A stretch of DNA of 64,000 bases, from assembly GCF_018688455.1 (NCBI RefSeq), contig NZ_CP061319.1, positions 1,488,001-1,552,000 on the forward strand. The letters are read 5' to 3'. Source of the stretch: Polynucleobacter sp. AM-7D1 (GTDB taxonomy: Bacteria; Pseudomonadota; Gammaproteobacteria; Burkholderiales; Burkholderiaceae). The position numbers were made by a program, and so were the translations under genes. Positions 1-64,000 of the stretch are shown piece by piece. The notes beneath the pieces are model-generated. The model was not told the origin of the DNA. It made no database searches and was given only the letters and a program-made list of their open reading frames with translations. The number at the start of each line of letters is the position of its first letter. Position 1 is the stretch's first letter.

Positions 1-2
1 AA

Positions 3-524
3 ACATCTCTCTTCGCGCAAACTGAGTTCGCTAAGGCTATGCAAGATGGTCAACATGTCTTACTTATGCGTCATGCTGATGCGCCGGGGTTTGGTGATCC
101 CCAGGGTTACCAGCTAAGCCAATGTTCTACGCAACGCAATCTGGGTGAGCGTGGCAAGAAGCAGGCTAAAGCTACTGGGGATTGGTTGACCAAACAGGGC
201 ATCACTAAAGCACAGGTCTACAGCAGTCCCTGGTGCCGCTGCTTTGATACTGCAAGCCTACTCAATAAGGGTGAGGTTAAAAAGGAGGCGGCACTCGGGT
301 CCTTCTTTGATGATATGAGCCAAGCTCAAAAGCAGACTGAGGCTTTAATGAAGCTCATTCAGCTGGAGCGCATTCAACATCCAAAAGCACCAATCATCAT
401 GGTCACCCATCATGTCAATATTGAATCCTTCACGGGCCAAGTTCTTAATTCGGGTGACATGATCTTGGTCAAAGTAGATTCTTCAGGCAGAGCACTATCG
501 CATACGCGATATCCAAGCCCATAA
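3..524 (+). CDS. Histidine phosphatase family protein, 5' end cut by window
   Basis: Likely an exported phosphatase of the histidine phosphatase (phosphoglycerate-mutase-like) superfamily; the substrate is unknown. The RHG-type motif LLMRHADAPG near the start supplies the phospho-accepting His, and a later THHVN segment fits the second catalytic His. The first in-frame ATG is at 39, but the frame stays open to the window edge and reads TSLFAQTEFAKA just before it. That resembles the end of a signal peptide, so the true start is probably outside the window. Short for the family, consistent with a minimal domain. The next gene starts 43 bases downstream on the same strand. Confidence 0.75.
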   Translation, partial: TSLFAQTEFAKAMQDGQHVLLMRHADAPGFGDPQGYQLSQCSTQRNLGERGKKQAKATGDWLTKQGITKAQVYSSPWCRCFDTASLLNKGEVKKEAALGSFFDDMSQAQKQTEALMKLIQLERIQHPKAPIIMVTHHVNIESFTGQVLNSGDMILVKVDSSGRALSHTRYPSP

Positions 525-567
525 CCTCTTTTTGTTAACAAACTTCACGCAATCGAAAGCATCCATC

Positions 568-945
568 ATGACTGACTTACCTCTGAATGTTTTAGGGCAA
601 CCACTAGTTGCCTGCTCTTTTGATCCTTTGACAGGGTTTTTTAGAGATGGTTGCTGCAAAACAAATGAACAAGATCTCGGCAGTCATTTGGTCTGTGCAA
701 TTGTCAGCAATGACTTTTTGCAATTTAGTCTTAAGCGCGGTAATGATTTGATCACCCCAAGACCGGAATACCAGTTTCCAGGCTTAATTGCGGGCGATCA
801 GTGGTGTCTTTGCCTGAACCGCTGGATCGAAGCTCTAGAAGCCAACTGTGCGCCGATGATTAAACTGGAAAGTACCCACATCAAAGCTTTGGAGAAAGTC
901 TCTCTAGAAGTGCTAGAGCAATACGCAGCGGTGGAACAGCTATAA
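568..945 (+). CDS. DUF2237 family protein
   Basis: A 125-residue protein matching the DUF2237 family by its ordered motifs NVLGQPL, DPLTGFFRDGCC, GSHLVCA, RGNDL, TPRPEYQFPGL and DQWCLCLNRW. The many conserved Cys and the paired CC suggest metal or redox chemistry, but the function is not established. The frame is open further upstream (TTG at 532), but family members begin just before NVLG, so the ATG at 568 is chosen. It lies between the phosphatase and the convergent cryptochrome gene, whose stop is 7 bases away. Confidence 0.8.
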   Translation: MTDLPLNVLGQPLVACSFDPLTGFFRDGCCKTNEQDLGSHLVCAIVSNDFLQFSLKRGNDLITPRPEYQFPGLIAGDQWCLCLNRWIEALEANCAPMIKLESTHIKALEKVSLEVLEQYAAVEQL

Positions 946-952
946 CACTCTA

Positions 953-2206
953 CTAGGACGATAGCCAAAGCTTGCGGTAGATTTCTTTTGGATCGTGGTC
1001 TTGAGTTTGCTTAGCCACATTGAAGGGTCTACCTCCTCTAGGATCAGTGCCGCGCCCAGCTATATAGAGCCAATTACCTTGATTGCTATAGACGTCATAG
1101 TCGATTAGTTGAGACTCAAACCAAGCAGCACCTGCGCGCCAATCACCCTGCATGTCGTATATCCAGTAGCCAGCCACAATCTGGCGCATCCGATTGGATA
1201 GGTAACCACTCTGATAAAGCTCACGCATGCCAGCATCCACCAACTCAGAACCAGTATTGCCAAAGCGCCATTGCTCAAAACTAGCCTGGGGCGATGGCTT
1301 TACAGCGAGCCCCGTTAAGCCGCTGGCGCGATACAGGTTTTGACCATACTTGAAGTGAATAAAGCGAAAATAATCTCGCCAGAGTAATTCAAACCAAAGC
1401 CAATAAGTGCCATCATTAGCACCATAGCGATTTTCATAATCACTTAATTGCGCCGCTATCTCACGTGCCGAAATGCAACCCAGGGCAAGCCATGCTGAAA
1501 ACTTACTGGAGTAATCCATACCAATCAGTTGATTGCGGGTCTCTTTATAACTATCTGGCAAACGCCGCTCTAAGTATTGCTTCAGATGGGTCTGTGCATG
1601 ACTAGCTCCTCCCACAAAATATGGGTGTGCAACTGCTTGAGTTCTAGAGGGTGATATTGGGTGCTGAGGTAAAAGCCTTGGTAGTAAAGGAATCTTCTTG
1701 GGCGCATTGATGGGCTGTGCAAACTTGAGCTGTGCTCGCTCGACCTCGCGTCTAAATATCGTAAATACATCGGGCATGTTTTCTAATGCAAATGGCAAGG
1801 CTTGCGGCTCCAACATACTTGATTGCCAGAACTCCTTAACCTCAACTGCCTGCTCTTGCAAAATTCGTACTTGCTCTATTTCCTCGGGCGCTGCAATTTG
1901 CTCGCAATAAATTGCTGTTGCAGCAGTATCCTGAACTAGCTGCAACAATACCTCTGTCGACTTGCCAGCCAACTCGAATAGATCTGATCCCTGAGCTTGT
2001 AGCTGCGCCCTTAAGTCATCCAATGAGGCTCGCAAGAAGGCTTTTCGATGCAGTCCTTGCCTCTCAAAACCATAAACCATGTCTTGCTCTTTTGAATCAT
2101 GGATGTACACCGGCAAAAGATAATCTGCATTTGAGCAAGCTTGCGCAAATGCTGGGTTATCCGCCAATCGCAAGTCATTTCGAAACCAGTAAATCAAGGT
2201 GCGCAT
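953..2206 (-). CDS. Cryptochrome/photolyase, DASH type
   Basis: A 417-residue flavoprotein of the photolyase/cryptochrome family. DASH members repair cyclobutane pyrimidine dimers mainly in single-stranded DNA, or sense blue light. The N-terminal alpha/beta antenna domain starts with YWFRNDLRLADNPAF. The C-terminal FAD domain holds NRMRQIVAGYWIYDMQGDW and the DASH-style run NWLYIAGRGTDPRGG followed by FN. Length is somewhat short but full-domain. The gene starts 3 bases after the stop of the small DUF2256 gene, so the two are almost certainly co-transcribed. Confidence in family is high; DASH versus another subgroup is less certain. Confidence 0.88.
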   Translation of the reverse strand: MRTLIYWFRNDLRLADNPAFAQACSNADYLLPVYIHDSKEQDMVYGFERQGLHRKAFLRASLDDLRAQLQAQGSDLFELAGKSTEVLLQLVQDTAATAIYCEQIAAPEEIEQVRILQEQAVEVKEFWQSSMLEPQALPFALENMPDVFTIFRREVERAQLKFAQPINAPKKIPLLPRLLPQHPISPSRTQAVAHPYFVGGASHAQTHLKQYLERRLPDSYKETRNQLIGMDYSSKFSAWLALGCISAREIAAQLSDYENRYGANDGTYWLWFELLWRDYFRFIHFKYGQNLYRASGLTGLAVKPSPQASFEQWRFGNTGSELVDAGMRELYQSGYLSNRMRQIVAGYWIYDMQGDWRAGAAWFESQLIDYDVYSNQGNWLYIAGRGTDPRGGRPFNVAKQTQDHDPKEIYRKLWLSS

Positions 2207-2209
2207 CGA

Positions 2210-2389
2210 TTACACCTCCGCCTTACTGCTGGACTTTTTGGAGCGACAGGCATCAGAGCAATATTTGACCTCATCCCAATTTTTAGCCCACGACTTACGC
2301 CACGTCATCTCCTTACCGCAGACCAGACAGGTCTTACTGGGCAAAAATGATTTATTCCCCTTAAATCCTGCTTTTTCAGATCGAGCCAT
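2210..2389 (-). CDS. DUF2256 small zinc-ribbon-like protein
   Basis: A 59-residue gene that is easily missed because of its size. It reads MARSEKAGFKGNKSF at the start, has Cys at 21, 24, 44 and 48 (CLVC and CSDAC) and a WRKSW/NWDEV centre. This matches DUF2256, whose members are known to sit beside photolyase/cryptochrome genes. The two CxxC-type pairs predict one bound zinc. The stop lies 3 bases before the cryptochrome start, indicating translational coupling. The role is unknown; a partner of the flavoprotein is inference. Confidence 0.85.
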   Translation of the reverse strand: MARSEKAGFKGNKSFLPSKTCLVCGKEMTWRKSWAKNWDEVKYCSDACRSKKSSSKAEV

Positions 2390-2406
2390 ACCTACCTATA
2401 GAAAAA

Positions 2407-2421
2407 CGAATAGACTATTCG
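2407..2421. promoter_or_regulatory. Candidate operator between divergent genes
   Basis: Perfect inverted repeat CGAATAG-A-CTATTCG between the DUF2256/cryptochrome operon (start 2389, leftward) and the deacetylase-like gene (start 2456, rightward). Position and symmetry fit a site for a dimeric regulator. No regulator gene is adjacent. Confidence 0.4.
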
Positions 2422-2455
2422 ACACACGTAAAAGTCAAATGAAAACAAGATTGCT

Positions 2456-3352
2456 TTGAAAGCTTTTTATACCGACCACTATGTTTTACCACTTCCACCG
2501 GGACACCGCTTTCCGATGGAAAAGTACAGCCAGTTGCGCGACCTCGTTACACAACTAGAGGGCATAGAGCTCGTAGAGGCACCCGCCGTTACCGATACAC
2601 AAATTCTGTATGCGCACGACCCTAGCTATCTCATGAAAGTCATTGCGGGGGATTTAAGCACAAAGGAGCAACAGGAGATTGGCTTTCCTTGGAGCGAAAA
2701 AATGGTGGAGCGATCACGCCGTTCTGCTGGTGCTACTGTGGCAGCCGCAAAGGCGGCACTAGATGAAGGTTTAGCAGTAAATCTAGCGGGTGGAACGCAC
2801 CACGCCTATCGGAATATGGGCAGTGGATTTTGCGTTTTTAATGACTCCGCGATTGCAGCGAGAGCCTTACAAAAAGAAGTGAACTCAACACTTAAAGTAG
2901 CCATCGTAGATTTAGACGTTCACCAAGGAAACGGCACGGCATCCATTCTTCAACATGACAAATCCATTTTTACGCTATCAATTCATGGTGAAAATAATTT
3001 CCCATTCACTAAAGAGCAGAGTGATTTAGATATTGGCCTGCCCAATGGATGTAAAGATGAGGATTACCTCAAAGCTTTGGATCAGGGATTAGAGATGCTA
3101 GATACATTTATACCTGACTTCATTATTTATCTAGCTGGTGCAGATCCCCACGAAGGCGATAGACTGGGAAAGTTAGACATCAGTAAAGTGGGCATGCGCC
3201 AAAGAGATGAGCGTGTCTTTAAATATGGTGCAGACCGCCAGATCCCAATTGCCTTCTCAATGGCAGGTGGCTATGGAAAAGAGATTTGCACTACCGTAGA
3301 CATTCATTTCCAGACCATTCAAACCGCACTTCAATTTACTACTGCTTCTTAG
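2456..3352 (+). CDS. Histone deacetylase superfamily (acetylpolyamine/AcuC-type) hydrolase
   Basis: A 298-residue zinc-dependent deacetylase-like enzyme. Visible active-site elements are GGTHHAY (His115-His116), DLDVHQGNGT with zinc ligands near Asp154/His156, and GADPHEGD with Asp230; the C-terminal AGGYG carries the catalytic Tyr region. Bacterial members act on acetylated proteins, polyamines or other N-acyl groups; the substrate is not readable here. The start is a TTG at 2456 giving the family-typical MKAFYTDHY. The last 14 bases overlap the convergent SYLF lipoprotein gene. Confidence 0.85.
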   Translation: MKAFYTDHYVLPLPPGHRFPMEKYSQLRDLVTQLEGIELVEAPAVTDTQILYAHDPSYLMKVIAGDLSTKEQQEIGFPWSEKMVERSRRSAGATVAAAKAALDEGLAVNLAGGTHHAYRNMGSGFCVFNDSAIAARALQKEVNSTLKVAIVDLDVHQGNGTASILQHDKSIFTLSIHGENNFPFTKEQSDLDIGLPNGCKDEDYLKALDQGLEMLDTFIPDFIIYLAGADPHEGDRLGKLDISKVGMRQRDERVFKYGADRQIPIAFSMAGGYGKEICTTVDIHFQTIQTALQFTTAS

Positions 3353-3971
3353 GTAAATTATTAATAGTCTTGACATCATTAAGCTGTTGATCAACAAGAT
3401 ACAGTGTTCCGCCATAGTTGGCTTGCAAGTCGTAGCCTTTAAGTCCAACCGTATAAATTGTGATGTAAGGATTAAATGAGCGGATAGTACCGCCAGATCC
3501 AGCAGAAAAGTTTGCATCCACATCCATGCCGCCACGCTGTCCATCAATTGAGGTCAACAAAAACTGATTGATTGCATCCGTATTCTTAAAAAGAATAATC
3601 TGGTACTGATCTTGATATCCTGCGCCAATCCCTTCGCCGGTTTTCATGGCTTGCATAAAGATAGGCTCTGAACGACGCTTATCAAATAAAACGCCCTCAC
3701 CCCTAGCGACCACCAATAACACCACATTGACATTGGTAGTGTTAAAGACTGCGTATCCCGGAGAGGTCTCTATATCCTTCCTGATTGCGGGATTTTGCTT
3801 AATGAGAGCAGCCAAACCCACCTTAGACATTGCAAGCGTCGCCTCTCTTTTCTGCACAATCTCTTGAGCAGTTAAAGGCTTTCCATCCGCACCTGTCGAC
3901 TGACAGCCAGATAGCATCACTAAGCTAAACACCATGCATAAGACTGGGAATATTGATGAAGGTTGGGTCAT
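3339..3971 (-). CDS. SYLF-domain (YSC84-like) lipoprotein
   Basis: A 210-residue predicted lipoprotein: hydrophobic N-terminus ending in the lipobox LSGC with Cys23, then a SYLF-type lipid-binding domain (PGYAVFNTTNVNVVLLVVARG, GIGAGYQDQYQIILF, GLKGYDLQANYGG). The family binds phosphoinositides in eukaryotes; bacterial members are envelope proteins of unclear role. Converges with the deacetylase-like gene, overlapping by 14 bases. Confidence 0.8.
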   Translation of the reverse strand: MTQPSSIFPVLCMVFSLVMLSGCQSTGADGKPLTAQEIVQKREATLAMSKVGLAALIKQNPAIRKDIETSPGYAVFNTTNVNVVLLVVARGEGVLFDKRRSEPIFMQAMKTGEGIGAGYQDQYQIILFKNTDAINQFLLTSIDGQRGGMDVDANFSAGSGGTIRSFNPYITIYTVGLKGYDLQANYGGTLYLVDQQLNDVKTINNLPKKQ

Positions 3972-4081
3972 AGCAGCCTAAGAAAGGTTCGGTATTGAAA
4001 AATAAGGTCTGAAAGACACATCTTATAGGTTTAGATCAGTTTTATAAAAGATCTAGAAATGCACATTAGAATCCTCGAATT

Positions 4082-4966
4082 ATGTTTAGGATTAAAAATC
4101 TCTTCCTGCTAATGGCTTTTGGGCCAGGCTTAGTATGGGCGATTGATTTACAGCCTAACGATATTGTTGCCCCTCTCCCTAATAAGAACTACATCACGGT
4201 CAGTTATCTTAATACCGAGAACAATACGCTTTATAAAAATGGTGCCGCGGAAGCGGGTAGTCCAGTCATTGATACCCAAAGCGCGATTTTTCGTGGCACT
4301 AGAACCTATGACATGGGTAACCTTCCCGCAGCAAGTTTTATTCAACTTCCATATGGAAGCATTAACCCAAAGGGTTCACTAGCCAACCAAGCAAGCGATA
4401 CGGGTGTTGGTGATCTCACGTTTGCCACTGCTATTTGGCCGTACTCCAATAGGTCAACTCGAACGTATTTTGGATTGGCAGCCTATCTCATTAGCCCGAC
4501 TGGGAGTTACTCTAGTCAAAGGTCTTTTAATGTAGGCGAGAATCGATTTAGGACTGATTTACAGATGGGCTTTCAGACACCGATCACCTCCAATGTAGAT
4601 GGCATGATTGCAGTCGACACAATGTGGTTCGGTGGCAATAGTCAGTGCGGCTTAGCATGCACGAGAAGCCTAACTACCACTGCTTCATTAAACCAAAAGC
4701 CACTCACCACTACTCAGCTGGGGCCCATTTATCGCATTAACCAAATCTTTACCGTAGCAGCCTCTTACTTTTATGTTGCTGGTGGTGCAACCTCAATTAA
4801 TAACAGCTATCAAAATAATGTGGTGAATACCCAAAGATTTTTGCTAAGCGGTCAGGCGCACACGCCTATTGGCAGATTCTCCCTGCAATACGGCAGAGAT
4901 ATGGAAATCAAAAATGGGTTTGTACAAACTCGAGTGCTTGCAGTAAGACTTGCGAAAGAGTTTTAA
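4082..4966 (+). CDS. Outer-membrane channel-like protein (Phenol_MetA_deg/transporter type)
   Basis: A 294-residue exported beta-barrel protein. It starts with a signal peptide (cleavage likely near VWA-ID), has alternating beta-strand patterning, and ends in Phe (LAKEF), the C-terminal signature for barrel assembly. The pattern GDLTFATAIWPY and a motif such as GLAAYLISPTGSY fit the 'MetA-pathway of phenol degradation' family of putative outer-membrane proteins, whose cargo is unknown. It stands alone, converging with the K+ channel gene two bases later. Confidence 0.65.
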   Translation: MFRIKNLFLLMAFGPGLVWAIDLQPNDIVAPLPNKNYITVSYLNTENNTLYKNGAAEAGSPVIDTQSAIFRGTRTYDMGNLPAASFIQLPYGSINPKGSLANQASDTGVGDLTFATAIWPYSNRSTRTYFGLAAYLISPTGSYSSQRSFNVGENRFRTDLQMGFQTPITSNVDGMIAVDTMWFGGNSQCGLACTRSLTTTASLNQKPLTTTQLGPIYRINQIFTVAASYFYVAGGATSINNSYQNNVVNTQRFLLSGQAHTPIGRFSLQYGRDMEIKNGFVQTRVLAVRLAKEF

Positions 4967-4968
4967 CG

Positions 4969-5796
4969 CTATCTTGCTGGCGGTAATGGGGAGCCACAAG
5001 AAGAGCAATAATGATCCTCACGGCCATATCCATCGCGCATACAAACCAAACAGGCGCGATCTCTATTTCCTCGATGCGGCCTTTTTGTATAAGACATTTC
5101 TGCTGTAACAATTCCGGTTGGCACTGCTAGGGTTCCCCAGCCCATTAGCATCATGAGCGAGGCAATCAACTTGCCTAAATCCGTTTGCGGGGTGATATCT
5201 CCAAAACCTACCGTGGTCATTGTTGTGATCGCCCAATAGATCGAAACTGGGATGCTCGTAAAGCCGTGGACTGGCCCCTCAACCACATACATCAATGTGC
5301 CCATGACCATCACCACCATGAGAACAACAGACAGAAAGACCAAAATTTTTCTTCTGCTAGCTGCCATTGCATCAGCTAGATGCTGATATTCAGACATGTA
5401 TTGAGTCAGCTTAAAGATTCGGAAGACCCTAATGAGGCGCAAAATTCTGACATCAATTAAGGCATGCAACTCTGGGAAGATTAAAGCCAAATAGGTTGGC
5501 ACAACGGCAAGAAGATCGATGATGCCAAAAAAACTGGTGATGTATTTAATACGATTCGGGGCGCAGTAGATTCTGACAAGATATTCCACTGTAAAAAGAC
5601 CAGTAAACACCCACTCAAAAAAGGAGAGTTCGGTATGGAAGTTTTTCGATACCGACTCAATGCTATCCAATACAACCACTAGCAGGGAAAGTAATATGGC
5701 GAAAATTAATACCTGATCAAATCGAAGCCCCAAAGGAGTATTCGACTCAAAGACAATCTTTCTCAGCTTTTCTTTGAAGGATATCTGTCTAGGCAT
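4969..5796 (-). CDS. Voltage-gated-type K+ channel with C-terminal zinc ribbon
   Basis: A 275-residue inner-membrane ion channel of the six-helix superfamily. S1-S4 span about residues 28-130, S4 is arginine-rich (RILRLIRVFRIFK, 117-129), and the pore carries the selectivity filter TVGFGD at 195-200. After S6 the short cytosolic tail has CLVC (249-252) and CSSC (264-267), predicting a small zinc ribbon. The gene follows a two-helix channel gene by 6 bases in the same direction, so both are probably in one operon. Confidence 0.85.
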   Translation of the reverse strand: MPRQISFKEKLRKIVFESNTPLGLRFDQVLIFAILLSLLVVVLDSIESVSKNFHTELSFFEWVFTGLFTVEYLVRIYCAPNRIKYITSFFGIIDLLAVVPTYLALIFPELHALIDVRILRLIRVFRIFKLTQYMSEYQHLADAMAASRRKILVFLSVVLMVVMVMGTLMYVVEGPVHGFTSIPVSIYWAITTMTTVGFGDITPQTDLGKLIASLMMLMGWGTLAVPTGIVTAEMSYTKRPHRGNRDRACLVCMRDGYGREDHYCSSCGSPLPPAR

Positions 5797-5802
5797 TTTT
5801 GT

Positions 5803-6279
5803 CTATTCCACCCTATTTGTTTTATATACAGTCCAATACTTTTGCATCTCAATAAAGAGAAATGAAGCGGACCAGGTAATCAGGGTGAAGCCTGTTAGCG
5901 CCTCTACTCCGGTCAAATAACGTAAGTAGCCTTGTGCCACGATCTCACCATAGCCCAATGTCGTAAAGGTAACAAAGGACAGGTAGGCACAATCTAACAA
6001 GATCCCATGGCCGGAAAGCTCGCCAACAAGTCCACCCATGACGGGGAACTGCAAGGTAAAGAAATAGCCAAAAGCAAACAGCCAAATCTCCACTATATGT
6101 GCCATGAAGATAGCGCCAACGCCTATTAAGACCCGAAAACGCGGCGCAATATGGGCAATCTTGGGAAGCAGCTTATCAAGCTGAAAAAGGGCCTCGTAAT
6201 GCAAGAGGATCGCAATAAGTGCCAGAGATCCATTAATGATGAAGGCAGTGATGAGCAACATCGTTAAATTATCCCCCAT
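5803..6279 (-). CDS. Two-helix K+ channel-like membrane protein
   Basis: A 158-residue membrane protein with an N-terminal hydrophobic helix, a second helix near 48-78, and a pore loop with TLGYGE at 107-112, a variant of the K+ selectivity filter (TVGYGD). This fits the Ion_trans_2 family. It lies 20 bases after the translational-machinery-like gene and 6 bases before the six-helix channel gene, suggesting co-expression of two channel-like proteins. The Glu ending the filter is unusual and could change conductance. Confidence 0.75.
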   Translation of the reverse strand: MGDNLTMLLITAFIINGSLALIAILLHYEALFQLDKLLPKIAHIAPRFRVLIGVGAIFMAHIVEIWLFAFGYFFTLQFPVMGGLVGELSGHGILLDCAYLSFVTFTTLGYGEIVAQGYLRYLTGVEALTGFTLITWSASFLFIEMQKYWTVYKTNRVE

Positions 6280-6298
6280 TTTCAGGGGGATAAAAACA

Positions 6299-6703
6299 TC
6301 AACCAGTAATAACGGTATCGCCTTTTAGAGCATCTACTTTAGCAAAGTACTTTTTAGCGTAAGCCAATAATTGCCCATCAGTAGGATGGTCTACGGTTTC
6401 AATGCCAACTACCTTTTCGGCAATGGTGTGATCGTGCTTAGTAGCATGCTTCATCAAATCCAATTTTGCAGAGCCAGGGCCCACAATCAAAATCTCTTTA
6501 GATTCCATGACCGCTTGGATTACTTCATGTAAGTAATGCTGATCCGGTTCAGCACGTGCGCCACTGACAGAGCCACTTTTGTGATGAACGTTCTTATGAG
6601 TAGATCTAGTTTTAATGACCTCACTCTCACTCGCAGTGGGGTTGAAATAAATAACGTGCGCTTCTTGATGATCGATCCAAATTACTGAGTGATTAAATGA
6701 CAT
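6299..6703 (-). CDS. Small 'translational machinery protein'-type (eRF1-fold-like) protein
   Basis: A 134-residue soluble protein starting MSFNHSVIWIDHQEAHVIYF, with His-rich centre (STHKNVHHKSGS) and a Rossmann-like ILIVGPGSAKLDLMKHATKHD segment. Short proteins of this shape in Burkholderiales and Pseudomonas are usually named translational machinery protein and resemble part of the eRF1/host-attachment fold. The name is from memory of family style, and the function is unproven. It is the second gene of the leftward set behind the FNR-type box, 55 bases after the DUF1488-like gene. Confidence 0.6.
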   Translation of the reverse strand: MSFNHSVIWIDHQEAHVIYFNPTASESEVIKTRSTHKNVHHKSGSVSGARAEPDQHYLHEVIQAVMESKEILIVGPGSAKLDLMKHATKHDHTIAEKVVGIETVDHPTDGQLLAYAKKYFAKVDALKGDTVITG

Positions 6704-6758
6704 ACTTTCTCTTTCTAATTAAAACAACAAAATATTAAATGCAGTAGATCAGGAATAC

Positions 6759-7025
6759 TTAATCTAGAATTAAGTCATGACTAAACACATGTACTGCACC
6801 ATCTACAGCGTGACCAGCTAGAATTTTATTTTCCGCAATCGATAAGAGCTTTAGCTGATGATTCTGGAATAAACGCAAAGAATCCTTTTCTACTCCATCT
6901 ACATCCAAATCTTGCAGCGCTTCAAAGCTAAAAACACATTGCATTGGCTTAGCGTCAAGCAATGCTGGAAATGCCACATTGCCATTCTCTAATAGGCTGG
7001 CAGGGCCAATAAACTCAAGCTTCAT
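6759..7025 (-). CDS. Small DUF1488-like protein
   Basis: An 88-residue protein beginning MKLEFIGPASLLENGNVAF. The pattern (short beta-rich start, then CVFSFEALQDL) resembles DUF1488, a family of uncharacterised small proteins, but the match is weak. A GTG start at 7037 is possible; the ATG at 7025 is preferred because a GTGAG purine run lies about 7 bases before it. It is the promoter-proximal gene of the leftward set, with a perfect FNR-type box about 70 bases upstream. Confidence 0.5.
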   Translation of the reverse strand: MKLEFIGPASLLENGNVAFPALLDAKPMQCVFSFEALQDLDVDGVEKDSLRLFQNHQLKLLSIAENKILAGHAVDGAVHVFSHDLILD

Positions 7026-7067
7026 TATAAGACTCACTTTATTTAGATATATACAAATCGCTTTCTT

Positions 7068-7108
7068 ATTGTGGTCTTATTTAGTGCGGAAGTGTTGATA
7101 TATATCAA
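7068..7108 (-). promoter_or_regulatory. FNR/ANR-type box with class II promoter geometry
   Basis: TTGATATATATCAA at 7095-7108 matches the FNR consensus TTGAT-N4-ATCAA in every fixed base. On the leftward strand a -10-like CACAAT sits at 7073-7068, which would put transcription start near 7061 and the box centre close to -41. This is the spacing of a class II FNR-activated promoter. Whether an FNR-family regulator is encoded elsewhere in this genome cannot be seen here. Confidence 0.6.
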
Positions 7109-7112
7109 AGAT

Positions 7113-7280
7113 CTATCTATTGCACTCAGAAAGGGTCAAATTTTTTTGTAATAGAAAATTCTGCGCCGTTCTAGGAAGATGAATTTCATGGGATTTACTG
7201 AGCTGGGCAGATTGGCGCAATAAATCCTCGGACGATTTCTGTAATGAATCCCCTTTACAGACAAAGAGAATTTGATTCAT
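7113..7280 (-). CDS. Small hypothetical protein
   Basis: A 55-residue frame starting MNQILFVCKGDSLQ. I do not recognise it. It is supported by a clean GGAGGA ribosome binding site about 8 bases before the ATG at 7280; the frame itself stays open to 7310. No membrane segment is evident, and there is one internal Cys plus one near the C-terminus. It ends only a few bases before the FNR-type box, so it belongs to a separate transcription unit from the genes to its left. Confidence 0.4.
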   Translation of the reverse strand: MNQILFVCKGDSLQKSSEDLLRQSAQLSKSHEIHLPRTAQNFLLQKNLTLSECNR

Positions 7281-7560
7281 TCGATCATCCTCCATAACTG
7301 CGATCACCACATAAATCCGTGAAGTAAATTGCCTGCTATATCTTTAGCGTAAATTTGCTTTAATCAAGCTGATAATGTCGTCATAGTAATGACGAAGCTT
7401 TTGCCAAAGCATTTGGACTAATCTCAATAGACTCATGCCCTCATACTAATCGGCATTGGCAAAGTCGCTCAGTCTGCGGCTAAACCCCCTCACTTTAAAG
7501 CCCAGCAAAAATAGATAACTTAAGCTACATTGCCTAGAGAATCCATCCAGAAAGCCCTGT

Positions 7561-7953
7561 ATGCCATCAAAAGCATTTGTAGAAATAAAGGATCTAGTGC
7601 TAAATACCCAGATAGGGACTTATGCTACTGGAGCGGTAGTTCCAGATCGGCACCTATTGGATCTCATCCTGGCAATTGATCCTCAGCTTGTCATGATAGC
7701 TAATGATGTCATGACAAGCGTCTTTGACTATGATCCACTTGTTTTACAAATAGACCAGCTTGCACAGGACGGTCATTACGAAACCCAAGAACGCTTAATG
7801 ACTAGAATTGTCGAGGCTTGTGCAAAATATCCGCAAATTCAGTCCGTGACGATGACTCTACGCAAGACTCCTGTTAGGCAAGGCTCAGGCGTCCTTGGGA
7901 TACGCCTAGAAGTTGATACTCAAACCCTTGATCAAATGAGATCAAAAATCTAG
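7561..7953 (+). CDS. Dihydroneopterin aldolase-family (FolB-like) protein
   Basis: A 130-residue member of the FolB/tunnelling-fold family, which converts 7,8-dihydroneopterin in folate synthesis. Matching features are VEIKDLVLNTQIGTYATG at the start, FDYDPLVLQIDQLAQDGHYETQERLM in the middle, and LRKTPVRQGS near the C-terminus where the catalytic Lys lies in FolB. The N-terminal active-site region differs from classic FolB (GTYATGAVVPDRH), so it may be a divergent paralogue rather than the housekeeping enzyme. The last 4 bases overlap the convergent glycosyltransferase gene. Confidence 0.7.
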   Translation: MPSKAFVEIKDLVLNTQIGTYATGAVVPDRHLLDLILAIDPQLVMIANDVMTSVFDYDPLVLQIDQLAQDGHYETQERLMTRIVEACAKYPQIQSVTMTLRKTPVRQGSGVLGIRLEVDTQTLDQMRSKI

Positions 7954-8596
7954 GAAGCCTCTTCAACTTCCTCAATAAGATGGTCATACTTTAAGAAGTT
8001 TTCACGATGTCTTCTGTAATAGAGCAGACCTTCTTTGAGGCTAGAAACACTAGCACCCTGCTCTAACATTTTTTCCCATAGATTCCAGTCTTCTTGGGCA
8101 TGCACTCCATCAGCGTATCTACGCTTGTATCCAATTTTTTGAGCTAACTCAGTGCGATACATCATGGAGCCATGATGCTTGCCTTCTCGATCCCAATACA
8201 AGTCACCTTGATAGGGAATGGTTTCACCAGGCACTCGATCATGAATCTCTTCCTTGAGCTCACCGGTGACCACGATGTCATAGGTCACAATATCAGAGCT
8301 CGCCTGGGACAATAGCTCGATTGCATCTGAACGTAGCCAATTATCAGCACCAACAAACAAAGCATATTCCGTATCAATTCGAGATAACAGATCATGAAAA
8401 TTATCGACCGTACCTAAGTTTTGTGGCCTGAAGATATATTCAACCCCAGGATAGAAATTTGGCAAGTGCGTGCAATCATGAGCACCATCATCAGCAAAAA
8501 TAATGCGGCTAGGTGCCACTGTTTGTGAGAGTAAAGACTCAATGCAGTGGGCTGCAAGGTGGCCATACTGATAGGAGCGATAACGACTGTAATCAT
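7950..8596 (-). pseudogene. Family 2 glycosyltransferase, apparently frameshifted near its start
   Basis: A GT-A fold family 2 glycosyltransferase: APSRIIFADDGAHD, FRPQNLGTVDNFHDL, ALFVGADNWLRSD and an acceptor-side QEDWNLWEKML. From a GTG at 8519 the frame lacks the first strand and helix of the fold. Those are present upstream in two frames: MITVVI from the ATG at 8596-8594, then SYQYGHLAAHCIESLLSQT in the frame of the main body. Joining them needs one extra base near 8576-8579. This is either a 1-base deletion (true pseudogene) or a sequencing error. If intact it would be a roughly 215-residue enzyme. Confidence 0.6.
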
Positions 8597-8640
8597 AGTG
8601 CTGGCATTAGAGCACGGATAGAAGTCATTTGCATTTTGAG

Positions 8641-8670
8641 AGCAAAAAAATGCCAATCCTAGGATTGGCA
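8641..8670 (-). terminator. Rho-independent terminator of the first amidohydrolase gene
   Basis: Perfect 20-base palindrome TGCCAATCCTAGGATTGGCA at 8651-8670, followed on the leftward strand by a run of seven T. It lies 25 bases past the stop of the gene ending at 8696. Confidence 0.85.
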
Positions 8671-8695
8671 CTCTTAACCTTAAATGCTTTTGAAA

Positions 8696-10489
8696 TTAAT
8701 TCATCGGCCTTGGTTTTTTAGTCTCTGAAACTGGAATAACCTTACCACCCAATACAGTGGCATGTACGGCAACGTCTTTAATCTTGATTGCGGGAATTGT
8801 CTGTGGATCGGAATCTAAGATGGCAAAGTCAGCAAACTTACCTGCTTCTATTGAACCCACCTTACTCTCCACTCCAAGAGTGTAAGCAGCATTGATGGTG
8901 ATCATCTTCATTGCATCTGAAGCCGTTACCGCATCAGCTGGCGCCCAGACCTTGCCATCGCTATAAACGTCCCTACGGGTAACCGCGGTCCATGCTTCTT
9001 TTAATGGTGCAGGTGCTGATACAGGCGCATCAGAGTGGATAGATGTCACAATGCCACTACGCACTAAAGCACCAAGACGCGTTGCGTAGGATGCGCGATC
9101 AACACCTAACATTGGATACTCTAATTGGGCACGCTCTGAGATATAGGACATATTGGCACTTACAACTGCGCCTAATGTCTTAATCTTCATCACCATGGCA
9201 GTCGATGGAATGCCAAAATGATTAATGGTGTACCGGTGATCAAAGCGTGGCTTTGAATCTAACAGCAATTGCAATGAATTAATTGAATGGGCATTACCGA
9301 CATCCCCGTTGCTATGAATGTGAATATGAAAGCCCGCATCCCACCATGGTTTCATTGCACCAGCAAACTCTTTGGCCGACTGATAGTTAGTTGAACCTAT
9401 TGTGCCGTTTGTATAACCGGGGCTTTCCATCCGCATAGTCTCAGGCAAATAACCCCCATCGCTATAAAACTTCACACCTTGGAAAATGAGGCGATCATTA
9501 TCTTGCTGAGAGAGATTCTGAGCCTCAGTAATTGCCTTATCACCATACTTTTGAATGAATGGCTCTGCATAAACAACTGGGACAAGGCGTAATGCGGTAT
9601 TAGGTGATTGGGTATATGCCTTGGAAATCTTGGTTTCCATGTCAATATTCATGGTTCCAAACGCCAAATCTCCCGATGTCGTAATACCAGCCTGCTGCAT
9701 CAAGTCATTGATGTACATAAAGTCGTTTGGAATCTCATGCGGCTTCAAGATATCCTTGCCTGCAATCTTCAGAATAAATTGCATGGCTGGAATCTCTAAA
9801 AATTGACCGTTTAATTGACCATCTTTATCCAAGCCGACGCCTTTAACATTCTTCACCATGTCTGGCGTAATTCCGTAATGTTTGATCATGGCTGTATTGA
9901 CGTACATGTCATGGCCAGAGATGTCCCACACGATGATAGGCCTTGAAGTGGAAGCTTGGTCTAAAAGCTGGCGATCAGGCAGCTTACCCATTGCCACTAC
10001 GTCATAACCCCAAGTCAGCAAAATCTCCTTGGGATCCTTAATAGCATCCGAATACTTCTTTAACTGCGCCATTGCAGCCGGCAGGGTTGGCACACCAGCA
10101 AATGGAGTGCCCCATGGATTAGGCATGGGTGACGGAGTTAACAGCGGCCTATTAAACAGAAGACCCGCAAGCAAAGGATGTGCGTGCGGCTCAACAAATC
10201 CTGGATACATGACCTTATTAGCAAATTGACGATCAATCCTTGTTGGGTACTTATCAGTCCAAGGCTTCATATCTTCTAATGAACCCACTGACAGAATGCG
10301 TCCATCAGATACAGCAACTGCAGTGGCATTTGGAATCGAGGGATCCATCGTCACAATTTTCTTTGCCACGAAAACAGTGATCTCACTCACCTTAGGTGTT
10401 GATGGTGGGTCAATTAATTGAACAGCTGAAGCAAGGCCTGAAACAAGCCCTAGTGCACATAAATAAATAATTTTTGATTTTAGATTCAT
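8696..10489 (-). CDS. Exported YtcJ-type amidohydrolase (Amidohydro_3)
   Basis: A 597-residue predicted periplasmic metal-dependent hydrolase. Signal peptide at about 1-22 (GLASA-VQL). Metal-site motifs are present: VEPHAHPL (His102, His104), HIHIHSNGD in the middle, INHFGIP and SIHSDAPVSAP. The YtcJ branch acts on amide or imide substrates, mostly unknown. It is the first and longest of three paralogues in the hydrolase block, followed by its own terminator. The 112-base gap from the next paralogue holds that gene's terminator, so it probably has its own promoter. Confidence 0.85.
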   Translation of the reverse strand: MNLKSKIIYLCALGLVSGLASAVQLIDPPSTPKVSEITVFVAKKIVTMDPSIPNATAVAVSDGRILSVGSLEDMKPWTDKYPTRIDRQFANKVMYPGFVEPHAHPLLAGLLFNRPLLTPSPMPNPWGTPFAGVPTLPAAMAQLKKYSDAIKDPKEILLTWGYDVVAMGKLPDRQLLDQASTSRPIIVWDISGHDMYVNTAMIKHYGITPDMVKNVKGVGLDKDGQLNGQFLEIPAMQFILKIAGKDILKPHEIPNDFMYINDLMQQAGITTSGDLAFGTMNIDMETKISKAYTQSPNTALRLVPVVYAEPFIQKYGDKAITEAQNLSQQDNDRLIFQGVKFYSDGGYLPETMRMESPGYTNGTIGSTNYQSAKEFAGAMKPWWDAGFHIHIHSNGDVGNAHSINSLQLLLDSKPRFDHRYTINHFGIPSTAMVMKIKTLGAVVSANMSYISERAQLEYPMLGVDRASYATRLGALVRSGIVTSIHSDAPVSAPAPLKEAWTAVTRRDVYSDGKVWAPADAVTASDAMKMITINAAYTLGVESKVGSIEAGKFADFAILDSDPQTIPAIKIKDVAVHATVLGGKVIPVSETKKPRPMN

Positions 10490-10540
10490 AAAAACTCCAT
10501 CAGATTCTTCATCTCAAATGAGATAAATTACCGCTCATTT

Positions 10541-10572
10541 AAACAAAAAGAAACACCCGCATCAGCGAGTGT
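10541..10572 (-). terminator. Rho-independent terminator of the second amidohydrolase gene
   Basis: Hairpin with arms ACACCCGC (10553-10560) and GCGAGTGT (10565-10572), loop ATCA, followed leftward by TTCTTTTTG. It lies 30 bases past the stop at 10602. Confidence 0.75.
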
Positions 10573-10601
10573 CCCCCTTTACAAACTGTCTTGATTAAGA
10601 C

Positions 10602-12308
10602 TTACTTAAGGCTTACCTGCTTACCATCAACCCAAGTTTCCTTGACCTTGATATTACGAATTTCTGCAGGCGGTGTCTTACGTGGATTCTTCTCCAATAT
10701 CACTAAGTCAGCCTGCTTGCCGACTTCTAAACTACCTACAATATTGTCAGCAAAGATTTGATATGCGGCATCGATCGTAATTGCTCGCATCGCATCGTCA
10801 ACAGTAACAGCTTGAGTTGGTCCAAGCACTTTCTGCGGAGGCAGTTGCCATAAGCGCGTTACCTCTTCGCTCACATAGTTCAAAGGGCCGACATTGGAAA
10901 CCGGTGAGTCGCTATGAAGCGTAAATTTACCACCCGCACGCTTAAAGTCTCCTGCTGGGTCAATTCGCTCGGCACGCTCTGAGCCAATGATGTGATCATT
11001 AAATGCCGCACCCCAATAATTGACATGACCAATAGTAAAGCTTGGTATCACGCCTAATTTCACTGACTTTGTAACGTGATCTAGACGATTAACCGTGAAA
11101 TGCTCAATACGCAAACGACGCTCTTGCGGCTTAGGATTACCCGCCAATAATTTAGCGTAGCTATTTAAAGCCTGATCAATCGCCTTATCACCATTTGAGT
11201 GGGAAGAAATTTGCCAACCTTGATCAAAGTATGACTTCATAGATGCCTGTATATCAGCATCCTTATAGTTGAGTGAGCCACTCCACTTGCTATCTTTGGG
11301 ATAACTATAGGGCTGATTGAGTGCAGCAGTTAAACCCTGGGTAGAGCCATCGGTAATATATTTAATACCAATGAAGCGTAGCTTATCGTCACCCTCATTT
11401 GGCTTAATAGCCTTATATCCAGGAGGCAAAGTTTCACTAAATAAGTATCCACGGACTCGAATTGGCGATGCGTTCTTTGCAAAAATTGCTTTATAGATTG
11501 CGATCTCTTTATCAACACCAAAATTACCACCAACACTCATCTCGGAGGCAGTAGTCACCCCTGTTGATGCCATCTTCTTCATGGTGCCTTGGATAGCAGC
11601 AAACAATTGCTCTTCTGTTGGGTTTGGCATTTTGGCCATAAACGGTAAATAGGTTGGTGGCTCTACTAACTTACCAGTGAGCTGACCCTTTGCATCTTTT
11701 ACATAAATACCGCCGCCAGCAGGATTTGGAGTTTTATTGGTAACGCCAGCAAGCTCTAAAGCCTTGTGATTCACGTAGCCGATATGTCCAGATTGATTGA
11801 CGATAAAAATAGGAACAGTAGTTGATACCTTATCCAAATCATCAGCAGTGAGTTCCGCCATAAATGGGCTTGTACGTGATGGATCAACACCAAAACCAAA
11901 TAACCAACCACCAGCAGGAACATTCTTTAATCCTGCCTTCATTTTTTGAATTAGGGTTTCTTTAGTGTCATAAGGCAAAGTGAAGTTACTTAAATTTAAT
12001 CCTAAGCCTTCAAATACTGCAGTCACCATGATGTGCACATGAGGCTCTACAAATCCTGGCATCAGAGTTTGGCCTTGCAGATCAATGACCTTAGTATTGC
12101 TGGCCTGCCACTCCTTGGTAACTGCATCCTTAGTCCCAACAGCAACAATCTTGCCATTCTGGACAGCTAATGCTTGAACTTCTTCGTTCTTCGCATTAAC
12201 AGTGACGATTGGACCACCATAAAAGATGGTGTCAGCATTGCCTTTGGCAAAGGCAAGAGCGCACTGAGCCATCAATAATGTGGCCAGTAATTTTGGTGCA
12301 AATTTCAT
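10602..12308 (-). CDS. Exported YtcJ-type amidohydrolase (Amidohydro_3)
   Basis: A 568-residue paralogue of the neighbouring amidohydrolases, with a signal peptide (ALAFA-KGN, about residue 21). The complete metal-site set is visible: VEPHVHIM (His90, His92), ISSHSNGD, RIEHFTVNR and LHSDSPVSN. It should be an active metal hydrolase of unknown substrate acting in the periplasm. It follows the outer-membrane protein gene at 12334-13212 by 25 bases in the same direction, so co-transcription with one or two outer-membrane protein genes is likely. Confidence 0.85.
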   Translation of the reverse strand: MKFAPKLLATLLMAQCALAFAKGNADTIFYGGPIVTVNAKNEEVQALAVQNGKIVAVGTKDAVTKEWQASNTKVIDLQGQTLMPGFVEPHVHIMVTAVFEGLGLNLSNFTLPYDTKETLIQKMKAGLKNVPAGGWLFGFGVDPSRTSPFMAELTADDLDKVSTTVPIFIVNQSGHIGYVNHKALELAGVTNKTPNPAGGGIYVKDAKGQLTGKLVEPPTYLPFMAKMPNPTEEQLFAAIQGTMKKMASTGVTTASEMSVGGNFGVDKEIAIYKAIFAKNASPIRVRGYLFSETLPPGYKAIKPNEGDDKLRFIGIKYITDGSTQGLTAALNQPYSYPKDSKWSGSLNYKDADIQASMKSYFDQGWQISSHSNGDKAIDQALNSYAKLLAGNPKPQERRLRIEHFTVNRLDHVTKSVKLGVIPSFTIGHVNYWGAAFNDHIIGSERAERIDPAGDFKRAGGKFTLHSDSPVSNVGPLNYVSEEVTRLWQLPPQKVLGPTQAVTVDDAMRAITIDAAYQIFADNIVGSLEVGKQADLVILEKNPRKTPPAEIRNIKVKETWVDGKQVSLK

Positions 12309-12333
12309 ATTAAATTCCTAATTTAAGTGGAAA

Positions 12334-13212
12334 TTACTTCAGAATAACCACAGTAGCTGTTGCTCTTGCACCCCAGCCTGATGGGCCGCCTGGAGTATTG
12401 CTAACGTAGTACATCGGGCCCGCTCCAAAGGAGAAAGGTACACCGTCAATTACAAACAGTTTAGAAACGCCAGCGTAGAGCGGATTGGATGTACGGCGCA
12501 CATCATAGTTATATTGCGCCTCCATATTAGCGGTATAGGTCCAAGCTGTTTTAGTCGTATACGCAACAAAAGGTTGCCCATACAGATTATTTTGCGTACC
12601 AAAAGCAGGATTACCACCGACGCTCCATGATTGATAACCCAGCAAGCCGTAAGTCCAAGGACCATCGCGATTGAGCACGACACCAGTCACACCAGCAGCA
12701 GTTTGTTGCGAACCAAATCTACCGCTATTACCTGATGGTGACTGAGCGTACGGACCAATACCCCAAATCCAAGAGGAGTTGGTATTGGGCGCATAAAATG
12801 ATTCGAGCGTCACACTGGCAATACCGTATCCAGAATAGGACTGTCCTGGAGCATATTGAACACTAGTCTCTCTCACGCCCGCTACGATCGGTCGAACAAT
12901 AAAAATATCGCCACCACCTAAATTAAATGGCATTACTGGTTGAAACAGCAAAGTTTGCTCTGAACCACCTTGATTGAGGCCAACACCACGGTTGAACTCG
13001 TACTGCAATGGCACGGAGATCATATTCGCAATAGGGTTAGCTAACTTCTTCGCAATATCAACAGTATCGATATCTTTTTTAGGTGCAGCTAACACTCCCG
13101 ATTTCTCTGCTGCTGCAGTCCCAGCACGCGCTGGAATTTCCTGGGCAAATACTGGAGTCGCAAAAGCAACTGCCAATAATGCAGTGATGATAGTTTTTGA
13201 ATAGTGGTTCAT
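12334..13212 (-). CDS. Outer-membrane protein, hypothetical
   Basis: A 292-residue exported protein with signal peptide (TPVFA-QEI). After an Ala-rich linker the body has alternating aromatic/polar strands (PLQYEFNRGVGLNQGG, FNLGGGDIFIVRPI, WIWGIGPYAQSPSG, WTYGLLGYQSWSVGG) as in putative transporter/neuromedin-type barrel proteins found beside catabolic genes. It ends in Lys, not Phe, unlike its neighbours. It sits 25 bases before an amidohydrolase gene and 17 bases after another outer-membrane protein gene, suggesting an operon for uptake and hydrolysis. Cargo unknown. Confidence 0.6.
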   Translation of the reverse strand: MNHYSKTIITALLAVAFATPVFAQEIPARAGTAAAEKSGVLAAPKKDIDTVDIAKKLANPIANMISVPLQYEFNRGVGLNQGGSEQTLLFQPVMPFNLGGGDIFIVRPIVAGVRETSVQYAPGQSYSGYGIASVTLESFYAPNTNSSWIWGIGPYAQSPSGNSGRFGSQQTAAGVTGVVLNRDGPWTYGLLGYQSWSVGGNPAFGTQNNLYGQPFVAYTTKTAWTYTANMEAQYNYDVRRTSNPLYAGVSKLFVIDGVPFSFGAGPMYYVSNTPGGPSGWGARATATVVILK

Positions 13213-13229
13213 AGAATGGTTTTATAAAA

Positions 13230-14030
13230 TTAGAATTTAAAGGTCACAGCAATTTGTGGTCCCAACATGGTAGTTTTTTGCAAAACACCACCAGCCTTCA
13301 TGTCGTAATAAAGCGCGCGATAAGTTAAGGAAGCGTCAATCAGGCTGTTGAAGGTTTTTCCCACGCCAGCCATCGCCTGCCACGTAAGGTTAGTAGTGCC
13401 GCCGCCGCTTCCAATATCACCATAAAACGGCACATACCAAGTAGAGTCGGCAATTCGATAACGGCCTTTAGCTCCGATAATAGGATCTACTGTCGACGTC
13501 GTCTTGGAGACGGTCTCCTTATATGGAGTGTTGTCGAGATTTGCATTCAAAGTAGCCGTGGCGTAGATGGCACGAACACCGAGCAAAGCATCAACATAAG
13601 CATCTTTAGTATTTGCTACTGTGTAGGTAGCTGCCCCCGTCAGCAATGTCTGCTGCAGAGTAACCTTGCCCGCAACTGTATCCGAGCCATCAGGTGTAAC
13701 TACGGGAACATTGCCCGATTTTTGCAAAGTGGCAGAAACCAAATCTCCCATGACGCCCCATTTACCCTGATGCGCTTCAGCTGCAATCATGCCACCTGAT
13801 TTTAGGTTGCCGAGGACATTACTGGTTGTAAAGTCCGCTGACTTAGCAAGCCCGTTATCTAAGCCCATAGTTCCCTTGATGCCAGAGCCCCATAGATAAG
13901 GCGTTATTTCAAAACGCCATGCATCAGCTACCTTAGGAATTGGACTGAGATCATCAGCCGCGTAAGATGAGCCAATAGACGCAAACAATCCACATGCTGC
14001 AATCAATGTTGAAAGGATTTTCTTATTCAT
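13230..14030 (-). CDS. Outer-membrane beta-barrel protein, hypothetical
   Basis: A 266-residue exported barrel protein: signal peptide (GSSYA-ADD), then WRFEITPYLWGSGIKGTMGL, strands with GGMIAAEAHQGKWGVMGDLV, and a C-terminal GPQIAVTFKF ending in Phe. The 'ITPYLWGSGIKG' opening is typical of a large set of uncharacterised proteobacterial outer-membrane proteins. First gene of the likely three-gene unit reading leftward into the barrel gene at 12334 and the amidohydrolase at 10602. No cargo can be assigned. Confidence 0.65.
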   Translation of the reverse strand: MNKKILSTLIAACGLFASIGSSYAADDLSPIPKVADAWRFEITPYLWGSGIKGTMGLDNGLAKSADFTTSNVLGNLKSGGMIAAEAHQGKWGVMGDLVSATLQKSGNVPVVTPDGSDTVAGKVTLQQTLLTGAATYTVANTKDAYVDALLGVRAIYATATLNANLDNTPYKETVSKTTSTVDPIIGAKGRYRIADSTWYVPFYGDIGSGGGTTNLTWQAMAGVGKTFNSLIDASLTYRALYYDMKAGGVLQKTTMLGPQIAVTFKF

Positions 14031-14478
14031 AAAAATTATTAATTAGGTTAAAAATGAAGTTGGTATAGGGACTAGGTTGAGGCTCAAATGACTGCCCTAT
14101 ATTCTAAAGGATGGATTCAAATCAAATACGCATAAAGATTATGGTAAATCCCTAGGAGTTCCTACAAAGTAGTATGCATATGAATAATAGCCAGCAACCA
14201 TCACCTCGGAGCCCCAGAATGACTTTCTTGGCACCTATCCCTGCTTGGATGAATTATGATCAATCGAGGAATTCTGACCTTTAGAATCACCTTGGTTAGT
14301 TTGTTGAAGATTCAATGCAAATCTCTAAAAGGCTTAAGTGAAGCAAATATAAGGGAAGTGGCTCAAAATCCCTCATCCGCAACAAAGGTTTGCTGAAGAA
14401 TGCAATTTTCATGCGCCAAGAAAAGGCTACAAAAGCGAAACGTAACCAGCAATAAGATTGACGTGTGCGCTCTCAATA
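14031..14478. other. Intergenic gap, nothing recognised
   Basis: About 450 bases between two leftward outer-membrane protein genes. I see no convincing coding frame, RNA gene or repeat. It must contain the promoter of the gene starting at 14030, but no clear -35/-10 pair stands out. Confidence 0.5.
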
Positions 14479-15282
14479 TTAGAAATTAAAAGACACTTTT
14501 GCATAGCTTGACCAATCATATTGCCTATAAGTTTCAACCACCTGCTTGCTTGCTCCAATAGCCACAACCCAGTGCTTTGTAAGTCTATGGGTCACCATGG
14601 CATCGATAGGTACAAACCAACCTCCGCCAGCAGAGTTATAAACCATGCCATTCTCATCCCAAAAACGCAACATTGTGTTGGGGCCTAACTGAAAACCGAT
14701 AGTTGGGAACATTTGAAGACTTCTCTGAAGTGCAGGCTGACTGGGATTGGTAATGATGCTGTTATTTTTACTATCAAATCCATACATATAACGAATCAGC
14801 GGTGAAAAATCTGTCACATGCAATTTACTATCTACTTCTGGTATAAATGACCAACCCAATTGAGGTCCAACCGCCCATTGACCATTATTTCCAAAAGGAA
14901 AGATAACGCGGCCACCAACTAAGGCGCCTAGTGGTTTTAGAAAGCGTCTATCTTGCCCCCAGATCGTTACCATCGTATTGCCGGAACTATATTGGCCGGA
15001 GTTATTTTCAGAGCTAATTGAGTTGAAATTGGCTACATAAGCAGTATCCAGACGAATGCGGCCTCGCCAGTCACCGACTTCAAGCGGATTGTAGTAACGC
15101 AACTTCAAAGTATTCTGATAGTTATCGCTACCTTGATAATTATGGTACCCCCAAAATTCCAATACCCTGCTATTCGTTAACTGCTGGGAATCATTATCGA
15201 ATTTAGATATGGGAACGAGTAAGGTTTCAGCGTGAGCAACTGAAACAAACAAACTAAAGAGAAGTGATAGAAAAAATTTCAT
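14479..15282 (-). CDS. Outer-membrane protein, hypothetical
   Basis: A 267-residue exported protein with signal peptide (SVAHA-ETL) and strand-rich body (RVLEFWGYHNYQG, WAVGPQLGWSFIPEV, HWVVAIGASKQVVE) ending SFNF, the barrel-assembly terminus. I do not recognise a named family. It is the third outer-membrane protein in this hydrolase block and stands alone, with long gaps on both sides. Confidence 0.6.
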   Translation of the reverse strand: MKFFLSLLFSLFVSVAHAETLLVPISKFDNDSQQLTNSRVLEFWGYHNYQGSDNYQNTLKLRYYNPLEVGDWRGRIRLDTAYVANFNSISSENNSGQYSSGNTMVTIWGQDRRFLKPLGALVGGRVIFPFGNNGQWAVGPQLGWSFIPEVDSKLHVTDFSPLIRYMYGFDSKNNSIITNPSQPALQRSLQMFPTIGFQLGPNTMLRFWDENGMVYNSAGGGWFVPIDAMVTHRLTKHWVVAIGASKQVVETYRQYDWSSYAKVSFNF

Positions 15283-15590
15283 TACAAAAAAGTGGTACTA
15301 AATCTAACTTACTGACTGGTCTTGAATTTCCATCGTTCGGAGTTCTTTTAAATTCTAGAGGCTAAGATAATTTTTTACTGCAATCAACTGGCTATGAAGC
15401 ATACTTGCTGGAAGTGAAAGTTAGGCTTGCAAACCATTAAGGCATTTGAATTCTTGTTTACCCTCGAAATGATTGAGTCATGTGGGATCCTGTTCCAGAA
15501 CCATCTTTATATCACTCAAAGTTATCTTAGGTAATGCATGTTAGGAAAATTCTGCATTCTTAACATGGCTTGACTAAAAATATACAAGAG
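15283..15590. other. Intergenic gap, nothing recognised
   Basis: About 310 bases between two leftward genes. No convincing gene, repeat or strong hairpin seen; presumably carries the promoter of the gene starting at 15282. Confidence 0.45.
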
Positions 15591-16250
15591 CTAATTTACC
15601 CCTAAGAGATGTCCTGTTTTCACAAAAATTGTGCAGCCTTCTTTACTAAAAGGTTGATGCAAGCTCATATGGGGGCTGCGAATCCATGAGCCAGCTGGAT
15701 AGCGTCCATGCTCATCCTCAAATACGCCATCCACTACAAAAATCTCTTCGCCGCCATAATGCTTGTGTGGGTTGAAGTAAGTTTGAGGCGCCCACCTAAC
15801 CAATGTAGAGCCCGCACCCTGTCTCATCAGCGGCATTACGGTTAAACCAGGCACCATCCCTTGAAACCATGGTGCAGAATGGGTATCGACAATCTCACGC
15901 TCGATCTGCTCAGGCCCCAAGTGTCGTAACTTGACAAAAAGAGTGCAGCCTTTCTCGCTAAAAGGCGCATGAGACGAGCCAGGAGGATTCATGATATAGG
16001 TGCCGGCTGGATAGTTGCCAGTCTCATCACTAAGCACCCCATCTAACACCAAGATCTCTTCTCCAAATTCATGGGTATGGGTTGGGAACTTCGCACCAGC
16101 TTCGTATCTAACGATCGAAGTAGCTCTCGCCACTTCATCACCCTGACGATCAAGCATGCGCCTCTCAATGCCTACGGAAGGACTTGAAATCCACGGTAGG
16201 TCCTGGTGATTCAGCACTACACGCTTACTGTAGTCAGAATGAATGTCCAT
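15591..16250 (-). CDS. Double-cupin protein, ChrR-like
   Basis: A 219-residue soluble protein built of two tandem cupin repeats. Each half has the same plan: FPTHTHEFGEEILVLDGVLSD then YPAGTYIMNPPGSSHAPFS in the first, FNPHKHYGGEEIFVVDGVFED then YPAGSWIRSPHMSLHQPFS in the second. His/Glu metal ligands are intact in both halves. The repeats resemble the cupin of ChrR anti-sigma factors, but no zinc-binding anti-sigma domain precedes them. No export signal, unlike its neighbours. Function unknown; metal binding is a strong prediction. Confidence 0.75.
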   Translation of the reverse strand: MDIHSDYSKRVVLNHQDLPWISSPSVGIERRMLDRQGDEVARATSIVRYEAGAKFPTHTHEFGEEILVLDGVLSDETGNYPAGTYIMNPPGSSHAPFSEKGCTLFVKLRHLGPEQIEREIVDTHSAPWFQGMVPGLTVMPLMRQGAGSTLVRWAPQTYFNPHKHYGGEEIFVVDGVFEDEHGRYPAGSWIRSPHMSLHQPFSKEGCTIFVKTGHLLGVN

Positions 16251-16310
16251 ATAAATCTTTTCAGTAATAAATTGTTAGATACAAGAATAACAATGGATTG
16301 AAATTGTTGC

Positions 16311-16341
16311 TCAAAAGAAAAACCACCCGAAGGTGGTTTTC
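16311..16341 (-). terminator. Rho-independent terminator with C(UUCG)G loop
   Basis: Leftward strand reads ACCACC-TTCG-GGTGGT with flanking A/T pairing and then a T-rich tail. It ends the lipase gene, whose stop is at 16364. The same stem-loop recurs at 19533 and 35171. Confidence 0.85.
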
Positions 16342-16363
16342 TTACTGTAGATAATGACTAAAC

Positions 16364-17668
16364 CTACTTTTGAGGGCAACCATTTGCCAATGGTTTTCCA
16401 GCAATACGATCCTTGACCCAGTCAAGATACATCGGGGCTGAAACCCCAGGAGTCGTAAAGTGTGTTTGCTCTCCTGGCAGCTGAATTCTTCCTACATTTG
16501 CCCCCATACCGCACATTTGCTTCTGATAAAGCTCATGCATGATTGGAGGGACTGCAGTATCTTTTGTACCCCAATAAATCACAACAGGTGCAGTAGGTTT
16601 TACCGGCTTGACACTGCCATCAACAAATGCCTTGACCCATGCCAAGGAGTTGCTGGGTTCTGGCTTCAAGAGAGTTTTATAGTTATCTCCATAAGCATAG
16701 CTAAAGGTATCTGCCAGTACATGCATACATTTGTTTCGAGATAATTTATCTACAACTTTTACACCCTCATCTGTCAGTACATCGGATAGCTTTAGATCAG
16801 GAAAAGCTGCCTGCGTACCCCAAAGTCCCATCATATAGTGGGCGAATAGAAATACATTTGGGACATTAGCTTGAGTAAAGCCATTCATGAGCTTTTTCGC
16901 ACCTGCCTCATCAGCTGGCACATTTGGAAGCATGGCTGCTACATCTTCTGGTGCCAACGCAACAAATCCTAGATATTGCAGGTTATCTGCTGCAGTACCT
17001 TGAAGTGCCTGGTAATCTGGCAAGCTTGCGGCAGCAATAGTAGCGCCACCACCCTGCGACCATCCATAAACTACGGTCTTCTTACCTGCGCCAACTTCTT
17101 TCATGGAGCTGGCAGCTCTTGCAGAGTTAATAACATCTCTACCATTTGTTTGTGCCACAGCATATTGATGCTTACCTCCACCACCCAAACCTTGATAGTC
17201 GGTAGCAACGACAACATATCCTTGATTGATGAACTCTTGACCATTTGGAATTCCGTAATCAGTCCAAGAGTTCCCACCCATTAGAAAATATTCATTTAAA
17301 GCGGCTGTTGGATCAATGATTTGGGATGGTCCGCAATTTTGCGCTGAACCTGTTGTGCCATGTGCCCAAGCCAATATAGGTCTTCCTTCTTTTGGGCTTG
17401 GTCCAACAGGTGCGATGATGGTCCCTGTAGCAATCGTTTTACGGCCCGCCACATCAGATGAGATATAAGCAATCTTCCAAGCCTGCGCACCTTTTAAAGA
17501 TGTTGCAATTTTCTCTTTAGAGATGACTTGACCCAACTTACCTTCAGGCGCCATTTTCATGACAGAGGCATAAAAAGGCGGCATTGGTGGATCAGCATAA
17601 ACAGCAGTGGAGAAGATGCCAAGAGCAGCGCTAATTGCTATAACTGAAAGACGTGAAATTTTTTTCAT
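16364..17668 (-). CDS. Exported secretory-lipase-type alpha/beta hydrolase
   Basis: A 434-residue alpha/beta hydrolase of the secretory lipase (LIP) type, which hydrolyses esters outside the cytoplasm. It has a signal peptide (STAVYA-DPP), the nucleophile elbow GWSQGG, an acid in GTKDTAVPP and a C-terminal His in QTHFTTPG. An oxyanion-side WAHGTTG precedes. It lies in a run of exported hydrolases, 59 bases after the third amidohydrolase gene ends, and is closed by its own UUCG terminator. Substrate unknown. Confidence 0.8.
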   Translation of the reverse strand: MKKISRLSVIAISAALGIFSTAVYADPPMPPFYASVMKMAPEGKLGQVISKEKIATSLKGAQAWKIAYISSDVAGRKTIATGTIIAPVGPSPKEGRPILAWAHGTTGSAQNCGPSQIIDPTAALNEYFLMGGNSWTDYGIPNGQEFINQGYVVVATDYQGLGGGGKHQYAVAQTNGRDVINSARAASSMKEVGAGKKTVVYGWSQGGGATIAAASLPDYQALQGTAADNLQYLGFVALAPEDVAAMLPNVPADEAGAKKLMNGFTQANVPNVFLFAHYMMGLWGTQAAFPDLKLSDVLTDEGVKVVDKLSRNKCMHVLADTFSYAYGDNYKTLLKPEPSNSLAWVKAFVDGSVKPVKPTAPVVIYWGTKDTAVPPIMHELYQKQMCGMGANVGRIQLPGEQTHFTTPGVSAPMYLDWVKDRIAGKPLANGCPQK

Positions 17669-17727
17669 GATCTAGAGAAATAAAAAGGGTATAAGTTCAA
17701 TATTAAACGACAACTTTACATACTAAA

Positions 17728-19416
17728 TTAGGGGCGAACATACAGATCTTTACCATGCTTAATCGTCTTCACAATCTGAATATCTTTAATCTCCATTGGA
17801 TCTACTTTCAAGGGATTACGATCAAGCAGCACCATGTCAGCAAGCTTTCCAGCGGTGATGCTACCCTTTGATCCCTCTTCCTTGTATTGATAGGCAGGTA
17901 CAGAGGTAAATGCACGGAGAGCAAGGTAAGGGTCGATACGCTGATCAGGGCCCAAAACTCCTCCGCCATAGATATTGCGGTTCACAGCGGTCCCAATCGT
18001 AAATAAGGCGCTTGGGCCAGATGATGGGGTGTCATTATGAATACCAAATTGCATCCCTTTTGTATGAGCCAAATTGAGTGGCACCATATTACTAGCCCTC
18101 TCATCGCCTAGAATTTTTCTATACACATCCCCATACATCCAAATGTGATTAGGCATAAATTGAGGAAGAATTTTCTTAGTTTTGTATTGATCTAATTGAT
18201 CATCACGGATAAAAAATGAGTGTGAAATTACTGTTCTGCGATCTTCAGTAATTCCCGCCTCTTGAATTGCTTTGGAAATCCCGGCAAGAGTCATATCAAT
18301 TCCAGCATCGCCATTGGAATAGCCGTAATACTGAATATTCTTTTCGTAGGCTAGCTTTGCATAACGATCAACTAAAGCTTGGGTAGCAACAGCCATACCA
18401 CGCCAATCTTTTGGGAACCCGGTAGTGTCTGCATAGGGTTTTGTGAAATACGCCAAACGTAATTGAGGTGCTCCATCAGTAGACACCAAGATTCCAGCAA
18501 CCTTAAAGCCGCCATCGCCTCTTGTGTAAACACCAAATGGGTATTTTTGGTTTGTTGCTAGTAACTGATCAACCACATCGTAAGTTGGTAGCGCAATCAG
18601 ATCCAGGCTAATCACATTACGATCAACTGCTTGACGCATATTGCGAATATCCTCAAGTGTAGTTTCATAGCTCTGTGCAGTGGTAAATCCATTTGAGGCG
18701 TAAATCTTTTCAGCCCTGCGATATGTTTCCATCATCAAGTCTTGGGAATACTTACCAAATACCTTCGCAGTTGCACTTATATTAGGACTGCCAATCAATT
18801 CGCCAGTTAGTTTTCCTGTTTTTGGATCAACAGGAATCATCCCTTGCACAACTTTGGTGGATTTAGTAATGCCTAATTTTTTCAAGCCTGCCGAATTCAC
18901 AATCCCCGTCAAGGTGGAAATGTTATTAACAAATACTGGTTGATTAGGAAATGCTGTGTCTAATTGCGCAATAGTCAAAGGGCCATCAGTTAAAAAAGCA
19001 TCCGCATACTCGGCCCCAATGATCCAACCATTAAATGGGCGAGCCTCAGCCTTCAATCGACCTATTAACTCTTGGGTTGTATGAGGAGGCTTCTTAGAAA
19101 AATAACCCAGATTTACACCCAGAGTATTTTGAGCAATTAAAGTAAAGTGACCCCAAGCATCTATAAAACCAGGAATTAAGGTTTGACCTTTTAAATCCTG
19201 AATATCTGGATTTGCACCAGCTTCATTTAAAGCATCTTTCATACTGCCTGTGTAGGTAATCTTCTTACCCTTCACCACCACCGCCTCAACATACTGCGGC
19301 TTATCACCCTCCATAGTCAGGATGTCACCATTGAAATACACGCTTGCACCACCAGCAAATACTTGAGCAGTCATTAATAGCAAGAAAGCGGATAGGGATA
19401 TATTCAGGGTTTTCAT
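17728..19416 (-). CDS. Exported amidohydrolase paralogue with altered metal site
   Basis: A 562-residue YtcJ-like protein with signal peptide (AQVFA-GGA) and the same overall plan as the other two paralogues. However, the first metal motif reads IDAWGHF, so Trp88 replaces the first His of HxH (His90 remains). The middle motif reads YYGYSNGD, with Tyr366 in place of the His seen in HSNGD in its neighbours. His399 (ISHSFF) and GIHNDTPSS are kept. It may bind metal differently or be inactive. Start at 19416 gives a proper signal peptide. Confidence 0.8.
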   Translation of the reverse strand: MKTLNISLSAFLLLMTAQVFAGGASVYFNGDILTMEGDKPQYVEAVVVKGKKITYTGSMKDALNEAGANPDIQDLKGQTLIPGFIDAWGHFTLIAQNTLGVNLGYFSKKPPHTTQELIGRLKAEARPFNGWIIGAEYADAFLTDGPLTIAQLDTAFPNQPVFVNNISTLTGIVNSAGLKKLGITKSTKVVQGMIPVDPKTGKLTGELIGSPNISATAKVFGKYSQDLMMETYRRAEKIYASNGFTTAQSYETTLEDIRNMRQAVDRNVISLDLIALPTYDVVDQLLATNQKYPFGVYTRGDGGFKVAGILVSTDGAPQLRLAYFTKPYADTTGFPKDWRGMAVATQALVDRYAKLAYEKNIQYYGYSNGDAGIDMTLAGISKAIQEAGITEDRRTVISHSFFIRDDQLDQYKTKKILPQFMPNHIWMYGDVYRKILGDERASNMVPLNLAHTKGMQFGIHNDTPSSGPSALFTIGTAVNRNIYGGGVLGPDQRIDPYLALRAFTSVPAYQYKEEGSKGSITAGKLADMVLLDRNPLKVDPMEIKDIQIVKTIKHGKDLYVRP

Positions 19417-19525
19417 GATTGAATCACTTATTAATGGATAGGGAGTTCAGTGGGGCAAGATTGCGAAAGGCAAAGCTAACTAAAAAATGGATAACTTCAT
19501 TATTACAAAAAAGATAGGTCCAACC

Positions 19526-19552
19526 CAATAAAAAACCACCCGAAGGTGGTTT
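19526..19552 (-). terminator. Rho-independent terminator with C(UUCG)G loop
   Basis: Leftward ACCACC-TTCG-GGTGGT stem followed by a T-run, 12 bases past the stop (19564) of the Ntn hydrolase gene. Same sequence core as at 16321 and 35171. Confidence 0.85.
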
Positions 19553-19563
19553 AGTGCAGAAGT

Positions 19564-20685
19564 TTATTTTAAGAACTCTGCCGTCAAGTCATTTTGAGGG
19601 TATGGCAGCTTATCAACCAGCCAAGTCTTCGTCTTTCCGGACTTAAATACTTCATTCAGATTAATCTCAATAAAGTTTGTACGATTTGCATAGTTTGCAA
19701 TTTTCATACGATTATTCTTTAAGTCTTTGATATTGACCCACTGAGTGTAATCAGAGGCAACCTGTTTACCATCTGTTGACCGAGCAACACCAATAGGAAT
19801 ATCGACGTTATTCAAGACGTGATCGGCAGCTTGCATTGCATCAACGCTATTGCTTGGCTGATACATAAATTGCTTCAAATAAGTTGCCCTCACAAAGCGA
19901 GATGGTGGAGTGTAATCTGCTGGCAAACCTAATAAGCCGCCCCCCTGACCCAGTTCAGTAACGTTGGTATTGCCCACTGTTACAGATGCTGTTGCAGTAG
20001 ATGTAAGTGATAGGTAGTTACGGACATTGTTCAGGTGCCAGTCATAGGTAGGTGCATTGGTAAGCACTCCAGCAACATTATTGTGGATCATCATTTGACC
20101 CTTCACAAATTCAACAACAATACTGTCACCGCCACGGTCTGTTAACACCAGGTGCAACCAAGGTGGAGTTGGCAAGCCTTTGACTTCACTTGGGTCAAAC
20201 CACACTTTGTATTTAGGAAGTTCGTTTCGTAACTCTTTAACTGAGCCAAACATTCCTAAAATAAAGCCCCCCAAGTTCAATATAGAAACATAATTCTTAT
20301 CTTGCGGAGTAACGGTTTGATATTCAGTAAAGCCAGGTAAAAAATTGCCGCTAATGGCAAGACCTGCTTCATTTTGACCCTCAAGATATGCTGGGGGACC
20401 TGCTAAGACTCCAGGGGCAATTGCAGCAAATGCATATTTACTAGATAGGTTTGTTGCGGGCAACTTTAGTGATGATGGTGCACTTAGATTGATGGTGGTG
20501 CCTTTTGGATTTGCCGTGAGCTGCCACTTCATATCAAAAGCCCACTCCATCGTTCTACCCGCAACAACAGAGCCATCTTTTGCAACGATATTGACAGCAG
20601 TACATGCATTACTCGCGAATGGGGCGAGCGCCAAAGTTGCTGAAACTGAAGCAGCCACTATTTTTGTAATCATTTTTTGCTTCAC
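19564..20685 (-). CDS. Exported Ntn amidase, choloylglycine hydrolase/penicillin V acylase family
   Basis: A 373-residue linear amide C-N hydrolase. The signal peptide ends FASNA and Cys28 follows (NACTAVN), so cleavage would expose the N-terminal nucleophile Cys used by this family. Downstream VVAGRTMEWAFD carries the Arg and Asp of the active site, and EGQNEAGLAISGN, TNAPTYDWHLNN (Asn) and a late Arg also match. Members hydrolyse bile salts, penicillin V or N-acyl homoserine lactones. In a freshwater bacterium, acyl-amide or signal-molecule hydrolysis is more plausible than bile salts, but that is inference. Confidence 0.85.
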   Translation of the reverse strand: MKQKMITKIVAASVSATLALAPFASNACTAVNIVAKDGSVVAGRTMEWAFDMKWQLTANPKGTTINLSAPSSLKLPATNLSSKYAFAAIAPGVLAGPPAYLEGQNEAGLAISGNFLPGFTEYQTVTPQDKNYVSILNLGGFILGMFGSVKELRNELPKYKVWFDPSEVKGLPTPPWLHLVLTDRGGDSIVVEFVKGQMMIHNNVAGVLTNAPTYDWHLNNVRNYLSLTSTATASVTVGNTNVTELGQGGGLLGLPADYTPPSRFVRATYLKQFMYQPSNSVDAMQAADHVLNNVDIPIGVARSTDGKQVASDYTQWVNIKDLKNNRMKIANYANRTNFIEINLNEVFKSGKTKTWLVDKLPYPQNDLTAEFLK

Positions 20686-20848
20686 TGAATCTCCTTGGAA
20701 CAGATTAAATTGAATATGAAAAGCATAACATCTATAAAAGGCTTGATCTAGCCAATCCTAAAAAAGCTCTGCTTTGGGACCGAATGGGCTAAAGGCGCCT
20801 CAAAGTAACTCTTGAGGAATGCTGGACACCAAGTCATTTTTAGCTTTT

Positions 20849-20861
20849 ATTACAATGTAAT
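20849..20861. promoter_or_regulatory. Candidate operator upstream of alpha/beta hydrolase
   Basis: Inverted repeat ATTAC-AAT-GTAAT about 40 bases before the rightward start at 20901 and in the gap shared with the leftward amidase gene. It could overlap a promoter; no matching regulator is known here. Confidence 0.3.
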
Positions 20862-20900
20862 ATGTTTTTTTGAGCAAACCACCATAAACTGGAGCTGATA

Positions 20901-21851
20901 ATGCCCTCTAATAATTACTTACGCTTTTTAAATGCTAAATTGATGCGGGGCATTTTTTTAACGATAGCTACTGCTTTCATTTCTCTGAGCCTCAGTCTTA
21001 CAGTACATGCCCAAGAAAAGCCAGAAATTAAATATGCTCCAGTAAATGGTGTGAAATTAGCCTATTACCTCAAAGGCAAGGGTGATCCCATGATTTTGAT
21101 TATGGGTTATGCCGGCACTTTGAGCGCATGGGACCCCGCGCTTCTTGATGAACTAGCAAAGAATAACCAGTTAATCATTTTTGATAATCGTGGTGCCGGA
21201 CTATCTACCGATACCAAAGAAAATAACACCACTATTCCGCAAATGGCCGATGATGCCGCTGGTTTAGTCAAAGCTCTAGGCTTTAAAAAGGTCAACGTCT
21301 TTTCATGGTCAATGGGCGCTCGCATTGGACAGCAATTTGTCATCAGACACCCAGAGCTAGTTAATAAGGTTATTCTGTTGGCGCCAAATCCGGGTGGAAA
21401 ATATCAGATTGCCATTAATAAAAAAGTGGGTGAGGAGTTGAATAACCCAAGTCTTTCTCCGATGGAGAATTTCGAGTTGCTATTCCCAATGACGCCAGAA
21501 GGTAAAGCAGCTGCTAAGGCTGTGTATGAGAGATGGGCAGCAGCGAGAGCCGCAGGTACCATCCCTGATGATTTTGTAGTATCCAAAGAAACTAAGGCGC
21601 GCCAAGTTCGCGCTCGCATAACCCTTTGGAATGCAGACAATCAGAACTACAAAGATCTCAAAAATATTAAAGTTCCGGTGCTAGTTGCAGATGGCCGCGA
21701 GGACATCATCGATAACCCTCAAAATTCAGTTGTGATCGCCAATCAAATCCCTTTTGCTTGGCTAGCTTTTTATGAAGGCGGACATGCATTTTTATTCCAA
21801 AGCTACAAGAAACTATCCGAAACAGTAAATGTATTTCTGCAAAAAGACTAA
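20901..21851 (+). CDS. Exported alpha/beta hydrolase
   Basis: A 316-residue alpha/beta hydrolase fold enzyme with an N-terminal signal or anchor (hydrophobic stretch about 16-36, LTVHA-QEK). Motifs: MGYAGTLSAWDP (oxyanion side), DNRGAGLSTD, nucleophile elbow FSWSMGAR, acid in ADGREDI and His in EGGHAFLF. The only rightward gene in the hydrolase block, divergent from the Ntn amidase. Likely an esterase or related hydrolase; substrate not readable. Followed by a strong terminator. Confidence 0.8.
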   Translation: MPSNNYLRFLNAKLMRGIFLTIATAFISLSLSLTVHAQEKPEIKYAPVNGVKLAYYLKGKGDPMILIMGYAGTLSAWDPALLDELAKNNQLIIFDNRGAGLSTDTKENNTTIPQMADDAAGLVKALGFKKVNVFSWSMGARIGQQFVIRHPELVNKVILLAPNPGGKYQIAINKKVGEELNNPSLSPMENFELLFPMTPEGKAAAKAVYERWAAARAAGTIPDDFVVSKETKARQVRARITLWNADNQNYKDLKNIKVPVLVADGREDIIDNPQNSVVIANQIPFAWLAFYEGGHAFLFQSYKKLSETVNVFLQKD

Positions 21852-21877
21852 CTAGTAAAGCCTTTATCAGCAAACTT

Positions 21878-21905
21878 AAAAGCCACTCATTGAGTGGCTT
21901 TTTTA
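21878..21905. terminator. Terminator between convergent genes
   Basis: Stem AAGCCACTCA / TGAGTGGCTT followed rightward by TTTTT. It ends the alpha/beta hydrolase gene (stop 21851) and may also serve the convergent patatin gene (stop 21920), although the leftward T-run is weaker. Confidence 0.85.
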
Positions 21906-21919
21906 TACTTTTGCAAATT

Positions 21920-23020
21920 CTAAGCTGCCATCCAAAAGCGCTTCATTTCCGGAAGATCTTGCATGCCTCGCTCATACCCATACTTGATAGCAGGCTCCAT
22001 AATTTCTGGGTCTACAACGCTCATGGTTTTTCTACCTGGCAACATACCAACAACCACCAACTTTGTCTTTGTGCCTCCCGCCTCTAGATCTTTTACTTCT
22101 TGCAAAATCGTATTAGGTAAGTGATTTAAACGCAGACCTTCTTTTTCTTGTTGAATCGTATCTGCTAAAGCTACAACGAGGGCTCTTCTTGACCCAGCCA
22201 CAATATCGCAATGCGTTTCTGTTGAACCAATACTTCCGTCCATGCAAACACGATCTTTAACCCAAGTTGGGCCAGTAACTCCAGGTGCAGAGGCACTGGC
22301 AGCACATGCATCAATCACAGATACCCCCGAATCTGGAGCAACAACTAAACGCTCAGCGGTGTAGCAATCAATAGTAGTGATATACATTTTTTTCGGGATA
22401 GTTTTCATATCCCCTAGAAACACTTTAATGTTTGTTTGAAACTTATCAGATGGAATGGATCTTGCGGCCATCGCAGCATGACCAATTGCCTGGATGGTAT
22501 CGGGATTACCATCCTTTGCGCTAAGACCCATCTTCATTACCCGCTCCTGGCTGGGTGAGAATTTTTTGGTTGGCACTAACTTAGCCATGATCTTTGGGTA
22601 GTCAGCTAATAAATTAAATTCTGCAGAAAATAGATCTAGACGGCTACCCAATAAAGCGCTACCTAACACTGCACCTGCCGAGGTGCCCACAACGATATCA
22701 GCCAAGCGAAGATCAATGCCATTTGCTAGCATGGCATGAAAATAGCCAACTAGAAATGAACTCATATATTCAGAGCCACCGCCTAAAACGATTGCCCTAT
22801 CCTTACCTTTTCCTGGAGGATTTTTATAGGGTATGGGATGCGCTAGACCATCATTCCAACTAGAGGTCGTTTTCTGAATTTCTTTAGCCTCTAATGCCCT
22901 CACCTCGGCTATTGCTTTCTTAGATAAGTTTGAGGATTTTGAAAATGCCTGTGTGCTTGTGACAGCTGCAACCCCTGCGGCAGAGGATTTTAAGAAATTG
23001 CGTCGAGAAGGTTGATTCAT
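21920..23020 (-). CDS. Exported patatin-like phospholipase
   Basis: A 366-residue patatin-type lipid acyl hydrolase. A twin-arginine style leader (PSRRNFLKSSAAG) predicts Tat export. The oxyanion Gly run LGGGSEY lies near 79-85, the nucleophile GTSAG has Ser114, and DGSIGST carries the dyad Asp. Patatins cleave acyl groups from phospholipids or other lipids. It closes the block of exported hydrolases; its upstream side borders the tRNA-derived fragment at 23181. Confidence 0.85.
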   Translation of the reverse strand: MNQPSRRNFLKSSAAGVAAVTSTQAFSKSSNLSKKAIAEVRALEAKEIQKTTSSWNDGLAHPIPYKNPPGKGKDRAIVLGGGSEYMSSFLVGYFHAMLANGIDLRLADIVVGTSAGAVLGSALLGSRLDLFSAEFNLLADYPKIMAKLVPTKKFSPSQERVMKMGLSAKDGNPDTIQAIGHAAMAARSIPSDKFQTNIKVFLGDMKTIPKKMYITTIDCYTAERLVVAPDSGVSVIDACAASASAPGVTGPTWVKDRVCMDGSIGSTETHCDIVAGSRRALVVALADTIQQEKEGLRLNHLPNTILQEVKDLEAGGTKTKLVVVGMLPGRKTMSVVDPEIMEPAIKYGYERGMQDLPEMKRFWMAA

Positions 23021-23143
23021 AGTAGCCCAGTTAATGGTTATCCCAGTGACTATCTTTATATCAAAACTTTCTAATGCCTAGCAATCCTAAGCTTTGGAGA
23101 ACATCCACATCTTGATTTGATACTTTGCAGCATAAATAGAAAA

Positions 23144-23171
23144 ACGACTTAGGAACTTCTCCCTAAGTCGT
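23144..23171 (-). terminator. Hairpin terminator beside tRNA fragment
   Basis: Stem ACGACTTAGG (23144-23153) / CCTAAGTCGT (23162-23171), followed leftward by TTTTTCTATTT. It sits just past the decayed tRNA 3' half, where the original tRNA terminator would be expected. Confidence 0.7.
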
Positions 23172-23180
23172 TAATGTTGT

Positions 23181-23217
23181 TGGCGGGCCCACCTGGACTT
23201 GAACCTATGACCAAAGT
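23181..23217 (-). pseudogene. Decayed 3' half of the CAU tRNA (att-like scar)
   Basis: This stretch matches the 3' half of the intact tRNA at 37902-37978, from the CCA end through the T arm to the ACCAAAG of the anticodon arm, with about five differences over 36 bases. It then switches to TTTTTTGAAACAACCATC, a sequence also found at the two internal repeats. This is the layout left when an element integrates in a tRNA and displaces the original 3' half. Confidence 0.75.
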
Positions 23218-23292
23218 TTTTTGAAACAACCATCTAACAATTCATTGCTCCAAAGTAATTTTTAGAGGAGTAAGTGTTACTTTAAGTAACGC
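23218..23292. repeat. Partial copy of the island repeat, with GTTACTT palindrome
   Basis: Contains AACAACCATCTAACAATTC and GCTCCAAAG, related to GAGCAACCATCTAACACTTC-type text at 27826 and 32220. It ends in GTGTTACTTTAAGTAACGC (23274-23292), a near-perfect palindrome shared by five sites. Third, shorter member of the repeat family that separates the gene sets of this region. Confidence 0.75.
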
Positions 23293-23342
23293 CAAGAATA
23301 AAACCCTAGAATTGGCACTCATTAGCAATTCCAAATAGAAGG

Positions 23343-24311
23343 TTACTGCTGCTCAATTTGAGCCGTAGCGGCAATCTTTTGATATCGAGAAATCTCTTCC
23401 TTGACATACTTATTAAATTCTTCAGCAGAAATTACCTTGGGGTCAATGCCCACTTTAGAGTATGCCTCTCGTACTTCAGGGTCCTGCAAGGCTTTGGCAA
23501 TATCACCATTAATTTTATTCACCACAACAGCTGGAGTTCCGTTCGGAGCCCACAATCCAAACCATAAACTCATATCAAAATTAGGAAACCCTTGCTCAGC
23601 AATTGTGGGGATCTCAGGCGCAGCAGAAGATCGAGATTTGCTCGCAATACCAAGAGCCAGTAATCTTCCACCTTTAATTTGACCCAAAGCAGTACTTAAC
23701 GAAGCCATGCAAAATGCAATCCTTCCTGACATTACCTCTTGTATAGCTTCAGGACCGCCTTTTAATGGGATATGGTTCATTTTTATCCCAGCAGCTTGAA
23801 TAAAATATTCAGCAGCAAAGTGGGTGGAACTTCCCACCCCCACGGAGGCAAAGGGAATCTCACCAGGCTTTGCCCTGGCTGCGGACACAATATCTTTAAT
23901 AGATTTATATGGGCCATCTGGCGATGTCACTAAAACATATGGCGTATCGCCTAAATAGCTAACATTCACAGGGGGCTTACTATATTCGTAAGGTAACTTC
24001 TTATAAGTTGCAGGGTTGGTTGCAAAAGTTACAGATTGAAAGAGTAGTGTTTGACCATTTGCTTCTGCATTAACAACTGCTGCCGTACCTATTAAGCCGC
24101 CAGCACCAGGTTTATTTTCAACTACTACTGGTTGCTGCCAGACTTTAGTCAAATACTTAGCAATGATTCTAGCTGCTGTATCAGCTCCCGATCCGGGAGT
24201 TAAAGGAACTACCAACTTAACCGGTCCAGAAGGAAAAGTTTGAGCATTTACTTGAGTCAAACTCATCACCATGCAGATAATGAAAGTAATTAACTTATTC
24301 ACCGTTTTCAC
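23343..24311 (-). CDS. Bug/TctC-family periplasmic binding protein
   Basis: A 322-residue tripartite tricarboxylate transporter-type (Bug) solute-binding protein. Signal peptide ends VNA-QTF; family motifs are GPVKLVVPLTPGSGADTAARI near the N-terminus, VENKPGAGG, and the central PFASVGVGSSTHFAAE. Such proteins bind carboxylates or other small anions. No TctA/TctB membrane genes are in the window, so it is an orphan. The start overlaps the stop of the FAH gene by 4 bases (ATGA), which shows translational coupling. Confidence 0.9.
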   Translation of the reverse strand: MKTVNKLITFIICMVMSLTQVNAQTFPSGPVKLVVPLTPGSGADTAARIIAKYLTKVWQQPVVVENKPGAGGLIGTAAVVNAEANGQTLLFQSVTFATNPATYKKLPYEYSKPPVNVSYLGDTPYVLVTSPDGPYKSIKDIVSAARAKPGEIPFASVGVGSSTHFAAEYFIQAAGIKMNHIPLKGGPEAIQEVMSGRIAFCMASLSTALGQIKGGRLLALGIASKSRSSAAPEIPTIAEQGFPNFDMSLWFGLWAPNGTPAVVVNKINGDIAKALQDPEVREAYSKVGIDPKVISAEEFNKYVKEEISRYQKIAATAQIEQQ

Positions 24312-25180
24312 TCCTGATCTTGTATTGAATTTCTTAGGATGCCAATATTTTCTATTTCAATTTCACAGATATCACCGGGTTTCATAAAAACAGGTGGTGT
24401 TCTTGCGTAGCCCACTCCTGCAGGTGTTCCGGTAATAACTACATCACCAGGTTCTAGTGTCATACATTCAGTAATGAGCACAATGGTTTCAGCAACATCC
24501 CACAGAAAGTCTTTAGTGTTTGCATTTTGCATTACCGATCCGTTTAACCGGGATTGAATCTGAAGGCCGTGTGCGCCCTTAGGCAACTCATCTGGCGTTA
24601 CTAACCATGGGCCAAATCCACCGGTCTGATCAAAGTTTTTGCCAATAGTCCATTGGGTGGTTTTACGCTGATAGTCGCGCATACTGCCGTCATTAAAAAT
24701 GCTATAGCCAGCTATGCAGTCAAGGGCATTTTCTCTATTTAAATTACGCGCTCTTTTACCCACCACAAATGCTAGCTCTGCCTCGTAATCCAATTTATCA
24801 GAAACCCTGGGTCGGATTAGAGGGGCCTCATGAGAGGCAAGCGAGCTAGGGCCACGCAGGAAAAAGCTTGGGTATTCTGGACGAGCGTTACCGCCCTCCT
24901 TTGCATGATCAGCATAGTTCAGCCCCATGCAAATAATCTTCCCTGGTCGATCAATCAAAATATCAAACTGGATATCAGAGAGATTTCTAATGACAGCATT
25001 GGGATTTAAAAGCGCCCCTTTAGCCAACCCTAGATCCGGGTCTATTGCAATCAAACTACCTAAGTCCGCTGGGATACTGGCATCGGTTGCGCATAAATCT
25101 ATAAATTCATTTGAGTCTTTTTTGCGGAGGACTCCAACGCTTTTTTTATTGCTCTGATCGCGGTAACTAAATAATCTCAT
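24308..25180 (-). CDS. Fumarylacetoacetate hydrolase family protein
   Basis: A 290-residue FAH-superfamily enzyme; members are hydrolases, hydratase/isomerases or decarboxylases acting on diketo or oxo-acids with Mg/Mn. The C-terminal domain shows IICMGLNYADHAKEGG, the metal ligands in DYEAELAFVVG, WTIGKNFDQTGGFGPW and VVITGTPAGVGYA. It lies between two Bug binding-protein genes in one leftward unit, suggesting that the bound compound or its product is an oxo-acid. Exact reaction unknown. Confidence 0.88.
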   Translation of the reverse strand: MRLFSYRDQSNKKSVGVLRKKDSNEFIDLCATDASIPADLGSLIAIDPDLGLAKGALLNPNAVIRNLSDIQFDILIDRPGKIICMGLNYADHAKEGGNARPEYPSFFLRGPSSLASHEAPLIRPRVSDKLDYEAELAFVVGKRARNLNRENALDCIAGYSIFNDGSMRDYQRKTTQWTIGKNFDQTGGFGPWLVTPDELPKGAHGLQIQSRLNGSVMQNANTKDFLWDVAETIVLITECMTLEPGDVVITGTPAGVGYARTPPVFMKPGDICEIEIENIGILRNSIQDQE

Positions 25181-25194
25181 AGCTTCTTTCTAAA

Positions 25195-26178
25195 TTACTC
25201 TTTCTTAAGCCCTGCAGATTGAACAACCGGCCTTAAGCTAACAAGCTCTTTAGCAATAAATGAAGTTGCTGCAACGCCAGTGATATTACTAATTGGTTGA
25301 ATCGATATTGAATTTAATTTATCGAGTAATTCAGGATTTTTTAAGGCCTTAGTTGTCGCCAAAATTAAAGTGTTAGTAATATCAGGCGATAAACCCTGGG
25401 GTGCAGAGACAATATTCCATAAAGCAGCTTGGAAATCTTTTAAACCAGTCACTTCGTTAACAGTTGGTATATCAGGAATCAAAGGAGATCTTTTAGAGGC
25501 AGCTATTGCAACGATCTTTAGCTTTCCAGCTCTATGTTGATTGATTAATGACCCCAATGTGTCAACCGTCATATTTACTTGGTTACCTATCAAGGCGGGA
25601 ATAGATTGGGCGCTACCTCTAAATGGTATGTGCTGAATATCTAAACCCCCTAATTCATATTTCAATCTTTCACCAACAATATGCAAATAAGTTCCCTCTC
25701 CTGCTGATCCATATTGCAACTTGCCTGGGTTGATGCGCGCATATTCAACCAACTCTTTAAAACCCCCTTTAGTCGCCGGGCTAACCGCAAATACAATCGG
25801 CGCATCACCCACTACTGCAATTTGTGTAAAGTCCTTAATGGAGTCATACTGAGGCTTAGCATTAATGAGGTTATATAGAACATGGGTTGAAGCTGTACCA
25901 AATAGCAATGTATATCCATCTGGTGCACTATTTTTTACTTCTAAACTTCCAATGGCGCCACTTGCCCCACTTTTGTTGTCAACAACTACAGGCTTTCCTA
26001 ATTGCGTTGATAAGGCCTGCGCATACTGCCGAGCAAATTGATCTGTTGGGCCACCTGCAGGAAAAGGTACAACCAATCGAATTGGCTTAACGGGGTAGTT
26101 ATTTGACTGTTGAGCATGAGCTGAGATAAAACCAGCGCACAAAGTCAAAATAAATAAGATAAATTTAAACAGTTTCAT
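25195..26178 (-). CDS. Bug/TctC-family periplasmic binding protein
   Basis: A 327-residue second Bug protein, signal peptide ending SAHA-QQS. Family motifs: KPIRLVVPFPAGGPTDQFAR, VVDNKSGASGAIG, LQYGSAGEGTYLHIVGE and DIPTVNEV. Divergent from the other Bug protein, so a different ligand is possible. It is upstream of the FAH gene by 14 bases and follows the GlcG-like gene by 9 bases, all leftward. Confidence 0.9.
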   Translation of the reverse strand: MKLFKFILFILTLCAGFISAHAQQSNNYPVKPIRLVVPFPAGGPTDQFARQYAQALSTQLGKPVVVDNKSGASGAIGSLEVKNSAPDGYTLLFGTASTHVLYNLINAKPQYDSIKDFTQIAVVGDAPIVFAVSPATKGGFKELVEYARINPGKLQYGSAGEGTYLHIVGERLKYELGGLDIQHIPFRGSAQSIPALIGNQVNMTVDTLGSLINQHRAGKLKIVAIAASKRSPLIPDIPTVNEVTGLKDFQAALWNIVSAPQGLSPDITNTLILATTKALKNPELLDKLNSISIQPISNITGVAATSFIAKELVSLRPVVQSAGLKKE

Positions 26179-26187
26179 GATTAAACC

Positions 26188-26685
26188 TCACAGTTGATTT
26201 TCATTCCAGTTATCGGCAGCTGCCGGCGGCTCAGGCACAAAGCCTGCTAATTTAATTGCCTCAATAGCGCAATACTCATCTTTATCTGAGGCATCTCCAC
26301 TAATACCAACGGCGCCAATTGCAATTCCTTGTTTATTCACTATCAATACACCCCCAGGCGTTGGAATAAATCTTCCGTCTGATGCCGCTGAGAGCGCCGA
26401 TTGAAAGGTCGGTCGATTTGCCAATCTATCTCGAATTTGCCGAGTAGCCATACCCATGCCCAACGAACCCCAAGCCTTGCCAATAGCAATGTCATGTCTC
26501 AATATGCCGCAACCATCTTCTCGCTTGAAGGCAACAACATTCCCACCAGAGTCAAGAACGGCAACTGCTAAAGGTAGCAATCCATTAGTTGCCCTCAACT
26601 TTAGGGCATGAGTAATTATTTGATCTGCATCACTCAACGCTAAGCTTGAATGTACTGAAATAAGCTTTTCAGCCACGATTGCCAC
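26188..26685 (-). CDS. GlcG/HbpS-family protein
   Basis: A 165-residue protein of the GlcG/HbpS (DUF336) family. Typical motifs are ALPLAVAVLDSGGNVVAFKREDG-like text in the first third and TPGGVLIVNKQGIAIGAVGISGD in the C-terminal part. Members bind heme or cobalamin-like cofactors or take part in glycolate and other catabolic operons; function is not fixed. Two GTG starts fit: 26685, or 26676 with a GGGGG ribosome-site run about 8 bases before it. First gene of the leftward catabolic unit, divergent from the GntR regulator. Confidence 0.85.
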   Translation of the reverse strand: MAIVAEKLISVHSSLALSDADQIITHALKLRATNGLLPLAVAVLDSGGNVVAFKREDGCGILRHDIAIGKAWGSLGMGMATRQIRDRLANRPTFQSALSAASDGRFIPTPGGVLIVNKQGIAIGAVGISGDASDKDEYCAIEAIKLAGFVPEPPAAADNWNENQL

Positions 26686-26693
26686 CCCCTATT

Positions 26694-26733
26694 AATATCG
26701 ATATTTTTATATTATCATAATAATATCGATATT
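26694..26733. promoter_or_regulatory. Paired palindromic operators, probably for the GntR regulator
   Basis: Two copies of the perfect palindrome AATATCGATATT, at 26694-26705 and 26722-26733, lie in the gap between the GlcG-like and GntR genes. Their centres are 28 bases apart. Such doubled sites fit cooperative binding by a GntR/FCD dimer that controls both divergent units and itself. Binding is inferred from position only. Confidence 0.65.
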
Positions 26734-26751
26734 TTTAAGATTGCAAACTTC

Positions 26752-27465
26752 GTGATAACCCCAACAAAAAAGGCTTCCTATATCAACGCCATGCAAGGAA
26801 TAACTCGCGCCAGCGCGGTCTATGACCGACTGAAGGCTGATATCTTGCAGGGTCGCTTCGCTGCCGATCAAAAGCTCAAAATTGAAGAGTTATCAAGCCT
26901 TTACGAAACAGGAGCAAGTCCGCTACGTGAGGCATTGAATAGACTTTCAGCAGAAGGTCTCGTTTCAAGAAGCGATCAACGAGGTTTTAATGTTGCACCC
27001 CTGCGATGGGAAGAGCTTGATACGCTAACAGAAACGAGGTGCTTTATTGAAGGGAGAGCACTAGAAGAATCAATTGCTCATCGCACCGAAGAGTGGGAAG
27101 ACAAGTTAGTTCTATTAATTCATAAGCTCTCAAAGAAACCAAGATCATCTGAAACTGATCAACATAGCGCCAATCCAGAATGGGAGCTACTTCATAAGGA
27201 GTTTCACAAAACATTACTAGAAAACGCACCTTCCAGATGGATTAAGGAATTTAGTGAAACGCTTGGAACTGAAAGTTATCGCTATAGACAGGTTGCGGCC
27301 AGTAAAAACTTTGGAGAACGCGACCACCATGCAGAACATGTAGGAATATTTAAAGCGGCTATTAGTGGTGATATTGATTTAGCAAAGAAATTACTCTTTG
27401 AGCACTACAGAAAAACTTCAACCTTAACTGGACGTGGCGCAAGAAGCCTCAAACTCATCAAGTAA
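26752..27465 (+). CDS. GntR-family regulator, FCD type
   Basis: A 237-residue transcription factor. The winged-helix domain has VYDRLKADILQGRFAADQKL and the recognition region ETGASPLREALNRLSAEGLV; the C-terminal all-helical FCD domain follows (TLTETRCFIEGRALEESI, with later HKEFH and HAEHVGIFKAAISGD bearing metal-type His). FCD regulators usually sense organic acids. The start could be GTG 26752 or ATG 26791; neither has a strong ribosome site. It likely represses the divergent Bug/FAH unit through the paired palindromes between them. Confidence 0.88.
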   Translation: MITPTKKASYINAMQGITRASAVYDRLKADILQGRFAADQKLKIEELSSLYETGASPLREALNRLSAEGLVSRSDQRGFNVAPLRWEELDTLTETRCFIEGRALEESIAHRTEEWEDKLVLLIHKLSKKPRSSETDQHSANPEWELLHKEFHKTLLENAPSRWIKEFSETLGTESYRYRQVAASKNFGERDHHAEHVGIFKAAISGDIDLAKKLLFEHYRKTSTLTGRGARSLKLIK

Positions 27466-27546
27466 TAACTACCTTCTATGCACACCATAATCTACAAATA
27501 GTTTATTGCTACAACGGCAGACCACAATCTATTGAGATTACATTGA

Positions 27547-27898
27547 AAGTGTGCAGTAATTGCCCACACACTCTTTAGCAAGTCTAGCGTTACTTAAAGT
27601 AACGCTCAAATGACCAAACACCACCTTTAGCCTCAAAAGCTAGCTTTTTGTGACGTTTAGGTTAACTTTAGGTTCTCTGGTTATGAGAGCAGAAGCCCAT
27701 GATAGAGCCACATAAACAGGGGGTCTGCGGGTGATCAGTGTCGGTGTGTAAGCAAATGTGTAAGCAAATTCGTGGATTTAAAAGAAGCGGTCCCTCACTC
27801 TTTGGTTTTGAAAACCAAAGAATTTTGGAGCAACCATCTAACACTTCGTTGCTCCATAGTTCTTTTTTGGAATTTGATAAGCGTTACTTAAAGTAACG
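27547..27898. repeat. Island direct repeat, left copy (~350 bp)
   Basis: Matches 31938-32292 in order. Shared blocks: a GTGTGCAGTAAT-like start, the palindrome GCGTTACTTAAAGTAACGC (27587-27605) followed by TCAAATGACC, TTTAGCCTCAAAAGCT, AGGTTCTCTGGTTATGAGAG, a CGGTGTGTAAG...TGTGTAA motif, ACCAAAG...TTTTGGAGCAACCATC and a second palindrome at 27881-27898. It separates the Bug/FAH set from the cytochrome cassette. No gene inside. Confidence 0.85.
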
Positions 27899-27989
27899 AT
27901 TACTTTTCTGGAGGACAGCTAACGACCCCAAGTAGGCTCTCGTAGATAGCGGTCTTTGTCATGGAAGTAGTCACTCAACGCTAATCTGA

Positions 27990-28505
27990 CTAATTTATAG
28001 GCTGCAGAGCGATATTCGATTTCTTGTATTTTTCAATCAAATGGCGAGCGCCAATTAAGAGCAAGTGGATAACTACGATACCCAAATAAAGTTCGCCTAA
28101 GGCTTCATGTGAATTTTCCATAACTTTTCTTGTTAACTTGCCTCCAATTTCTTCGTAAGCAGCAATCCCAGCAAGAATCATTGGTGGAACGAGGGCATAC
28201 ATTGAGAGGATGATTAAGCCCATCAGCGCCCCATACCATCGTTGCCACTTTAGTAGCCTTTTTATTTCTAAATTTTTGATATCAAAATAAATTGATTTTC
28301 CTAGAGTAGCCCTTCTCCAAATGGCTACAAGGGATATGCTATTGGGAAATAGTCCGAGAACAATTCTGATGAGAAAAATAATCCCGAAGCCATAACCGCA
28401 ATAGACATGAACAATTCGATAGGTTTCACTGTCTGAAGTAAGGTATGCAATCAGAAATGTTAAGGCGCCTGATGTATGGAGTAATTGCTTTAATGTTTTC
28501 ATCAT
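27990..28505 (-). CDS. Cytochrome b561-type membrane protein of SHP cluster
   Basis: A 171-residue integral membrane b-type cytochrome starting MMKTLKQLLHTSG. About four hydrophobic helices are visible, with candidate heme His in LLHTSG, YRIVHVYCG and near the C-terminus (NSHEALGELY, VVIHLLL). The frame is open further upstream inside the diheme gene, but the ATG pair at 28505 lies 4 bases past that gene's stop and gives the normal start. It presumably passes electrons between quinone and the two c-type cytochromes encoded upstream. Confidence 0.8.
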   Translation of the reverse strand: MMKTLKQLLHTSGALTFLIAYLTSDSETYRIVHVYCGYGFGIIFLIRIVLGLFPNSISLVAIWRRATLGKSIYFDIKNLEIKRLLKWQRWYGALMGLIILSMYALVPPMILAGIAAYEEIGGKLTRKVMENSHEALGELYLGIVVIHLLLIGARHLIEKYKKSNIALQPIN

Positions 28506-28509
28506 ATTT

Positions 28510-28992
28510 TTACTTTGGTATTCGAACTTCGTCATCGTCAAAATTGCCCTGTTCGGCATTTTTGTGGCAGGCATTGCAATTTGAAGGGCTCTTAATGGCT
28601 GGCGATAAAAACTCCCTAGAACTAATTTTTCTATGCTTCTTTTCAAACCAGCCTGACTTTGTAATTCTGTTATCAGGCGGCGCCTCTTTGACTCGCTTAT
28701 AGGTGCCAGCATTACTGTTAAGCCAAGAAGCAATTTGCATCATTTCCTGCTGACTTATTGAAGCATCTGTGCCATAGTGCTTTTGCAGCCCATTCATGAT
28801 TTCTGTCCAAGATTCTTTGGGCAGTAATGCAGGGGCGTAGGACATATGACAACTGGCGCATTCTTGCTTATAGATTAGCGGGACATTGACTGGCATCAAA
28901 TTCTTGCTACCAGCATTGACAGTTTGAGCAACCATTCCAATTATTAGGTAAATCAGTGCGGTAAATAGAGGCACCGTAATTAAGTGTTTCAT
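28510..28992 (-). CDS. Diheme cytochrome c (DHC type)
   Basis: A 160-residue exported diheme cytochrome c. Signal peptide ends TVNA-GSK. Two heme-binding motifs are present: CASCH near residue 46 and CNACH near residue 139. The order SHP, diheme c, cytochrome b fits the DHC described with SHP in phototrophs and other proteobacteria. A good AAAGGA ribosome site precedes the ATG. It lies 10 bases after the SHP-like gene. Confidence 0.88.
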   Translation of the reverse strand: MKHLITVPLFTALIYLIIGMVAQTVNAGSKNLMPVNVPLIYKQECASCHMSYAPALLPKESWTEIMNGLQKHYGTDASISQQEMMQIASWLNSNAGTYKRVKEAPPDNRITKSGWFEKKHRKISSREFLSPAIKSPSNCNACHKNAEQGNFDDDEVRIPK

Positions 28993-29002
28993 TGGTAGTC
29001 CT

Positions 29003-29404
29003 TTATTTTTTTAAACTTATTAGGTAAGCCAAAACATCTGCTTTTTCTTGGGGCTGGCACTCACGACCTAAAACATCGTTGCAATTTCTCCGAAACCATT
29101 TATCACTTTTGGCTTGGTCTATGAATGCATCGGGATTGGACGAGGGAGCAAGAGGGTCAATTGGCTTATTGGTAGAGGCATGCTTACCCTGATTGATTGG
29201 CGGGTTTCCGTGGCATGATGAGCATGACCATTCTTTACCATGCGTAGAAGTAAAGAAAACCCTTCCTTTTTCACTATTGCCTGAGGAGCCAGCCTTATCT
29301 GACCAATACTGCATTTGTTTGACTGCAGTAGTGTCGCCTGCATTGGCTATGCCAAATATAGCCATCAAAATTAAGGCAATAAGTAGGTTGTTATTAGTCT
29401 TCAT
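29003..29404 (-). CDS. SHP-type monoheme cytochrome c (DUF1924)
   Basis: A 133-residue exported cytochrome c of the sphaeroides heme protein (DUF1924) type. Signal peptide ends GIANA-GDT; one heme motif CSSCHGNPP; a C-terminal Cys pair in RRNCNDVLGREC matches the family's disulfide. SHP proteins have an Asn sixth ligand and bind oxygen or NO. The ATG at 29404 is chosen because AAAAGGA precedes it by about 6 bases; the frame is open further upstream. First gene of the leftward cytochrome unit. Confidence 0.88.
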   Translation of the reverse strand: MKTNNNLLIALILMAIFGIANAGDTTAVKQMQYWSDKAGSSGNSEKGRVFFTSTHGKEWSCSSCHGNPPINQGKHASTNKPIDPLAPSSNPDAFIDQAKSDKWFRRNCNDVLGRECQPQEKADVLAYLISLKK

Positions 29405-29510
29405 CCCAATCCTTTTAATGTTCATGGGGTGAGTATGAAATAACCCTGCTTTATGGAATCTGAAAGGCTTATTCATCTGCCATTCAGAATTGCCACCCTA
29501 CAATATCAAT
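29405..29510. promoter_or_regulatory. Divergent promoter region of cytochrome/PepSY units
   Basis: A 106-base gap between the SHP gene (leftward) and the PepSY gene (rightward). A TACAAT -10-like hexamer lies at about 29499-29504, just before the PepSY ATG. TTCAGATTCC-type text on the leftward strand and ATTCAGAATTG on the right side could be half-sites for the adjacent response regulator; this is tentative. Confidence 0.4.
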
Positions 29511-29813
29511 ATGAGTTCCATTTCTCGGTCATTAGTTCTAGCCCTATGTTTTTTGTTTGCCATCCCTGCCATGGCAGGGGATGACCACGATAAGGCTAGG
29601 AAGGCATTAGAAAGTGGGCAAGTTCTACCACTTCAACAAATTCTTCAAAAAATATCAAAAGACTACCCCGCTCAAGTTATCGAAGTTGAATTAGAGCGAA
29701 AGAGTAATGGCTGGATATATGAAATCAAGCAACTTAGTGCAGATGGCTCTATTTCCAAGTTGGAAGTGGACGCTAAAACTGGAATTGTTCTCAAGCAGAA
29801 ATCAAAAAAATAA
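29511..29813 (+). CDS. Exported PepSY-domain protein
   Basis: A 100-residue periplasmic protein: signal peptide (AIPAMA-GDD) followed by one PepSY domain (QVLPLQQILQKISKDYPAQV, then KLEVDAKTGIVLKQ). PepSY proteins often regulate peptidases or sense envelope signals, and one sits beside the two-component genes in many SHP clusters. The ATG at 29511 is used; a TTG 21 bases upstream is in frame but less likely. It precedes the response regulator by 5 bases in one operon. Confidence 0.82.
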   Translation: MSSISRSLVLALCFLFAIPAMAGDDHDKARKALESGQVLPLQQILQKISKDYPAQVIEVELERKSNGWIYEIKQLSADGSISKLEVDAKTGIVLKQKSKK

Positions 29814-29818
29814 TACTT

Positions 29819-30481
29819 ATGCGGATATTAGTAGTCGAGGATGAGCCAACACTTTGCAAGCAGTTATCTACTGCGCTTCGTGAGCAGGGGTATGCCGTTG
29901 ATGTTGCAAGCAATGGTGAAGATGCTTTGCATTTGGGTTTAGAAGAGTCTTTTGATGCCGCAATCTTAGATTTGGGTTTACCAAAGTTGGATGGCGCTTC
30001 TGTATTGAAAGGTTGGCGAACTGCTGGCAAGAAGCTGCCTGTGATTATTTTGACTGCTAGGGATAACTGGAGCGATAAGGTATCTGGAATTGATGCTGGT
30101 GCTGACGACTACCTAACAAAGCCGTTTCATATGGAGGAATTGCTTGCAAGGCTGCGAAGTGTTATCAGGCGGTCTACTGGGCACTCAACTTCGGTCTTGT
30201 CTGTTAATGGTTTATCACTGGATACCCGAAGCGGAAAAGTAACCATTGAGGGTAAGCAAATCAGCCTAACGAGTCATGAATTTCGATTGCTTTCTTATTT
30301 GATGCATCACCCAAATGAGGTTGTTGATAAGGCGACCTTGGGGGAGCATATATATCCATATAACGAAGACCCCGACTCCAACACCATTGAAGTCTTTATT
30401 GGGCGACTAAGAAAAAAAATACCCGATGGGGTTATTGAGACAGTTAGAGGTCTTGGGTATCGACTAAATCATGATTCTTAA
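29819..30481 (+). CDS. OmpR-family response regulator
   Basis: A 220-residue regulator: receiver domain with acidic pocket (VVEDEP) and phospho-Asp in AAILDLGLPKLDG near residue 52, the conserved Thr in ILTAR and Lys in LTKPF; then an OmpR winged-helix DNA-binding domain (ISLTSHEFRLLSYL, NTIEVFIGRLRKKI, VETVRGLGYRL). Its stop overlaps the kinase start by 11 bases. It most likely controls the divergent SHP unit, judged from position. Confidence 0.92.
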   Translation: MRILVVEDEPTLCKQLSTALREQGYAVDVASNGEDALHLGLEESFDAAILDLGLPKLDGASVLKGWRTAGKKLPVIILTARDNWSDKVSGIDAGADDYLTKPFHMEELLARLRSVIRRSTGHSTSVLSVNGLSLDTRSGKVTIEGKQISLTSHEFRLLSYLMHHPNEVVDKATLGEHIYPYNEDPDSNTIEVFIGRLRKKIPDGVIETVRGLGYRLNHDS

Positions 30482-31817
30482 TTCTATTCGCTTAAGAATT
30501 ACAGTTGCTTCGCTGGCGGCTATAGCCATTGCCATCTTTGCGGCAAATATTCTGATTGCCAATTTATTCAAAGAACATGCAGTAAAACAATTTGAATCCA
30601 CGATGCGGGTTCAGTTGAATCAGATTGCAAGCCTAGTTGCGGTTGACCAAAAGTCTGGACGGATTGCATTGACTTCCCAGCCTAGCGAGCCAAGATGGTC
30701 TGCACCGCTATCAGGGTATTACTGGCAAATCAATCTTCCTGATGGTCAACTTCTCAGGTCTCGTTCGCTGTGGGACTCAACACTGAATGTAAGTCAGAAA
30801 GAAACTGCGGGCGCAAGTAACTTTTATTACATTAATGACTTAAGTAATCAGCATTTACTGGCGTTGACAAAAAGTCTGTCAATCGATGGTGCTTCAATAA
30901 AATTTTTACTTACTGTTGCATCCGATACCAAGGAATTAGATGATGCAATTCTAGCCTTTCAATCAAGCATTCAAGGGTATTTGTTAATTTTGGCAATTGT
31001 GCTTTTGGCAATTTTATTTTTACAAATTACCTTTGGGCTTTCACCCTTGGGGGCGCTGAAAAAGGCATTACATAAATTTCATATTGGTGAAGCCGATAAG
31101 GTCAATGGAGTTTTTCCAGTGGAATTTAACCCATTGGTTGCTGAACTAAATGCTGTAATCGAGAAGAATTCGAGCATAGTAACAAGAGCCAAAACACAGG
31201 CTGGTAACTTGGCTCATGCGATGAAAACACCAATTGCCGTAATTTCAAATGCGCTCGAAGATAAAAATATCAGCGATGAATCTTTCAAGACATTGGTAAA
31301 AGAGCAAATTAGTAATGCAAAAGAGCAGATTGATTGGAATCTTGCAAAGGCAAGGGCGGCAACTGCTTCAAAGAACCCAAGGTTAAAAACCCAAGTTGTG
31401 CCGGTAATTGAATCAATTGTGGCTGTGATGCATAAGGTCTATGCCGAAAAAGACTTAAGGATAGAAGTTCAAAATCCTACCGCCTCTTCATCAATATTTA
31501 ATGGAGAAGAGCATGACCTTCAGGAAATTGTAGGAAATCTTTTAGACAATGCTTGTAAGTGGGCAAAAACTAGGGTGGATATTTCCACAGCCTCATATAG
31601 GGATGGACTGCAGATTGTTGTTGAGGATGATGGCTTCGGAGTGAATCCCGCAGATTACGGCAAAGTGCTAAGAAGAGGGTTTAGGGTCGATGAATTGACT
31701 CAAGGGTCTGGGCTTGGATTGGCGATAGTTGACGATTTGGTATCGATATATGACGGTAGCATCGAATTGGGTCAGTCTAGCCTTGGCGGTCTGAGGGTGC
31801 AGGTTCGACTCGGGTAG
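30471..31817 (+). CDS. Sensor histidine kinase of SHP cluster
   Basis: A 448-residue inner-membrane kinase. Two membrane helices (about 10-30 and 168-190) enclose a periplasmic sensor of about 135 residues. The dimerisation/H-box reads LAHAMKTPIAVI with the phospho-accepting His. The ATPase domain has the N box NLLDNACKWAKTRV, DDGFGV and GSGLGLAIV. The H-box (NLAHAMKTP) resembles PhoQ-type kinases. It probably senses an envelope redox or small-molecule signal for the adjacent regulator. Confidence 0.9.
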   Translation: MILNSIRLRITVASLAAIAIAIFAANILIANLFKEHAVKQFESTMRVQLNQIASLVAVDQKSGRIALTSQPSEPRWSAPLSGYYWQINLPDGQLLRSRSLWDSTLNVSQKETAGASNFYYINDLSNQHLLALTKSLSIDGASIKFLLTVASDTKELDDAILAFQSSIQGYLLILAIVLLAILFLQITFGLSPLGALKKALHKFHIGEADKVNGVFPVEFNPLVAELNAVIEKNSSIVTRAKTQAGNLAHAMKTPIAVISNALEDKNISDESFKTLVKEQISNAKEQIDWNLAKARAATASKNPRLKTQVVPVIESIVAVMHKVYAEKDLRIEVQNPTASSSIFNGEEHDLQEIVGNLLDNACKWAKTRVDISTASYRDGLQIVVEDDGFGVNPADYGKVLRRGFRVDELTQGSGLGLAIVDDLVSIYDGSIELGQSSLGGLRVQVRLG

Positions 31818-31937
31818 CCGCACTATTTGGCATAGTCGTTCACTATCTTGCCAATTGACTTACTAAAACCTAAGGTCTATACGACCGCTATTGGCTGATA
31901 GCAGCCCCTAAGAGCACAATCATTCAATATCCCCAAA

Positions 31938-32292
31938 AAGTGTGTAGTAATCGCCTATACACTTTCGAGCATGCCCAGCGTTACTTTAAGTAACGCTCAA
32001 ATGACCGAACCTAACCTTTAGCCTCAAAAGCTGGCTTTTTTTGATGTTTAGGTCCTGCTTAGGTTCTCTGGTTATGAGAGCAGACATCCAAAGAAAACCA
32101 TTAGGATTTCAAGAGCTTACGTCTCCTGTTTATCGGTGTGTGAGTATTTGTGTGACTAGATTAAACAGATCACAAGAAATATTAATTCAGTCATTGGCAT
32201 TCAAAACCAAAGGATTTTTGGAGCAACCATCTAACACCTCGTTTCTCCAAAGTTCTTTTTTTGAAGATTGATAAGCGTTTCTTTAAGCAACA
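31938..32292. repeat. Island direct repeat, right copy (~355 bp)
   Basis: Partner of 27547-27898, same orientation. It holds the palindrome GCGTTACTTTAAGTAACGC (31978-31996), TCAAATGACC, CTTTAGCCTCAAAAGCT, AGGTTCTCTGGTTATGAGAG, CGGTGTGTGAG...TGTGTGA, ACCAAAGGATTTTTGGAGC followed by AACCATCTAACACCTCG, and a decayed palindrome at 32274-32292. It ends the cytochrome cassette. The whole gap 31818-32433 is otherwise empty of genes. Confidence 0.85.
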
Positions 32293-32433
32293 CTTAAGAG
32301 GCATGACTCTTGGAGAGAAATCAAAATCCGTTAGCCAATTTCTAAAAAAATTACTGTCACATTGTGTTGAAGAGGTAGCCATGATGACTCTTCGAATTAT
32401 TCACCCTAACAACTTCGGCACATCGCATGTTTA

Positions 32434-33624
32434 TTAACTACGCTTTGAAAGTCGATTCAGAAAAATGAGTCCCAACACAGGACCTGGCAGCAATAGCCAG
32501 GTGATGTATTGATTCATAAATGGCAAGACTACGGTACTGATTTGAATTGAGATCATCGTTATCGTAAAGCCAACTGCATTTTGAATAGTAAGTGCAGTAC
32601 CGACAATCTCGGGCGGGCATGCTTGTGCTGATAGCGCTGAAAATTGTGGCGAATCAGCGACGACACTCATTCCCCAAATAGCCCAAAAGAGAATTTGTGC
32701 CCATAACGGTAATCCAGAAATCCACGGATACAGTAGACAACAAATGCCCGATAGCGCCAAAGCTGTTGAGGCAACTTTCACCCCCCCAATAGATTTGCTA
32801 AGTTGCCCTCCAAGAAAGCAGCCAATTGCACCAATCCCGATTACAGAGAATGCTAGCCCCGATAAATGAATGGGATTTTGAATTGAATAGGTGCTAGCAA
32901 TCAGAAATGGTACAAGTGCCCAGAATGCATAGAGCTCCCACATGTGACCGAAATATCCCAAAGCAGATCGACGATATTCTGAAATTGCAAAGAGTTCACG
33001 AAAGCCGCTTAGCTTGACTCGTGAAGCACCACCTAATTTAAGGTGGGGGCCATCTCCGAGCCAGAAAATCATCACCATTGCAACCAGAGCAAAGAAGGAA
33101 GATAAAAGAATAACCTCTTGCCAAGGCCAATCGACACCGAAGTAACGAGTAGCATGCGGAATTGCTGTTCCCAGCGTTAGCATTCCGACCAATTGCGCAA
33201 TGCGCGAGCTCGCTTTTTGGGGGTCCCAGGTCATTATGAGCTTCATACCAATTGGATAGATTCCGGCCAAACAAATTCCAACTAAAAAGCGTAAGCAAGA
33301 ACCTACAAAAATACTGTCAGCCCAGACAGCAAATGCAGCGTTAAACAATGCCCCAAGTAGAGCGCATGCAGCAAAAAGATGGCTAGGCTTGTACCGATCT
33401 GCCATCCCACTTAAGGCAAAGACCAAAGTACCTGACACAAAACCGAGTTGCACAGCATTGGTAAGGATGCCTATGCCTGCAAGATTGGTGTTCCACGAAT
33501 CTATTAAATTGTCAGCCACTCCATTGATGGAAAACCACAAAGAGGTACCCATCAACTCCGCAATCACTATCAATAGTGAGGCTAAATTAGGACTTATGGG
33601 TCGAGAAGTTGTCGTATTAGTCAA
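32434..33624 (-). CDS. MFS transporter
   Basis: A 396-residue inner-membrane transporter of the major facilitator superfamily with about twelve hydrophobic helices. The loop between helices 2 and 3 reads ALSGMADRYKPSHLF, and TM4 has RFLVGICLAGIYPIGMKLI. No substrate can be assigned. It begins the third gene set of the island region, just right of the right-hand repeat, reading toward it. Confidence 0.85.
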   Translation of the reverse strand: MTNTTTSRPISPNLASLLIVIAELMGTSLWFSINGVADNLIDSWNTNLAGIGILTNAVQLGFVSGTLVFALSGMADRYKPSHLFAACALLGALFNAAFAVWADSIFVGSCLRFLVGICLAGIYPIGMKLIMTWDPQKASSRIAQLVGMLTLGTAIPHATRYFGVDWPWQEVILLSSFFALVAMVMIFWLGDGPHLKLGGASRVKLSGFRELFAISEYRRSALGYFGHMWELYAFWALVPFLIASTYSIQNPIHLSGLAFSVIGIGAIGCFLGGQLSKSIGGVKVASTALALSGICCLLYPWISGLPLWAQILFWAIWGMSVVADSPQFSALSAQACPPEIVGTALTIQNAVGFTITMISIQISTVVLPFMNQYITWLLLPGPVLGLIFLNRLSKRS

Positions 33625-33675
33625 ATGAGGATAAAAAAATTAGGGGTAGTCGAAGCACCTTCATTATGTTACGGC

Positions 33676-34137
33676 CTAATTCCCAATACTAAAAATCATT
33701 TGAGGCCTAAATCTCTCCTCGACCCGACGAATATTGAGAACATGAGCATCAAGCATCGCTTGTAGCTGTGAGCGAATATGCAGCTCTTGAATTCTTGGAA
33801 TTAATTTTTCTAGACGTCGTGCTACCCATCCCTGCCCTCGATTCAAAAAAAGCAAGCGTTCCTTGAGATCTTCAATGGAGATCGCTTTTTCATAAAATTC
33901 ACCCGTGGCAGTTGATGGCGAAAAACCGAGTGATCCAATAATTCCGAGCAACATCTTGCACCAGCGCACTTCATCGTGTTGAATATCGGTGACTAACGGA
34001 GCTAATTCGTGACTCTTTATTTGATTGGCTGTTTCCAAGGTTACTCGAGCGCCAGCCCTTTCCGCCTCAAGCAATTCATTTAGGGCAGCAATCAGTTCAT
34101 CGCCGCTAATTGGATTTAATGCTGATAAATCATGCAT
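33676..34137 (-). CDS. Ferritin-like four-helix protein (DUF6306-like)
   Basis: A 153-residue helical protein. Helices carry ELIAALNELLEAERAGARV and DIQHDEVRWCKMLLGII, the spaced Glu/His pattern of ferritin-like di-metal proteins, then helical GQGWVARRLEKLIPRI and LQAMLDAHVLNIRRVEERF. It resembles the family named DUF6306. Possibly a metal-binding stress protein; function unproven. It is leftward, 51 bases upstream of the MFS start. Confidence 0.6.
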   Translation of the reverse strand: MHDLSALNPISGDELIAALNELLEAERAGARVTLETANQIKSHELAPLVTDIQHDEVRWCKMLLGIIGSLGFSPSTATGEFYEKAISIEDLKERLLFLNRGQGWVARRLEKLIPRIQELHIRSQLQAMLDAHVLNIRRVEERFRPQMIFSIGN

Positions 34138-34264
34138 ATGTTGACCTCTTGTGAATGGGGTGCTTATTTACTGGCGATATCTCATGTATTTGTGACCATT
34201 CTAGGGCGATTTGCTCATACTGCATATGAAAACAGCCAAACTTACCAAAATTGGGGGAGTGTCA

Positions 34265-34320
34265 TGGCCCGGGGCGGAATCGACCAGGGAAAAGGGTTCT
34301 TGACTCTAGCTCTGGACTGT
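34265..34320 (-). pseudogene. Heavily decayed tRNA-Phe-like fragment
   Basis: TGGCCCGGGGCGGAATCGA and following bases parallel the better-kept tRNA-Phe-like fragment at 35201 (TGGCCTGGGGCGGAATCGA), including AAGGGTTCTTGACTCTAGC against AAGGATTTTCGACCCTCTG. Too degenerate to fold as a tRNA. With the 35201 copy it brackets the DUF2461 gene. Confidence 0.5.
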
Positions 34321-34362
34321 CGTTTAAAACGACACGAATTGATAATGATTTAATTCTCTTTT

Positions 34363-35055
34363 CTATCTGATTGCTTTTTCAATTAACCGATTAAGGCGAA
34401 TTAATTGCTTAAAGTCCTCAACCACTGATGGCGCCAAGTTTGAAGATGTGAATTTTGTGTTACTGAGTGTCTTTACAACTAAGAAGTTTTTGAGCATAAG
34501 CCAATCCATATCCGGATGGTTTGGATCGAAACCGCGTGGAGGTCGAGAGGCTACGTTCTCACGAGAAAAATTTGTTTTAAAGCGTGACTTGAAAGCTAGA
34601 TCGGCAAATAAGGCATGGAAAGGCCGAGCGTCTTTTGCTATTGCTTCCCTCATCTTTTTCAATTGGGGGCCAGATGGCATAAAGAGCCCACCGGCGACAA
34701 CTACCCCCATGTATGGCGGGATATTGTGAAGAATGCCAAAGAATAAGTGTGGGTTTCTTTCAAAGCGAGACTCAGAAGGTTTCGCAATCGAAATAGATAA
34801 CCAGCTTTTATAGCAGGTACTGCCACGCACAATCTTATTGGCATTCTTTTTAATCCTACCAATTCCTTTTGTAGGAAAGTGATAGTCTGGCACGCTACTT
34901 TGCAGCGCAGTCTTAAGTCGCTCGGCTAAATCAATAAAAGGCTGCCTTACGAGTGTTTCGTAGCTTTCTTGATTTTTATCGAGCCAAGTTGGATCTGTTT
35001 GTTTACCAGCCTCAGTCATGAAAGGAAGAGTCTGCTTTGAAAATTTAATGCTCAT
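34363..35055 (-). CDS. DUF2461 family protein
   Basis: A 230-residue protein of the DUF2461 family. Matching features are the helical start LAERLKTALQSSVPDY, FPTKGIGRIKKNANKI, YKSWLSISIAK, LHNIPPYMGVVVAGGLFMPSG, and the C-terminal FDPNHPDMDWLMLKNFLV. The biochemical role is unknown. It stands between two tRNA-Phe-like fragments, so it may be the cargo of a small inserted segment. Confidence 0.8.
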   Translation of the reverse strand: MSIKFSKQTLPFMTEAGKQTDPTWLDKNQESYETLVRQPFIDLAERLKTALQSSVPDYHFPTKGIGRIKKNANKIVRGSTCYKSWLSISIAKPSESRFERNPHLFFGILHNIPPYMGVVVAGGLFMPSGPQLKKMREAIAKDARPFHALFADLAFKSRFKTNFSRENVASRPPRGFDPNHPDMDWLMLKNFLVVKTLSNTKFTSSNLAPSVVEDFKQLIRLNRLIEKAIR

Positions 35056-35167
35056 AGCTTTTCCAATCTTGTATTGAATTAATCTAAATAAAACATGTTT
35101 CTCTTATTAGCTTCATTCTACTTAAAGGGGGCAGGTAATACGTGGAAGACACCAACCAACACAGAAA

Positions 35168-35192
35168 CAAAAAAACCACCCGAAGGTGGTTT
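35168..35192 (-). terminator. Terminator with C(UUCG)G loop beside tRNA-Phe relic
   Basis: Leftward ACCACC-TTCG-GGTGGT stem with a T-rich tail, just 3' of the tRNA-Phe-like fragment, where a tRNA terminator would sit. Same core as at 16321 and 19533. Confidence 0.75.
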
Positions 35193-35200
35193 ATAGAATC

Positions 35201-35276
35201 TTGGTGGCCTGGGGCGGAATCGAACCACCGACACAAGGATTTTCGACCCTCTGCTCTACCGTCCGCTATTGGCCGC
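35201..35276 (-). pseudogene. tRNA-Phe (GAA) relic with damaged 5' half
   Basis: The 3' half is tRNA-Phe-like: GGCCACCA end, T arm with GGTTCGATTCC, and a GAA anticodon context (CGAAAATCC). The 5' half is damaged. The D-stem reads GCGG where GCTC would pair with GAGC, and the 5' acceptor GGCCAAT pairs only in its first four bases. It looks like a tRNA-derived att scar, not a working tRNA. Confidence 0.7.
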
Positions 35277-35291
35277 TTTAAGCGTGGCTTG

Positions 35292-36002
35292 TTACAGCTG
35301 CGCTGTCGGTTTCAGGAAGAAATCAATTGCCAACGCAACCACTGGCGGCTCGATGCGGTGTGGGCCTTTGAATTCCAAGGAGGTTACGTCATAACCTGCG
35401 GCCTTAAGTTTGGCTACGTGAGGACGGGCACTAGTTTCAATTGGCAGCTGCTCATCTTCCAAACCGTGGGCGATGAAGATGCGGGGTGTACCATTTTGCT
35501 GAAAGACTGACATAAATCCTGCGGAAAATGCGATCACGTGGCTAACGACGTCGCCGTTGGTCACGCCTACTGAAAGCGCATAGCTGCCTCCGTCTGAAAA
35601 CCCAGCAAACCCCAGGCGGCATGGATCGATAGAAAAACGTGACGCCACTTCGTGTAATGCTTTGTCTAGCCGCTCTAGGTCTGGGCCGTTACCACCCACG
35701 ACCAAGTCCCAAGTCGGGAACTGAGACTGCGGCAGCAGAAGCAAAAAGTCATGCTGACACGCATGGTCGATCACGAATGGCAGCACCTTGTCGGCGCTGC
35801 CACCGGCGCCATGAAACATCACCAGCAGAGGAGCTGGAACTCCAGGCTGCAGGCCGTCCGGCACGATCAATACGGCATCGCGCTCGCTAGCAATACCCAG
35901 GTCGTGACGACCAGCGGGCAAGGCTTGCTTATCGGGTACAGTGCCGGATCGAAAACTAAGCCGGCCCAGCAGCGAATCTCCCAGGAAAGATGTGTCAAAC
36001 AT
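35292..36002 (-). CDS. Phospholipase/carboxylesterase-type alpha/beta hydrolase
   Basis: A 236-residue cytosolic esterase-like enzyme. Motifs: LLVMFHGAGGSADK (oxyanion side), nucleophile GFAGFSDGGSYAL, acid region HGLEDEQLP and C-terminal His in GPHRIEPP. The ATG at 36002 has GAGG six bases upstream and lies inside the end of the AAA+ gene, so translation is coupled. A longer frame to 36065 exists but has no support. Base composition is richer in G+C than the neighbouring island genes. Confidence 0.78.
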   Translation of the reverse strand: MFDTSFLGDSLLGRLSFRSGTVPDKQALPAGRHDLGIASERDAVLIVPDGLQPGVPAPLLVMFHGAGGSADKVLPFVIDHACQHDFLLLLPQSQFPTWDLVVGGNGPDLERLDKALHEVASRFSIDPCRLGFAGFSDGGSYALSVGVTNGDVVSHVIAFSAGFMSVFQQNGTPRIFIAHGLEDEQLPIETSARPHVAKLKAAGYDVTSLEFKGPHRIEPPVVALAIDFFLKPTAQL

Positions 36003-37650
36003 TGCCATCCTCGACGGTTTTACCGATGCTGCGGAAAGCCGCGCACTGAGCAAAGGCTTCCTCACTAAGCAATAAATTCCTACCCTTGCAAAACTTGAGT
36101 GTCAGTTTGAGTAACTCCTTAATATCGCGGCCACTGGCAGCTGCGTAGGTTATTACCAAGCGCTCAACTAGGTCGTCGGGCAGTTCGGTGTTGAACTGCT
36201 GCGCTAGCGATTTCCATAGTTGTTTCGCCTGCTCTTGTGTCGGTGTCTCAAACTGAATGATGGCGATGCAGCGCGACAAGACAGCGTCATCAATGTCGGC
36301 TACGCGGTTGGTAGTCATGAACAGTAAACCATTGAAGTACTCAAGGGTACGCAAAAACTCAGCGACGATGGCGTTGTGCTGCAGATCGTTATCGCGGCGG
36401 CGAATGTAGACGTCGGCCTCGTCGAGCAACAGCACCGAGTCCCAGCGCGCAGCGCGCCGCAGGATTTTCGACAGGTTGGCTTCTACTGAGCTTGCCGTCA
36501 CGCCGAGTTGACCAGAATGTACGCGGTATAGTGGTTTCTGGACAACCTCGGCATAGACCTCTGCTGTCAGCGTCTTGCCTAAGCCAGGCGCGCCTTTGCA
36601 CAGAATGGTTGTGCCGCCCGACTTACCCTCGACGATGTCCTCCATTAGGAAGTTACGATCAGCGGTCAAGATATCAATCAGCTCGCGATGAGCATGCGGC
36701 AGAACCAGCTTGTCACGCAATTCTGGCTTGTAACGATACGACTCAACATTTTGCACATGTACCCATACGCTGCGGTGGTAATCTAAGTGAAATAGGTGTA
36801 GATAGCAATGCTGGGGAATTCGTTCAAAACCCTCGCTGATACCGCTGCTGCGCCAGAAGCTTGCATCGGCCGTGGTATCAAAGTGGCGTTCCAGCAGCTC
36901 TTCGTCATTAACGCAGCGAGCCGTTGTGCCTACCTGCAGCCGCATACATTCGAGTTGTGGACGAGGCCCTTCGCTGGACATCCAGACGGCGCCAGAAACA
37001 GTAAACTGCGCACCAAACTTCGGCTGCATCTGCATGAAACGCTTTAAGTGCGTCTCGTATTCGTTTTTGAATTCCGCACATTCTTTGAAGTAACCATAAC
37101 CTGTCATCAATTCGGGAATCGTGCAATCCAGAATATCTTCAGCATAAAAGGTGATGCTGTTGGTCATGCCAGTACGCCTTAGCCTCGGATCGGTAACCGG
37201 CCCCCGTTCTGCAGCCTGCAAGGTATTAGCCAGAAGGCCGATGATGACATAAGCCGCACTATCGACAGGCTGCACAAAGCGCATGGAATGGACCAGCCAG
37301 GGCAGCAACACACCATCCTTGCCGAGCTTATAGAGCCAGCCATCTATCATGTCACGCGACAGCCAAGCGATCAGACCAGGGATCAGATGCTCCAAGCTAG
37401 GAATTTTTCGGGCAGCTGGCGCGGCGTGGATATTGTCCAGCGCCAACATTTGGAACATTAACCCACGCTCGTTGGCCGTTCGGCACAGGCTGTAGAGTGT
37501 GTTAAGTGAGGCGGCATCGAAAAGGTGGCTGGGCACCACACGTTTGCCTCGGGAAAGGCCGTACTCGCTCAGCCGCTTAGCAAGCAGTGAATCTTCATTG
37601 ATCGTTCCAAGTAGCTCATTGGCCAGGGTTTCTGGTATTTCGAATTCCAT
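35995..37650 (-). CDS. AAA+ ATPase with large uncharacterised N-terminal part
   Basis: A 551-residue ATPase. The last 200 residues form an AAA+ module: Walker A GAPGLGKT (353-360), Walker B VLLLDEAD (406-413), sensor-1 Asn448 in TTNRV and Arg460 as a possible arginine finger. The first 340 residues are unlike common bacterial AAA+ proteins; their FTVSGAVWMSSEG...HLFHLDYHRSVW run recalls the N-terminal part of some eukaryotic-type AAA proteins (tentative). Coding composition is GC-rich against its AT-rich flanks, a sign of transfer. It is coupled to the esterase gene. Confidence 0.82.
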   Translation of the reverse strand: MEFEIPETLANELLGTINEDSLLAKRLSEYGLSRGKRVVPSHLFDAASLNTLYSLCRTANERGLMFQMLALDNIHAAPAARKIPSLEHLIPGLIAWLSRDMIDGWLYKLGKDGVLLPWLVHSMRFVQPVDSAAYVIIGLLANTLQAAERGPVTDPRLRRTGMTNSITFYAEDILDCTIPELMTGYGYFKECAEFKNEYETHLKRFMQMQPKFGAQFTVSGAVWMSSEGPRPQLECMRLQVGTTARCVNDEELLERHFDTTADASFWRSSGISEGFERIPQHCYLHLFHLDYHRSVWVHVQNVESYRYKPELRDKLVLPHAHRELIDILTADRNFLMEDIVEGKSGGTTILCKGAPGLGKTLTAEVYAEVVQKPLYRVHSGQLGVTASSVEANLSKILRRAARWDSVLLLDEADVYIRRRDNDLQHNAIVAEFLRTLEYFNGLLFMTTNRVADIDDAVLSRCIAIIQFETPTQEQAKQLWKSLAQQFNTELPDDLVERLVITYAAASGRDIKELLKLTLKFCKGRNLLLSEEAFAQCAAFRSIGKTVEDGNV

Positions 37651-37844
37651 GCGCTCTTTTTACTCCATTTACTAAATCATAAAAAGCTAGGTCTGAAACA
37701 TGCTTGACTGCAGTCAATGCGAGCCAAAATAGGGTTCATTTTGGGTGCGGTGTGTGCCCGAAGATGACTTACCCCCACCCTACTCAGCTTAAGAGGTCAC
37801 AGAAAAGGATATAAGGAATTCTATCTGTCGAAATGAAACTTAAC

Positions 37845-37861
37845 CGTTACTTAAAGTAACG
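37845..37861. repeat. GTTACTT palindrome beside intact tRNA
   Basis: CGTTACTTAAAGTAACG followed by CTCAAAA, the same palindrome as at 23274, 27587, 27881 and 31978. It lies about 40 bases past the tRNA 3' end. Confidence 0.75.
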
Positions 37862-37866
37862 CTCAA

Positions 37867-37893
37867 AAAAATACCGACCCGAAGGTTGGTATT
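37867..37893 (-). terminator. tRNA terminator with C(UUCG)G loop
   Basis: Leftward stem AATACCAACC-TTCG-GGTCGGTATT followed by TTTTT, 9 bases past the tRNA CCA end. Confidence 0.8.
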
Positions 37894-37901
37894 TTCATTT
37901 C

Positions 37902-37978
37902 TGGTGGGCCCACCAGGACTTGAACCTGGGACCAAAGGATTATGAGTCCTCTGCTCTAACCAACTGAGCTATGGGCCC
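37902..37978 (-). tRNA. tRNA with anticodon CAU (Met or lysidine-type Ile2)
   Basis: A complete 77-base cloverleaf with encoded CCA. Acceptor GGGCCCA pairs with TGGGCCC; D arm AGCTCAGTTGGTTAGAGC; anticodon loop CTCATAA; T arm with GGTTCAAGTCC. CAU anticodons occur in initiator and elongator tRNA-Met and in tRNA-Ile2. The GACTCATAATC arm with strong G-C neighbours resembles Ile2-type tRNAs, but the identity is not certain from sequence alone. It is the anchor of the island region. Confidence 0.93.
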
Positions 37979-38040
37979 GTTAATCTTTACATGCTGTTTT
38001 GCACTACTTAACTACTTCAAAACCACACTAAAACCGCATT

Positions 38041-38090
38041 TACTACACACCATGAAAAATGCCTTGGTGTGTAAGCGGTGTGTAGTGAAT
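38041..38090. repeat. GTGTGTA motifs with inverted repeat between tRNA copies
   Basis: ACTACACACC (38043-38052) pairs with GGTGTGTAGT (38078-38087), and GGTGTGTAAGC lies between. Similar GGTGTGT(A/G)AG text occurs at 27740 and 32134. These could be arm-type integrase sites. The rest of 37651-38318 holds only the palindrome, the terminator, the tRNA, its half copy and the VapB operator. Confidence 0.5.
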
Positions 38091-38164
38091 TTACACCGCC
38101 TAATTCACCACTAACCTCTTGAATCTATTGAGGTCTTTGTTACAAGACCCCTAGGGCTTCTTTC

Positions 38165-38203
38165 TTATGAGTCCTCTGCTCTAACCAACTGAGCTATGGG
38201 CCC
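38165..38203 (-). pseudogene. Perfect copy of the tRNA 5' half (39 bp)
   Basis: Identical over 39 bases to 37940-37978 of the intact tRNA: 5' end, D arm, and anticodon up to the loop. It stops at TTATGAG and is preceded by unrelated CCTAGGGCTTCTTTC. The copy lies 186 bases upstream of the tRNA, which suggests that an element carrying or displacing the 5' half recombined at the anticodon loop. Confidence 0.85.
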
Positions 38204-38274
38204 TATACCTTCATTGTAATTGAAGGGTCAGTCTAACCTCATATCTAAGGGGTGGAATTGCGTTTACATCACGG

Positions 38275-38304
38275 TTAGATATACATTATTATATGTATAT
38301 CTAA
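38275..38304. promoter_or_regulatory. Operator of the VapBC-type pair
   Basis: Perfect 12-bp inverted repeat TTAGATATACAT / ATGTATATCTAA around a 6-bp spacer. It ends within the AAAGGAG ribosome-site stretch of the antitoxin gene. Autoregulation by the AbrB-type antitoxin/toxin complex is the expected use. Confidence 0.75.
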
Positions 38305-38318
38305 AGGAGCCATTGATC

Positions 38319-38549
38319 ATGATCGTTTCCAAATGGGGCAATAGCCTAGCTATTCGACTGCCTTCCCAAGTGGTGGATTATTTGAAACTTAAAGAAGGTG
38401 ATGACATTGAGGTTCATGTCACCGATAAAAAGCATTTTCAAATTAAGAAGAAACCATCTCTGCAAGAGAGGATTGAGGGTCTGAGAAAATTCCGTGGGCG
38501 TATGCCTGCTGATTTTCACTTTGATAGATCCGAACTGAATGAACGCTAA
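38319..38549 (+). CDS. AbrB/MazE-type antitoxin (VapB-like)
   Basis: A 76-residue antitoxin: an N-terminal swapped-hairpin AbrB domain (MIVSKWGNSLAIRLPSQVVD, LKLKEGDDIEV) and a basic then charged C-terminal tail (LQERIEGLRKFRGRMPADF) that would bind the toxin. The ATG at 38319 with AAAGGAG is chosen over an open frame extending to 38220. The toxin gene overlaps its last 11 bases. It should bind the upstream inverted repeat. Confidence 0.88.
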   Translation: MIVSKWGNSLAIRLPSQVVDYLKLKEGDDIEVHVTDKKHFQIKKKPSLQERIEGLRKFRGRMPADFHFDRSELNER

Positions 38550-38943
38550 GAAAATATTTTTTGATACAAATACCCTGCTTTACCTGCTGTCATCGGATAA
38601 CAAAAAAGCGGATTGGGTAAGCAAAAATCTACAACAGCACAATGTGATTAGCGTTCAAGTGCTAAATGAATTTACTTCGGCCAGCCTCAGAAAAATTAAA
38701 ATATCCAACACTGAGCTAGATGAGTTTTTAGATTTATTTACATCGACATTTCAGGTGAGATCTCTAGATATGGATACCTTCGAGACCGGACTAATGGTTT
38801 CTAGACGATATGGGTATCAACACTATGATTCAATGATTATTGCTGCAGCATTGCAAGCTGGTTGCGAAAGGCTCTACTCAGAGGATATGCAGCACCGACA
38901 GGTAATCGATAAAAGACTACAAATCGTGAACCCTTTTGTGTAA
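38539..38943 (+). CDS. PIN-domain toxin (VapC-like)
   Basis: A 134-residue PIN-domain ribonuclease. Acidic active-site residues are in FFDTNTLLYLL, VLNEFTS, HYDSMIIAAAL and LYSEDMQ, all intact, so an active Mg-dependent RNase is likely. The target RNA is unknown. Overlap with the antitoxin gene guarantees coupled translation. It sits between the tRNA-associated scar and rpoD, convergent with rpoD. Confidence 0.9.
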   Translation: MNAKKIFFDTNTLLYLLSSDNKKADWVSKNLQQHNVISVQVLNEFTSASLRKIKISNTELDEFLDLFTSTFQVRSLDMDTFETGLMVSRRYGYQHYDSMIIAAALQAGCERLYSEDMQHRQVIDKRLQIVNPFV

Positions 38944-38971
38944 AGGATTCACGATATTAGGCGTTGCAAAA

Positions 38972-41515
38972 TCAATCTTCTTCGAGGAAGGTCTTGAGTT
39001 TGTCGCTGCGGCTTGGATGACGCATCTTTCTCAAGGCCTTGGCTTCAATCTGGCGAATACGCTCACGCGTCACGTCAAACTGTTTACCAACTTCTTCAAG
39101 AGTATGGTCTGTGCTCATCTCAACACCAAAGCGCATACGCAATACTTTTGCTTCACGTGGTGTTAATGAATCCAATACATCCTTAACCACATCACGCATA
39201 GAGTCATGCAATGCTGCTTCAGCCGGAGCTAATGTATTGCCATCCTCAATAAAGTCACCCAAATGAGAATCTTCATCGTCACCAATTGGTGTTTCCATGG
39301 AGATTGGCTCTTTGGCAATCTTCATAATCTTGCGAATCTTGTCCTCAGGAATTTCCATCTTGAGAGCCAAGGTTGCAGCATCTGGCTCATGACCAGTTTC
39401 TTGTAAGATCTGACGGCTAATACGGTTCATCTTGTTGATTGTCTCAATCATATGAACTGGGATACGGATCGTACGAGCTTGGTCAGCGATCGAACGAGTA
39501 ATCGCCTGACGGATCCACCAAGTTGCATAAGTAGAGAACTTATAACCACGACGGTATTCAAACTTATCTACCGCCTTCATCAAACCGATATTGCCTTCCT
39601 GAATCAAATCCAAGAACTGCAAACCACGGTTGGTGTATTTCTTAGCAATCGAGATAACCAAGCGTAAGTTGGCTACAGTCATTTCACGCTTCGCTTCACG
39701 TGCACGCTTTTCGCCGGCGATCATTTGCTTGTTCACTTCTTTTAATTCTGGAAGTGGCAATACAACACGAGTCTGAATATCAATTAACTTCTGTTGAAGC
39801 TCCTGAATCGCTGGAACGTTTCGCTGCAGCAATGCTGTGTATGGTTTGTTTTCTTTGAGTAGCTTATTAACCCACTCTAAGTTCATTGACATCTTCGGGA
39901 AGTCTTTTAATACATCACCACGATTGACGCCAACCTTATCTACTAACAAACTCACAATACCGCGCTCGAGTTTCCAAACTTGGTCTACTTGTGAACGCAT
40001 GGTGTCGCACAACTTCTCAACACTCTTGGCAGTTAAACGGAAACCAAGCAACTCACCGCGAATAGCTTCTTGCGCCTTGATGTAGGCCGGGCAGTTATAA
40101 CCCTCTTTATCAAAAGCACGACGCATCTTGTCGGCTTGGGTGCGAACAATTGCAAACTTCTCTAACGAAATTTGTTTCAATTCTTCCAATTGCTTAGCGT
40201 TAGCTGTAGCTGCACCGCCGCCACCGCCACCACCTTCATCATCGCCACCATCCTCATCACCTTCTTCAGCATCTGGGTCAACTTCTGGCTCTTCTGGTCC
40301 AAGCTTGATATCTTCAGCATTAGGATCAACCAATCCATCAACGAACTGATCAATCTCCATCTCGCCACTAGCAATCTTGTCTACGTTCACCAAGATCTCG
40401 CCGATTGTGACTGGACAAGCAGCCAATGCCATCACCATGTCTTTTAGACCGGCCTCAATCTTTTTCGCGATGACGATCTCGCCTTCACGGGTCAAGAGGT
40501 CAACGGTACCCATTTCGCGCATATACATGCGCACTGGATCGGTTGTACGCCCGAACTCTGAATCAACAGTAGCTAAAGCAGCTTCCGCCTCTTCCTCCGC
40601 TTCTTCCTCAGAAGTGGTTGCTGAAGCGTTCTCATTTAAGAGCAGTGTCTCAGCATCTGGAGCCTGCTCATAAACAGTAATGTTGATATCGTTTAATAAG
40701 CTGATCAGAGTTTCTAATGCATCAGCATCAGACAATTCATCTGACATTACGTCATTCATTTCGCCATGAGTTAAATAACCCTTGGACTTACCCATCTTGA
40801 TCAATGTCTTCAGGCGGGTACGACGAAGTTCTTGTTGCTCTTCAGAGCCCAGTTGTTGTGCTGCGAATTCTTTTAAGAGAGCCTTCTCTTTTGCTTTTCG
40901 CTCACGCGCCTTTTGGCGATCAGTCAGTACTGGCTCAGCACCTTCTGCAGGCGCATCCGCTTTTGGCTTGCGCCCTTTTTTAACTTCCTCAGTTACTACT
41001 ACCTCAACTTCAATGTCCTTGGCTTTTTTACCCTTAGCTTCTTTAACTTCTTTTGCTGGCTTCACTGCCTTTACCGCCTCAACTTTAGGGGCAGCAGCTT
41101 TACCTTTTTTTGGCGCCTCAACTTTTGCTGGAGCTTTTACAGGTGTCTTAGCAACAGGTTTTGCTGGCGCCTTGCTTGGCTTAGCTGCGGCTTTTGCAGG
41201 AGCCTTTACTGGTTTCGCAGGTGCTTTGGCCACTGGCTTAACTGGAGCCTTGGCTTTCGGTGCTGGCTTGACAGCCTTAGCGGGAGCTTTCACGGGTTTA
41301 GCAGGTGCTTTTGCTACCGGCTTAGCTGGAGCCTTCGCTTTCGGTGCTGGTTTTGCTGGTGCTTTAACTGGCTTAGCTACCACTTTGACTGGCTTGGCAG
41401 GTGCCTTTGCTTTGGCAACTGGTTTAGCCGGAGTCTTAGCTTTTGCTGCTGGCTTAGCTGCTACCTTCGCTGGCTTGGCAGCTGGTTTAGCTGGTTTTTT
41501 CTTAATGTTTGGCAT
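38972..41515 (-). CDS. rpoD: RNA polymerase primary sigma factor RpoD
   Basis: Housekeeping sigma-70, 847 residues, well above the roughly 610 of E. coli. Residues 1 to about 190 are a Lys/Ala/Pro-rich repeat region ([13 protein letters not shown]) like histone H1 tails. Region 1.1 follows, then an acidic and Gly-rich stretch in the non-conserved region ([18 protein letters not shown]). Core regions are intact: [37 protein letters not shown] and the C-terminal [19 protein letters not shown] for -35 recognition. Last gene of the rpsU-yqeY-dnaG-rpoD set. Confidence 0.97.
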
Positions 41516-41712
41516 TTATTAGCACTTACTCACGTTACTGATGATTGATCTCGACTGCTTAAAAACAGTCTCGCTGTCCACTTGCCCCAAATTTCTTCAA
41601 AATAAAGCGCAAGTGGCTGAATTAAATCGGTTTTTTTCTGGGAATAGAGGATTATAGTCGATTGTGACTTTTTTACCCTCAATAAGAGTAAAAATTTGGG
41701 GGTAATTTCGGG

Positions 41713-41735
41713 TTTTCTGAGCTTAAATCAGAAAA
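41713..41735. other. Hairpin between dnaG and rpoD
   Basis: Arms TTTTCTGA (41713-41720) and TCAGAAAA (41728-41735) lie just past the dnaG stop, in the 223-base gap before rpoD. There is no T-run on the leftward strand, so an RNA-processing or stability element is as likely as a terminator. Confidence 0.4.
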
Positions 41736-41738
41736 TTC

Positions 41739-43688
41739 TTAGGAGAACTTCAATCTTTCGCCCAACTCGCGATATCGAGCCCGATCTTGCTCAGTAGCAG
41801 TGCTGCCAGCAATCTTTTGAGCGATTTCCGTCATTTCTGATTTGAGGTGGGTAAGCTCAAGCTTTTTGAACGCTCCTTCGAGATCCGCAACCGCTCCTTC
41901 GAGATCCAAATCTGAGCCCATTACCCGCTTTCTCAATACCTCGTAGAGCGGGGCTAACTCACTTCGGGATAATTGCTCCTGAAATAAAGCGAATGCGCCA
42001 GCACCTACTACGGGTGGCTTGCCATTCTCGCCAGGAATCAACTCAATCTGGTCGCATTGAGCCAATAAATCCTTCATAAGCTCCAATGCTTTTGCTGAAC
42101 GCAATTCTGAGGCCTGCAAAGCCAGAGCCCTCTTGTTGGCATCTAAGGCTTTTCCCAAATGTGGGAACTGAATCAAAACGCGCAACATCTGCTCTGCTAA
42201 ATCCGTAGGGGCTTGAGGAGGTGGAATATTTTGTATTGGGGCTCTTTTTGCTGAACCTTTAGATGCTTGCCAAGGTGCGCCTTGTGTCCTGTTGCCACTA
42301 TTGGATTGCACAAAGTTTGGTGCGCGTTGATTCGTTGTTGCATAAGTACCTTGCTGCACTGGTGCAGGCGCAACCGTCAATCCACAGAAAGACTCCAACT
42401 CAGCGGCTGTTGAATTTGTTCGAATGGCTAACTCGCGCAAAATTTGTGTACGTAGCGCAATTGGAGGCATCGATAGCAACAAAGGCTTTGCAGCATGGTG
42501 GGTTTGCGCCCTACCCTCAGGCGTTGTCAACTCATGGTCTTGACTTGCAATTTTGAAGAAGAAGCTCGAAATCGACATGGCTTCTTTAATGATCTTTTCA
42601 AAGGCAGGCGCACCATAGGCGCGGACATAACTGTCAGGATCATGCTCCGTCGGTAAAAATAAGAAACGAATCTCTTTGTCATCAGACATCAATGGCAGAC
42701 ATGCTTCCAATGCGCGCTGTGCAGCACGCTGACCAGCAGAGTCGCCATCAAATGAAAACACAACGCGATCAGTTTGACGTAACAACATGCGCACGTGATT
42801 AGCAGTACAGGCCGTGCCTAATGTCGCCACTGCATTAGGGAAGCCCAACTGCGCCAGCGCCACGACATCCATGTAGCCCTCGCATACAAGAACATATTCT
42901 TGAGAGCGGATGGCTTGCCTTGCTTCAAATAATCCATAGAGCGTATTACCTTTAGAGAACAAAGGCGTCTCTGGAGAATTTAAATACTTCGGCTCACCTT
43001 GATCCAAGATTCGCCCACCAAAGCCAATGGTCTGACCTTTGGGATTACGAATCGGGAACATGATGCGATCACGGAAGCGATCATAGCGTTTAGCTGTTTG
43101 CTTATTTTCCGTCTGCTCACTCTGAATAAGCAAGCCACCCTCAAGTAAAGTCTTCGCCACTTCATCATTGGCATAGGTACCAAAGACTGCCTCAAGCCCT
43201 TGCCAACCATCTGGCGCATAACCCAAGGCATAACGTTTAGCAATCTCACCAGTAAGACCGCGCCCCTTGAGATACTCGACTGCACGTGGTGCCACTTTGA
43301 GTTGTTGGCGATACCAATCAGCAGCTGCGCTCATAACCTCACTTAATGCCATGGTCTGCTGTTGGCGTGCAACATCATTCGCTGTGCGCTCCTCACGCGG
43401 GACATCTAATCCTGCAGAACGCGCTAAGTCTTCAATGGCATCTACATAGCCAAGACCGGAATACTCCATGAGAAAACTAATGGCAGAGCCATGAGCTCCA
43501 CAACCAAAGCAGTGATAGAACTGCTTGGTAGGTGATACAGAAAAAGAAGGAGATTTCTCAGAATGAAAGGGACACAAACCTTGATAGTTCGCGCCCGCTT
43601 TTTTTAACTTCACGTGCTGCCCAACCACATCCACGATGTCGACCCGATTCAATAAATCGGCAATGAAGGATTGGGGTATCAGAGCCAT
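41739..43688 (-). CDS. dnaG: DNA primase DnaG
   Basis: A 649-residue primase. The N-terminal zinc ribbon has Cys39, His42, Cys60 and Cys63 (CPFH...CFGC). The catalytic TOPRIM core shows LVCEGYMDVVALAQLGFPNA with the acidic Glu and later FSFDGDSAGQRAA. A low-complexity Gln/Asn/Pro linker (about 445-500) leads to the C-terminal helicase-binding domain. Part of the macromolecular synthesis block between yqeY and rpoD, as usual in betaproteobacteria. Confidence 0.97.
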   Translation of the reverse strand: MALIPQSFIADLLNRVDIVDVVGQHVKLKKAGANYQGLCPFHSEKSPSFSVSPTKQFYHCFGCGAHGSAISFLMEYSGLGYVDAIEDLARSAGLDVPREERTANDVARQQQTMALSEVMSAAADWYRQQLKVAPRAVEYLKGRGLTGEIAKRYALGYAPDGWQGLEAVFGTYANDEVAKTLLEGGLLIQSEQTENKQTAKRYDRFRDRIMFPIRNPKGQTIGFGGRILDQGEPKYLNSPETPLFSKGNTLYGLFEARQAIRSQEYVLVCEGYMDVVALAQLGFPNAVATLGTACTANHVRMLLRQTDRVVFSFDGDSAGQRAAQRALEACLPLMSDDKEIRFLFLPTEHDPDSYVRAYGAPAFEKIIKEAMSISSFFFKIASQDHELTTPEGRAQTHHAAKPLLLSMPPIALRTQILRELAIRTNSTAAELESFCGLTVAPAPVQQGTYATTNQRAPNFVQSNSGNRTQGAPWQASKGSAKRAPIQNIPPPQAPTDLAEQMLRVLIQFPHLGKALDANKRALALQASELRSAKALELMKDLLAQCDQIELIPGENGKPPVVGAGAFALFQEQLSRSELAPLYEVLRKRVMGSDLDLEGAVADLEGAFKKLELTHLKSEMTEIAQKIAGSTATEQDRARYRELGERLKFS

Positions 43689-43737
43689 CAGTAGTGGGTG
43701 AGGCTTTTAAAGTATTTAGTCTTAACTTATCTTCAAC

Positions 43738-44184
43738 TTACTTAGCCAGCGCAGCTTTAACTAAACCAGAAACTTTACCCATATCGGCTTTACCTGCCAA
43801 TTGGCCTTTGAGAACGCCAATCACTTTGCCCATATCTTGTGGACCAGCAGCGCCTGTCGAAGCAACTGCCGCAGCTACCGCTGCCTCTACTTCCGCATCA
43901 GATAATTGTGCTGGCAAGTAGTCTTGGAGAATAGTCATCTCTGCTGCCTCAATAGCGACCAAATCATCACGATTGGCTTTTTCAAATTGAGAGATAGAGT
44001 CTTTGCGCTGCTTAATCATTTTCTCAACAGTAGCAATCACGCTCGCGTCATCCATCATAATGCGATCATCTACTTCACGCTGTTTGATGGCCGCCAATAA
44101 AAGACGAATTGTTCCAAGGCGCGCCACTTCTTTTGCACGCATTGCATTTTTCATATCTTCAGTGATTTGATCTTTCAGACTCAT
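43738..44184 (-). CDS. YqeY/GatB-tail domain protein
   Basis: A 148-residue protein of the GatB/YqeY family, related to the tail domain of the amidotransferase subunit GatB. Features: KNAMRAKEVARLGTIRLLLAAIKQREVDDR, QRKDSISQFEKANRDDL, and the C-terminal DMGKVIGVLKGQLAGKADMGKVSGLVK. Its function is unclear, possibly tRNA-related. It occupies the usual place between rpsU and dnaG; a terminator separates it from rpsU. Confidence 0.92.
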   Translation of the reverse strand: MSLKDQITEDMKNAMRAKEVARLGTIRLLLAAIKQREVDDRIMMDDASVIATVEKMIKQRKDSISQFEKANRDDLVAIEAAEMTILQDYLPAQLSDAEVEAAVAAAVASTGAAGPQDMGKVIGVLKGQLAGKADMGKVSGLVKAALAK

Positions 44185-44229
44185 GGCATTTTTCCCGGTA
44201 TTGAATATCTAATAAATTGCTGCTGATTC

Positions 44230-44268
44230 AAAAGCAAAAACCCGCTGCGTTTCACCGTCAGCGGGTTT
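44230..44268 (-). terminator. rpsU terminator
   Basis: Stem AAACCCGCTG / CAGCGGGTTT with an 11-base loop, followed leftward by TTTTTGCTTTTG. A second hairpin (AAAGCCTCTC/GAGAGCTTT) lies at 44270-44293. The pair explains how the abundant S21 message ends before yqeY-dnaG-rpoD. Confidence 0.85.
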
Positions 44269-44303
44269 CAAAGCCTCTCGGTGAGGAGAGCTTTTAAATT
44301 CGA

Positions 44304-44516
44304 TTAGTAAAGCTTTTTAGGCAACATCTGGCTGCGAATACGCTTGTAATGGCGTTTAGCAGCAGCGGCCTTTTTACGCTTACGTTCAGCCGTTGGCTTC
44401 TCGTAGAACTCGCGGGCACGCAAGTCTGTCAAAAGACCATTTTTTTCAATGGTGCGCTTGAAACGGCGCAATGCCACTTCAAAAGGTTCGTTCTCACGGA
44501 GGCGGACTGTAGTCAT
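44304..44516 (-). CDS. rpsU: 30S ribosomal protein S21
   Basis: A 70-residue basic ribosomal protein: [21 protein letters not shown], ending in the Lys/Arg-rich [18 protein letters not shown]. Standard length. First gene of the macromolecular synthesis block, with a strong terminator behind it. Divergent from tsaD. Confidence 0.96.
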
Positions 44517-44594
44517 ACTTGTTTAACTCGTATATGCTCGAAAAATATCGAAAAAATTAACTGAAACGCGATTCTAGCACGACCAAGCAAAAAA

Positions 44595-45668
44595 ATGATT
44601 GTTTTAGGCATAGAAACTTCTTGCGATGAGACCGGGGTAGCCATATACGACACCGCCCCCTGGGAAAATCATGCTCCAGCCCATCAGGGCATCCTAGGGC
44701 AGGCTTTGCACTCCCAAATTGCCATGCACCGTGACTATGGGGGCGTTGTCCCAGAATTGGCCTCCAGGGACCATATCAGGCGGGTTTTACCCCTCTTAGA
44801 TGATGCTTTGCATGAATCTGGCCTCAAATTAAAGGATATCGACGCCGTCGCCTATACCCAAGGCCCGGGCTTGGCTGGAGCCCTACTCGTAGGCAGCGCC
44901 TTTGCCAAATCCTTAGCCCAAGGCCTTAATTTGCCATCGATTGGGGTGCATCACTTAGAAGGGCACCTACTTTCCCCACTTTTAGGGGTTTCTGTGCCGA
45001 AATTTCCCTTTATTGCCCTCCTAGTCTCTGGTGGACATACCCAGCTAATGCTGGTGAGTGGGGTTGGTAAGTACCAACTTCTGGGTGAAACCTTGGATGA
45101 TGCAGCCGGCGAAGCCTTTGATAAAACTGCCAAATTGCTCGGCTTAGATTACCCAGGCGGAGCCGCCATCTCGAAGTTGGCAGAAAAAGGGCAATCTGGG
45201 CGATTTGATCTGCCCAAACCAATGTTGCACTCAGGGGATTTAGATTTTTCCTTCTCGGGACTCAAAACAGCGGTTTTGAACCAGGTGAAAAAATTTGAGG
45301 CATTAGGCATTTCTGATTCAGATGAAATTGCGACATTCCATGCGGATCTTGCACGAAGCTTTGTCGATTCTTTGGTGGCGGTGCTGGTCAGCAAATCCGA
45401 GAAAGCACTTAAGCAATGTGGCTGCAAGCATTTGGTGCTGGCCGGTGGAGTGGGTGCCAATTTGCAGTTGCGCGCAGCGCTCAATGCTAGCGCCAAGAAG
45501 AATCGATTTGAAGTGCACTACCCACCAGTTGATCTCTGTACTGATAACGGTGTGATGATTGCATTTGCTGGAGCACTCCGCATGTTGGCAGAAAATAATG
45601 GTTCAACTACTTCAGGCGCATTTGATATCAAACCCCGCTGGGATTTGGCGAGCAATAATCTCGCTTAA
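44595..45668 (+). CDS. tsaD: tRNA N6-threonylcarbamoyladenosine transferase subunit TsaD
   Basis: A 357-residue ASKHA-fold enzyme that attaches the threonylcarbamoyl group to A37 of ANN-decoding tRNAs. Motifs: [12 protein letters not shown] at the N-terminus, the iron-binding [37 protein letters not shown], and [13 protein letters not shown] near the end. Divergently placed from rpsU, as in many bacteria. Confidence 0.96.
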
Positions 45669-45690
45669 GTAAATCTCGTTTTAGTGCTGC

Positions 45691-46518
45691 TTACTTAGTC
45701 AGGCTAATTTTGGCGTAAGCGCTGTGATTGTGAATCGACTCAAAATTCTCAGCCTCAACCACTAAAGACAAAATACGCTCGTCATCTTTGAGTTGGCCAG
45801 CTACATCACGCACCAAGTCTTCTACAAACTTTGGATTGTCATAAGCGCGCTCAGTAACCCACTTCTCGTCAGGACGCTTGAGCAAGCCCCATAACTCGCT
45901 TGAAGCCTGGCTCTCAGCGGCTGCAACCAAATCTTCGACCGTCATCCTGGTCTGCGGATCAAGCTCTACTGACATGGTTACGTGTGAGCGCTGATTGTGC
46001 GCCCCATATTCAGAAATCTCTTTTGAGCAAGGGCACAAACTCATCACTGGAACTAAGGCGCGAAGGTTTAACTCAACGTCAATTGCACCAGAAGTATTTT
46101 GCTTAGCCTTAGCAGTCCAAGTCACTTCGTAATCCATCAAGCTTTCTACACCAGATACGGGTGCAGCTTTTTTAACGAAGTGCGTGTAGGTAAATTGAAT
46201 ACGGCCTTCTGTTGCATTTAGCAGGGGCAACATCTCACGCACCATAGCTACTACAGATGCACTATCAATTGGTTCATTGTGTTTTTGTAAGAGCGCAATG
46301 AAGCGGGACATGTGGGTGCCCTTCACGTGCGCAGGCAAAGCCACATCCATCTCAAAATTACCAACAGCTGGCATCACACCTGTCTGAGTACGGATGCTTA
46401 ATGGATGACGCAATCCCCGAATACCCACCTGCTCAATTGGTAAAGCACGCTCATCATGCGAGGACTGAATATCCGGCATGGTTTGCGGTTTGAGAAAGGC
46501 GGTGTTGATGTCGTTCAT
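45691..46518 (-). CDS. folE2: GTP cyclohydrolase FolE2 (type IB)
   Basis: A 275-residue GTP cyclohydrolase IB, making 7,8-dihydroneopterin triphosphate for folate and queuosine. The active-site segment VMSLCPCSKEISEYGAHNQRSHV carries the metal-binding Cys. FolE2 uses metals other than Zn and is often kept for zinc-poor conditions. The ATG at 46518 is chosen; the frame extends upstream into dxs. It is the last gene of the xseB-ispA-dxs-folE2 unit. Confidence 0.94.
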   Translation of the reverse strand: MNDINTAFLKPQTMPDIQSSHDERALPIEQVGIRGLRHPLSIRTQTGVMPAVGNFEMDVALPAHVKGTHMSRFIALLQKHNEPIDSASVVAMVREMLPLLNATEGRIQFTYTHFVKKAAPVSGVESLMDYEVTWTAKAKQNTSGAIDVELNLRALVPVMSLCPCSKEISEYGAHNQRSHVTMSVELDPQTRMTVEDLVAAAESQASSELWGLLKRPDEKWVTERAYDNPKFVEDLVRDVAGQLKDDERILSLVVEAENFESIHNHSAYAKISLTK

Positions 46519-46543
46519 GACTCTATTTTCAGGCAAAAATGAC

Positions 46544-48451
46544 TTATTTGCCTGCAGCAACAGGATTTGCAATAGTTTTAACTGGAAAACGTAAGGAAAT
46601 AGCCTTTGCAATCCCCTCGGAGTCCAGGCCACATTTACTCATCAGGAGTTTGTAATCGCCATGTTCCACGAATTCATCTGGAAGACCTAGTTGCAATAGG
46701 GGCTTGTTAATACCCATAGCTGAAAGAGCCTCTAAACATGCACTGCCAGCACCGCCCTGAATCACACCATCCTCAATCGTCACAAAGTAATCATGGTCTT
46801 GAGCCAAAGATTTGAGGAGCTCAAGATCTAATGGTTTTACAAAACGCATATTGGCAACCGAGGCATCGATTTTTTCAGCAACTTCGAGCGCTGGATAAAG
46901 CAAAGTACCAAAAGCCAAAATCGCAATGCGCTGACCAGCAGGTGCATTGGACTTACGGCGTAACTCACCTTTGCCTAATGGCACGGTACGCAATTCTTTT
47001 GAAGGAATCGTTCCTACACCAGCACCACGTGGGTAACGCACTGCGCTTGGGTGCGACTGATGAAATGCGGTAGTCAATAAATCACGGCACTCCGCTTCAT
47101 CTGCCGGCGTCAAAACCAACATATTCGGAATACAGCGCAAGAATGGAATGTCATACGCACCAGCATGCGTTGCGCCATCTGCACCAACTAAACCTGCACG
47201 ATCTAATGCAAACAATACTGGCAAATCCTGAATAGCAACATCATGAATGAGTTGGTCGTATGCGCGCTGCAAGAATGTTGAATAGATTGCAACAACTGGC
47301 TTCATACCTTCGCATGCCATACCAGCAGCAAAAGTCACTGCATGCTGTTCGGCAATACCAACATCGTAGTAGCGCTTGGGGAAATTTTGTTCAAATTCAA
47401 CGAGTCCGGAGCCTTCACGCATTGCAGGTGTGATGCCAATTAACAATGGATCAGCATGCGCCATATCGCAAAGCCATTCACCAAAGATTTGAGTAAAGGT
47501 TTTTTGAGATGAGGTAGCAGACTTCTTAACACCCTCTTCTGGATTGAATTTACTAGGTCCGTGATACAGAACTGGGTCTGCTTCAGCCAATTCGTAACCT
47601 TGACCCTTGCGCGTTACGACATGCAAGAACTGTGGGCCACGGCCTTCAAGCGCCAAACGGCGTACGTTTTGCAGCATCGGAATAAGCGCATCTAAATCGT
47701 GACCATCAATTGGCCCAAAGTAGTTAAAGCCAAATTCTTGAAAAATGGTTGATGGCGAGACCATACCCTTGGCATGATCTTCTAAACGTTTTGCAAACTC
47801 ACGCAAAGGAGGAGCAATCGATAAAACGCTATCAATACCTTTTTTGGTTGCAGAGTAAATATTGCCACTCAGCAATCTTGCGAGGTGTCGATTGAGCGCG
47901 CCCACTGCTGGCGAGATCGACATATCGTTGTCATTCAGAATCACCACCAATGGCAAGTCGTCATACACACCCGCATTATTCATAGCCTCAAATGCCATAC
48001 CGCCTGTCATCGCGCTATCACCAATCACTGCAACGGCAACTTGTTTCTCACCCTTGGTCTGGAAAGCACGCGCCATACCCATCGCTGCAGAAATACTTGT
48101 AGAGGAGTGGCCAGTGCCAAAGGCATCGTATTCACTTTCAGCGCGACGTGGAAAACCAGATAAGCCATCAAACTGACGCAAGGTATTCATGCGTTCCCGA
48201 CGACCAGTCAAGATTTTGTGTGGATAACTTTGATGACCTACATCCCACACCACGCGATCGGCGGGCGTATCAAACACATAGTGCAGCGCGATTGATAACT
48301 CGACTGTTCCCAAATTCGAGGAAAGGTGTCCCCCTGTTTTAGAAACGGAATCCAAAACAAACTGACGCAACTCATCTGCGAGTGCAGGAAGCTGCTCTCG
48401 GGGAAGTTTTTTTAAATCTGCAGGGGAGTGAATGGAATTTAAAGTCATCAA
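46544..48451 (-). CDS. dxs: 1-deoxy-D-xylulose-5-phosphate synthase
   Basis: A 635-residue thiamine-diphosphate enzyme condensing pyruvate and glyceraldehyde 3-phosphate, first step of the MEP isoprenoid pathway. Motifs: [34 protein letters not shown] with the downstream [10 protein letters not shown] of the ThDP site, [13 protein letters not shown] and [15 protein letters not shown]. Twelve bases follow ispA, so the two isoprenoid genes are coupled. Confidence 0.97.
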
Positions 48452-48463
48452 ATCTCAGTAATC

Positions 48464-49357
48464 TTATTTGCCTCTATTAACCACTAATAGAGCCAAATCT
48501 TTTAGGGCTTGGGCTTTAGGGCCAAAACTCTCTAAGCTAGCAATTGCTGTTTCTTGCAAATCTTTTGCTGCTTTCTGTGCATAGTCTAAACCCATCAAGG
48601 TCACATAGGTTGGCTTGTCATTAGCGGCGTCTTTTCCAGCGGTTTTACCCAAGGTTTGACTATCTGCAGTGGCATCGAGCACATCATCCACGATTTGAAA
48701 GGCTAAACCTAAAGCTTGGGCGTAATTTTGCAGATGCTGCATTTGGGCTGAATTAAGTTTGGCAGCAATACCACCCATCTGCACCGAACAAGAAAGCAGC
48801 GCTCCTGTTTTCATCGCATGCATTTGCTTTAAGCCTGCGAGATCCAATTTCTTTCCCACACTGTCCAGGTCGATTGCTTGCCCGCCTGCCATACCGCGCG
48901 AACCAGAGGCGCTTGCTAATGCGCTAATCATGGCTAAGCGAATGTCGGCGTCGCACTGTGCGTTTGCTAGCACCTCAAATGCGCGAGTCTGCAATGCATC
49001 GCCAACTAACAAAGCAGTCGCCTCATCATAGGCCTTATGTACTGTAGGTCGGCCACGACGCAAATCATCATCGTCCATACAAGGCAAGTCGTCGTGCACC
49101 AAGGAATAAGCATGAATGCATTCAATTGCTACTGCAGCAGCATCCAATGCATTTGGATTTGCTTCATCACTCAAGGCACCAGCGGCATAAACCAATAAAG
49201 GACGAATACGTTTACCGCCACCTTGAGCGGCATAACGCATGGCTTCATGCAAACGCACGGGATTGGTATTGGCGGCATCAAGCAAGTTCTCTAAAGCCGA
49301 TTCAGTTCGTTGCCCGTGAGCACGAACCCAATCCTCGAATGAAAGCACCTTGTTCAT
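48464..49357 (-). CDS. ispA: Farnesyl (polyprenyl) diphosphate synthase IspA
   Basis: A 297-residue trans-prenyltransferase making C15 (possibly C10-C20) diphosphates. The first Asp-rich motif is DDLPCMDDDDLRRGRPT and the second QIVDDVLDATAD, where the usual fifth Asp position is Ala-spaced but the key DD pair is kept. GGKRIRPLL and the ALQTRAFEVL helix also match. ATG at 49357 preferred to an upstream TTG at 49366. It lies between xseB and dxs. Confidence 0.95.
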   Translation of the reverse strand: MNKVLSFEDWVRAHGQRTESALENLLDAANTNPVRLHEAMRYAAQGGGKRIRPLLVYAAGALSDEANPNALDAAAVAIECIHAYSLVHDDLPCMDDDDLRRGRPTVHKAYDEATALLVGDALQTRAFEVLANAQCDADIRLAMISALASASGSRGMAGGQAIDLDSVGKKLDLAGLKQMHAMKTGALLSCSVQMGGIAAKLNSAQMQHLQNYAQALGLAFQIVDDVLDATADSQTLGKTAGKDAANDKPTYVTLMGLDYAQKAAKDLQETAIASLESFGPKAQALKDLALLVVNRGK

Positions 49358-49379
49358 AGAGCTCAAATCTCAGCCTAAC

Positions 49380-49613
49380 TTACGCTTCGAATACCCGAAC
49401 TTGCTGCTCAACTTGAGCGAGCATGGCCTGGCAGTGTTTTAGGAGTGCTGCACCACGTTGGTAGGCCAAAAGCGTCTCCTCCAGGGAGAATTTGCCAGAT
49501 TCCATGTCAGAAATGAGCTTTTCCAGCTCCTTTACAGCCTGCTCGTAACGCAAGTTAGGGTCGATTTGAACCTCAAGACCGGGTTTCTGACCCTCAGATT
49601 TCTTTGCTGGCAT
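49380..49613 (-). CDS. xseB: Exodeoxyribonuclease VII small subunit
   Basis: A 77-residue XseB subunit: YEQAVKELEKLISDMESGKFSLEETLLAYQRG is the family core of two helices that coat the large subunit. Normal length. First gene in the xseB-ispA-dxs-folE2 unit; the ispA start is 22 bases away. Confidence 0.94.
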   Translation of the reverse strand: MPAKKSEGQKPGLEVQIDPNLRYEQAVKELEKLISDMESGKFSLEETLLAYQRGAALLKHCQAMLAQVEQQVRVFEA

Positions 49614-49775
49614 TGGCTTATTTCCTTCAAATTTCTTGCAGATATAGCCCTACATATTAAAGCGAGACAGGGGTCAGATGGGTATAATCCCCTCCTTCCT
49701 TTCCAATATCGATCCGTCGATGGTTGGATTGGTTATTCCGCTTAGCTTCGGCTGACGTTTTCGGGGGTGGGGAGA

Positions 49776-50882
49776 ATGACTAATCTGGCTACCGCGCAGC
49801 AGCTTGCGCCGTCCAATTTACAACTGCCGGTTTCGGCTTATTTTGACGTTGAGCTCTATCAACGTGAAATTGAACTGCTTTTTAAGCAGGGGCCAGGCTA
49901 TGTTGGTCACGAACTCATGGTTCCTGAAGTTGGTTCCTACCAAACCTTGACCTCAGAAAATGAAGGTCGACTCTTGGTTCGCAATCAAGAAGGTATTGAA
50001 CTCCTATCAAATGTCTGCCGTCATCGCCAAGCACTCATGCTCAATGGCAAAGGCAAGGCGGACAATATTGTTTGCCCATTGCATCGCTGGACCTACGATT
50101 TAAATGGTCAACTCATGGGCGCACCCCATTTTGAAGATAAGCCTTGTCTTAATCTAGGCAAATCCCCTCTGCAAAATTGGCAAGGGCTCTTATTTGAAGG
50201 TCCACGCGATGTTCGTGCCGATCTTGCCAAACTCGGTGTTGCCGATGATCTCAAGTTTGAGGGTTACGTTCTGGATCATGTTGAAGTCCATGAATGTAAT
50301 TACAACTGGAAGACTTTTATAGAGGTCTATCTCGAGGACTATCACGTTGTTCCATTTCACCCAGGCTTGGGTAAGTTTGTTTCTTGCGAAGATCTGCGTT
50401 GGGAATTCGGTGACTGGCACAGCGTACAAACTGTTGGTATTCACAAGAACCTTGAGAAACCTGGATCACCGGTTTATCAAAAGTGGCATGAAGCAGTTCT
50501 ACGCCACCACGAGGGCAAAACACCTCGCCATGGCGCTATCTGGCTGACCTACTATCCCAATGTGATGGTCGAGTGGTACCCAGGTGTTCTCTGCGTTTCC
50601 ACCTTGCACCCTATGGGTCCAAATAAAACTCGGAACGTGGTTGAGTTCTATTACCCGGAAGAGATCGCCCTCTTTGAGCGCGAGTTTGTAGAGGCGGAGC
50701 GTGCAGCCTATATGGAAACCTGCATTGAAGATGATGAAATTGCAGAACGTATGGATGCCGGTCGCGCCGCCCTACTAGCCCGCGGTCAAAATGAAGTAGG
50801 TCCATACCAAAGCCCCATGGAAGACGGCATGCAACATTTCCACGAATGGTACCGTCGCGCCATGAGTTACGAAGGCGCATAA
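49776..50882 (+). CDS. Rieske-type aromatic ring-hydroxylating oxygenase alpha subunit
   Basis: A 368-residue oxygenase. The Rieske 2Fe-2S motif is CRHRQALML...CPLHRW (Cys81, His83, Cys100, His103), and the mononuclear iron site is in EVYLEDYHVVPFHPGLG. This layout matches choline/glycine-betaine-type or aromatic-ring oxygenases; the substrate cannot be told. No reductase or ferredoxin gene is adjacent. ATG 49776 is used; GTG 49767 is an alternative, with the G-rich stretch nearby serving either. Followed by a sulfurtransferase gene, conserved beside it in related genomes by my recollection. Confidence 0.88.
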   Translation: MTNLATAQQLAPSNLQLPVSAYFDVELYQREIELLFKQGPGYVGHELMVPEVGSYQTLTSENEGRLLVRNQEGIELLSNVCRHRQALMLNGKGKADNIVCPLHRWTYDLNGQLMGAPHFEDKPCLNLGKSPLQNWQGLLFEGPRDVRADLAKLGVADDLKFEGYVLDHVEVHECNYNWKTFIEVYLEDYHVVPFHPGLGKFVSCEDLRWEFGDWHSVQTVGIHKNLEKPGSPVYQKWHEAVLRHHEGKTPRHGAIWLTYYPNVMVEWYPGVLCVSTLHPMGPNKTRNVVEFYYPEEIALFEREFVEAERAAYMETCIEDDEIAERMDAGRAALLARGQNEVGPYQSPMEDGMQHFHEWYRRAMSYEGA

Positions 50883-50920
50883 TTCAGTAACACCCATCCC
50901 GCTCTCAATAGGAAGCCATC

Positions 50921-51751
50921 ATGACGCCTCTCATTACTGCAAATCAGTTAGAAGAAATCATTAACAGCGGTGAAAATGTATTGCTCTGTGATTGCCGCTT
51001 TGATTTAGTGGATCCCTTAGCAGGCCGCAAATCCTATCTTGAGGGTCATATTCCTGGCGCGCTCTATGTCGATCTAGACCACGATCTATCCGGTGAAAAA
51101 ACGGGCAAGAATGGTCGTCATCCGCTACCTAGCCCTGAGGCTTGGGCGCAAACTAAATCACGCTTGGGTATTGACTCAAACACTCTAGTAGTTGCATACG
51201 ATAATCAAGGCTCTGTATATGCCAGTCGCTTATGGTGGATGCTCAAAGCCACTGGCCATGCCAACGTGCAAGTATTAGATGGTGGCCTAGATGCTTGGAA
51301 TGGCCCGATTGGCACAATGCCTCGCGAAGCAAAATCAACATCAACGCCAGTGCCTGCAATGCCTTATGTTGGCCTAGTAACAGTAGAGGAAGTTGTTCAC
51401 AATCTCAAAGCCAAAAATAATATAGTTGTGGACGCTCGCGCAAATGATCGCTTCCATGGTCAAAATGAAACCTTAGATCCTGTTGGCGGGCACATCCCCA
51501 ACGCGATTAATTATTGCTTCAGAGAAAATCTTTCCAAAAAAAGCTTCAAGGCACCAGAACAACTATTCAAAGACTTTCATGATCTCTTGGGCTCAACTAA
51601 AGCATCTGAAGTCATTCATCAATGCGGCTCTGGAGTAACCGCCTGTCATAACCTGTTGGCTATGGAAGTCGCCGGCCTCAAAGGCTCACGTCTGTATGCA
51701 GGTAGTTGGAGCGAGTGGTGCGCCGACCCAAGCAGGCCAGTCGCACTCTAA
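50921..51751 (+). CDS. 3-mercaptopyruvate/thiosulfate sulfurtransferase
   Basis: A 276-residue two-domain rhodanese. The N-terminal inactive domain has CDCRFDLVDP and FYLEGHIPGA-like text; the C-terminal catalytic domain ends in the loop CGSGVTA with the persulfide Cys. CGSGVTA is typical of 3-mercaptopyruvate sulfurtransferases rather than thiosulfate types. Same direction as the Rieske gene, 38 bases after it. Converges with the ZIP gene, overlapping by 4 bases. Confidence 0.92.
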   Translation: MTPLITANQLEEIINSGENVLLCDCRFDLVDPLAGRKSYLEGHIPGALYVDLDHDLSGEKTGKNGRHPLPSPEAWAQTKSRLGIDSNTLVVAYDNQGSVYASRLWWMLKATGHANVQVLDGGLDAWNGPIGTMPREAKSTSTPVPAMPYVGLVTVEEVVHNLKAKNNIVVDARANDRFHGQNETLDPVGGHIPNAINYCFRENLSKKSFKAPEQLFKDFHDLLGSTKASEVIHQCGSGVTACHNLLAMEVAGLKGSRLYAGSWSEWCADPSRPVAL

Positions 51752-52521
51752 TGCAGTAGCGAGAGCAAGATTACAAAGCCAACGCCGCAAGCAATCAAAA
51801 TCGTTTGACGTAAAGACTCCGCCCAGTGTGGGCGGCGATGCATTTGTGGAATGAGATCACTCACTGCAATGTAAATAAAACTACTTGCGGCAATCACGAG
51901 CAAGTAAGGCATTGCCGCATTTACTCTTTCCAAAAAGAAATACGCTAATACCCCACCCACCACTGCAGATAAACCACAAATCAGGTTGTATATGAGTGCG
52001 CGCGTGCGTGTGAATCCTGCATTGAGCAATACGATGAAATCCCCAATTTCCTGCGGGATCTCGTGAGCAATAATGGCAATCGCAGTAAAGATGCCGACTT
52101 GGTAATCGGCCATAAATGCAGCAGCAATCAAAACACCGTCAACAAAATTATGTAATCCATCGCCCACCAAAATCATCCAACCGCTGCGACCCGCAACCTC
52201 TGCATCGTGTCCATGGTGGTGACCATGACCATCTCCTTCGTGATGATGGCTATGACGCAGTAAAGCGATTTTCTCAAGCAAGAAAAAGCCCAAGAGACCT
52301 GCAAGCAAAGTAGCAAATAGCAACTTGGCATCCACGCCCGGCATCGTAAATGCCTCAGGTAATGAATGCAGCAAGGCAGTAGCCAGCAAAATACCTACCG
52401 ACACACTGACCATGCTGTGAACCATCTTTGACAGAAATGACAAAGAAAAGCTTGCCGCAACAAGAACGCTAGCGGCTCCCGCTAGCGCTGTTACCAGCAC
52501 AATGCTTTGCAGTACTGACAT
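51748..52521 (-). CDS. ZIP-family metal transporter
   Basis: A 257-residue inner-membrane divalent-metal transporter with about eight helices. The cytosolic loop is His-rich (HHEGDGHGHHHGHDAEV). Conserved transport residues occur in DGLHNFVDGVLIAAAF and IAHEIPQEIGDF. Likely imports Zn or a related metal. Starts 5 bases after the dienelactone hydrolase gene, so probably co-transcribed. Confidence 0.93.
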   Translation of the reverse strand: MSVLQSIVLVTALAGAASVLVAASFSLSFLSKMVHSMVSVSVGILLATALLHSLPEAFTMPGVDAKLLFATLLAGLLGFFLLEKIALLRHSHHHEGDGHGHHHGHDAEVAGRSGWMILVGDGLHNFVDGVLIAAAFMADYQVGIFTAIAIIAHEIPQEIGDFIVLLNAGFTRTRALIYNLICGLSAVVGGVLAYFFLERVNAAMPYLLVIAASSFIYIAVSDLIPQMHRRPHWAESLRQTILIACGVGFVILLSLLH

Positions 52522-52526
52522 GAAAA

Positions 52527-53423
52527 TTAAGCAACCCCGTTTTGTTTAAACCAGGCAATACATTTTTCCCAGCCATCCTTCGCTGGACCTTCGCGATATA
52601 AAGCGCGATAGTCCGCATGGAAGCCATGAGGTGCATCTGGATAGACTTCAAAACGGGAGGCTTTAGCAGCTGGATTTTTCGGGGCTGCTGCTGCAAGCGC
52701 TTGACGCATCTGCTCAACAGTTTCGAGTGAGATGCCCGCATCAGCTCCGCCATATAAACCTAAGACTGGAGCCTTCAAGTCAGCAGCAATATCAACTGGG
52801 TGGCGAGGATTGCCTTCAGTTTTTTCACCAACTAAACGGCCATACCAAGCTACACCAGCCTTGACCTGAGGCAACGTAGCTGAGAGCCAAGTAATACGAC
52901 CACCCCAACAAAAACCTGTGACGCCAACTTTTTTCACATCACCACCGTTTTTGCCAGCCCATTGAATGGCTGCCTGTAAATCATTTAAGACTTGAGAATC
53001 TGGAGTCTTGGCAACAATATTGCTCATGATCTCGGCAGTAGTTCCATAGGTATTAGGATCGCCTGCTCGGATAAAGAATTCTGGGGCAATCGCCATATAA
53101 CCTAATTTAGCAAAACGTCTAGTAACGTCAGCAATGTATTCATGTACACCAAAGATTTCACTTGCAACGATCACAATCGGCAAATTACCTTTAGCTTTTT
53201 CTGGACGAGAAACATAAGCTGGCATCTGAAAGCTTCCGACTGGAATCATTTGCTCACCCGCTTTAATGCCCTTGAAATCCGTTTCGATTGCTTGTGCCAT
53301 CACAGGCTCTGAGGCGGCTACAAAACCAATTCCCATCGTGGTTGCTGTAATGGCAGAGGCTTTCATGAAACCTCTTCTGTCGCTAGCAATTACTTTTGAA
53401 TCTAAATCTTTTTTTGCAGTCAT
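52527..53423 (-). CDS. Tat-exported dienelactone hydrolase family protein
   Basis: A 298-residue alpha/beta hydrolase of the dienelactone hydrolase family. A twin-arginine leader (SDRRGFMKASAI) predicts Tat export. Active-site Cys is in GVTGFCWGGRITW, with an Asp near GGADAG and His in DAPHGFHAD. Such exported members hydrolyse lactone- or ester-like compounds of unknown nature. The ATG at 53423 has AGGAG upstream. Confidence 0.9.
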   Translation of the reverse strand: MTAKKDLDSKVIASDRRGFMKASAITATTMGIGFVAASEPVMAQAIETDFKGIKAGEQMIPVGSFQMPAYVSRPEKAKGNLPIVIVASEIFGVHEYIADVTRRFAKLGYMAIAPEFFIRAGDPNTYGTTAEIMSNIVAKTPDSQVLNDLQAAIQWAGKNGGDVKKVGVTGFCWGGRITWLSATLPQVKAGVAWYGRLVGEKTEGNPRHPVDIAADLKAPVLGLYGGADAGISLETVEQMRQALAAAAPKNPAAKASRFEVYPDAPHGFHADYRALYREGPAKDGWEKCIAWFKQNGVA

Positions 53424-53444
53424 TTTTTGTCTCCTCACCTGTAA

Positions 53445-56273
53445 TTAATGTGCTTCTTCCCAATTATCGCCAATCCCAATACCCACCACCAAAGGAACCT
53501 TCAGTTCAGCCACCTTACACATCAAATCAGGTAGCTTTGCCTGCAAGAGCTCGAGCTCATCTAAGGGTACGTCAAATACTAATTCATCGTGCACCTGAAG
53601 CAACATACGGGTCTTGAGACCCTCTTTTTCTAGCCAATTCTCAACCGCCACCATGGCCAATTTAATCAGATCAGCCGCAGTGCCTTGCATGGGGGCATTA
53701 ATTGCAGCCCGCTCCGCACCCTGACGACGAGGACCATTCGAACCCTTAATCTCCGGCAGCCATAGGCGTCTGCCAAAGACTGTCTCGACATAGCCATTCT
53801 CTCTAGCCTCCAAACGAGTGCGTTCCATATATTGAGCCACCCCTGGATAGCGATCAAAGTATTTGGCAATGTAATTCTGAGCTGCCGAGCGCTCAATACC
53901 CAAGTTACCCGCTAAACCAAAAGCACTCATACCGTAGATCAGGCCAAAGTTAATGACCTTGGCATAGCGACGCTGCTCTGAATTGACGCTTTCCAGTGGC
54001 ACACCAAAAATCTCAGCGGCAGTTGCTTGGTGCACGTCTTTACCGGCAGCAAATGCAGCTAACAGATTTTCATCTTCAGCAATATGCGCCATGATGCGCA
54101 ATTCAATTTGAGAGTAGTCGGCAGAGAGAAGTTTGCAACCTTCAGCCGGAATAAATGCCTCACGAATACGGCGCCCCTCCTCTGTGCGAACAGGGATATT
54201 TTGCAAGTTTGGATCGCTTGAAGCCAAGCGTCCTGTTACTGCGGTCGCTTGAGAAAAACTCGTGTGCACGCGACCGGTTTTAGGATCAGCCATGCGTGGC
54301 AGTTTCTCAATATAGGTCGACATTAACTTAGCAAGACTGCGGTAGTCCAAAATACGCGCAGGCAAAGGATAGTCTTCAGCCAACTTTTGTAAAACCTCTT
54401 CATCAGTTGATGGTGCGCCCGATGGTGTCTTCTTAATTACAGGAAGCTCTAGCTGTCCAAACAAAATTTCTGCGATCTGTTTGGGGGACTGAATATTGAA
54501 TGGTTGCCCAGCCAGCTTATGAATCTCTCCCTCCAAGGCAAGCAAACGCTTGCCGACCTCTTGGCCTTGCTGAGATAACAGCGCCGAATCAATCCGAATG
54601 CCATTGCGCTCCATGATGCCAAGCACACGCATGGCTGGCATCTCAATGTTTTCATAAACGTAAAGAAGGCCTGGGCTTGCCTGGATTTGAGGCCACAGTG
54701 CGTGGTGTAAACGCAAGGTAATGTCCGCATCTTCTGCCGCATAGTCTGTAGCGATCTTCAGATCCACTTGATCAAAACCAATCTGATGCACGCCCTTACC
54801 GCATACCTCTTCATACTTAATGGTCTTCATGCCGAGGTGTCGCTCGGCTAAGTTATCCATGTTGTGCGGCATATGTGATTCAAGCACATAAGACTCCAGC
54901 ATGGTGTCAAATGCAATGCCCTGCAAAGTAATCTTGTAGTTCGCAAATATATGGCTGTCGTACTTGAGGTTTTGACCTACCTTCAAATGCAAAGCGCTTT
55001 CCAACCATGGCTTCAGGCGCGCTAAGACTAATTCACGGCTGAGTTGAGCCTCCCCATTACTGTGCGCAACTGGGATATAGCAGGCCTCTCCAGAGGTGAC
55101 ACAAAGCGAGATACCGACAATCTCAGCTGCTAGTGCATCCAAGCTAGTAGTTTCTGTGTCGACAGCTGTTAGCTCTGCGTCTTCAATTTTTTTAATCCAG
55201 CGGTCTAGTGCAACCTCATCCACCACACACTCATAGTGTTTGGCAATAGCGCCTTGCAGATCCATTGTTTCTTGCGATAAGGCAGTTGTTGCCTCTGTAG
55301 CAGTAGGGCCAAACTTCTTGGTGTCAGCTTTTACATTTTCCTCTGAAGAATTTTTGATGGGGCTGCCAGCTAAATCAAAACCACCGCCAGCTTCAGGGGC
55401 TACTCCACCCAACTGCTTCTCCACATCACGCAACCAAGTTTTAAATGCGTAACGCTCAAATAACTCTCGCAAAAGCGGTGCATCCTCTGATTTTGCGTGC
55501 AAGTCATCCAAGCCTGGAAGATGGGGGGATAAATCGCAATCCGTTTTCACGGTAATTAACTGTCGTGCTTGTGGAAGCCACTCCAAACTATTGCGCAAGT
55601 TCTCGCCTACAACACCCTTCACTTGATCGGCATTTGCCATCAAGTTGTCCAGGTCACCAAACTCGGCTAACCATTTGTTGGCTGTTTTAGGTCCCGCCTT
55701 CGGAACACCAGGTACGTTGTCAACGGTATCCCCAATAATCGACAGGTAATCCACGATGCGCTCTGGAGGTACGCCGAATTTTTCAATAACCCCATCGATA
55801 TCCAACTTCTCATTGGTCATCGTATTAATCAAGGTAACCGAGGAATTCACTAACTGAGCCAAATCTTTGTCGCCGGTAGAAATAATGGTTTCCCAGCCAG
55901 CTTGGGTGGCTTGGCAAGCTAAGGTACCAATCACATCATCAGCCTCAACCCCAGAAACCATCAGTACTGGCCAGCCCAAAGCCTTCACCATCGCATGGAT
56001 CGGCTCAATTTGTTTAACTAAATCTTCAGGCATGGGGGAGCGGTGCGCCTTGTACTCAGAGTACATTTCATCCCGGAAAGTCTTACCTTTGGCGTCAAAA
56101 ACACAGGCAATATGGTCAGCCTTGAGTTCCGAGCGCGCTCGGCGCATCATATTGACCATCCCATAGATTGCCCCTGTTGGGTCACCCGCCCCATTTCTGA
56201 GGTCTGGCATGGCATGAAAGGCGCGATAGAGGTAGCTAGAACCGTCTACCAACAAGAGTCTATGTTTAGTCAT
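53445..56273 (-). CDS. polA: DNA polymerase I
   Basis: A 942-residue repair polymerase with three domains: 5'-3' exonuclease (LLLVDGSSYLYRAFHAM, later VSGVEADDVIGTLA), 3'-5' exonuclease (AVDTETTSLDAL, intact acidic residues), and family A polymerase (LSADYSQIELRIMAH, QVHDELVFDVP). The ATG at 56273 begins MTKHRLLLVDG and is the family start; the frame runs 30 codons further upstream without support. It acts in Okazaki fragment processing and repair. Confidence 0.97.
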   Translation of the reverse strand: MTKHRLLLVDGSSYLYRAFHAMPDLRNGAGDPTGAIYGMVNMMRRARSELKADHIACVFDAKGKTFRDEMYSEYKAHRSPMPEDLVKQIEPIHAMVKALGWPVLMVSGVEADDVIGTLACQATQAGWETIISTGDKDLAQLVNSSVTLINTMTNEKLDIDGVIEKFGVPPERIVDYLSIIGDTVDNVPGVPKAGPKTANKWLAEFGDLDNLMANADQVKGVVGENLRNSLEWLPQARQLITVKTDCDLSPHLPGLDDLHAKSEDAPLLRELFERYAFKTWLRDVEKQLGGVAPEAGGGFDLAGSPIKNSSEENVKADTKKFGPTATEATTALSQETMDLQGAIAKHYECVVDEVALDRWIKKIEDAELTAVDTETTSLDALAAEIVGISLCVTSGEACYIPVAHSNGEAQLSRELVLARLKPWLESALHLKVGQNLKYDSHIFANYKITLQGIAFDTMLESYVLESHMPHNMDNLAERHLGMKTIKYEEVCGKGVHQIGFDQVDLKIATDYAAEDADITLRLHHALWPQIQASPGLLYVYENIEMPAMRVLGIMERNGIRIDSALLSQQGQEVGKRLLALEGEIHKLAGQPFNIQSPKQIAEILFGQLELPVIKKTPSGAPSTDEEVLQKLAEDYPLPARILDYRSLAKLMSTYIEKLPRMADPKTGRVHTSFSQATAVTGRLASSDPNLQNIPVRTEEGRRIREAFIPAEGCKLLSADYSQIELRIMAHIAEDENLLAAFAAGKDVHQATAAEIFGVPLESVNSEQRRYAKVINFGLIYGMSAFGLAGNLGIERSAAQNYIAKYFDRYPGVAQYMERTRLEARENGYVETVFGRRLWLPEIKGSNGPRRQGAERAAINAPMQGTAADLIKLAMVAVENWLEKEGLKTRMLLQVHDELVFDVPLDELELLQAKLPDLMCKVAELKVPLVVGIGIGDNWEEAH

Positions 56274-56354
56274 ACCGCAATCGTACAATCTAGTTGCTAA
56301 CTGCCTACAGATCAGGTTCAAATCCTCCTGAAAAGAGGCCAATAAAGGTGAAAA

Positions 56355-56762
56355 ATGATGCAAGCTCTAACTAACTTACTCCACTCTTCTGTGAGCCAAC
56401 CCCTTGTTCTAACAAGCTTTTTAGTGGCTCTTGCCTCTTTCGGCTTAAATTCAGCGCATGCTCAAAATAATTCTCAGGCACTGAGCCCATCAGAGCTTCA
56501 ACGCATCAATAACCAGCCATTAGCTCCAGCCGTCAGCGCATCTGAAGTAACGAATGCACCTGAAGGTCGCAAACCGAGCTTTCAGCATAAAGAGGCTACT
56601 GGCACTGAAATTACGGAATATAAAGACACAAACGCACCTACTCAGGTGGATGTAAAGACACGCTATACCAGCTATGAAATGGCGCCTCCAGCAACCGTTA
56701 TGCCAGGCGTACCAAAAGAAACTGATCTCATTAGCGTTCCGAGCGTCAAAATTCCTTTTTAG
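56355..56762 (+). CDS. Exported hypothetical protein
   Basis: A 135-residue predicted periplasmic protein: signal peptide (LNSAHA-QNN), then a hydrophilic, Pro/Ser/Thr-rich mature part (LSPSELQRINNQPLAPA, VKTRYTSYEMAPP, VPSVKIPF). No known domain recognised. It is divergent from polA and upstream of thrB, which is its only likely co-transcribed neighbour (46 bases). Confidence 0.75.
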   Translation: MMQALTNLLHSSVSQPLVLTSFLVALASFGLNSAHAQNNSQALSPSELQRINNQPLAPAVSASEVTNAPEGRKPSFQHKEATGTEITEYKDTNAPTQVDVKTRYTSYEMAPPATVMPGVPKETDLISVPSVKIPF

Positions 56763-56808
56763 TCATTGACGCTCTGCACCTCACCATTCGCATCTTTCAC
56801 TTTTAGTC

Positions 56809-57786
56809 ATGGCTGTTTTCACACCTGTTGAATTAAGCGATATCTCACATTGGATCGCAAGCGATTTTGATATTGGCCGAGCAGTCGATATTCGCGGCAT
56901 TCATGGTGGCATCGAGAACTCCAATTTTTTTCTCGACACTGAAAAGAACGGCAAGAAACAGGAGTACGTTCTCACTATTTTTGAAAGACTGTCAGCAGCC
57001 CAGTTGCCGTATTACTTAGAGTTGATGCGTCACTTGGCAAACAAAGGCATTCCCGTGCCCAAGCCACTCGAGAATAAACAAGGACAGATTCTATTTACCC
57101 TTAAAGATAAGCCTGCAGCGATTGTGAGTAAGCTTCCAGGGATCTCTAGACTCGCTCCTGAAGTAAGGCATTGCGCTCTGGTTGGTGAAAATTTAGCCAA
57201 GATGCATTTAGCAGGTAGTGACTTCAAGCACACCCAAGAAAATCTTCGCAGCCTGTCTTGGTGGAAAAAAACGGTTCCTCTGGTACTCACCCACTTGAGC
57301 GATTCTCAAAAAGAATCACTCACAACCGAACTCGCTACTCAAGAAAAATTCTTTGCCTCTGAGGCATATACTTCGCTGCCGCAGGGGGCAAGCCACTGCG
57401 ATCTGTTTAGAGATAACGTACTATTCGACCCCCAAGGTGCTGGCGATAGCTCTCAAGATCAGCTAGGCGGTTTCTTCGACTTTTATTTCGCTGGAACAGA
57501 TAAGTGGTTATTTGATTTAGCGGTTACAGTAAACGATTGGTGCCTCGCCGAAAATAAACAGGATTTAGATTCTGCTCGCTTCATGGCGCTAATGGATGCC
57601 TATCAATCTGTTCGACCACTTACCGACAGCGAGAAAGCAAGTTGGCCACTAATGGTGCGTGCTGCAGCTCTGCGGTTTTGGATTTCTCGCTTGTGGGATT
57701 TTTACTTGCCGCGTGATGCGCAAATGCTGACCCCACATGACCCTCGTCATTTTGAAAATATTCTCTTAAGTCGCAAAGCAATATGA
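56809..57786 (+). CDS. thrB: Homoserine kinase (APH-fold, type II)
   Basis: A 325-residue homoserine kinase of the aminoglycoside-phosphotransferase fold, making O-phosphohomoserine for threonine synthesis. Motifs: GGIENSNFFLDT (nucleotide loop), the catalytic SHCDLFRDNVLFD and metal-binding GFFDFYFAGTDKWLFDLA. The next gene overlaps its stop by 4 bases (ATGA). Confidence 0.93.
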   Translation: MAVFTPVELSDISHWIASDFDIGRAVDIRGIHGGIENSNFFLDTEKNGKKQEYVLTIFERLSAAQLPYYLELMRHLANKGIPVPKPLENKQGQILFTLKDKPAAIVSKLPGISRLAPEVRHCALVGENLAKMHLAGSDFKHTQENLRSLSWWKKTVPLVLTHLSDSQKESLTTELATQEKFFASEAYTSLPQGASHCDLFRDNVLFDPQGAGDSSQDQLGGFFDFYFAGTDKWLFDLAVTVNDWCLAENKQDLDSARFMALMDAYQSVRPLTDSEKASWPLMVRAAALRFWISRLWDFYLPRDAQMLTPHDPRHFENILLSRKAI

Positions 57787-58565
57787 AACTAAATTCTGTC
57801 TCTCCAAAAGAAGGCTATACCTGGATCCGTCAAGGTATTTGGCTTTTTAAACAAAATCCATTGGGCTTTTTAACTTTGATTTTTCTGTATGTCTTTGTAG
57901 CGCAATTAGCTGTTCTCGTGCCAGTGATTGGTGTTTTTGCCGTTTTATTACTCACACCCACCTTATCTGTTGGCTTTATGACCGCCTGTCGCTTAGCCAT
58001 TCAAAAAGAACGCATTCGTCCAACAGTCTATGTGACTGCCCTGCAATCCACCCCCTTAATTCGAAAACGTATTCTTCAGTTAGGCTTGGTGTACGCAGCG
58101 CTCATTCTGATGTTGAGCTTTATCTTAGGGATGCTGGTGGATTTTGACGTACTGATCCCACTCATGACAAATGAAAAACCCATTACACCCGAAGCGCTCA
58201 ACCAGATTTATTTGATTCTCTTTTTTGGCAGCCTACTCTATGTACCAGTTGCAATGCTCATGTGGTTCTCTCCCGTGCTTGTTGCTTGGGCTGACATGCC
58301 AGTAGCTCAGGCACTCTTTTCTAGTGCCATTGCATGCTGGACAAATCGCGGTGCATTCTTTTTATATATCGCAATTTGGGGTGCGATCCTGGTTGCCATT
58401 CCATTGACCATTGGCTCTATTCTGGATGCACTAGATTTTGGTCAAGCCGCATCATTCATCATCGCCCCCATTTCCATGGCGGGACTAACTGTAATGCATT
58501 GCTCTTTCTTTGCAACCTGGAAAGCCTGCTTTGCTGAAAAAGAATCGGCAAGCTTGATTGCGTAA
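57783..58565 (+). CDS. BPSS1780-family membrane protein
   Basis: A 260-residue integral membrane protein with about six hydrophobic segments; it starts with YTWIRQGIWLFKQNPLGFL, typical of the BPSS1780 family found across Burkholderiales. Function unknown. Overlap with thrB suggests coupled translation, though no link to threonine synthesis is known. Convergent with the helicase gene. Confidence 0.85.
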   Translation: MKLNSVSPKEGYTWIRQGIWLFKQNPLGFLTLIFLYVFVAQLAVLVPVIGVFAVLLLTPTLSVGFMTACRLAIQKERIRPTVYVTALQSTPLIRKRILQLGLVYAALILMLSFILGMLVDFDVLIPLMTNEKPITPEALNQIYLILFFGSLLYVPVAMLMWFSPVLVAWADMPVAQALFSSAIACWTNRGAFFLYIAIWGAILVAIPLTIGSILDALDFGQAASFIIAPISMAGLTVMHCSFFATWKACFAEKESASLIA

Positions 58566-58585
58566 CTACTGACTTAGCTACTGAT

Positions 58586-60973
58586 TTAGTCTATTGCAGC
58601 AAGCTTAGCAATACTGAGCTGTAGCCATTTCACACCATGGCGCTTGAAGTTCACTTGAGCACGCGCATCAGCATCATTACCCTCCAAGCCCGTCACCCTA
58701 CCCTCGCCAAATTTGGTATGGAAAACATTCTGACCAATCGTAAATGGGTAATTGCCACGTGGTGGTGAGGCCATTCTGGTCACTGAGGTTGAAGCAGAGC
58801 CTACTCGCCCAATTTGTCTTGCAGGTCTCTCACGCTCATTACTACTGTCAAAGAAATCATTCGATCCAAACTCACGTTGACGCGTGTAGCCATCTTGCCA
58901 AGTAGACCCTGAACGACCACCATTACCACTGGTGGCTCCGCCCCAGCGAGCATCTTTTACTTTTGGAGTGAGCCACTTCAAGGAATCGGATGGCAATTCT
59001 TCCAAGAAGCGGGAAGGCATGTTGTAGCGCACCTGACCATGCAACATTCGTGACTGTGTATGCGAAAGATAGAGACGCTCTTTTGCTCGAGTAATTGCGA
59101 CATACATCAAGCGACGCTCTTCCTCTAAACCATTCTGCTCATTAATACTGTTCTCGTGCGGGAATAAACCTTCTTCTAAGCCCGTAATAAATACGGAGGT
59201 GAACTCCAAACCTTTAGCCGAGTGGACTGTCATGAGCTGAACGGCGTCTTGACCAGCCTGAGCCTGGTTGTCACCAGCCTCGAGAGAGGCGTGTGAGAGG
59301 AATGCTGCCAATGGAGATATCTCCACCGTACCAGGCGCGTTTTCACCTGGCAGCGTAGCAGCAGTAGCATCCTGCCCATAACCCTCTTCCGCAATAAATG
59401 CGGTTGCAGCGTTAATGAGTTCTTGTAAGTTTTCTACGCGGTCTTGGCCTTCACGCTCAGAGAGATAGTGCTGAATCAATCCGCTGTTCTGAATCACAAA
59501 CTCCACTGTCTCTGGCAAAGTGTTGTGACGAGTAGCTTCACGCATATGATCAACCAATCGCACAAAACCACCCAATGAGGCGCCCGCCTTACCATCCAAT
59601 GTTGATGCTGCTAAATATAAAGAACTATTTTGTGCGCGAGCTGCATCTTGCACGGCCTCAATCGATCTTGCCCCAATGCCACGTGTTGGGAAATTCACTA
59701 CACGCGAGAAAGAGGTATCGTCATTTGGATTTTCTAGTAGGCGTAAATACGCTAAAGCATGTTTAATTTCAGCGCGCTCAAAGAAGCGTAGCCCACCGTA
59801 CACGCGGTACGGAATTGCTGCGGAGAATAGAGCATGCTCGATGATGCGTGACTGAGCATTGCTGCGATAGAGCAAAGCAATTTCAGTACGCTTGATACCG
59901 CTATTTACTAGCGCTTTGATTTCGTCTACGAGCCAAGCAGCTTCTGCATGATCACTTGGAGCATCATAGATGCGGACTGGCTCACCATGACCAGCATCGG
60001 TGCGCAGATTTTTACCCAGACGATCCGTATTGTTGGAAATAAGATAGTTGGCCGTATCTAAGATATGGCCATGCGAGCGATAGTTTTGCTCAAGCTTCAC
60101 CATCATTGGGTGGTATTGCTTTTCATACAAACGCATATTCTCGACGTCTGCACCCCGGAAGGCATAAATACTTTGATCGTCATCACCCACCGCGAAGACT
60201 GCACTACTTCCCATGCCGCTCACATTTACACGGCTAGCGTCGTGACCAGAGAGCAATTTAAGCCAAGCGTATTGCAGTGCGTTGGTATCTTGAAACTCAT
60301 CAATCAAGATATGACGGAAACGCTCTTGATAGTGGGTGCGAATGGCTTCGTTATGTTTTAGTAATTCATAGCTACGCAATAAGAGTTCAGCAAAGTCGAC
60401 CACACCCTCACGCTGACACTGCTCATCGTAAGCTGCATACAACTGAGCCATCTTAGCCTGGAAGTCATCACCTACAGATAACTCTTTAGCGCGCTGACCA
60501 CGCTCTTTTGCGTGCGCAATGAAATACTGCAACTGCTTAGGGGGGTATTTCTCATCATCGACCTTTAAACCCTTCAAAAGGCGCTTAATTGCGGAAAGCT
60601 GATCTTGAGTGTCCAAAATCTGAAAAGTGGACGGCAAACCCGCTTCTTTGTGATGGGCGCGCAATAAACGGTTGCAAAGACCGTGGAAAGTGCCAATCCA
60701 CATACCCCGGGTATTGATGGGCAGCATGGCACTTAAGCGCAACATCATCTCTTTAGCAGCCTTATTGGTGAAGGTCACTGCGAGCACACCAATGGGTGAT
60801 ACCTGCCCGGTTTGGATCAACCAAGCTATACGGGTCGTGAGGACGCGGGTTTTTCCACTACCGGCACCAGCCAAAATCAGGGCCGACTGGGCTTGGCCAT
60901 TTGAATTGACAGGCGGGAGGGTCACTGCCTCGCGTTGTTCTGGATTAAGGTTTGCGAGCAAGTCTGAGTACAT
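58586..60973 (-). CDS. UvrD/Rep-type 3'-5' DNA helicase
   Basis: A 795-residue superfamily 1A helicase. Motifs: Walker [56 protein letters not shown], and the C-terminal [12 protein letters not shown] and [11 protein letters not shown]. The tail ends in a Tudor-like [12 protein letters not shown]...[11 protein letters not shown] segment, as in UvrD/PcrA for RNA-polymerase contact. UvrD is likeliest; Rep cannot be fully excluded. Divergent from valS with only 24 bases between starts. Confidence 0.92.
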
Positions 60974-60979
60974 CGCCCC

Positions 60980-60989
60980 AATTATAATT
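60980..60989. promoter_or_regulatory. Palindromic TATAAT element shared by uvrD-type and valS genes
   Basis: AATTATAATT is a perfect 10-bp palindrome containing TATAAT on both strands, in the 24-base gap between start codons. It would serve as a -10 box in both directions and place both transcription starts at or near the start codons, implying short or absent leaders. No good -35 is visible on either side. Confidence 0.4.
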
Positions 60990-60997
60990 TGCCTCTT

Positions 60998-63889
60998 ATG
61001 CCAAATGCTTCGAATACCCCCAATTCACCCGCGGCCAGTTCCTTAGATGAGCTAGCCAAATCCTACGAACCTGCCCCAATTGAAGCTTATTGGGGTCCGG
61101 AATGGGAACGCCGAGGCATTGCCGACGCCACCCTAGATGAGGGCAAGGGAGATTTCTCGATTCAATTGCCGCCACCGAATGTGACAGGCACCCTGCATAT
61201 GGGTCATGCTTTTAATCAAACCATCATGGATGGCTTGGTGCGTCACGCCCGCATGTCCGGCAAAAATACCTTATGGGTTCCCGGTACAGATCACGCAGGC
61301 ATCGCCACACAAATCGTCGTTGAACGCCAACTCGATGCACAGAAAGTTTCTCGCCACGATTTAGGTCGTGAGAAATTCTTAGAAAAAGTCTGGGAGTGGA
61401 AAGAAACTTCCGGTAACACCATCACTCGCCAAATTCGTCGCCTAGGCGCTTCGATTGATTGGGGTAAAGAATATTTCACAATGGACAGCAAGATGTCCAA
61501 AGCAGTTGTTGAAGTATTTGTTCGTTTGCATGAGCAAGGATTAATTTATCGTGGCAAACGTTTAGTGAACTGGGATCCGGTTTTAGGGACAGCAGTTTCG
61601 GATTTAGAAGTGGTGAGCGAAGAAGAAGATGGCTCGATGTGGCACATCCGCTATCCATTAGCAGATGGCTCCGGACACCTGACCGTTGCCACTACTCGCC
61701 CAGAGACCTTATTGGGTGACGTTGCCGTCATGATCAACCCAGAGGACGAGCGCTACAAACACCTCATTGGCAAGTCAGTAAAACTGCCACTATGCAATCG
61801 CGAGATCCCGATCATTGCGGATGACTATGTAGATTTAGCTTTTGGTACTGGTGTAGTGAAAGTAACTCCCGCTCACGATTTCAATGACTATGCAGTTGGA
61901 CAACGCCACCAGTTACCACTCATTAATATTTTGACACTTGATGCCAAGATTAATGAGAATGCACCAGCGGTGTATCAAGGTCTTGAGCGTTTTGCTGCAC
62001 GCAAACAAATTGTTGCTGATTTGGATGCGGCTGGTTTATTAGAAAAAGTACAGCCGCATAAATTGATGGTGCCACGTGGTGATCGCACTCAAACCATTAT
62101 TGAGCCTATGCTCACTGACCAATGGTTTGTGGCAATGTCTAAACCAAGTCCAGACAATCAATATCAACCAGGCTCATCCATCGCTGGCGCAGCATTAGAT
62201 GCAGTCACTAAAGGTGACATCAAGCTCGTTCCTGAAAACTGGATTAATACCTACACCCAATGGCTAGAGAACATTCAAGACTGGTGCATCTCACGCCAAC
62301 TCTGGTGGGGCCATCAAATCCCCGCCTGGTATGGCGATGATGGCCAGATCTTTGTTGCTCGTTCTGAAGAAGAAGCCAAAGCCAAAGCTGTTGCGGTGGG
62401 CTATACAGGTCAACTGAATCGCGACCCTGATGTCCTAGATACCTGGTTTAGCTCCGCACTTGTACCCTTTAGCTCATTAGGCTGGCCAGAGGAAACGCCT
62501 GCTCTCAAGCATTTCTTACCTTCATCTGTTTTGGTCACCGGCTTTGACATCATCTTCTTCTGGGTGGCCAGAATGGTCATGATGACTTGTCATTTCACTG
62601 GCATGGTCCCATTTAATACCGTCTATGTTCATGGCTTGGTACGTGATGCCGAAGGTCAGAAAATGAGTAAGTCCAAAGGAAACACTTTGGACCCAATCGA
62701 CCTCATTGACGGCATCAAGATTGAAGAATTGGTTGCTAAGCGCACCACCGGCTTAATGAATCCCAAGCAAGCAGAAAGTATTGGCAAGAAAACTAAAAAA
62801 GAATTTCCGGAAGGGATTCCTGCGTTTGGTACGGATGCCTTACGCTTTACATTCGCTTCGCTCGCTTCACTTGGTCGCAACATTAACTTCGACCAAAAGC
62901 GCTGTGAAGGCTATCGCAACTTCTGCAACAAGCTTTGGAATGCTACTCGCTTTGTGCTCATGAATTGCCCTGGCGATGAACAAGAAAATGGTTTTGCTCC
63001 TTGTGACAACCAATGCGGCCCAGAAGGACGATTAGACTTCTCTCCCGCAGATCGCTGGATTGTTTCTTTACTACAAAGAACGGAAGCTGATGTTGCTAAA
63101 GGCTTCCAGAACTATCGCTTTGACAATATTGCTAGCAGCATTTATCAGTTTGTTTGGGATGAGTATTGCGATTGGTACTTAGAGCTAGCCAAGGTTCAAT
63201 TGCAGACTGGGACACCGGCACAGCAACGCGCTACTCGTCGCACTTTGCTACGCGTTTTAGAAACCATCTTGCGCATGGCACATCCACTCATTCCATTCAT
63301 TACTGAAACCCTCTGGCAAACCGTTGGGCCTAAGGTTGGCAAGGAACTGACCAAGCAAGATAAGCAAACGATTGCACTGCAGCCATATCCTGTTGCTCAG
63401 CTCGATAAGATTGATGAGCAAAGCGAAGCTTGGGTAGCTCAGATTAAATCGATTGTGGATGCTTGCCGTAATTTACGTGGTGAGATGCAAGTCTCTCCTG
63501 CGCTCAAGGTGCCTCTCTGGATTAGTGGACCGCAAGACTTCCTGAAAAAGGCCAGCCCATACTTAACCGCGCTGGCTAAGTTATCTGAAGTCAAAATCTA
63601 TGATGACGAGTCTGCACTCGAGAAGGATGCACCGGGCGCACCAATGGCCTTAGTAGGTAATCTCAAGCTATTACTCAAAATTGAAGTGGATGTTGCAGCT
63701 GAGAGAATTCGCCTGAGTAAAGAAATTGAGCGCCTAGCAAATGAGATTACCAAAGCACGTAGCAAGCTTGGTAACGAAAGTTTTGTAGCGCGAGCACCGG
63801 AAGAGGTCGTTGCCCAAGAAAAGCAACGTCTTGCTGGATTTGAGCAAAACCATGAGAAGCTTGTTGCACAATTAGAGCGACTGAAATAA
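60998..63889 (+). CDS. valS: Valyl-tRNA synthetase
   Basis: A 963-residue class I synthetase. HIGH-type motif [14 protein letters not shown], editing (CP1) domain in the middle, KMSKS-type motif [11 protein letters not shown], anticodon-binding domain, and a C-terminal coiled coil ([22 protein letters not shown]). A TTG at 60989 is in frame, but the ATG at 60998 is preferred. No ribosome site is visible, in line with a very short leader. Followed by galU. Confidence 0.97.
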
Positions 63890-63917
63890 AGCAGCAATAC
63901 AACTGATCGGAATTTCT

Positions 63918-64000
63918 ATGCCATTAAGCACTAAAGCTGTTACCAAAGCCGTCTTCCCTGTTGCGGGACTTGGCACGCGCTTCTTGCCAGCCACCAAAGC
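63918..64000 (+). CDS. galU: UTP-glucose-1-phosphate uridylyltransferase, start only
   Basis: The window ends inside this gene. The first residues MPLSTKAVTKAVFPVAGLGTR followed by FLPATKA match the nucleotide-binding start of GalU, which makes UDP-glucose for envelope polysaccharides. A GGAA stretch lies before the ATG at 63918, 28 bases after the valS stop. Confidence 0.9.
   Translation, partial: MPLSTKAVTKAVFPVAGLGTRFLPATK

Follow-up and report, generated by a model that had tools for sequence, protein, structure and literature searches.

A probable accretion array of integrase-less elements at a tRNA-Ile(CAU)-like gene in Polynucleobacter

With reference to the literature, islands that break tRNA genes are described by Islander, in which the target gene is restored by a tDNA fragment carried in attP, the 3′ fragment being used by 3760 islands and the 5′ fragment by 159 (PMC4383910, available part). 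The islands described there resemble the locus studied here in that the tRNA gene is split at the anticodon loop, the displaced fragment marks the far end and tandem arrays are formed, whereas the present locus differs in carrying a whole tRNA, keeping both old halves and, in the window, consisting of members without an integrase. Tandem ssrA islands of Dehalococcoides, some of them without an integration module, were read as accretion and as possible cis-mobilizable elements (PMC3146451); they likewise stack numerous units in tandem on a single essential RNA gene, but use a serine recombinase and a site in the T-loop of tmRNA, and the available part of that paper mentions neither whole-gene replacement nor an intron. 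Tycheposons are also cargo islands that are bordered by tRNA genes and have tyrosine recombinases, and they occur in water bacteria of small genome size (PMC10872708), whereas the recombinase here has about 190 aa with the catalytic domain only, and a leading element with a whole tRNA is followed by elements without one. Group I introns of the Azoarcus type are found in pre-tRNA-Ile (PMC3984707), and the introns reported below also lie in tRNA-Ile and match RF00028; they differ in lying mostly inside the replacement tRNA of a mobile element and inside its att overlap, and the portion of that review at hand mentions neither integrases nor genomic islands. Tandem accretion is already known, while replacement by a whole tRNA whose core holds an intron is apparently unreported among the matches listed, in none of which the title or the start of the abstract linked group I introns to the att sites of islands in tRNA genes; an earlier description in a 2017 Polynucleobacter island paper is possible.

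The array beside rpoD

In this study, the window, a 64,000-nucleotide stretch of the Polynucleobacter sp. AM-7D1 genome, was compared with genomes of the same genus. It holds three integrase-less integrative elements in tandem at a tRNA-Ile(CAU)-like gene adjoining rpoD, which probably form an accretion array, a judgement that covers the array together with the scheme of a first, tRNA-bearing element (captain) and later, tRNA-less ones (passengers) at tRNA-Ile(CAU). ARAGORN detected one tRNA (CAU) and called it Met; we presume its Ile identity from likeness. The original gene is split, its 5′ half having stayed beside rpoD and its 3′ half now lying distally, and the captain holds an entire replacement tRNA, which lies 186 bp in from its left end, so that a 5′ half, a complete tRNA and a distal 3′ half are found at the array ends, as an earlier sequence-only reading had reported (Table 1). 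This replacement tRNA is the single complete match in the window genome, and a scan for consensus promoters gave none on the minus strand ahead of it (37979..38164). Restoration of the target from a tDNA fragment in attP is not the case here, as the captain tRNA is complete and both old halves are kept. Another island at the same site, in G027, seems to use a tRNA half.

Table 1. Features of the array in the window, listed from rpoD to the distal end
Feature	Position	Strand	Basis or remark
rpoD	38972..41515	-	conserved upstream neighbour of the tRNA site; name from reading of the translation
attL, original tRNA 5′ half (1-39), overlap CTCATAA at 38165-38171	38165..38203	-	100% identity, 39 nt
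Captain left end (GAAAGAAGCCC...), region ahead of replacement tRNA	37979..38164	-	left-end start shared
Replacement tRNA-Ile(CAU)-like gene, without intron	37902..37978	-	ARAGORN
Terminator-like hairpin and palindrome GTTACTTTAAGTAAC, behind the tRNA	37845..37895	-	
Captain cargo: AAA+ ATPase, alpha/beta hydrolase-like, DUF2461, DUF6306, MFS	32434..37650	-	Pfam; hydrolase match below curated cut-off only
Captain right end: palindrome, hairpin, imperfect second palindrome, arm-like repeats, core TGTCTGCT	32079..32297	-	
Junction CTCATAA, captain right end / passenger 1 left end	32072..32078	-	
Passenger 1: two-component system, DUF1924, dihaem cytochrome, cytochrome b561	27688..32071	-	no tRNA-Ile copy, no recombinase
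Passenger 1 right end, hairpin region	27811-27872	-	
Junction CTCATAA, passenger 1 right end / passenger 2 left end	27681..27687	-	
Passenger 2: GntR, HbpS-like, two tctC-type binding proteins (Bug), FAH	23225..27680	-	
Passenger 2 right end, shortened	palindrome 23275-23290	-	palindrome and hairpin kept; arms and core absent
Decayed tRNA 3′ half, distal end	23181..23224	-	84% over 44 nt

The three gene sets that had been described between the tRNA pieces were recovered by domain matches, the Bug/FAH set also holding HbpS-like and GntR proteins, the cytochrome set its dihaem cytochrome, DUF1924, cytochrome b561 and two-component proteins, and the MFS/AAA+ set also DUF6306, DUF2461 and a hydrolase. 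The reported absence of an integrase was borne out, as no integrase domain was found in any of 20 scanned proteins (selected ORFs of at least 100 aa, 18 from 19.5-37.7 kb and two from 38.2-38.9 kb). The units are in tandem, bounded by att sites at both internal junctions and without a recombinase of their own.

Each internal junction runs from a right-end core (TGTCTGCT or CTTCTGCT) through CTCATAA into the left end CCAGAGAACC, and the 7-bp anticodon loop CTCATAA is the likely crossover. The breakpoints had been placed at ACCAAAGG in the anticodon arm; the anticodon loop stands, whereas the motif does not, and the internal sites had been set about 125 bp away. CTCATAA, which reads TTATGAG on the plus strand, is the last 7 nt of ACCAAAGG, while the copies of ACCAAAGG at 27811 and 32204 form part of a palindrome within the right-end module of the elements, which recurs in other islands. 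In most of 14 inspected right ends this module consists of a palindrome GTTACTTAAAGTAAC, a hairpin whose stem measures about 11 bp and a second palindrome CTTTGGTTTTGAAAACCAAAG, whose CTTTGGT merely resembles the tRNA; it is absent in G026, G032 and G062 and partial in G016, G084 and G005. The GTTACTT palindrome proved to be a subterminal feature and not the att core. The third right end, at 23.2 kb, meets the tRNA 3′ half at CTTTGGT, and its arm and core region was presumably lost by later deletion; the attR of passenger 2 can only be deduced because the distal end has decayed in the window.

Captains, passengers and their order in relatives

The junctions, the shared ends and the replacement tRNA are observed directly, and so is the order of captains and passengers in relatives. 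Among att sites selected from BLAST lists, with 11 more 3′ fragments of other starting points (decayed or preceded by an intron) set apart, all 23 inspected attL sites match the tRNA to index 39, bar a few base changes, and then diverge, three of them (G026, G032, G068) matching two further bases; 17 of the 18 attR sites show CTCATAA at 33-39 and the remaining one CTCACAA. A match to rpoD was found in 57 of 61 genus genomes, and at 39 rpoD loci hand-picked from these 57 (long contigs and split tRNAs first) we observed 23 split 5′ halves beside rpoD, 15 complete intronless tRNAs and one complete tRNA with an intron (G023).

Across 151 genus genomes, CTCATAA leads into the captain left-end start at 63 sites, spread over 49 genomes; upstream lies a tRNA 5′ half at 42, an element right end at 17 and other sequence at four. 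Passenger left ends, by exact pattern, occur at 39 sites in 26 of the 151 genomes and are preceded by an element right end at 33, a tRNA 5′ half at one and other sequence at five (right ends being assigned by their last six bases), and reversed-pattern controls gave 0 for passenger and 0 for captain. The two contexts differ per site (Fisher p = 2.6e-11) and with one entry per genome (p = 2.5e-11), in both cases with 'other' omitted and kinship ignored. The sole passenger at a tRNA 5′ half, in G528, adjoins a copy whose acceptor end is altered; a further copy, which is complete, lies elsewhere in G528.

A tyrosine recombinase would recombine the attP of an element with the anticodon loop of the tRNA gene (CTCATAA overlap) and so split the gene. 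As such an insertion would destroy the only copy, the captain brings along a complete replacement tRNA, placed close to its left end. Passengers would later join at the junction of element and tRNA 3′ half, where no functional gene is broken, and the lethality of passenger-first insertion would explain why captains come first. We infer this reaction from the compared sequences; no excision circle or transfer was seen, and the attP pattern found no match in the viral contigs searched. A preference for the attR side may account for part of the order, as a passenger that entered next to the 5′ half, ahead of a resident captain, would be viable and yet none was seen there. Such an order suggests a stacking rule at an essential single-copy gene, in which a functional copy has to come with the first element but not with those that follow.

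The earlier reading would have been contradicted by conservation of the whole 23-38 kb order in distant relatives, with the repeats as ordinary intergenic repeats. By tblastn (at least 50% coverage), that order was found in none of 41 other regions, of which 29 span at least 18.5 kb and 12, of 0.8-15 kb, are too short for the whole order; part of the MFS/AAA+ set lies at other array positions in two relatives, G010 and G064 (95-99% aa). Ordinary repeats or IS-like activity without site-specific integration would agree with the palindromes and hairpins recurring at the ends, but 7-bp junctions common to genomes, tRNA halves on both sides and exchangeable units contradict it, and we regard it as highly improbable. 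The accretion array remains our preferred reading. Of the earlier account, successive integration into the anticodon loop, with no recombinase resident in the array, is well supported by the same ends and 7-bp overlap in dozens of relatives and by the altered position of the MFS/AAA+ part in two, and the elements may have lost their recombinases or may have been moved by an enzyme from elsewhere; its observations are partly confirmed and its interpretation partly supported. The whole replacement tRNA of the first element and the group I intron in the copies of relatives had not been seen by it.

The intron in the replacement tRNA

Judged by the bases after GGACT, the replacement tRNA is split by an intron in 47 of 54 readable captains and intronless in seven, the window copy included; nine of the 63 captain sites could not be read, the majority of them at contig ends, and among these nine G005 is intron-bearing by RF00028 search. 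At the 39 chosen loci, 18 of 21 captain tRNAs hold an intron, compared with one of 16 complete tRNAs adjacent to rpoD (p = 1.3e-6, kinship and the choice of loci ignored), and RF00028 also matched in 17 of these 18, G083 giving no match. The insertion point is either after index 37 or after index 34, in both cases within CTCATAA, and joining the exons gives a 77-nt tRNA, identical to that of the window in 12 of 18 and with 1 to 7 changes in six. The exons are preserved, and self-splicing is predicted for this group I-type intron, which we take to be similar to the Azoarcus intron itself. The introns are 203-262 nt long. RF00028 reached its curated score at eight of 10 loci searched, the other two being L042, a stretch that does not reach across the intron, and L031, at 49.6; among 61 genus genomes, 16 exceeded the cut-off and 24 had E <= 0.001, and the type after index 34 scored 33-34 bits (E ~1e-5; cut-off 50). 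Right ends are fused to an intronless 3′ half at 73 sites in 52 of 151 genomes, and to the first intron type (after index 37) at three sites in three genomes. Integration into an intron-bearing gene was also noticed at one site common to G068 and G064, missed by the pattern, and perhaps in G084; G101 was set aside as proof of integration into an intronless replacement tRNA, its 3′ half being unassignable.

An intron within the 7-bp target might serve the element by breaking the DNA core, so that the recombinase would use the tRNA poorly while splicing restores the RNA; the essential tRNA would then be shielded, and tRNA-less cassettes would enter only behind such a captain. We hold this to be unlikely, though several counts agree with it, namely the intron in most readable captains and its near-absence beside rpoD, both positions lying in CTCATAA with exons that join to a whole tRNA, and the 73 intronless to three intron-bearing fusions. 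That ratio is confounded, however, as most tRNAs beside rpoD have no intron and some of the 3′ halves may be left ends of half-carrying elements, and the block would not be absolute, with intron-bearing genes hit at the three sites, at the one shared by G068 and G064 and maybe in G084. The anticodon loop is moreover the usual place of bacterial tRNA introns, the seven intronless captains lack any such shield, and many intron-bearing tRNA-Ile genes of other families show no nearby split 5′ half.

We give about an even chance to the view that the intron is a mere rider, a group I intron that lacks a homing enzyme of its own and spreads among the tRNA genes borne by elements with no benefit to the element. 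The introns would be too short to hold a homing endonuclease gene of the usual kind, and related introns stand in tRNA-Ile of other families, where nine of 12 tRNA-Ile loci (3-kb loci) showed no second 5′ half; the near-absence of introns in complete tRNAs beside rpoD is left unexplained by it, unless elements are their only source. A well-studied ribozyme family is here brought into the context of mobile elements, in which it might be functional.

The recombinase of the captains

Some captains in relatives carry the recombinase of about 190 aa, and its family was found in seven of 13 closed captain or type IV units, compared with none of seven closed passenger units. This co-location suggests that it acts on these ends, and the six of 13 closed captain units without it were counted against that link. 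No close relative was found in the window genome, whose three PF00589 matches all lie outside the array. The 207-aa recombinase of this genome is unlikely to serve these ends because it scored 18 bits against the captains' profile, members of which score 275-359. Whole-tRNA replacement as a general rule for related recombinases elsewhere was unsupported in 20 stretches, none of which held an RF00028 match of the genus search; a partial copy of a complete tRNA was present in five of the 20 (two tRNA-Phe, two tRNA-Met and one 17-nt tRNA-Arg match).

The tRNA gene and the junctions of the array

Read in the orientation of the tRNA, the array begins with the tRNA 5' half (1-39) and the left end of the captain, the first element at the tRNA site beside rpoD, which holds a complete replacement tRNA followed by cargo, a right end and CTCATAA. 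Passenger 1, a tRNA-less element behind another, follows with its own right end and CTCATAA, and then passenger 2, a shortened right end and the decayed tRNA 3' half. The intact tRNA and the two partial copies recognized in the sequence-only reading were all present, whereas the internal core at 27811 and 32204, which it took for breakpoints, is instead part of a palindrome inside the right-end module.

Features of the tRNA site in the window
Feature	Position	Strand	Basis or remark
Complete tRNA, anticodon CAU	37902-37978	minus	ARAGORN; sole complete CAU tRNA of the window; near rpoD
tRNA 5'-half copy, perfect	38165-38203		sequence match to tRNA
tRNA 3' half, decayed	23181-23224		sequence match to tRNA
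MazE/PIN toxin-antitoxin-like pair	38220-38943		between rpoD and tRNA 5' half

ARAGORN labels the complete tRNA as Met; from its sequence and position we take it to be tRNA-Ile(CAU). The window is C1:1488001-1552000 of genome G000, in which this tRNA had no complete match but itself, the next best being 80% over partial length.

Among junctions in relatives chosen from BLAST lists by match extent, attL, the 5' half beside rpoD, matched the tRNA up to index 39 at 23 sites, three extending two bases further, and attR, the junction with the 3' half, carried CTCATAA at tRNA 33-39 in 17 of 18 sites (CTCACAA in the other). Eleven further 3' fragments with other start points, decayed or intron-preceded, stand outside the attR count. 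What attL and attR have in common is the anticodon loop of 7 nt. Direct joins of a right end to a captain left end (G012, G481 and others) show an imperfect inverted repeat around this loop, GGGCTTCTGCT-CTCATAA-GAAAGAAGCCC.

For the comparison, 61 genomes were searched, 57 had an rpoD match and 39 were retained (42 stitched regions), a non-random sample preferring long contigs and genomes with known tRNA copies. We observed a complete intronless tRNA beside rpoD in 15 of the 39, eight of them without a further copy in the fetched stretch, an intron-bearing complete tRNA in one (G023), and a split 5' half in 23, strongly diverged in G001. The replacement tRNA of these 23 loci had an intron in 18, none in three (G000, G014, G020) and was unreadable in two (G027, G063). 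The G027 element seems to restore the tRNA through a new 5' half instead of a whole replacement copy, so more than one solution would coexist at this site. Additionally, a PIN gene with 89-95% amino acid identity lies at the equivalent place in G007, G019, G020, G063, G074 and G083, and the distance from rpoD to the 5' half is 772-776 bp in all seven PIN-bearing genomes, the window's included.

Order of captains and passengers

Exact-pattern searches of 151 genomes of the genus detected captain left ends at 63 sites in 49 genomes and passenger left ends at 39 sites in 26 genomes; reversed-pattern controls for both gave no matches. With right ends identified solely by their last six bases, the upstream neighbour of captains was a tRNA 5' half at 42 sites, a right end at 17 and other sequence at 4, against 1, 33 and 5, respectively, for passengers. 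The difference gave a Fisher p of 2.6e-11 when every site was counted and 2.5e-11 when each genome contributed a single entry, 'other' being excluded and relatedness uncorrected. The sole passenger behind a tRNA 5' half (G528) lies at a second tRNA copy whose acceptor end is changed; this genome retains a complete tRNA. A passenger inserting first would break the only tRNA copy, and such lethality could account for the order. However, a passenger ahead of an existing captain, although expected to be viable, was not seen at these sites; this counts against a purely lethal explanation, and site preference may therefore contribute.

Introns in the replacement tRNA

The captain replacement tRNA was readable downstream at 54 of the 63 sites, where 47 were split by intron-like sequence and seven were intronless (G000, G014, G020, G082, G467, G491, G530); the nine unread sites, mainly contig ends, include G005, intron-bearing by other searches. 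Matches to Rfam RF00028 passed its curated score at 8 of the 10 loci searched. Among 61 genomes of the genus, 16 passed it and 24 had a match at E <= 0.001, with 3 of 14 control genomes also positive. A second intron type, after tRNA index 34, reached 33-34 bits against a cut-off of 50. Joining the exons at chosen splice points was tried for G023 and 17 replacement tRNAs and gave a 77-nt tRNA in all 18; 12 of these equal the window tRNA and six differ from it by 1 to 7 changes. Across the order, 39 of 399 genomes matched RF00028, 12 over the cut-off, and 12 of the 29 loci read had a tRNA-Ile-like gene; a second 5' half was nearby in three of these (G451, which belongs to the genus, and G369 and G101, which represent two further families) and absent in nine. 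The matches across the order fall in several tRNA gene types, some resembling tRNA-Leu or tRNA-Asp by eye.

That the intron camouflages the att site in the replacement tRNA appears unlikely. Right ends joined to an intronless 3' half were found at 73 sites in 52 of the 151 genomes, against 3 sites in 3 genomes for the first intron type, the only one this count covers. The ratio is compatible with partial protection, but most tRNAs beside rpoD lack an intron, which confounds it. Moreover, a further right end joined to a first-type 3' half, common to G068 and G064, lies outside the pattern count, and such fusions demonstrate that intron-bearing genes can be integration targets. For the intron as a plain rider, we consider the chances about even. 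The fusion of a right end to an intron-bearing tRNA-Ile 3' half in G068 and G064 (L079, L080) lies on non-rpoD contigs and was read as an ectopic remnant.

Among known systems, published work describes restoration of the target tRNA via a tDNA fragment in Islander (PMC4383910), tandem units in Dehalococcoides ssrA islands, 15 without integration modules (PMC3146451), and tycheposons bordered by tRNA in Methylophilaceae (PMC10872708). The Azoarcus pre-tRNA-Ile intron is mentioned in a review of group I introns (PMC3984707), the available portion of which yielded no mention of an integrase or genomic island.

Recombinase, cargo and transfer

Some captains encode a tyrosine recombinase, of 190-222 aa among seven read, whose matches to XerC/XerD-type profiles are confined to the catalytic half of these. 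Among closed units, 7 of the 13 captain or type IV units have it and none of the seven passengers does. The window genome has three PF00589 matches: two, with positions and scores common to relatives, are putatively XerC and XerD, and the third, a 207-aa protein, scored 18 bits against the captains' profile versus 275-359 for members. The window array is thus probably now fixed unless an enzyme arrives from outside. At three loci, L151, L154 and L156, related small recombinases are flanked on one side by a tRNA 5' half, which is broken in L156, and on the other by a complete tRNA-Phe or CAU tRNA, a layout which suggests restoration through a new 5' half.

Captain cargo recurs at different array positions in G010 (hydrolase, DUF2461, DUF6306 and MFS, 95-99% identity) and G064 (AAA+, DUF2461, DUF6306 and MFS, 96-98%), and the AAA+ protein also in G013 (97%). 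Since rpoD identity to the window is 85% in G010, 96% in G064 and 91% in G013, only G010 and G013 provide a clear argument for transfer. Passenger genes had distant relatives (Bug, response regulator; 22-40%) or none in the regions examined. At locus L146 of G101, a nearly letter-identical captain left end stands ahead of a second split 5' half and then a third tRNA with an index-34 intron, an arrangement that points to cross-family transfer and stacking.
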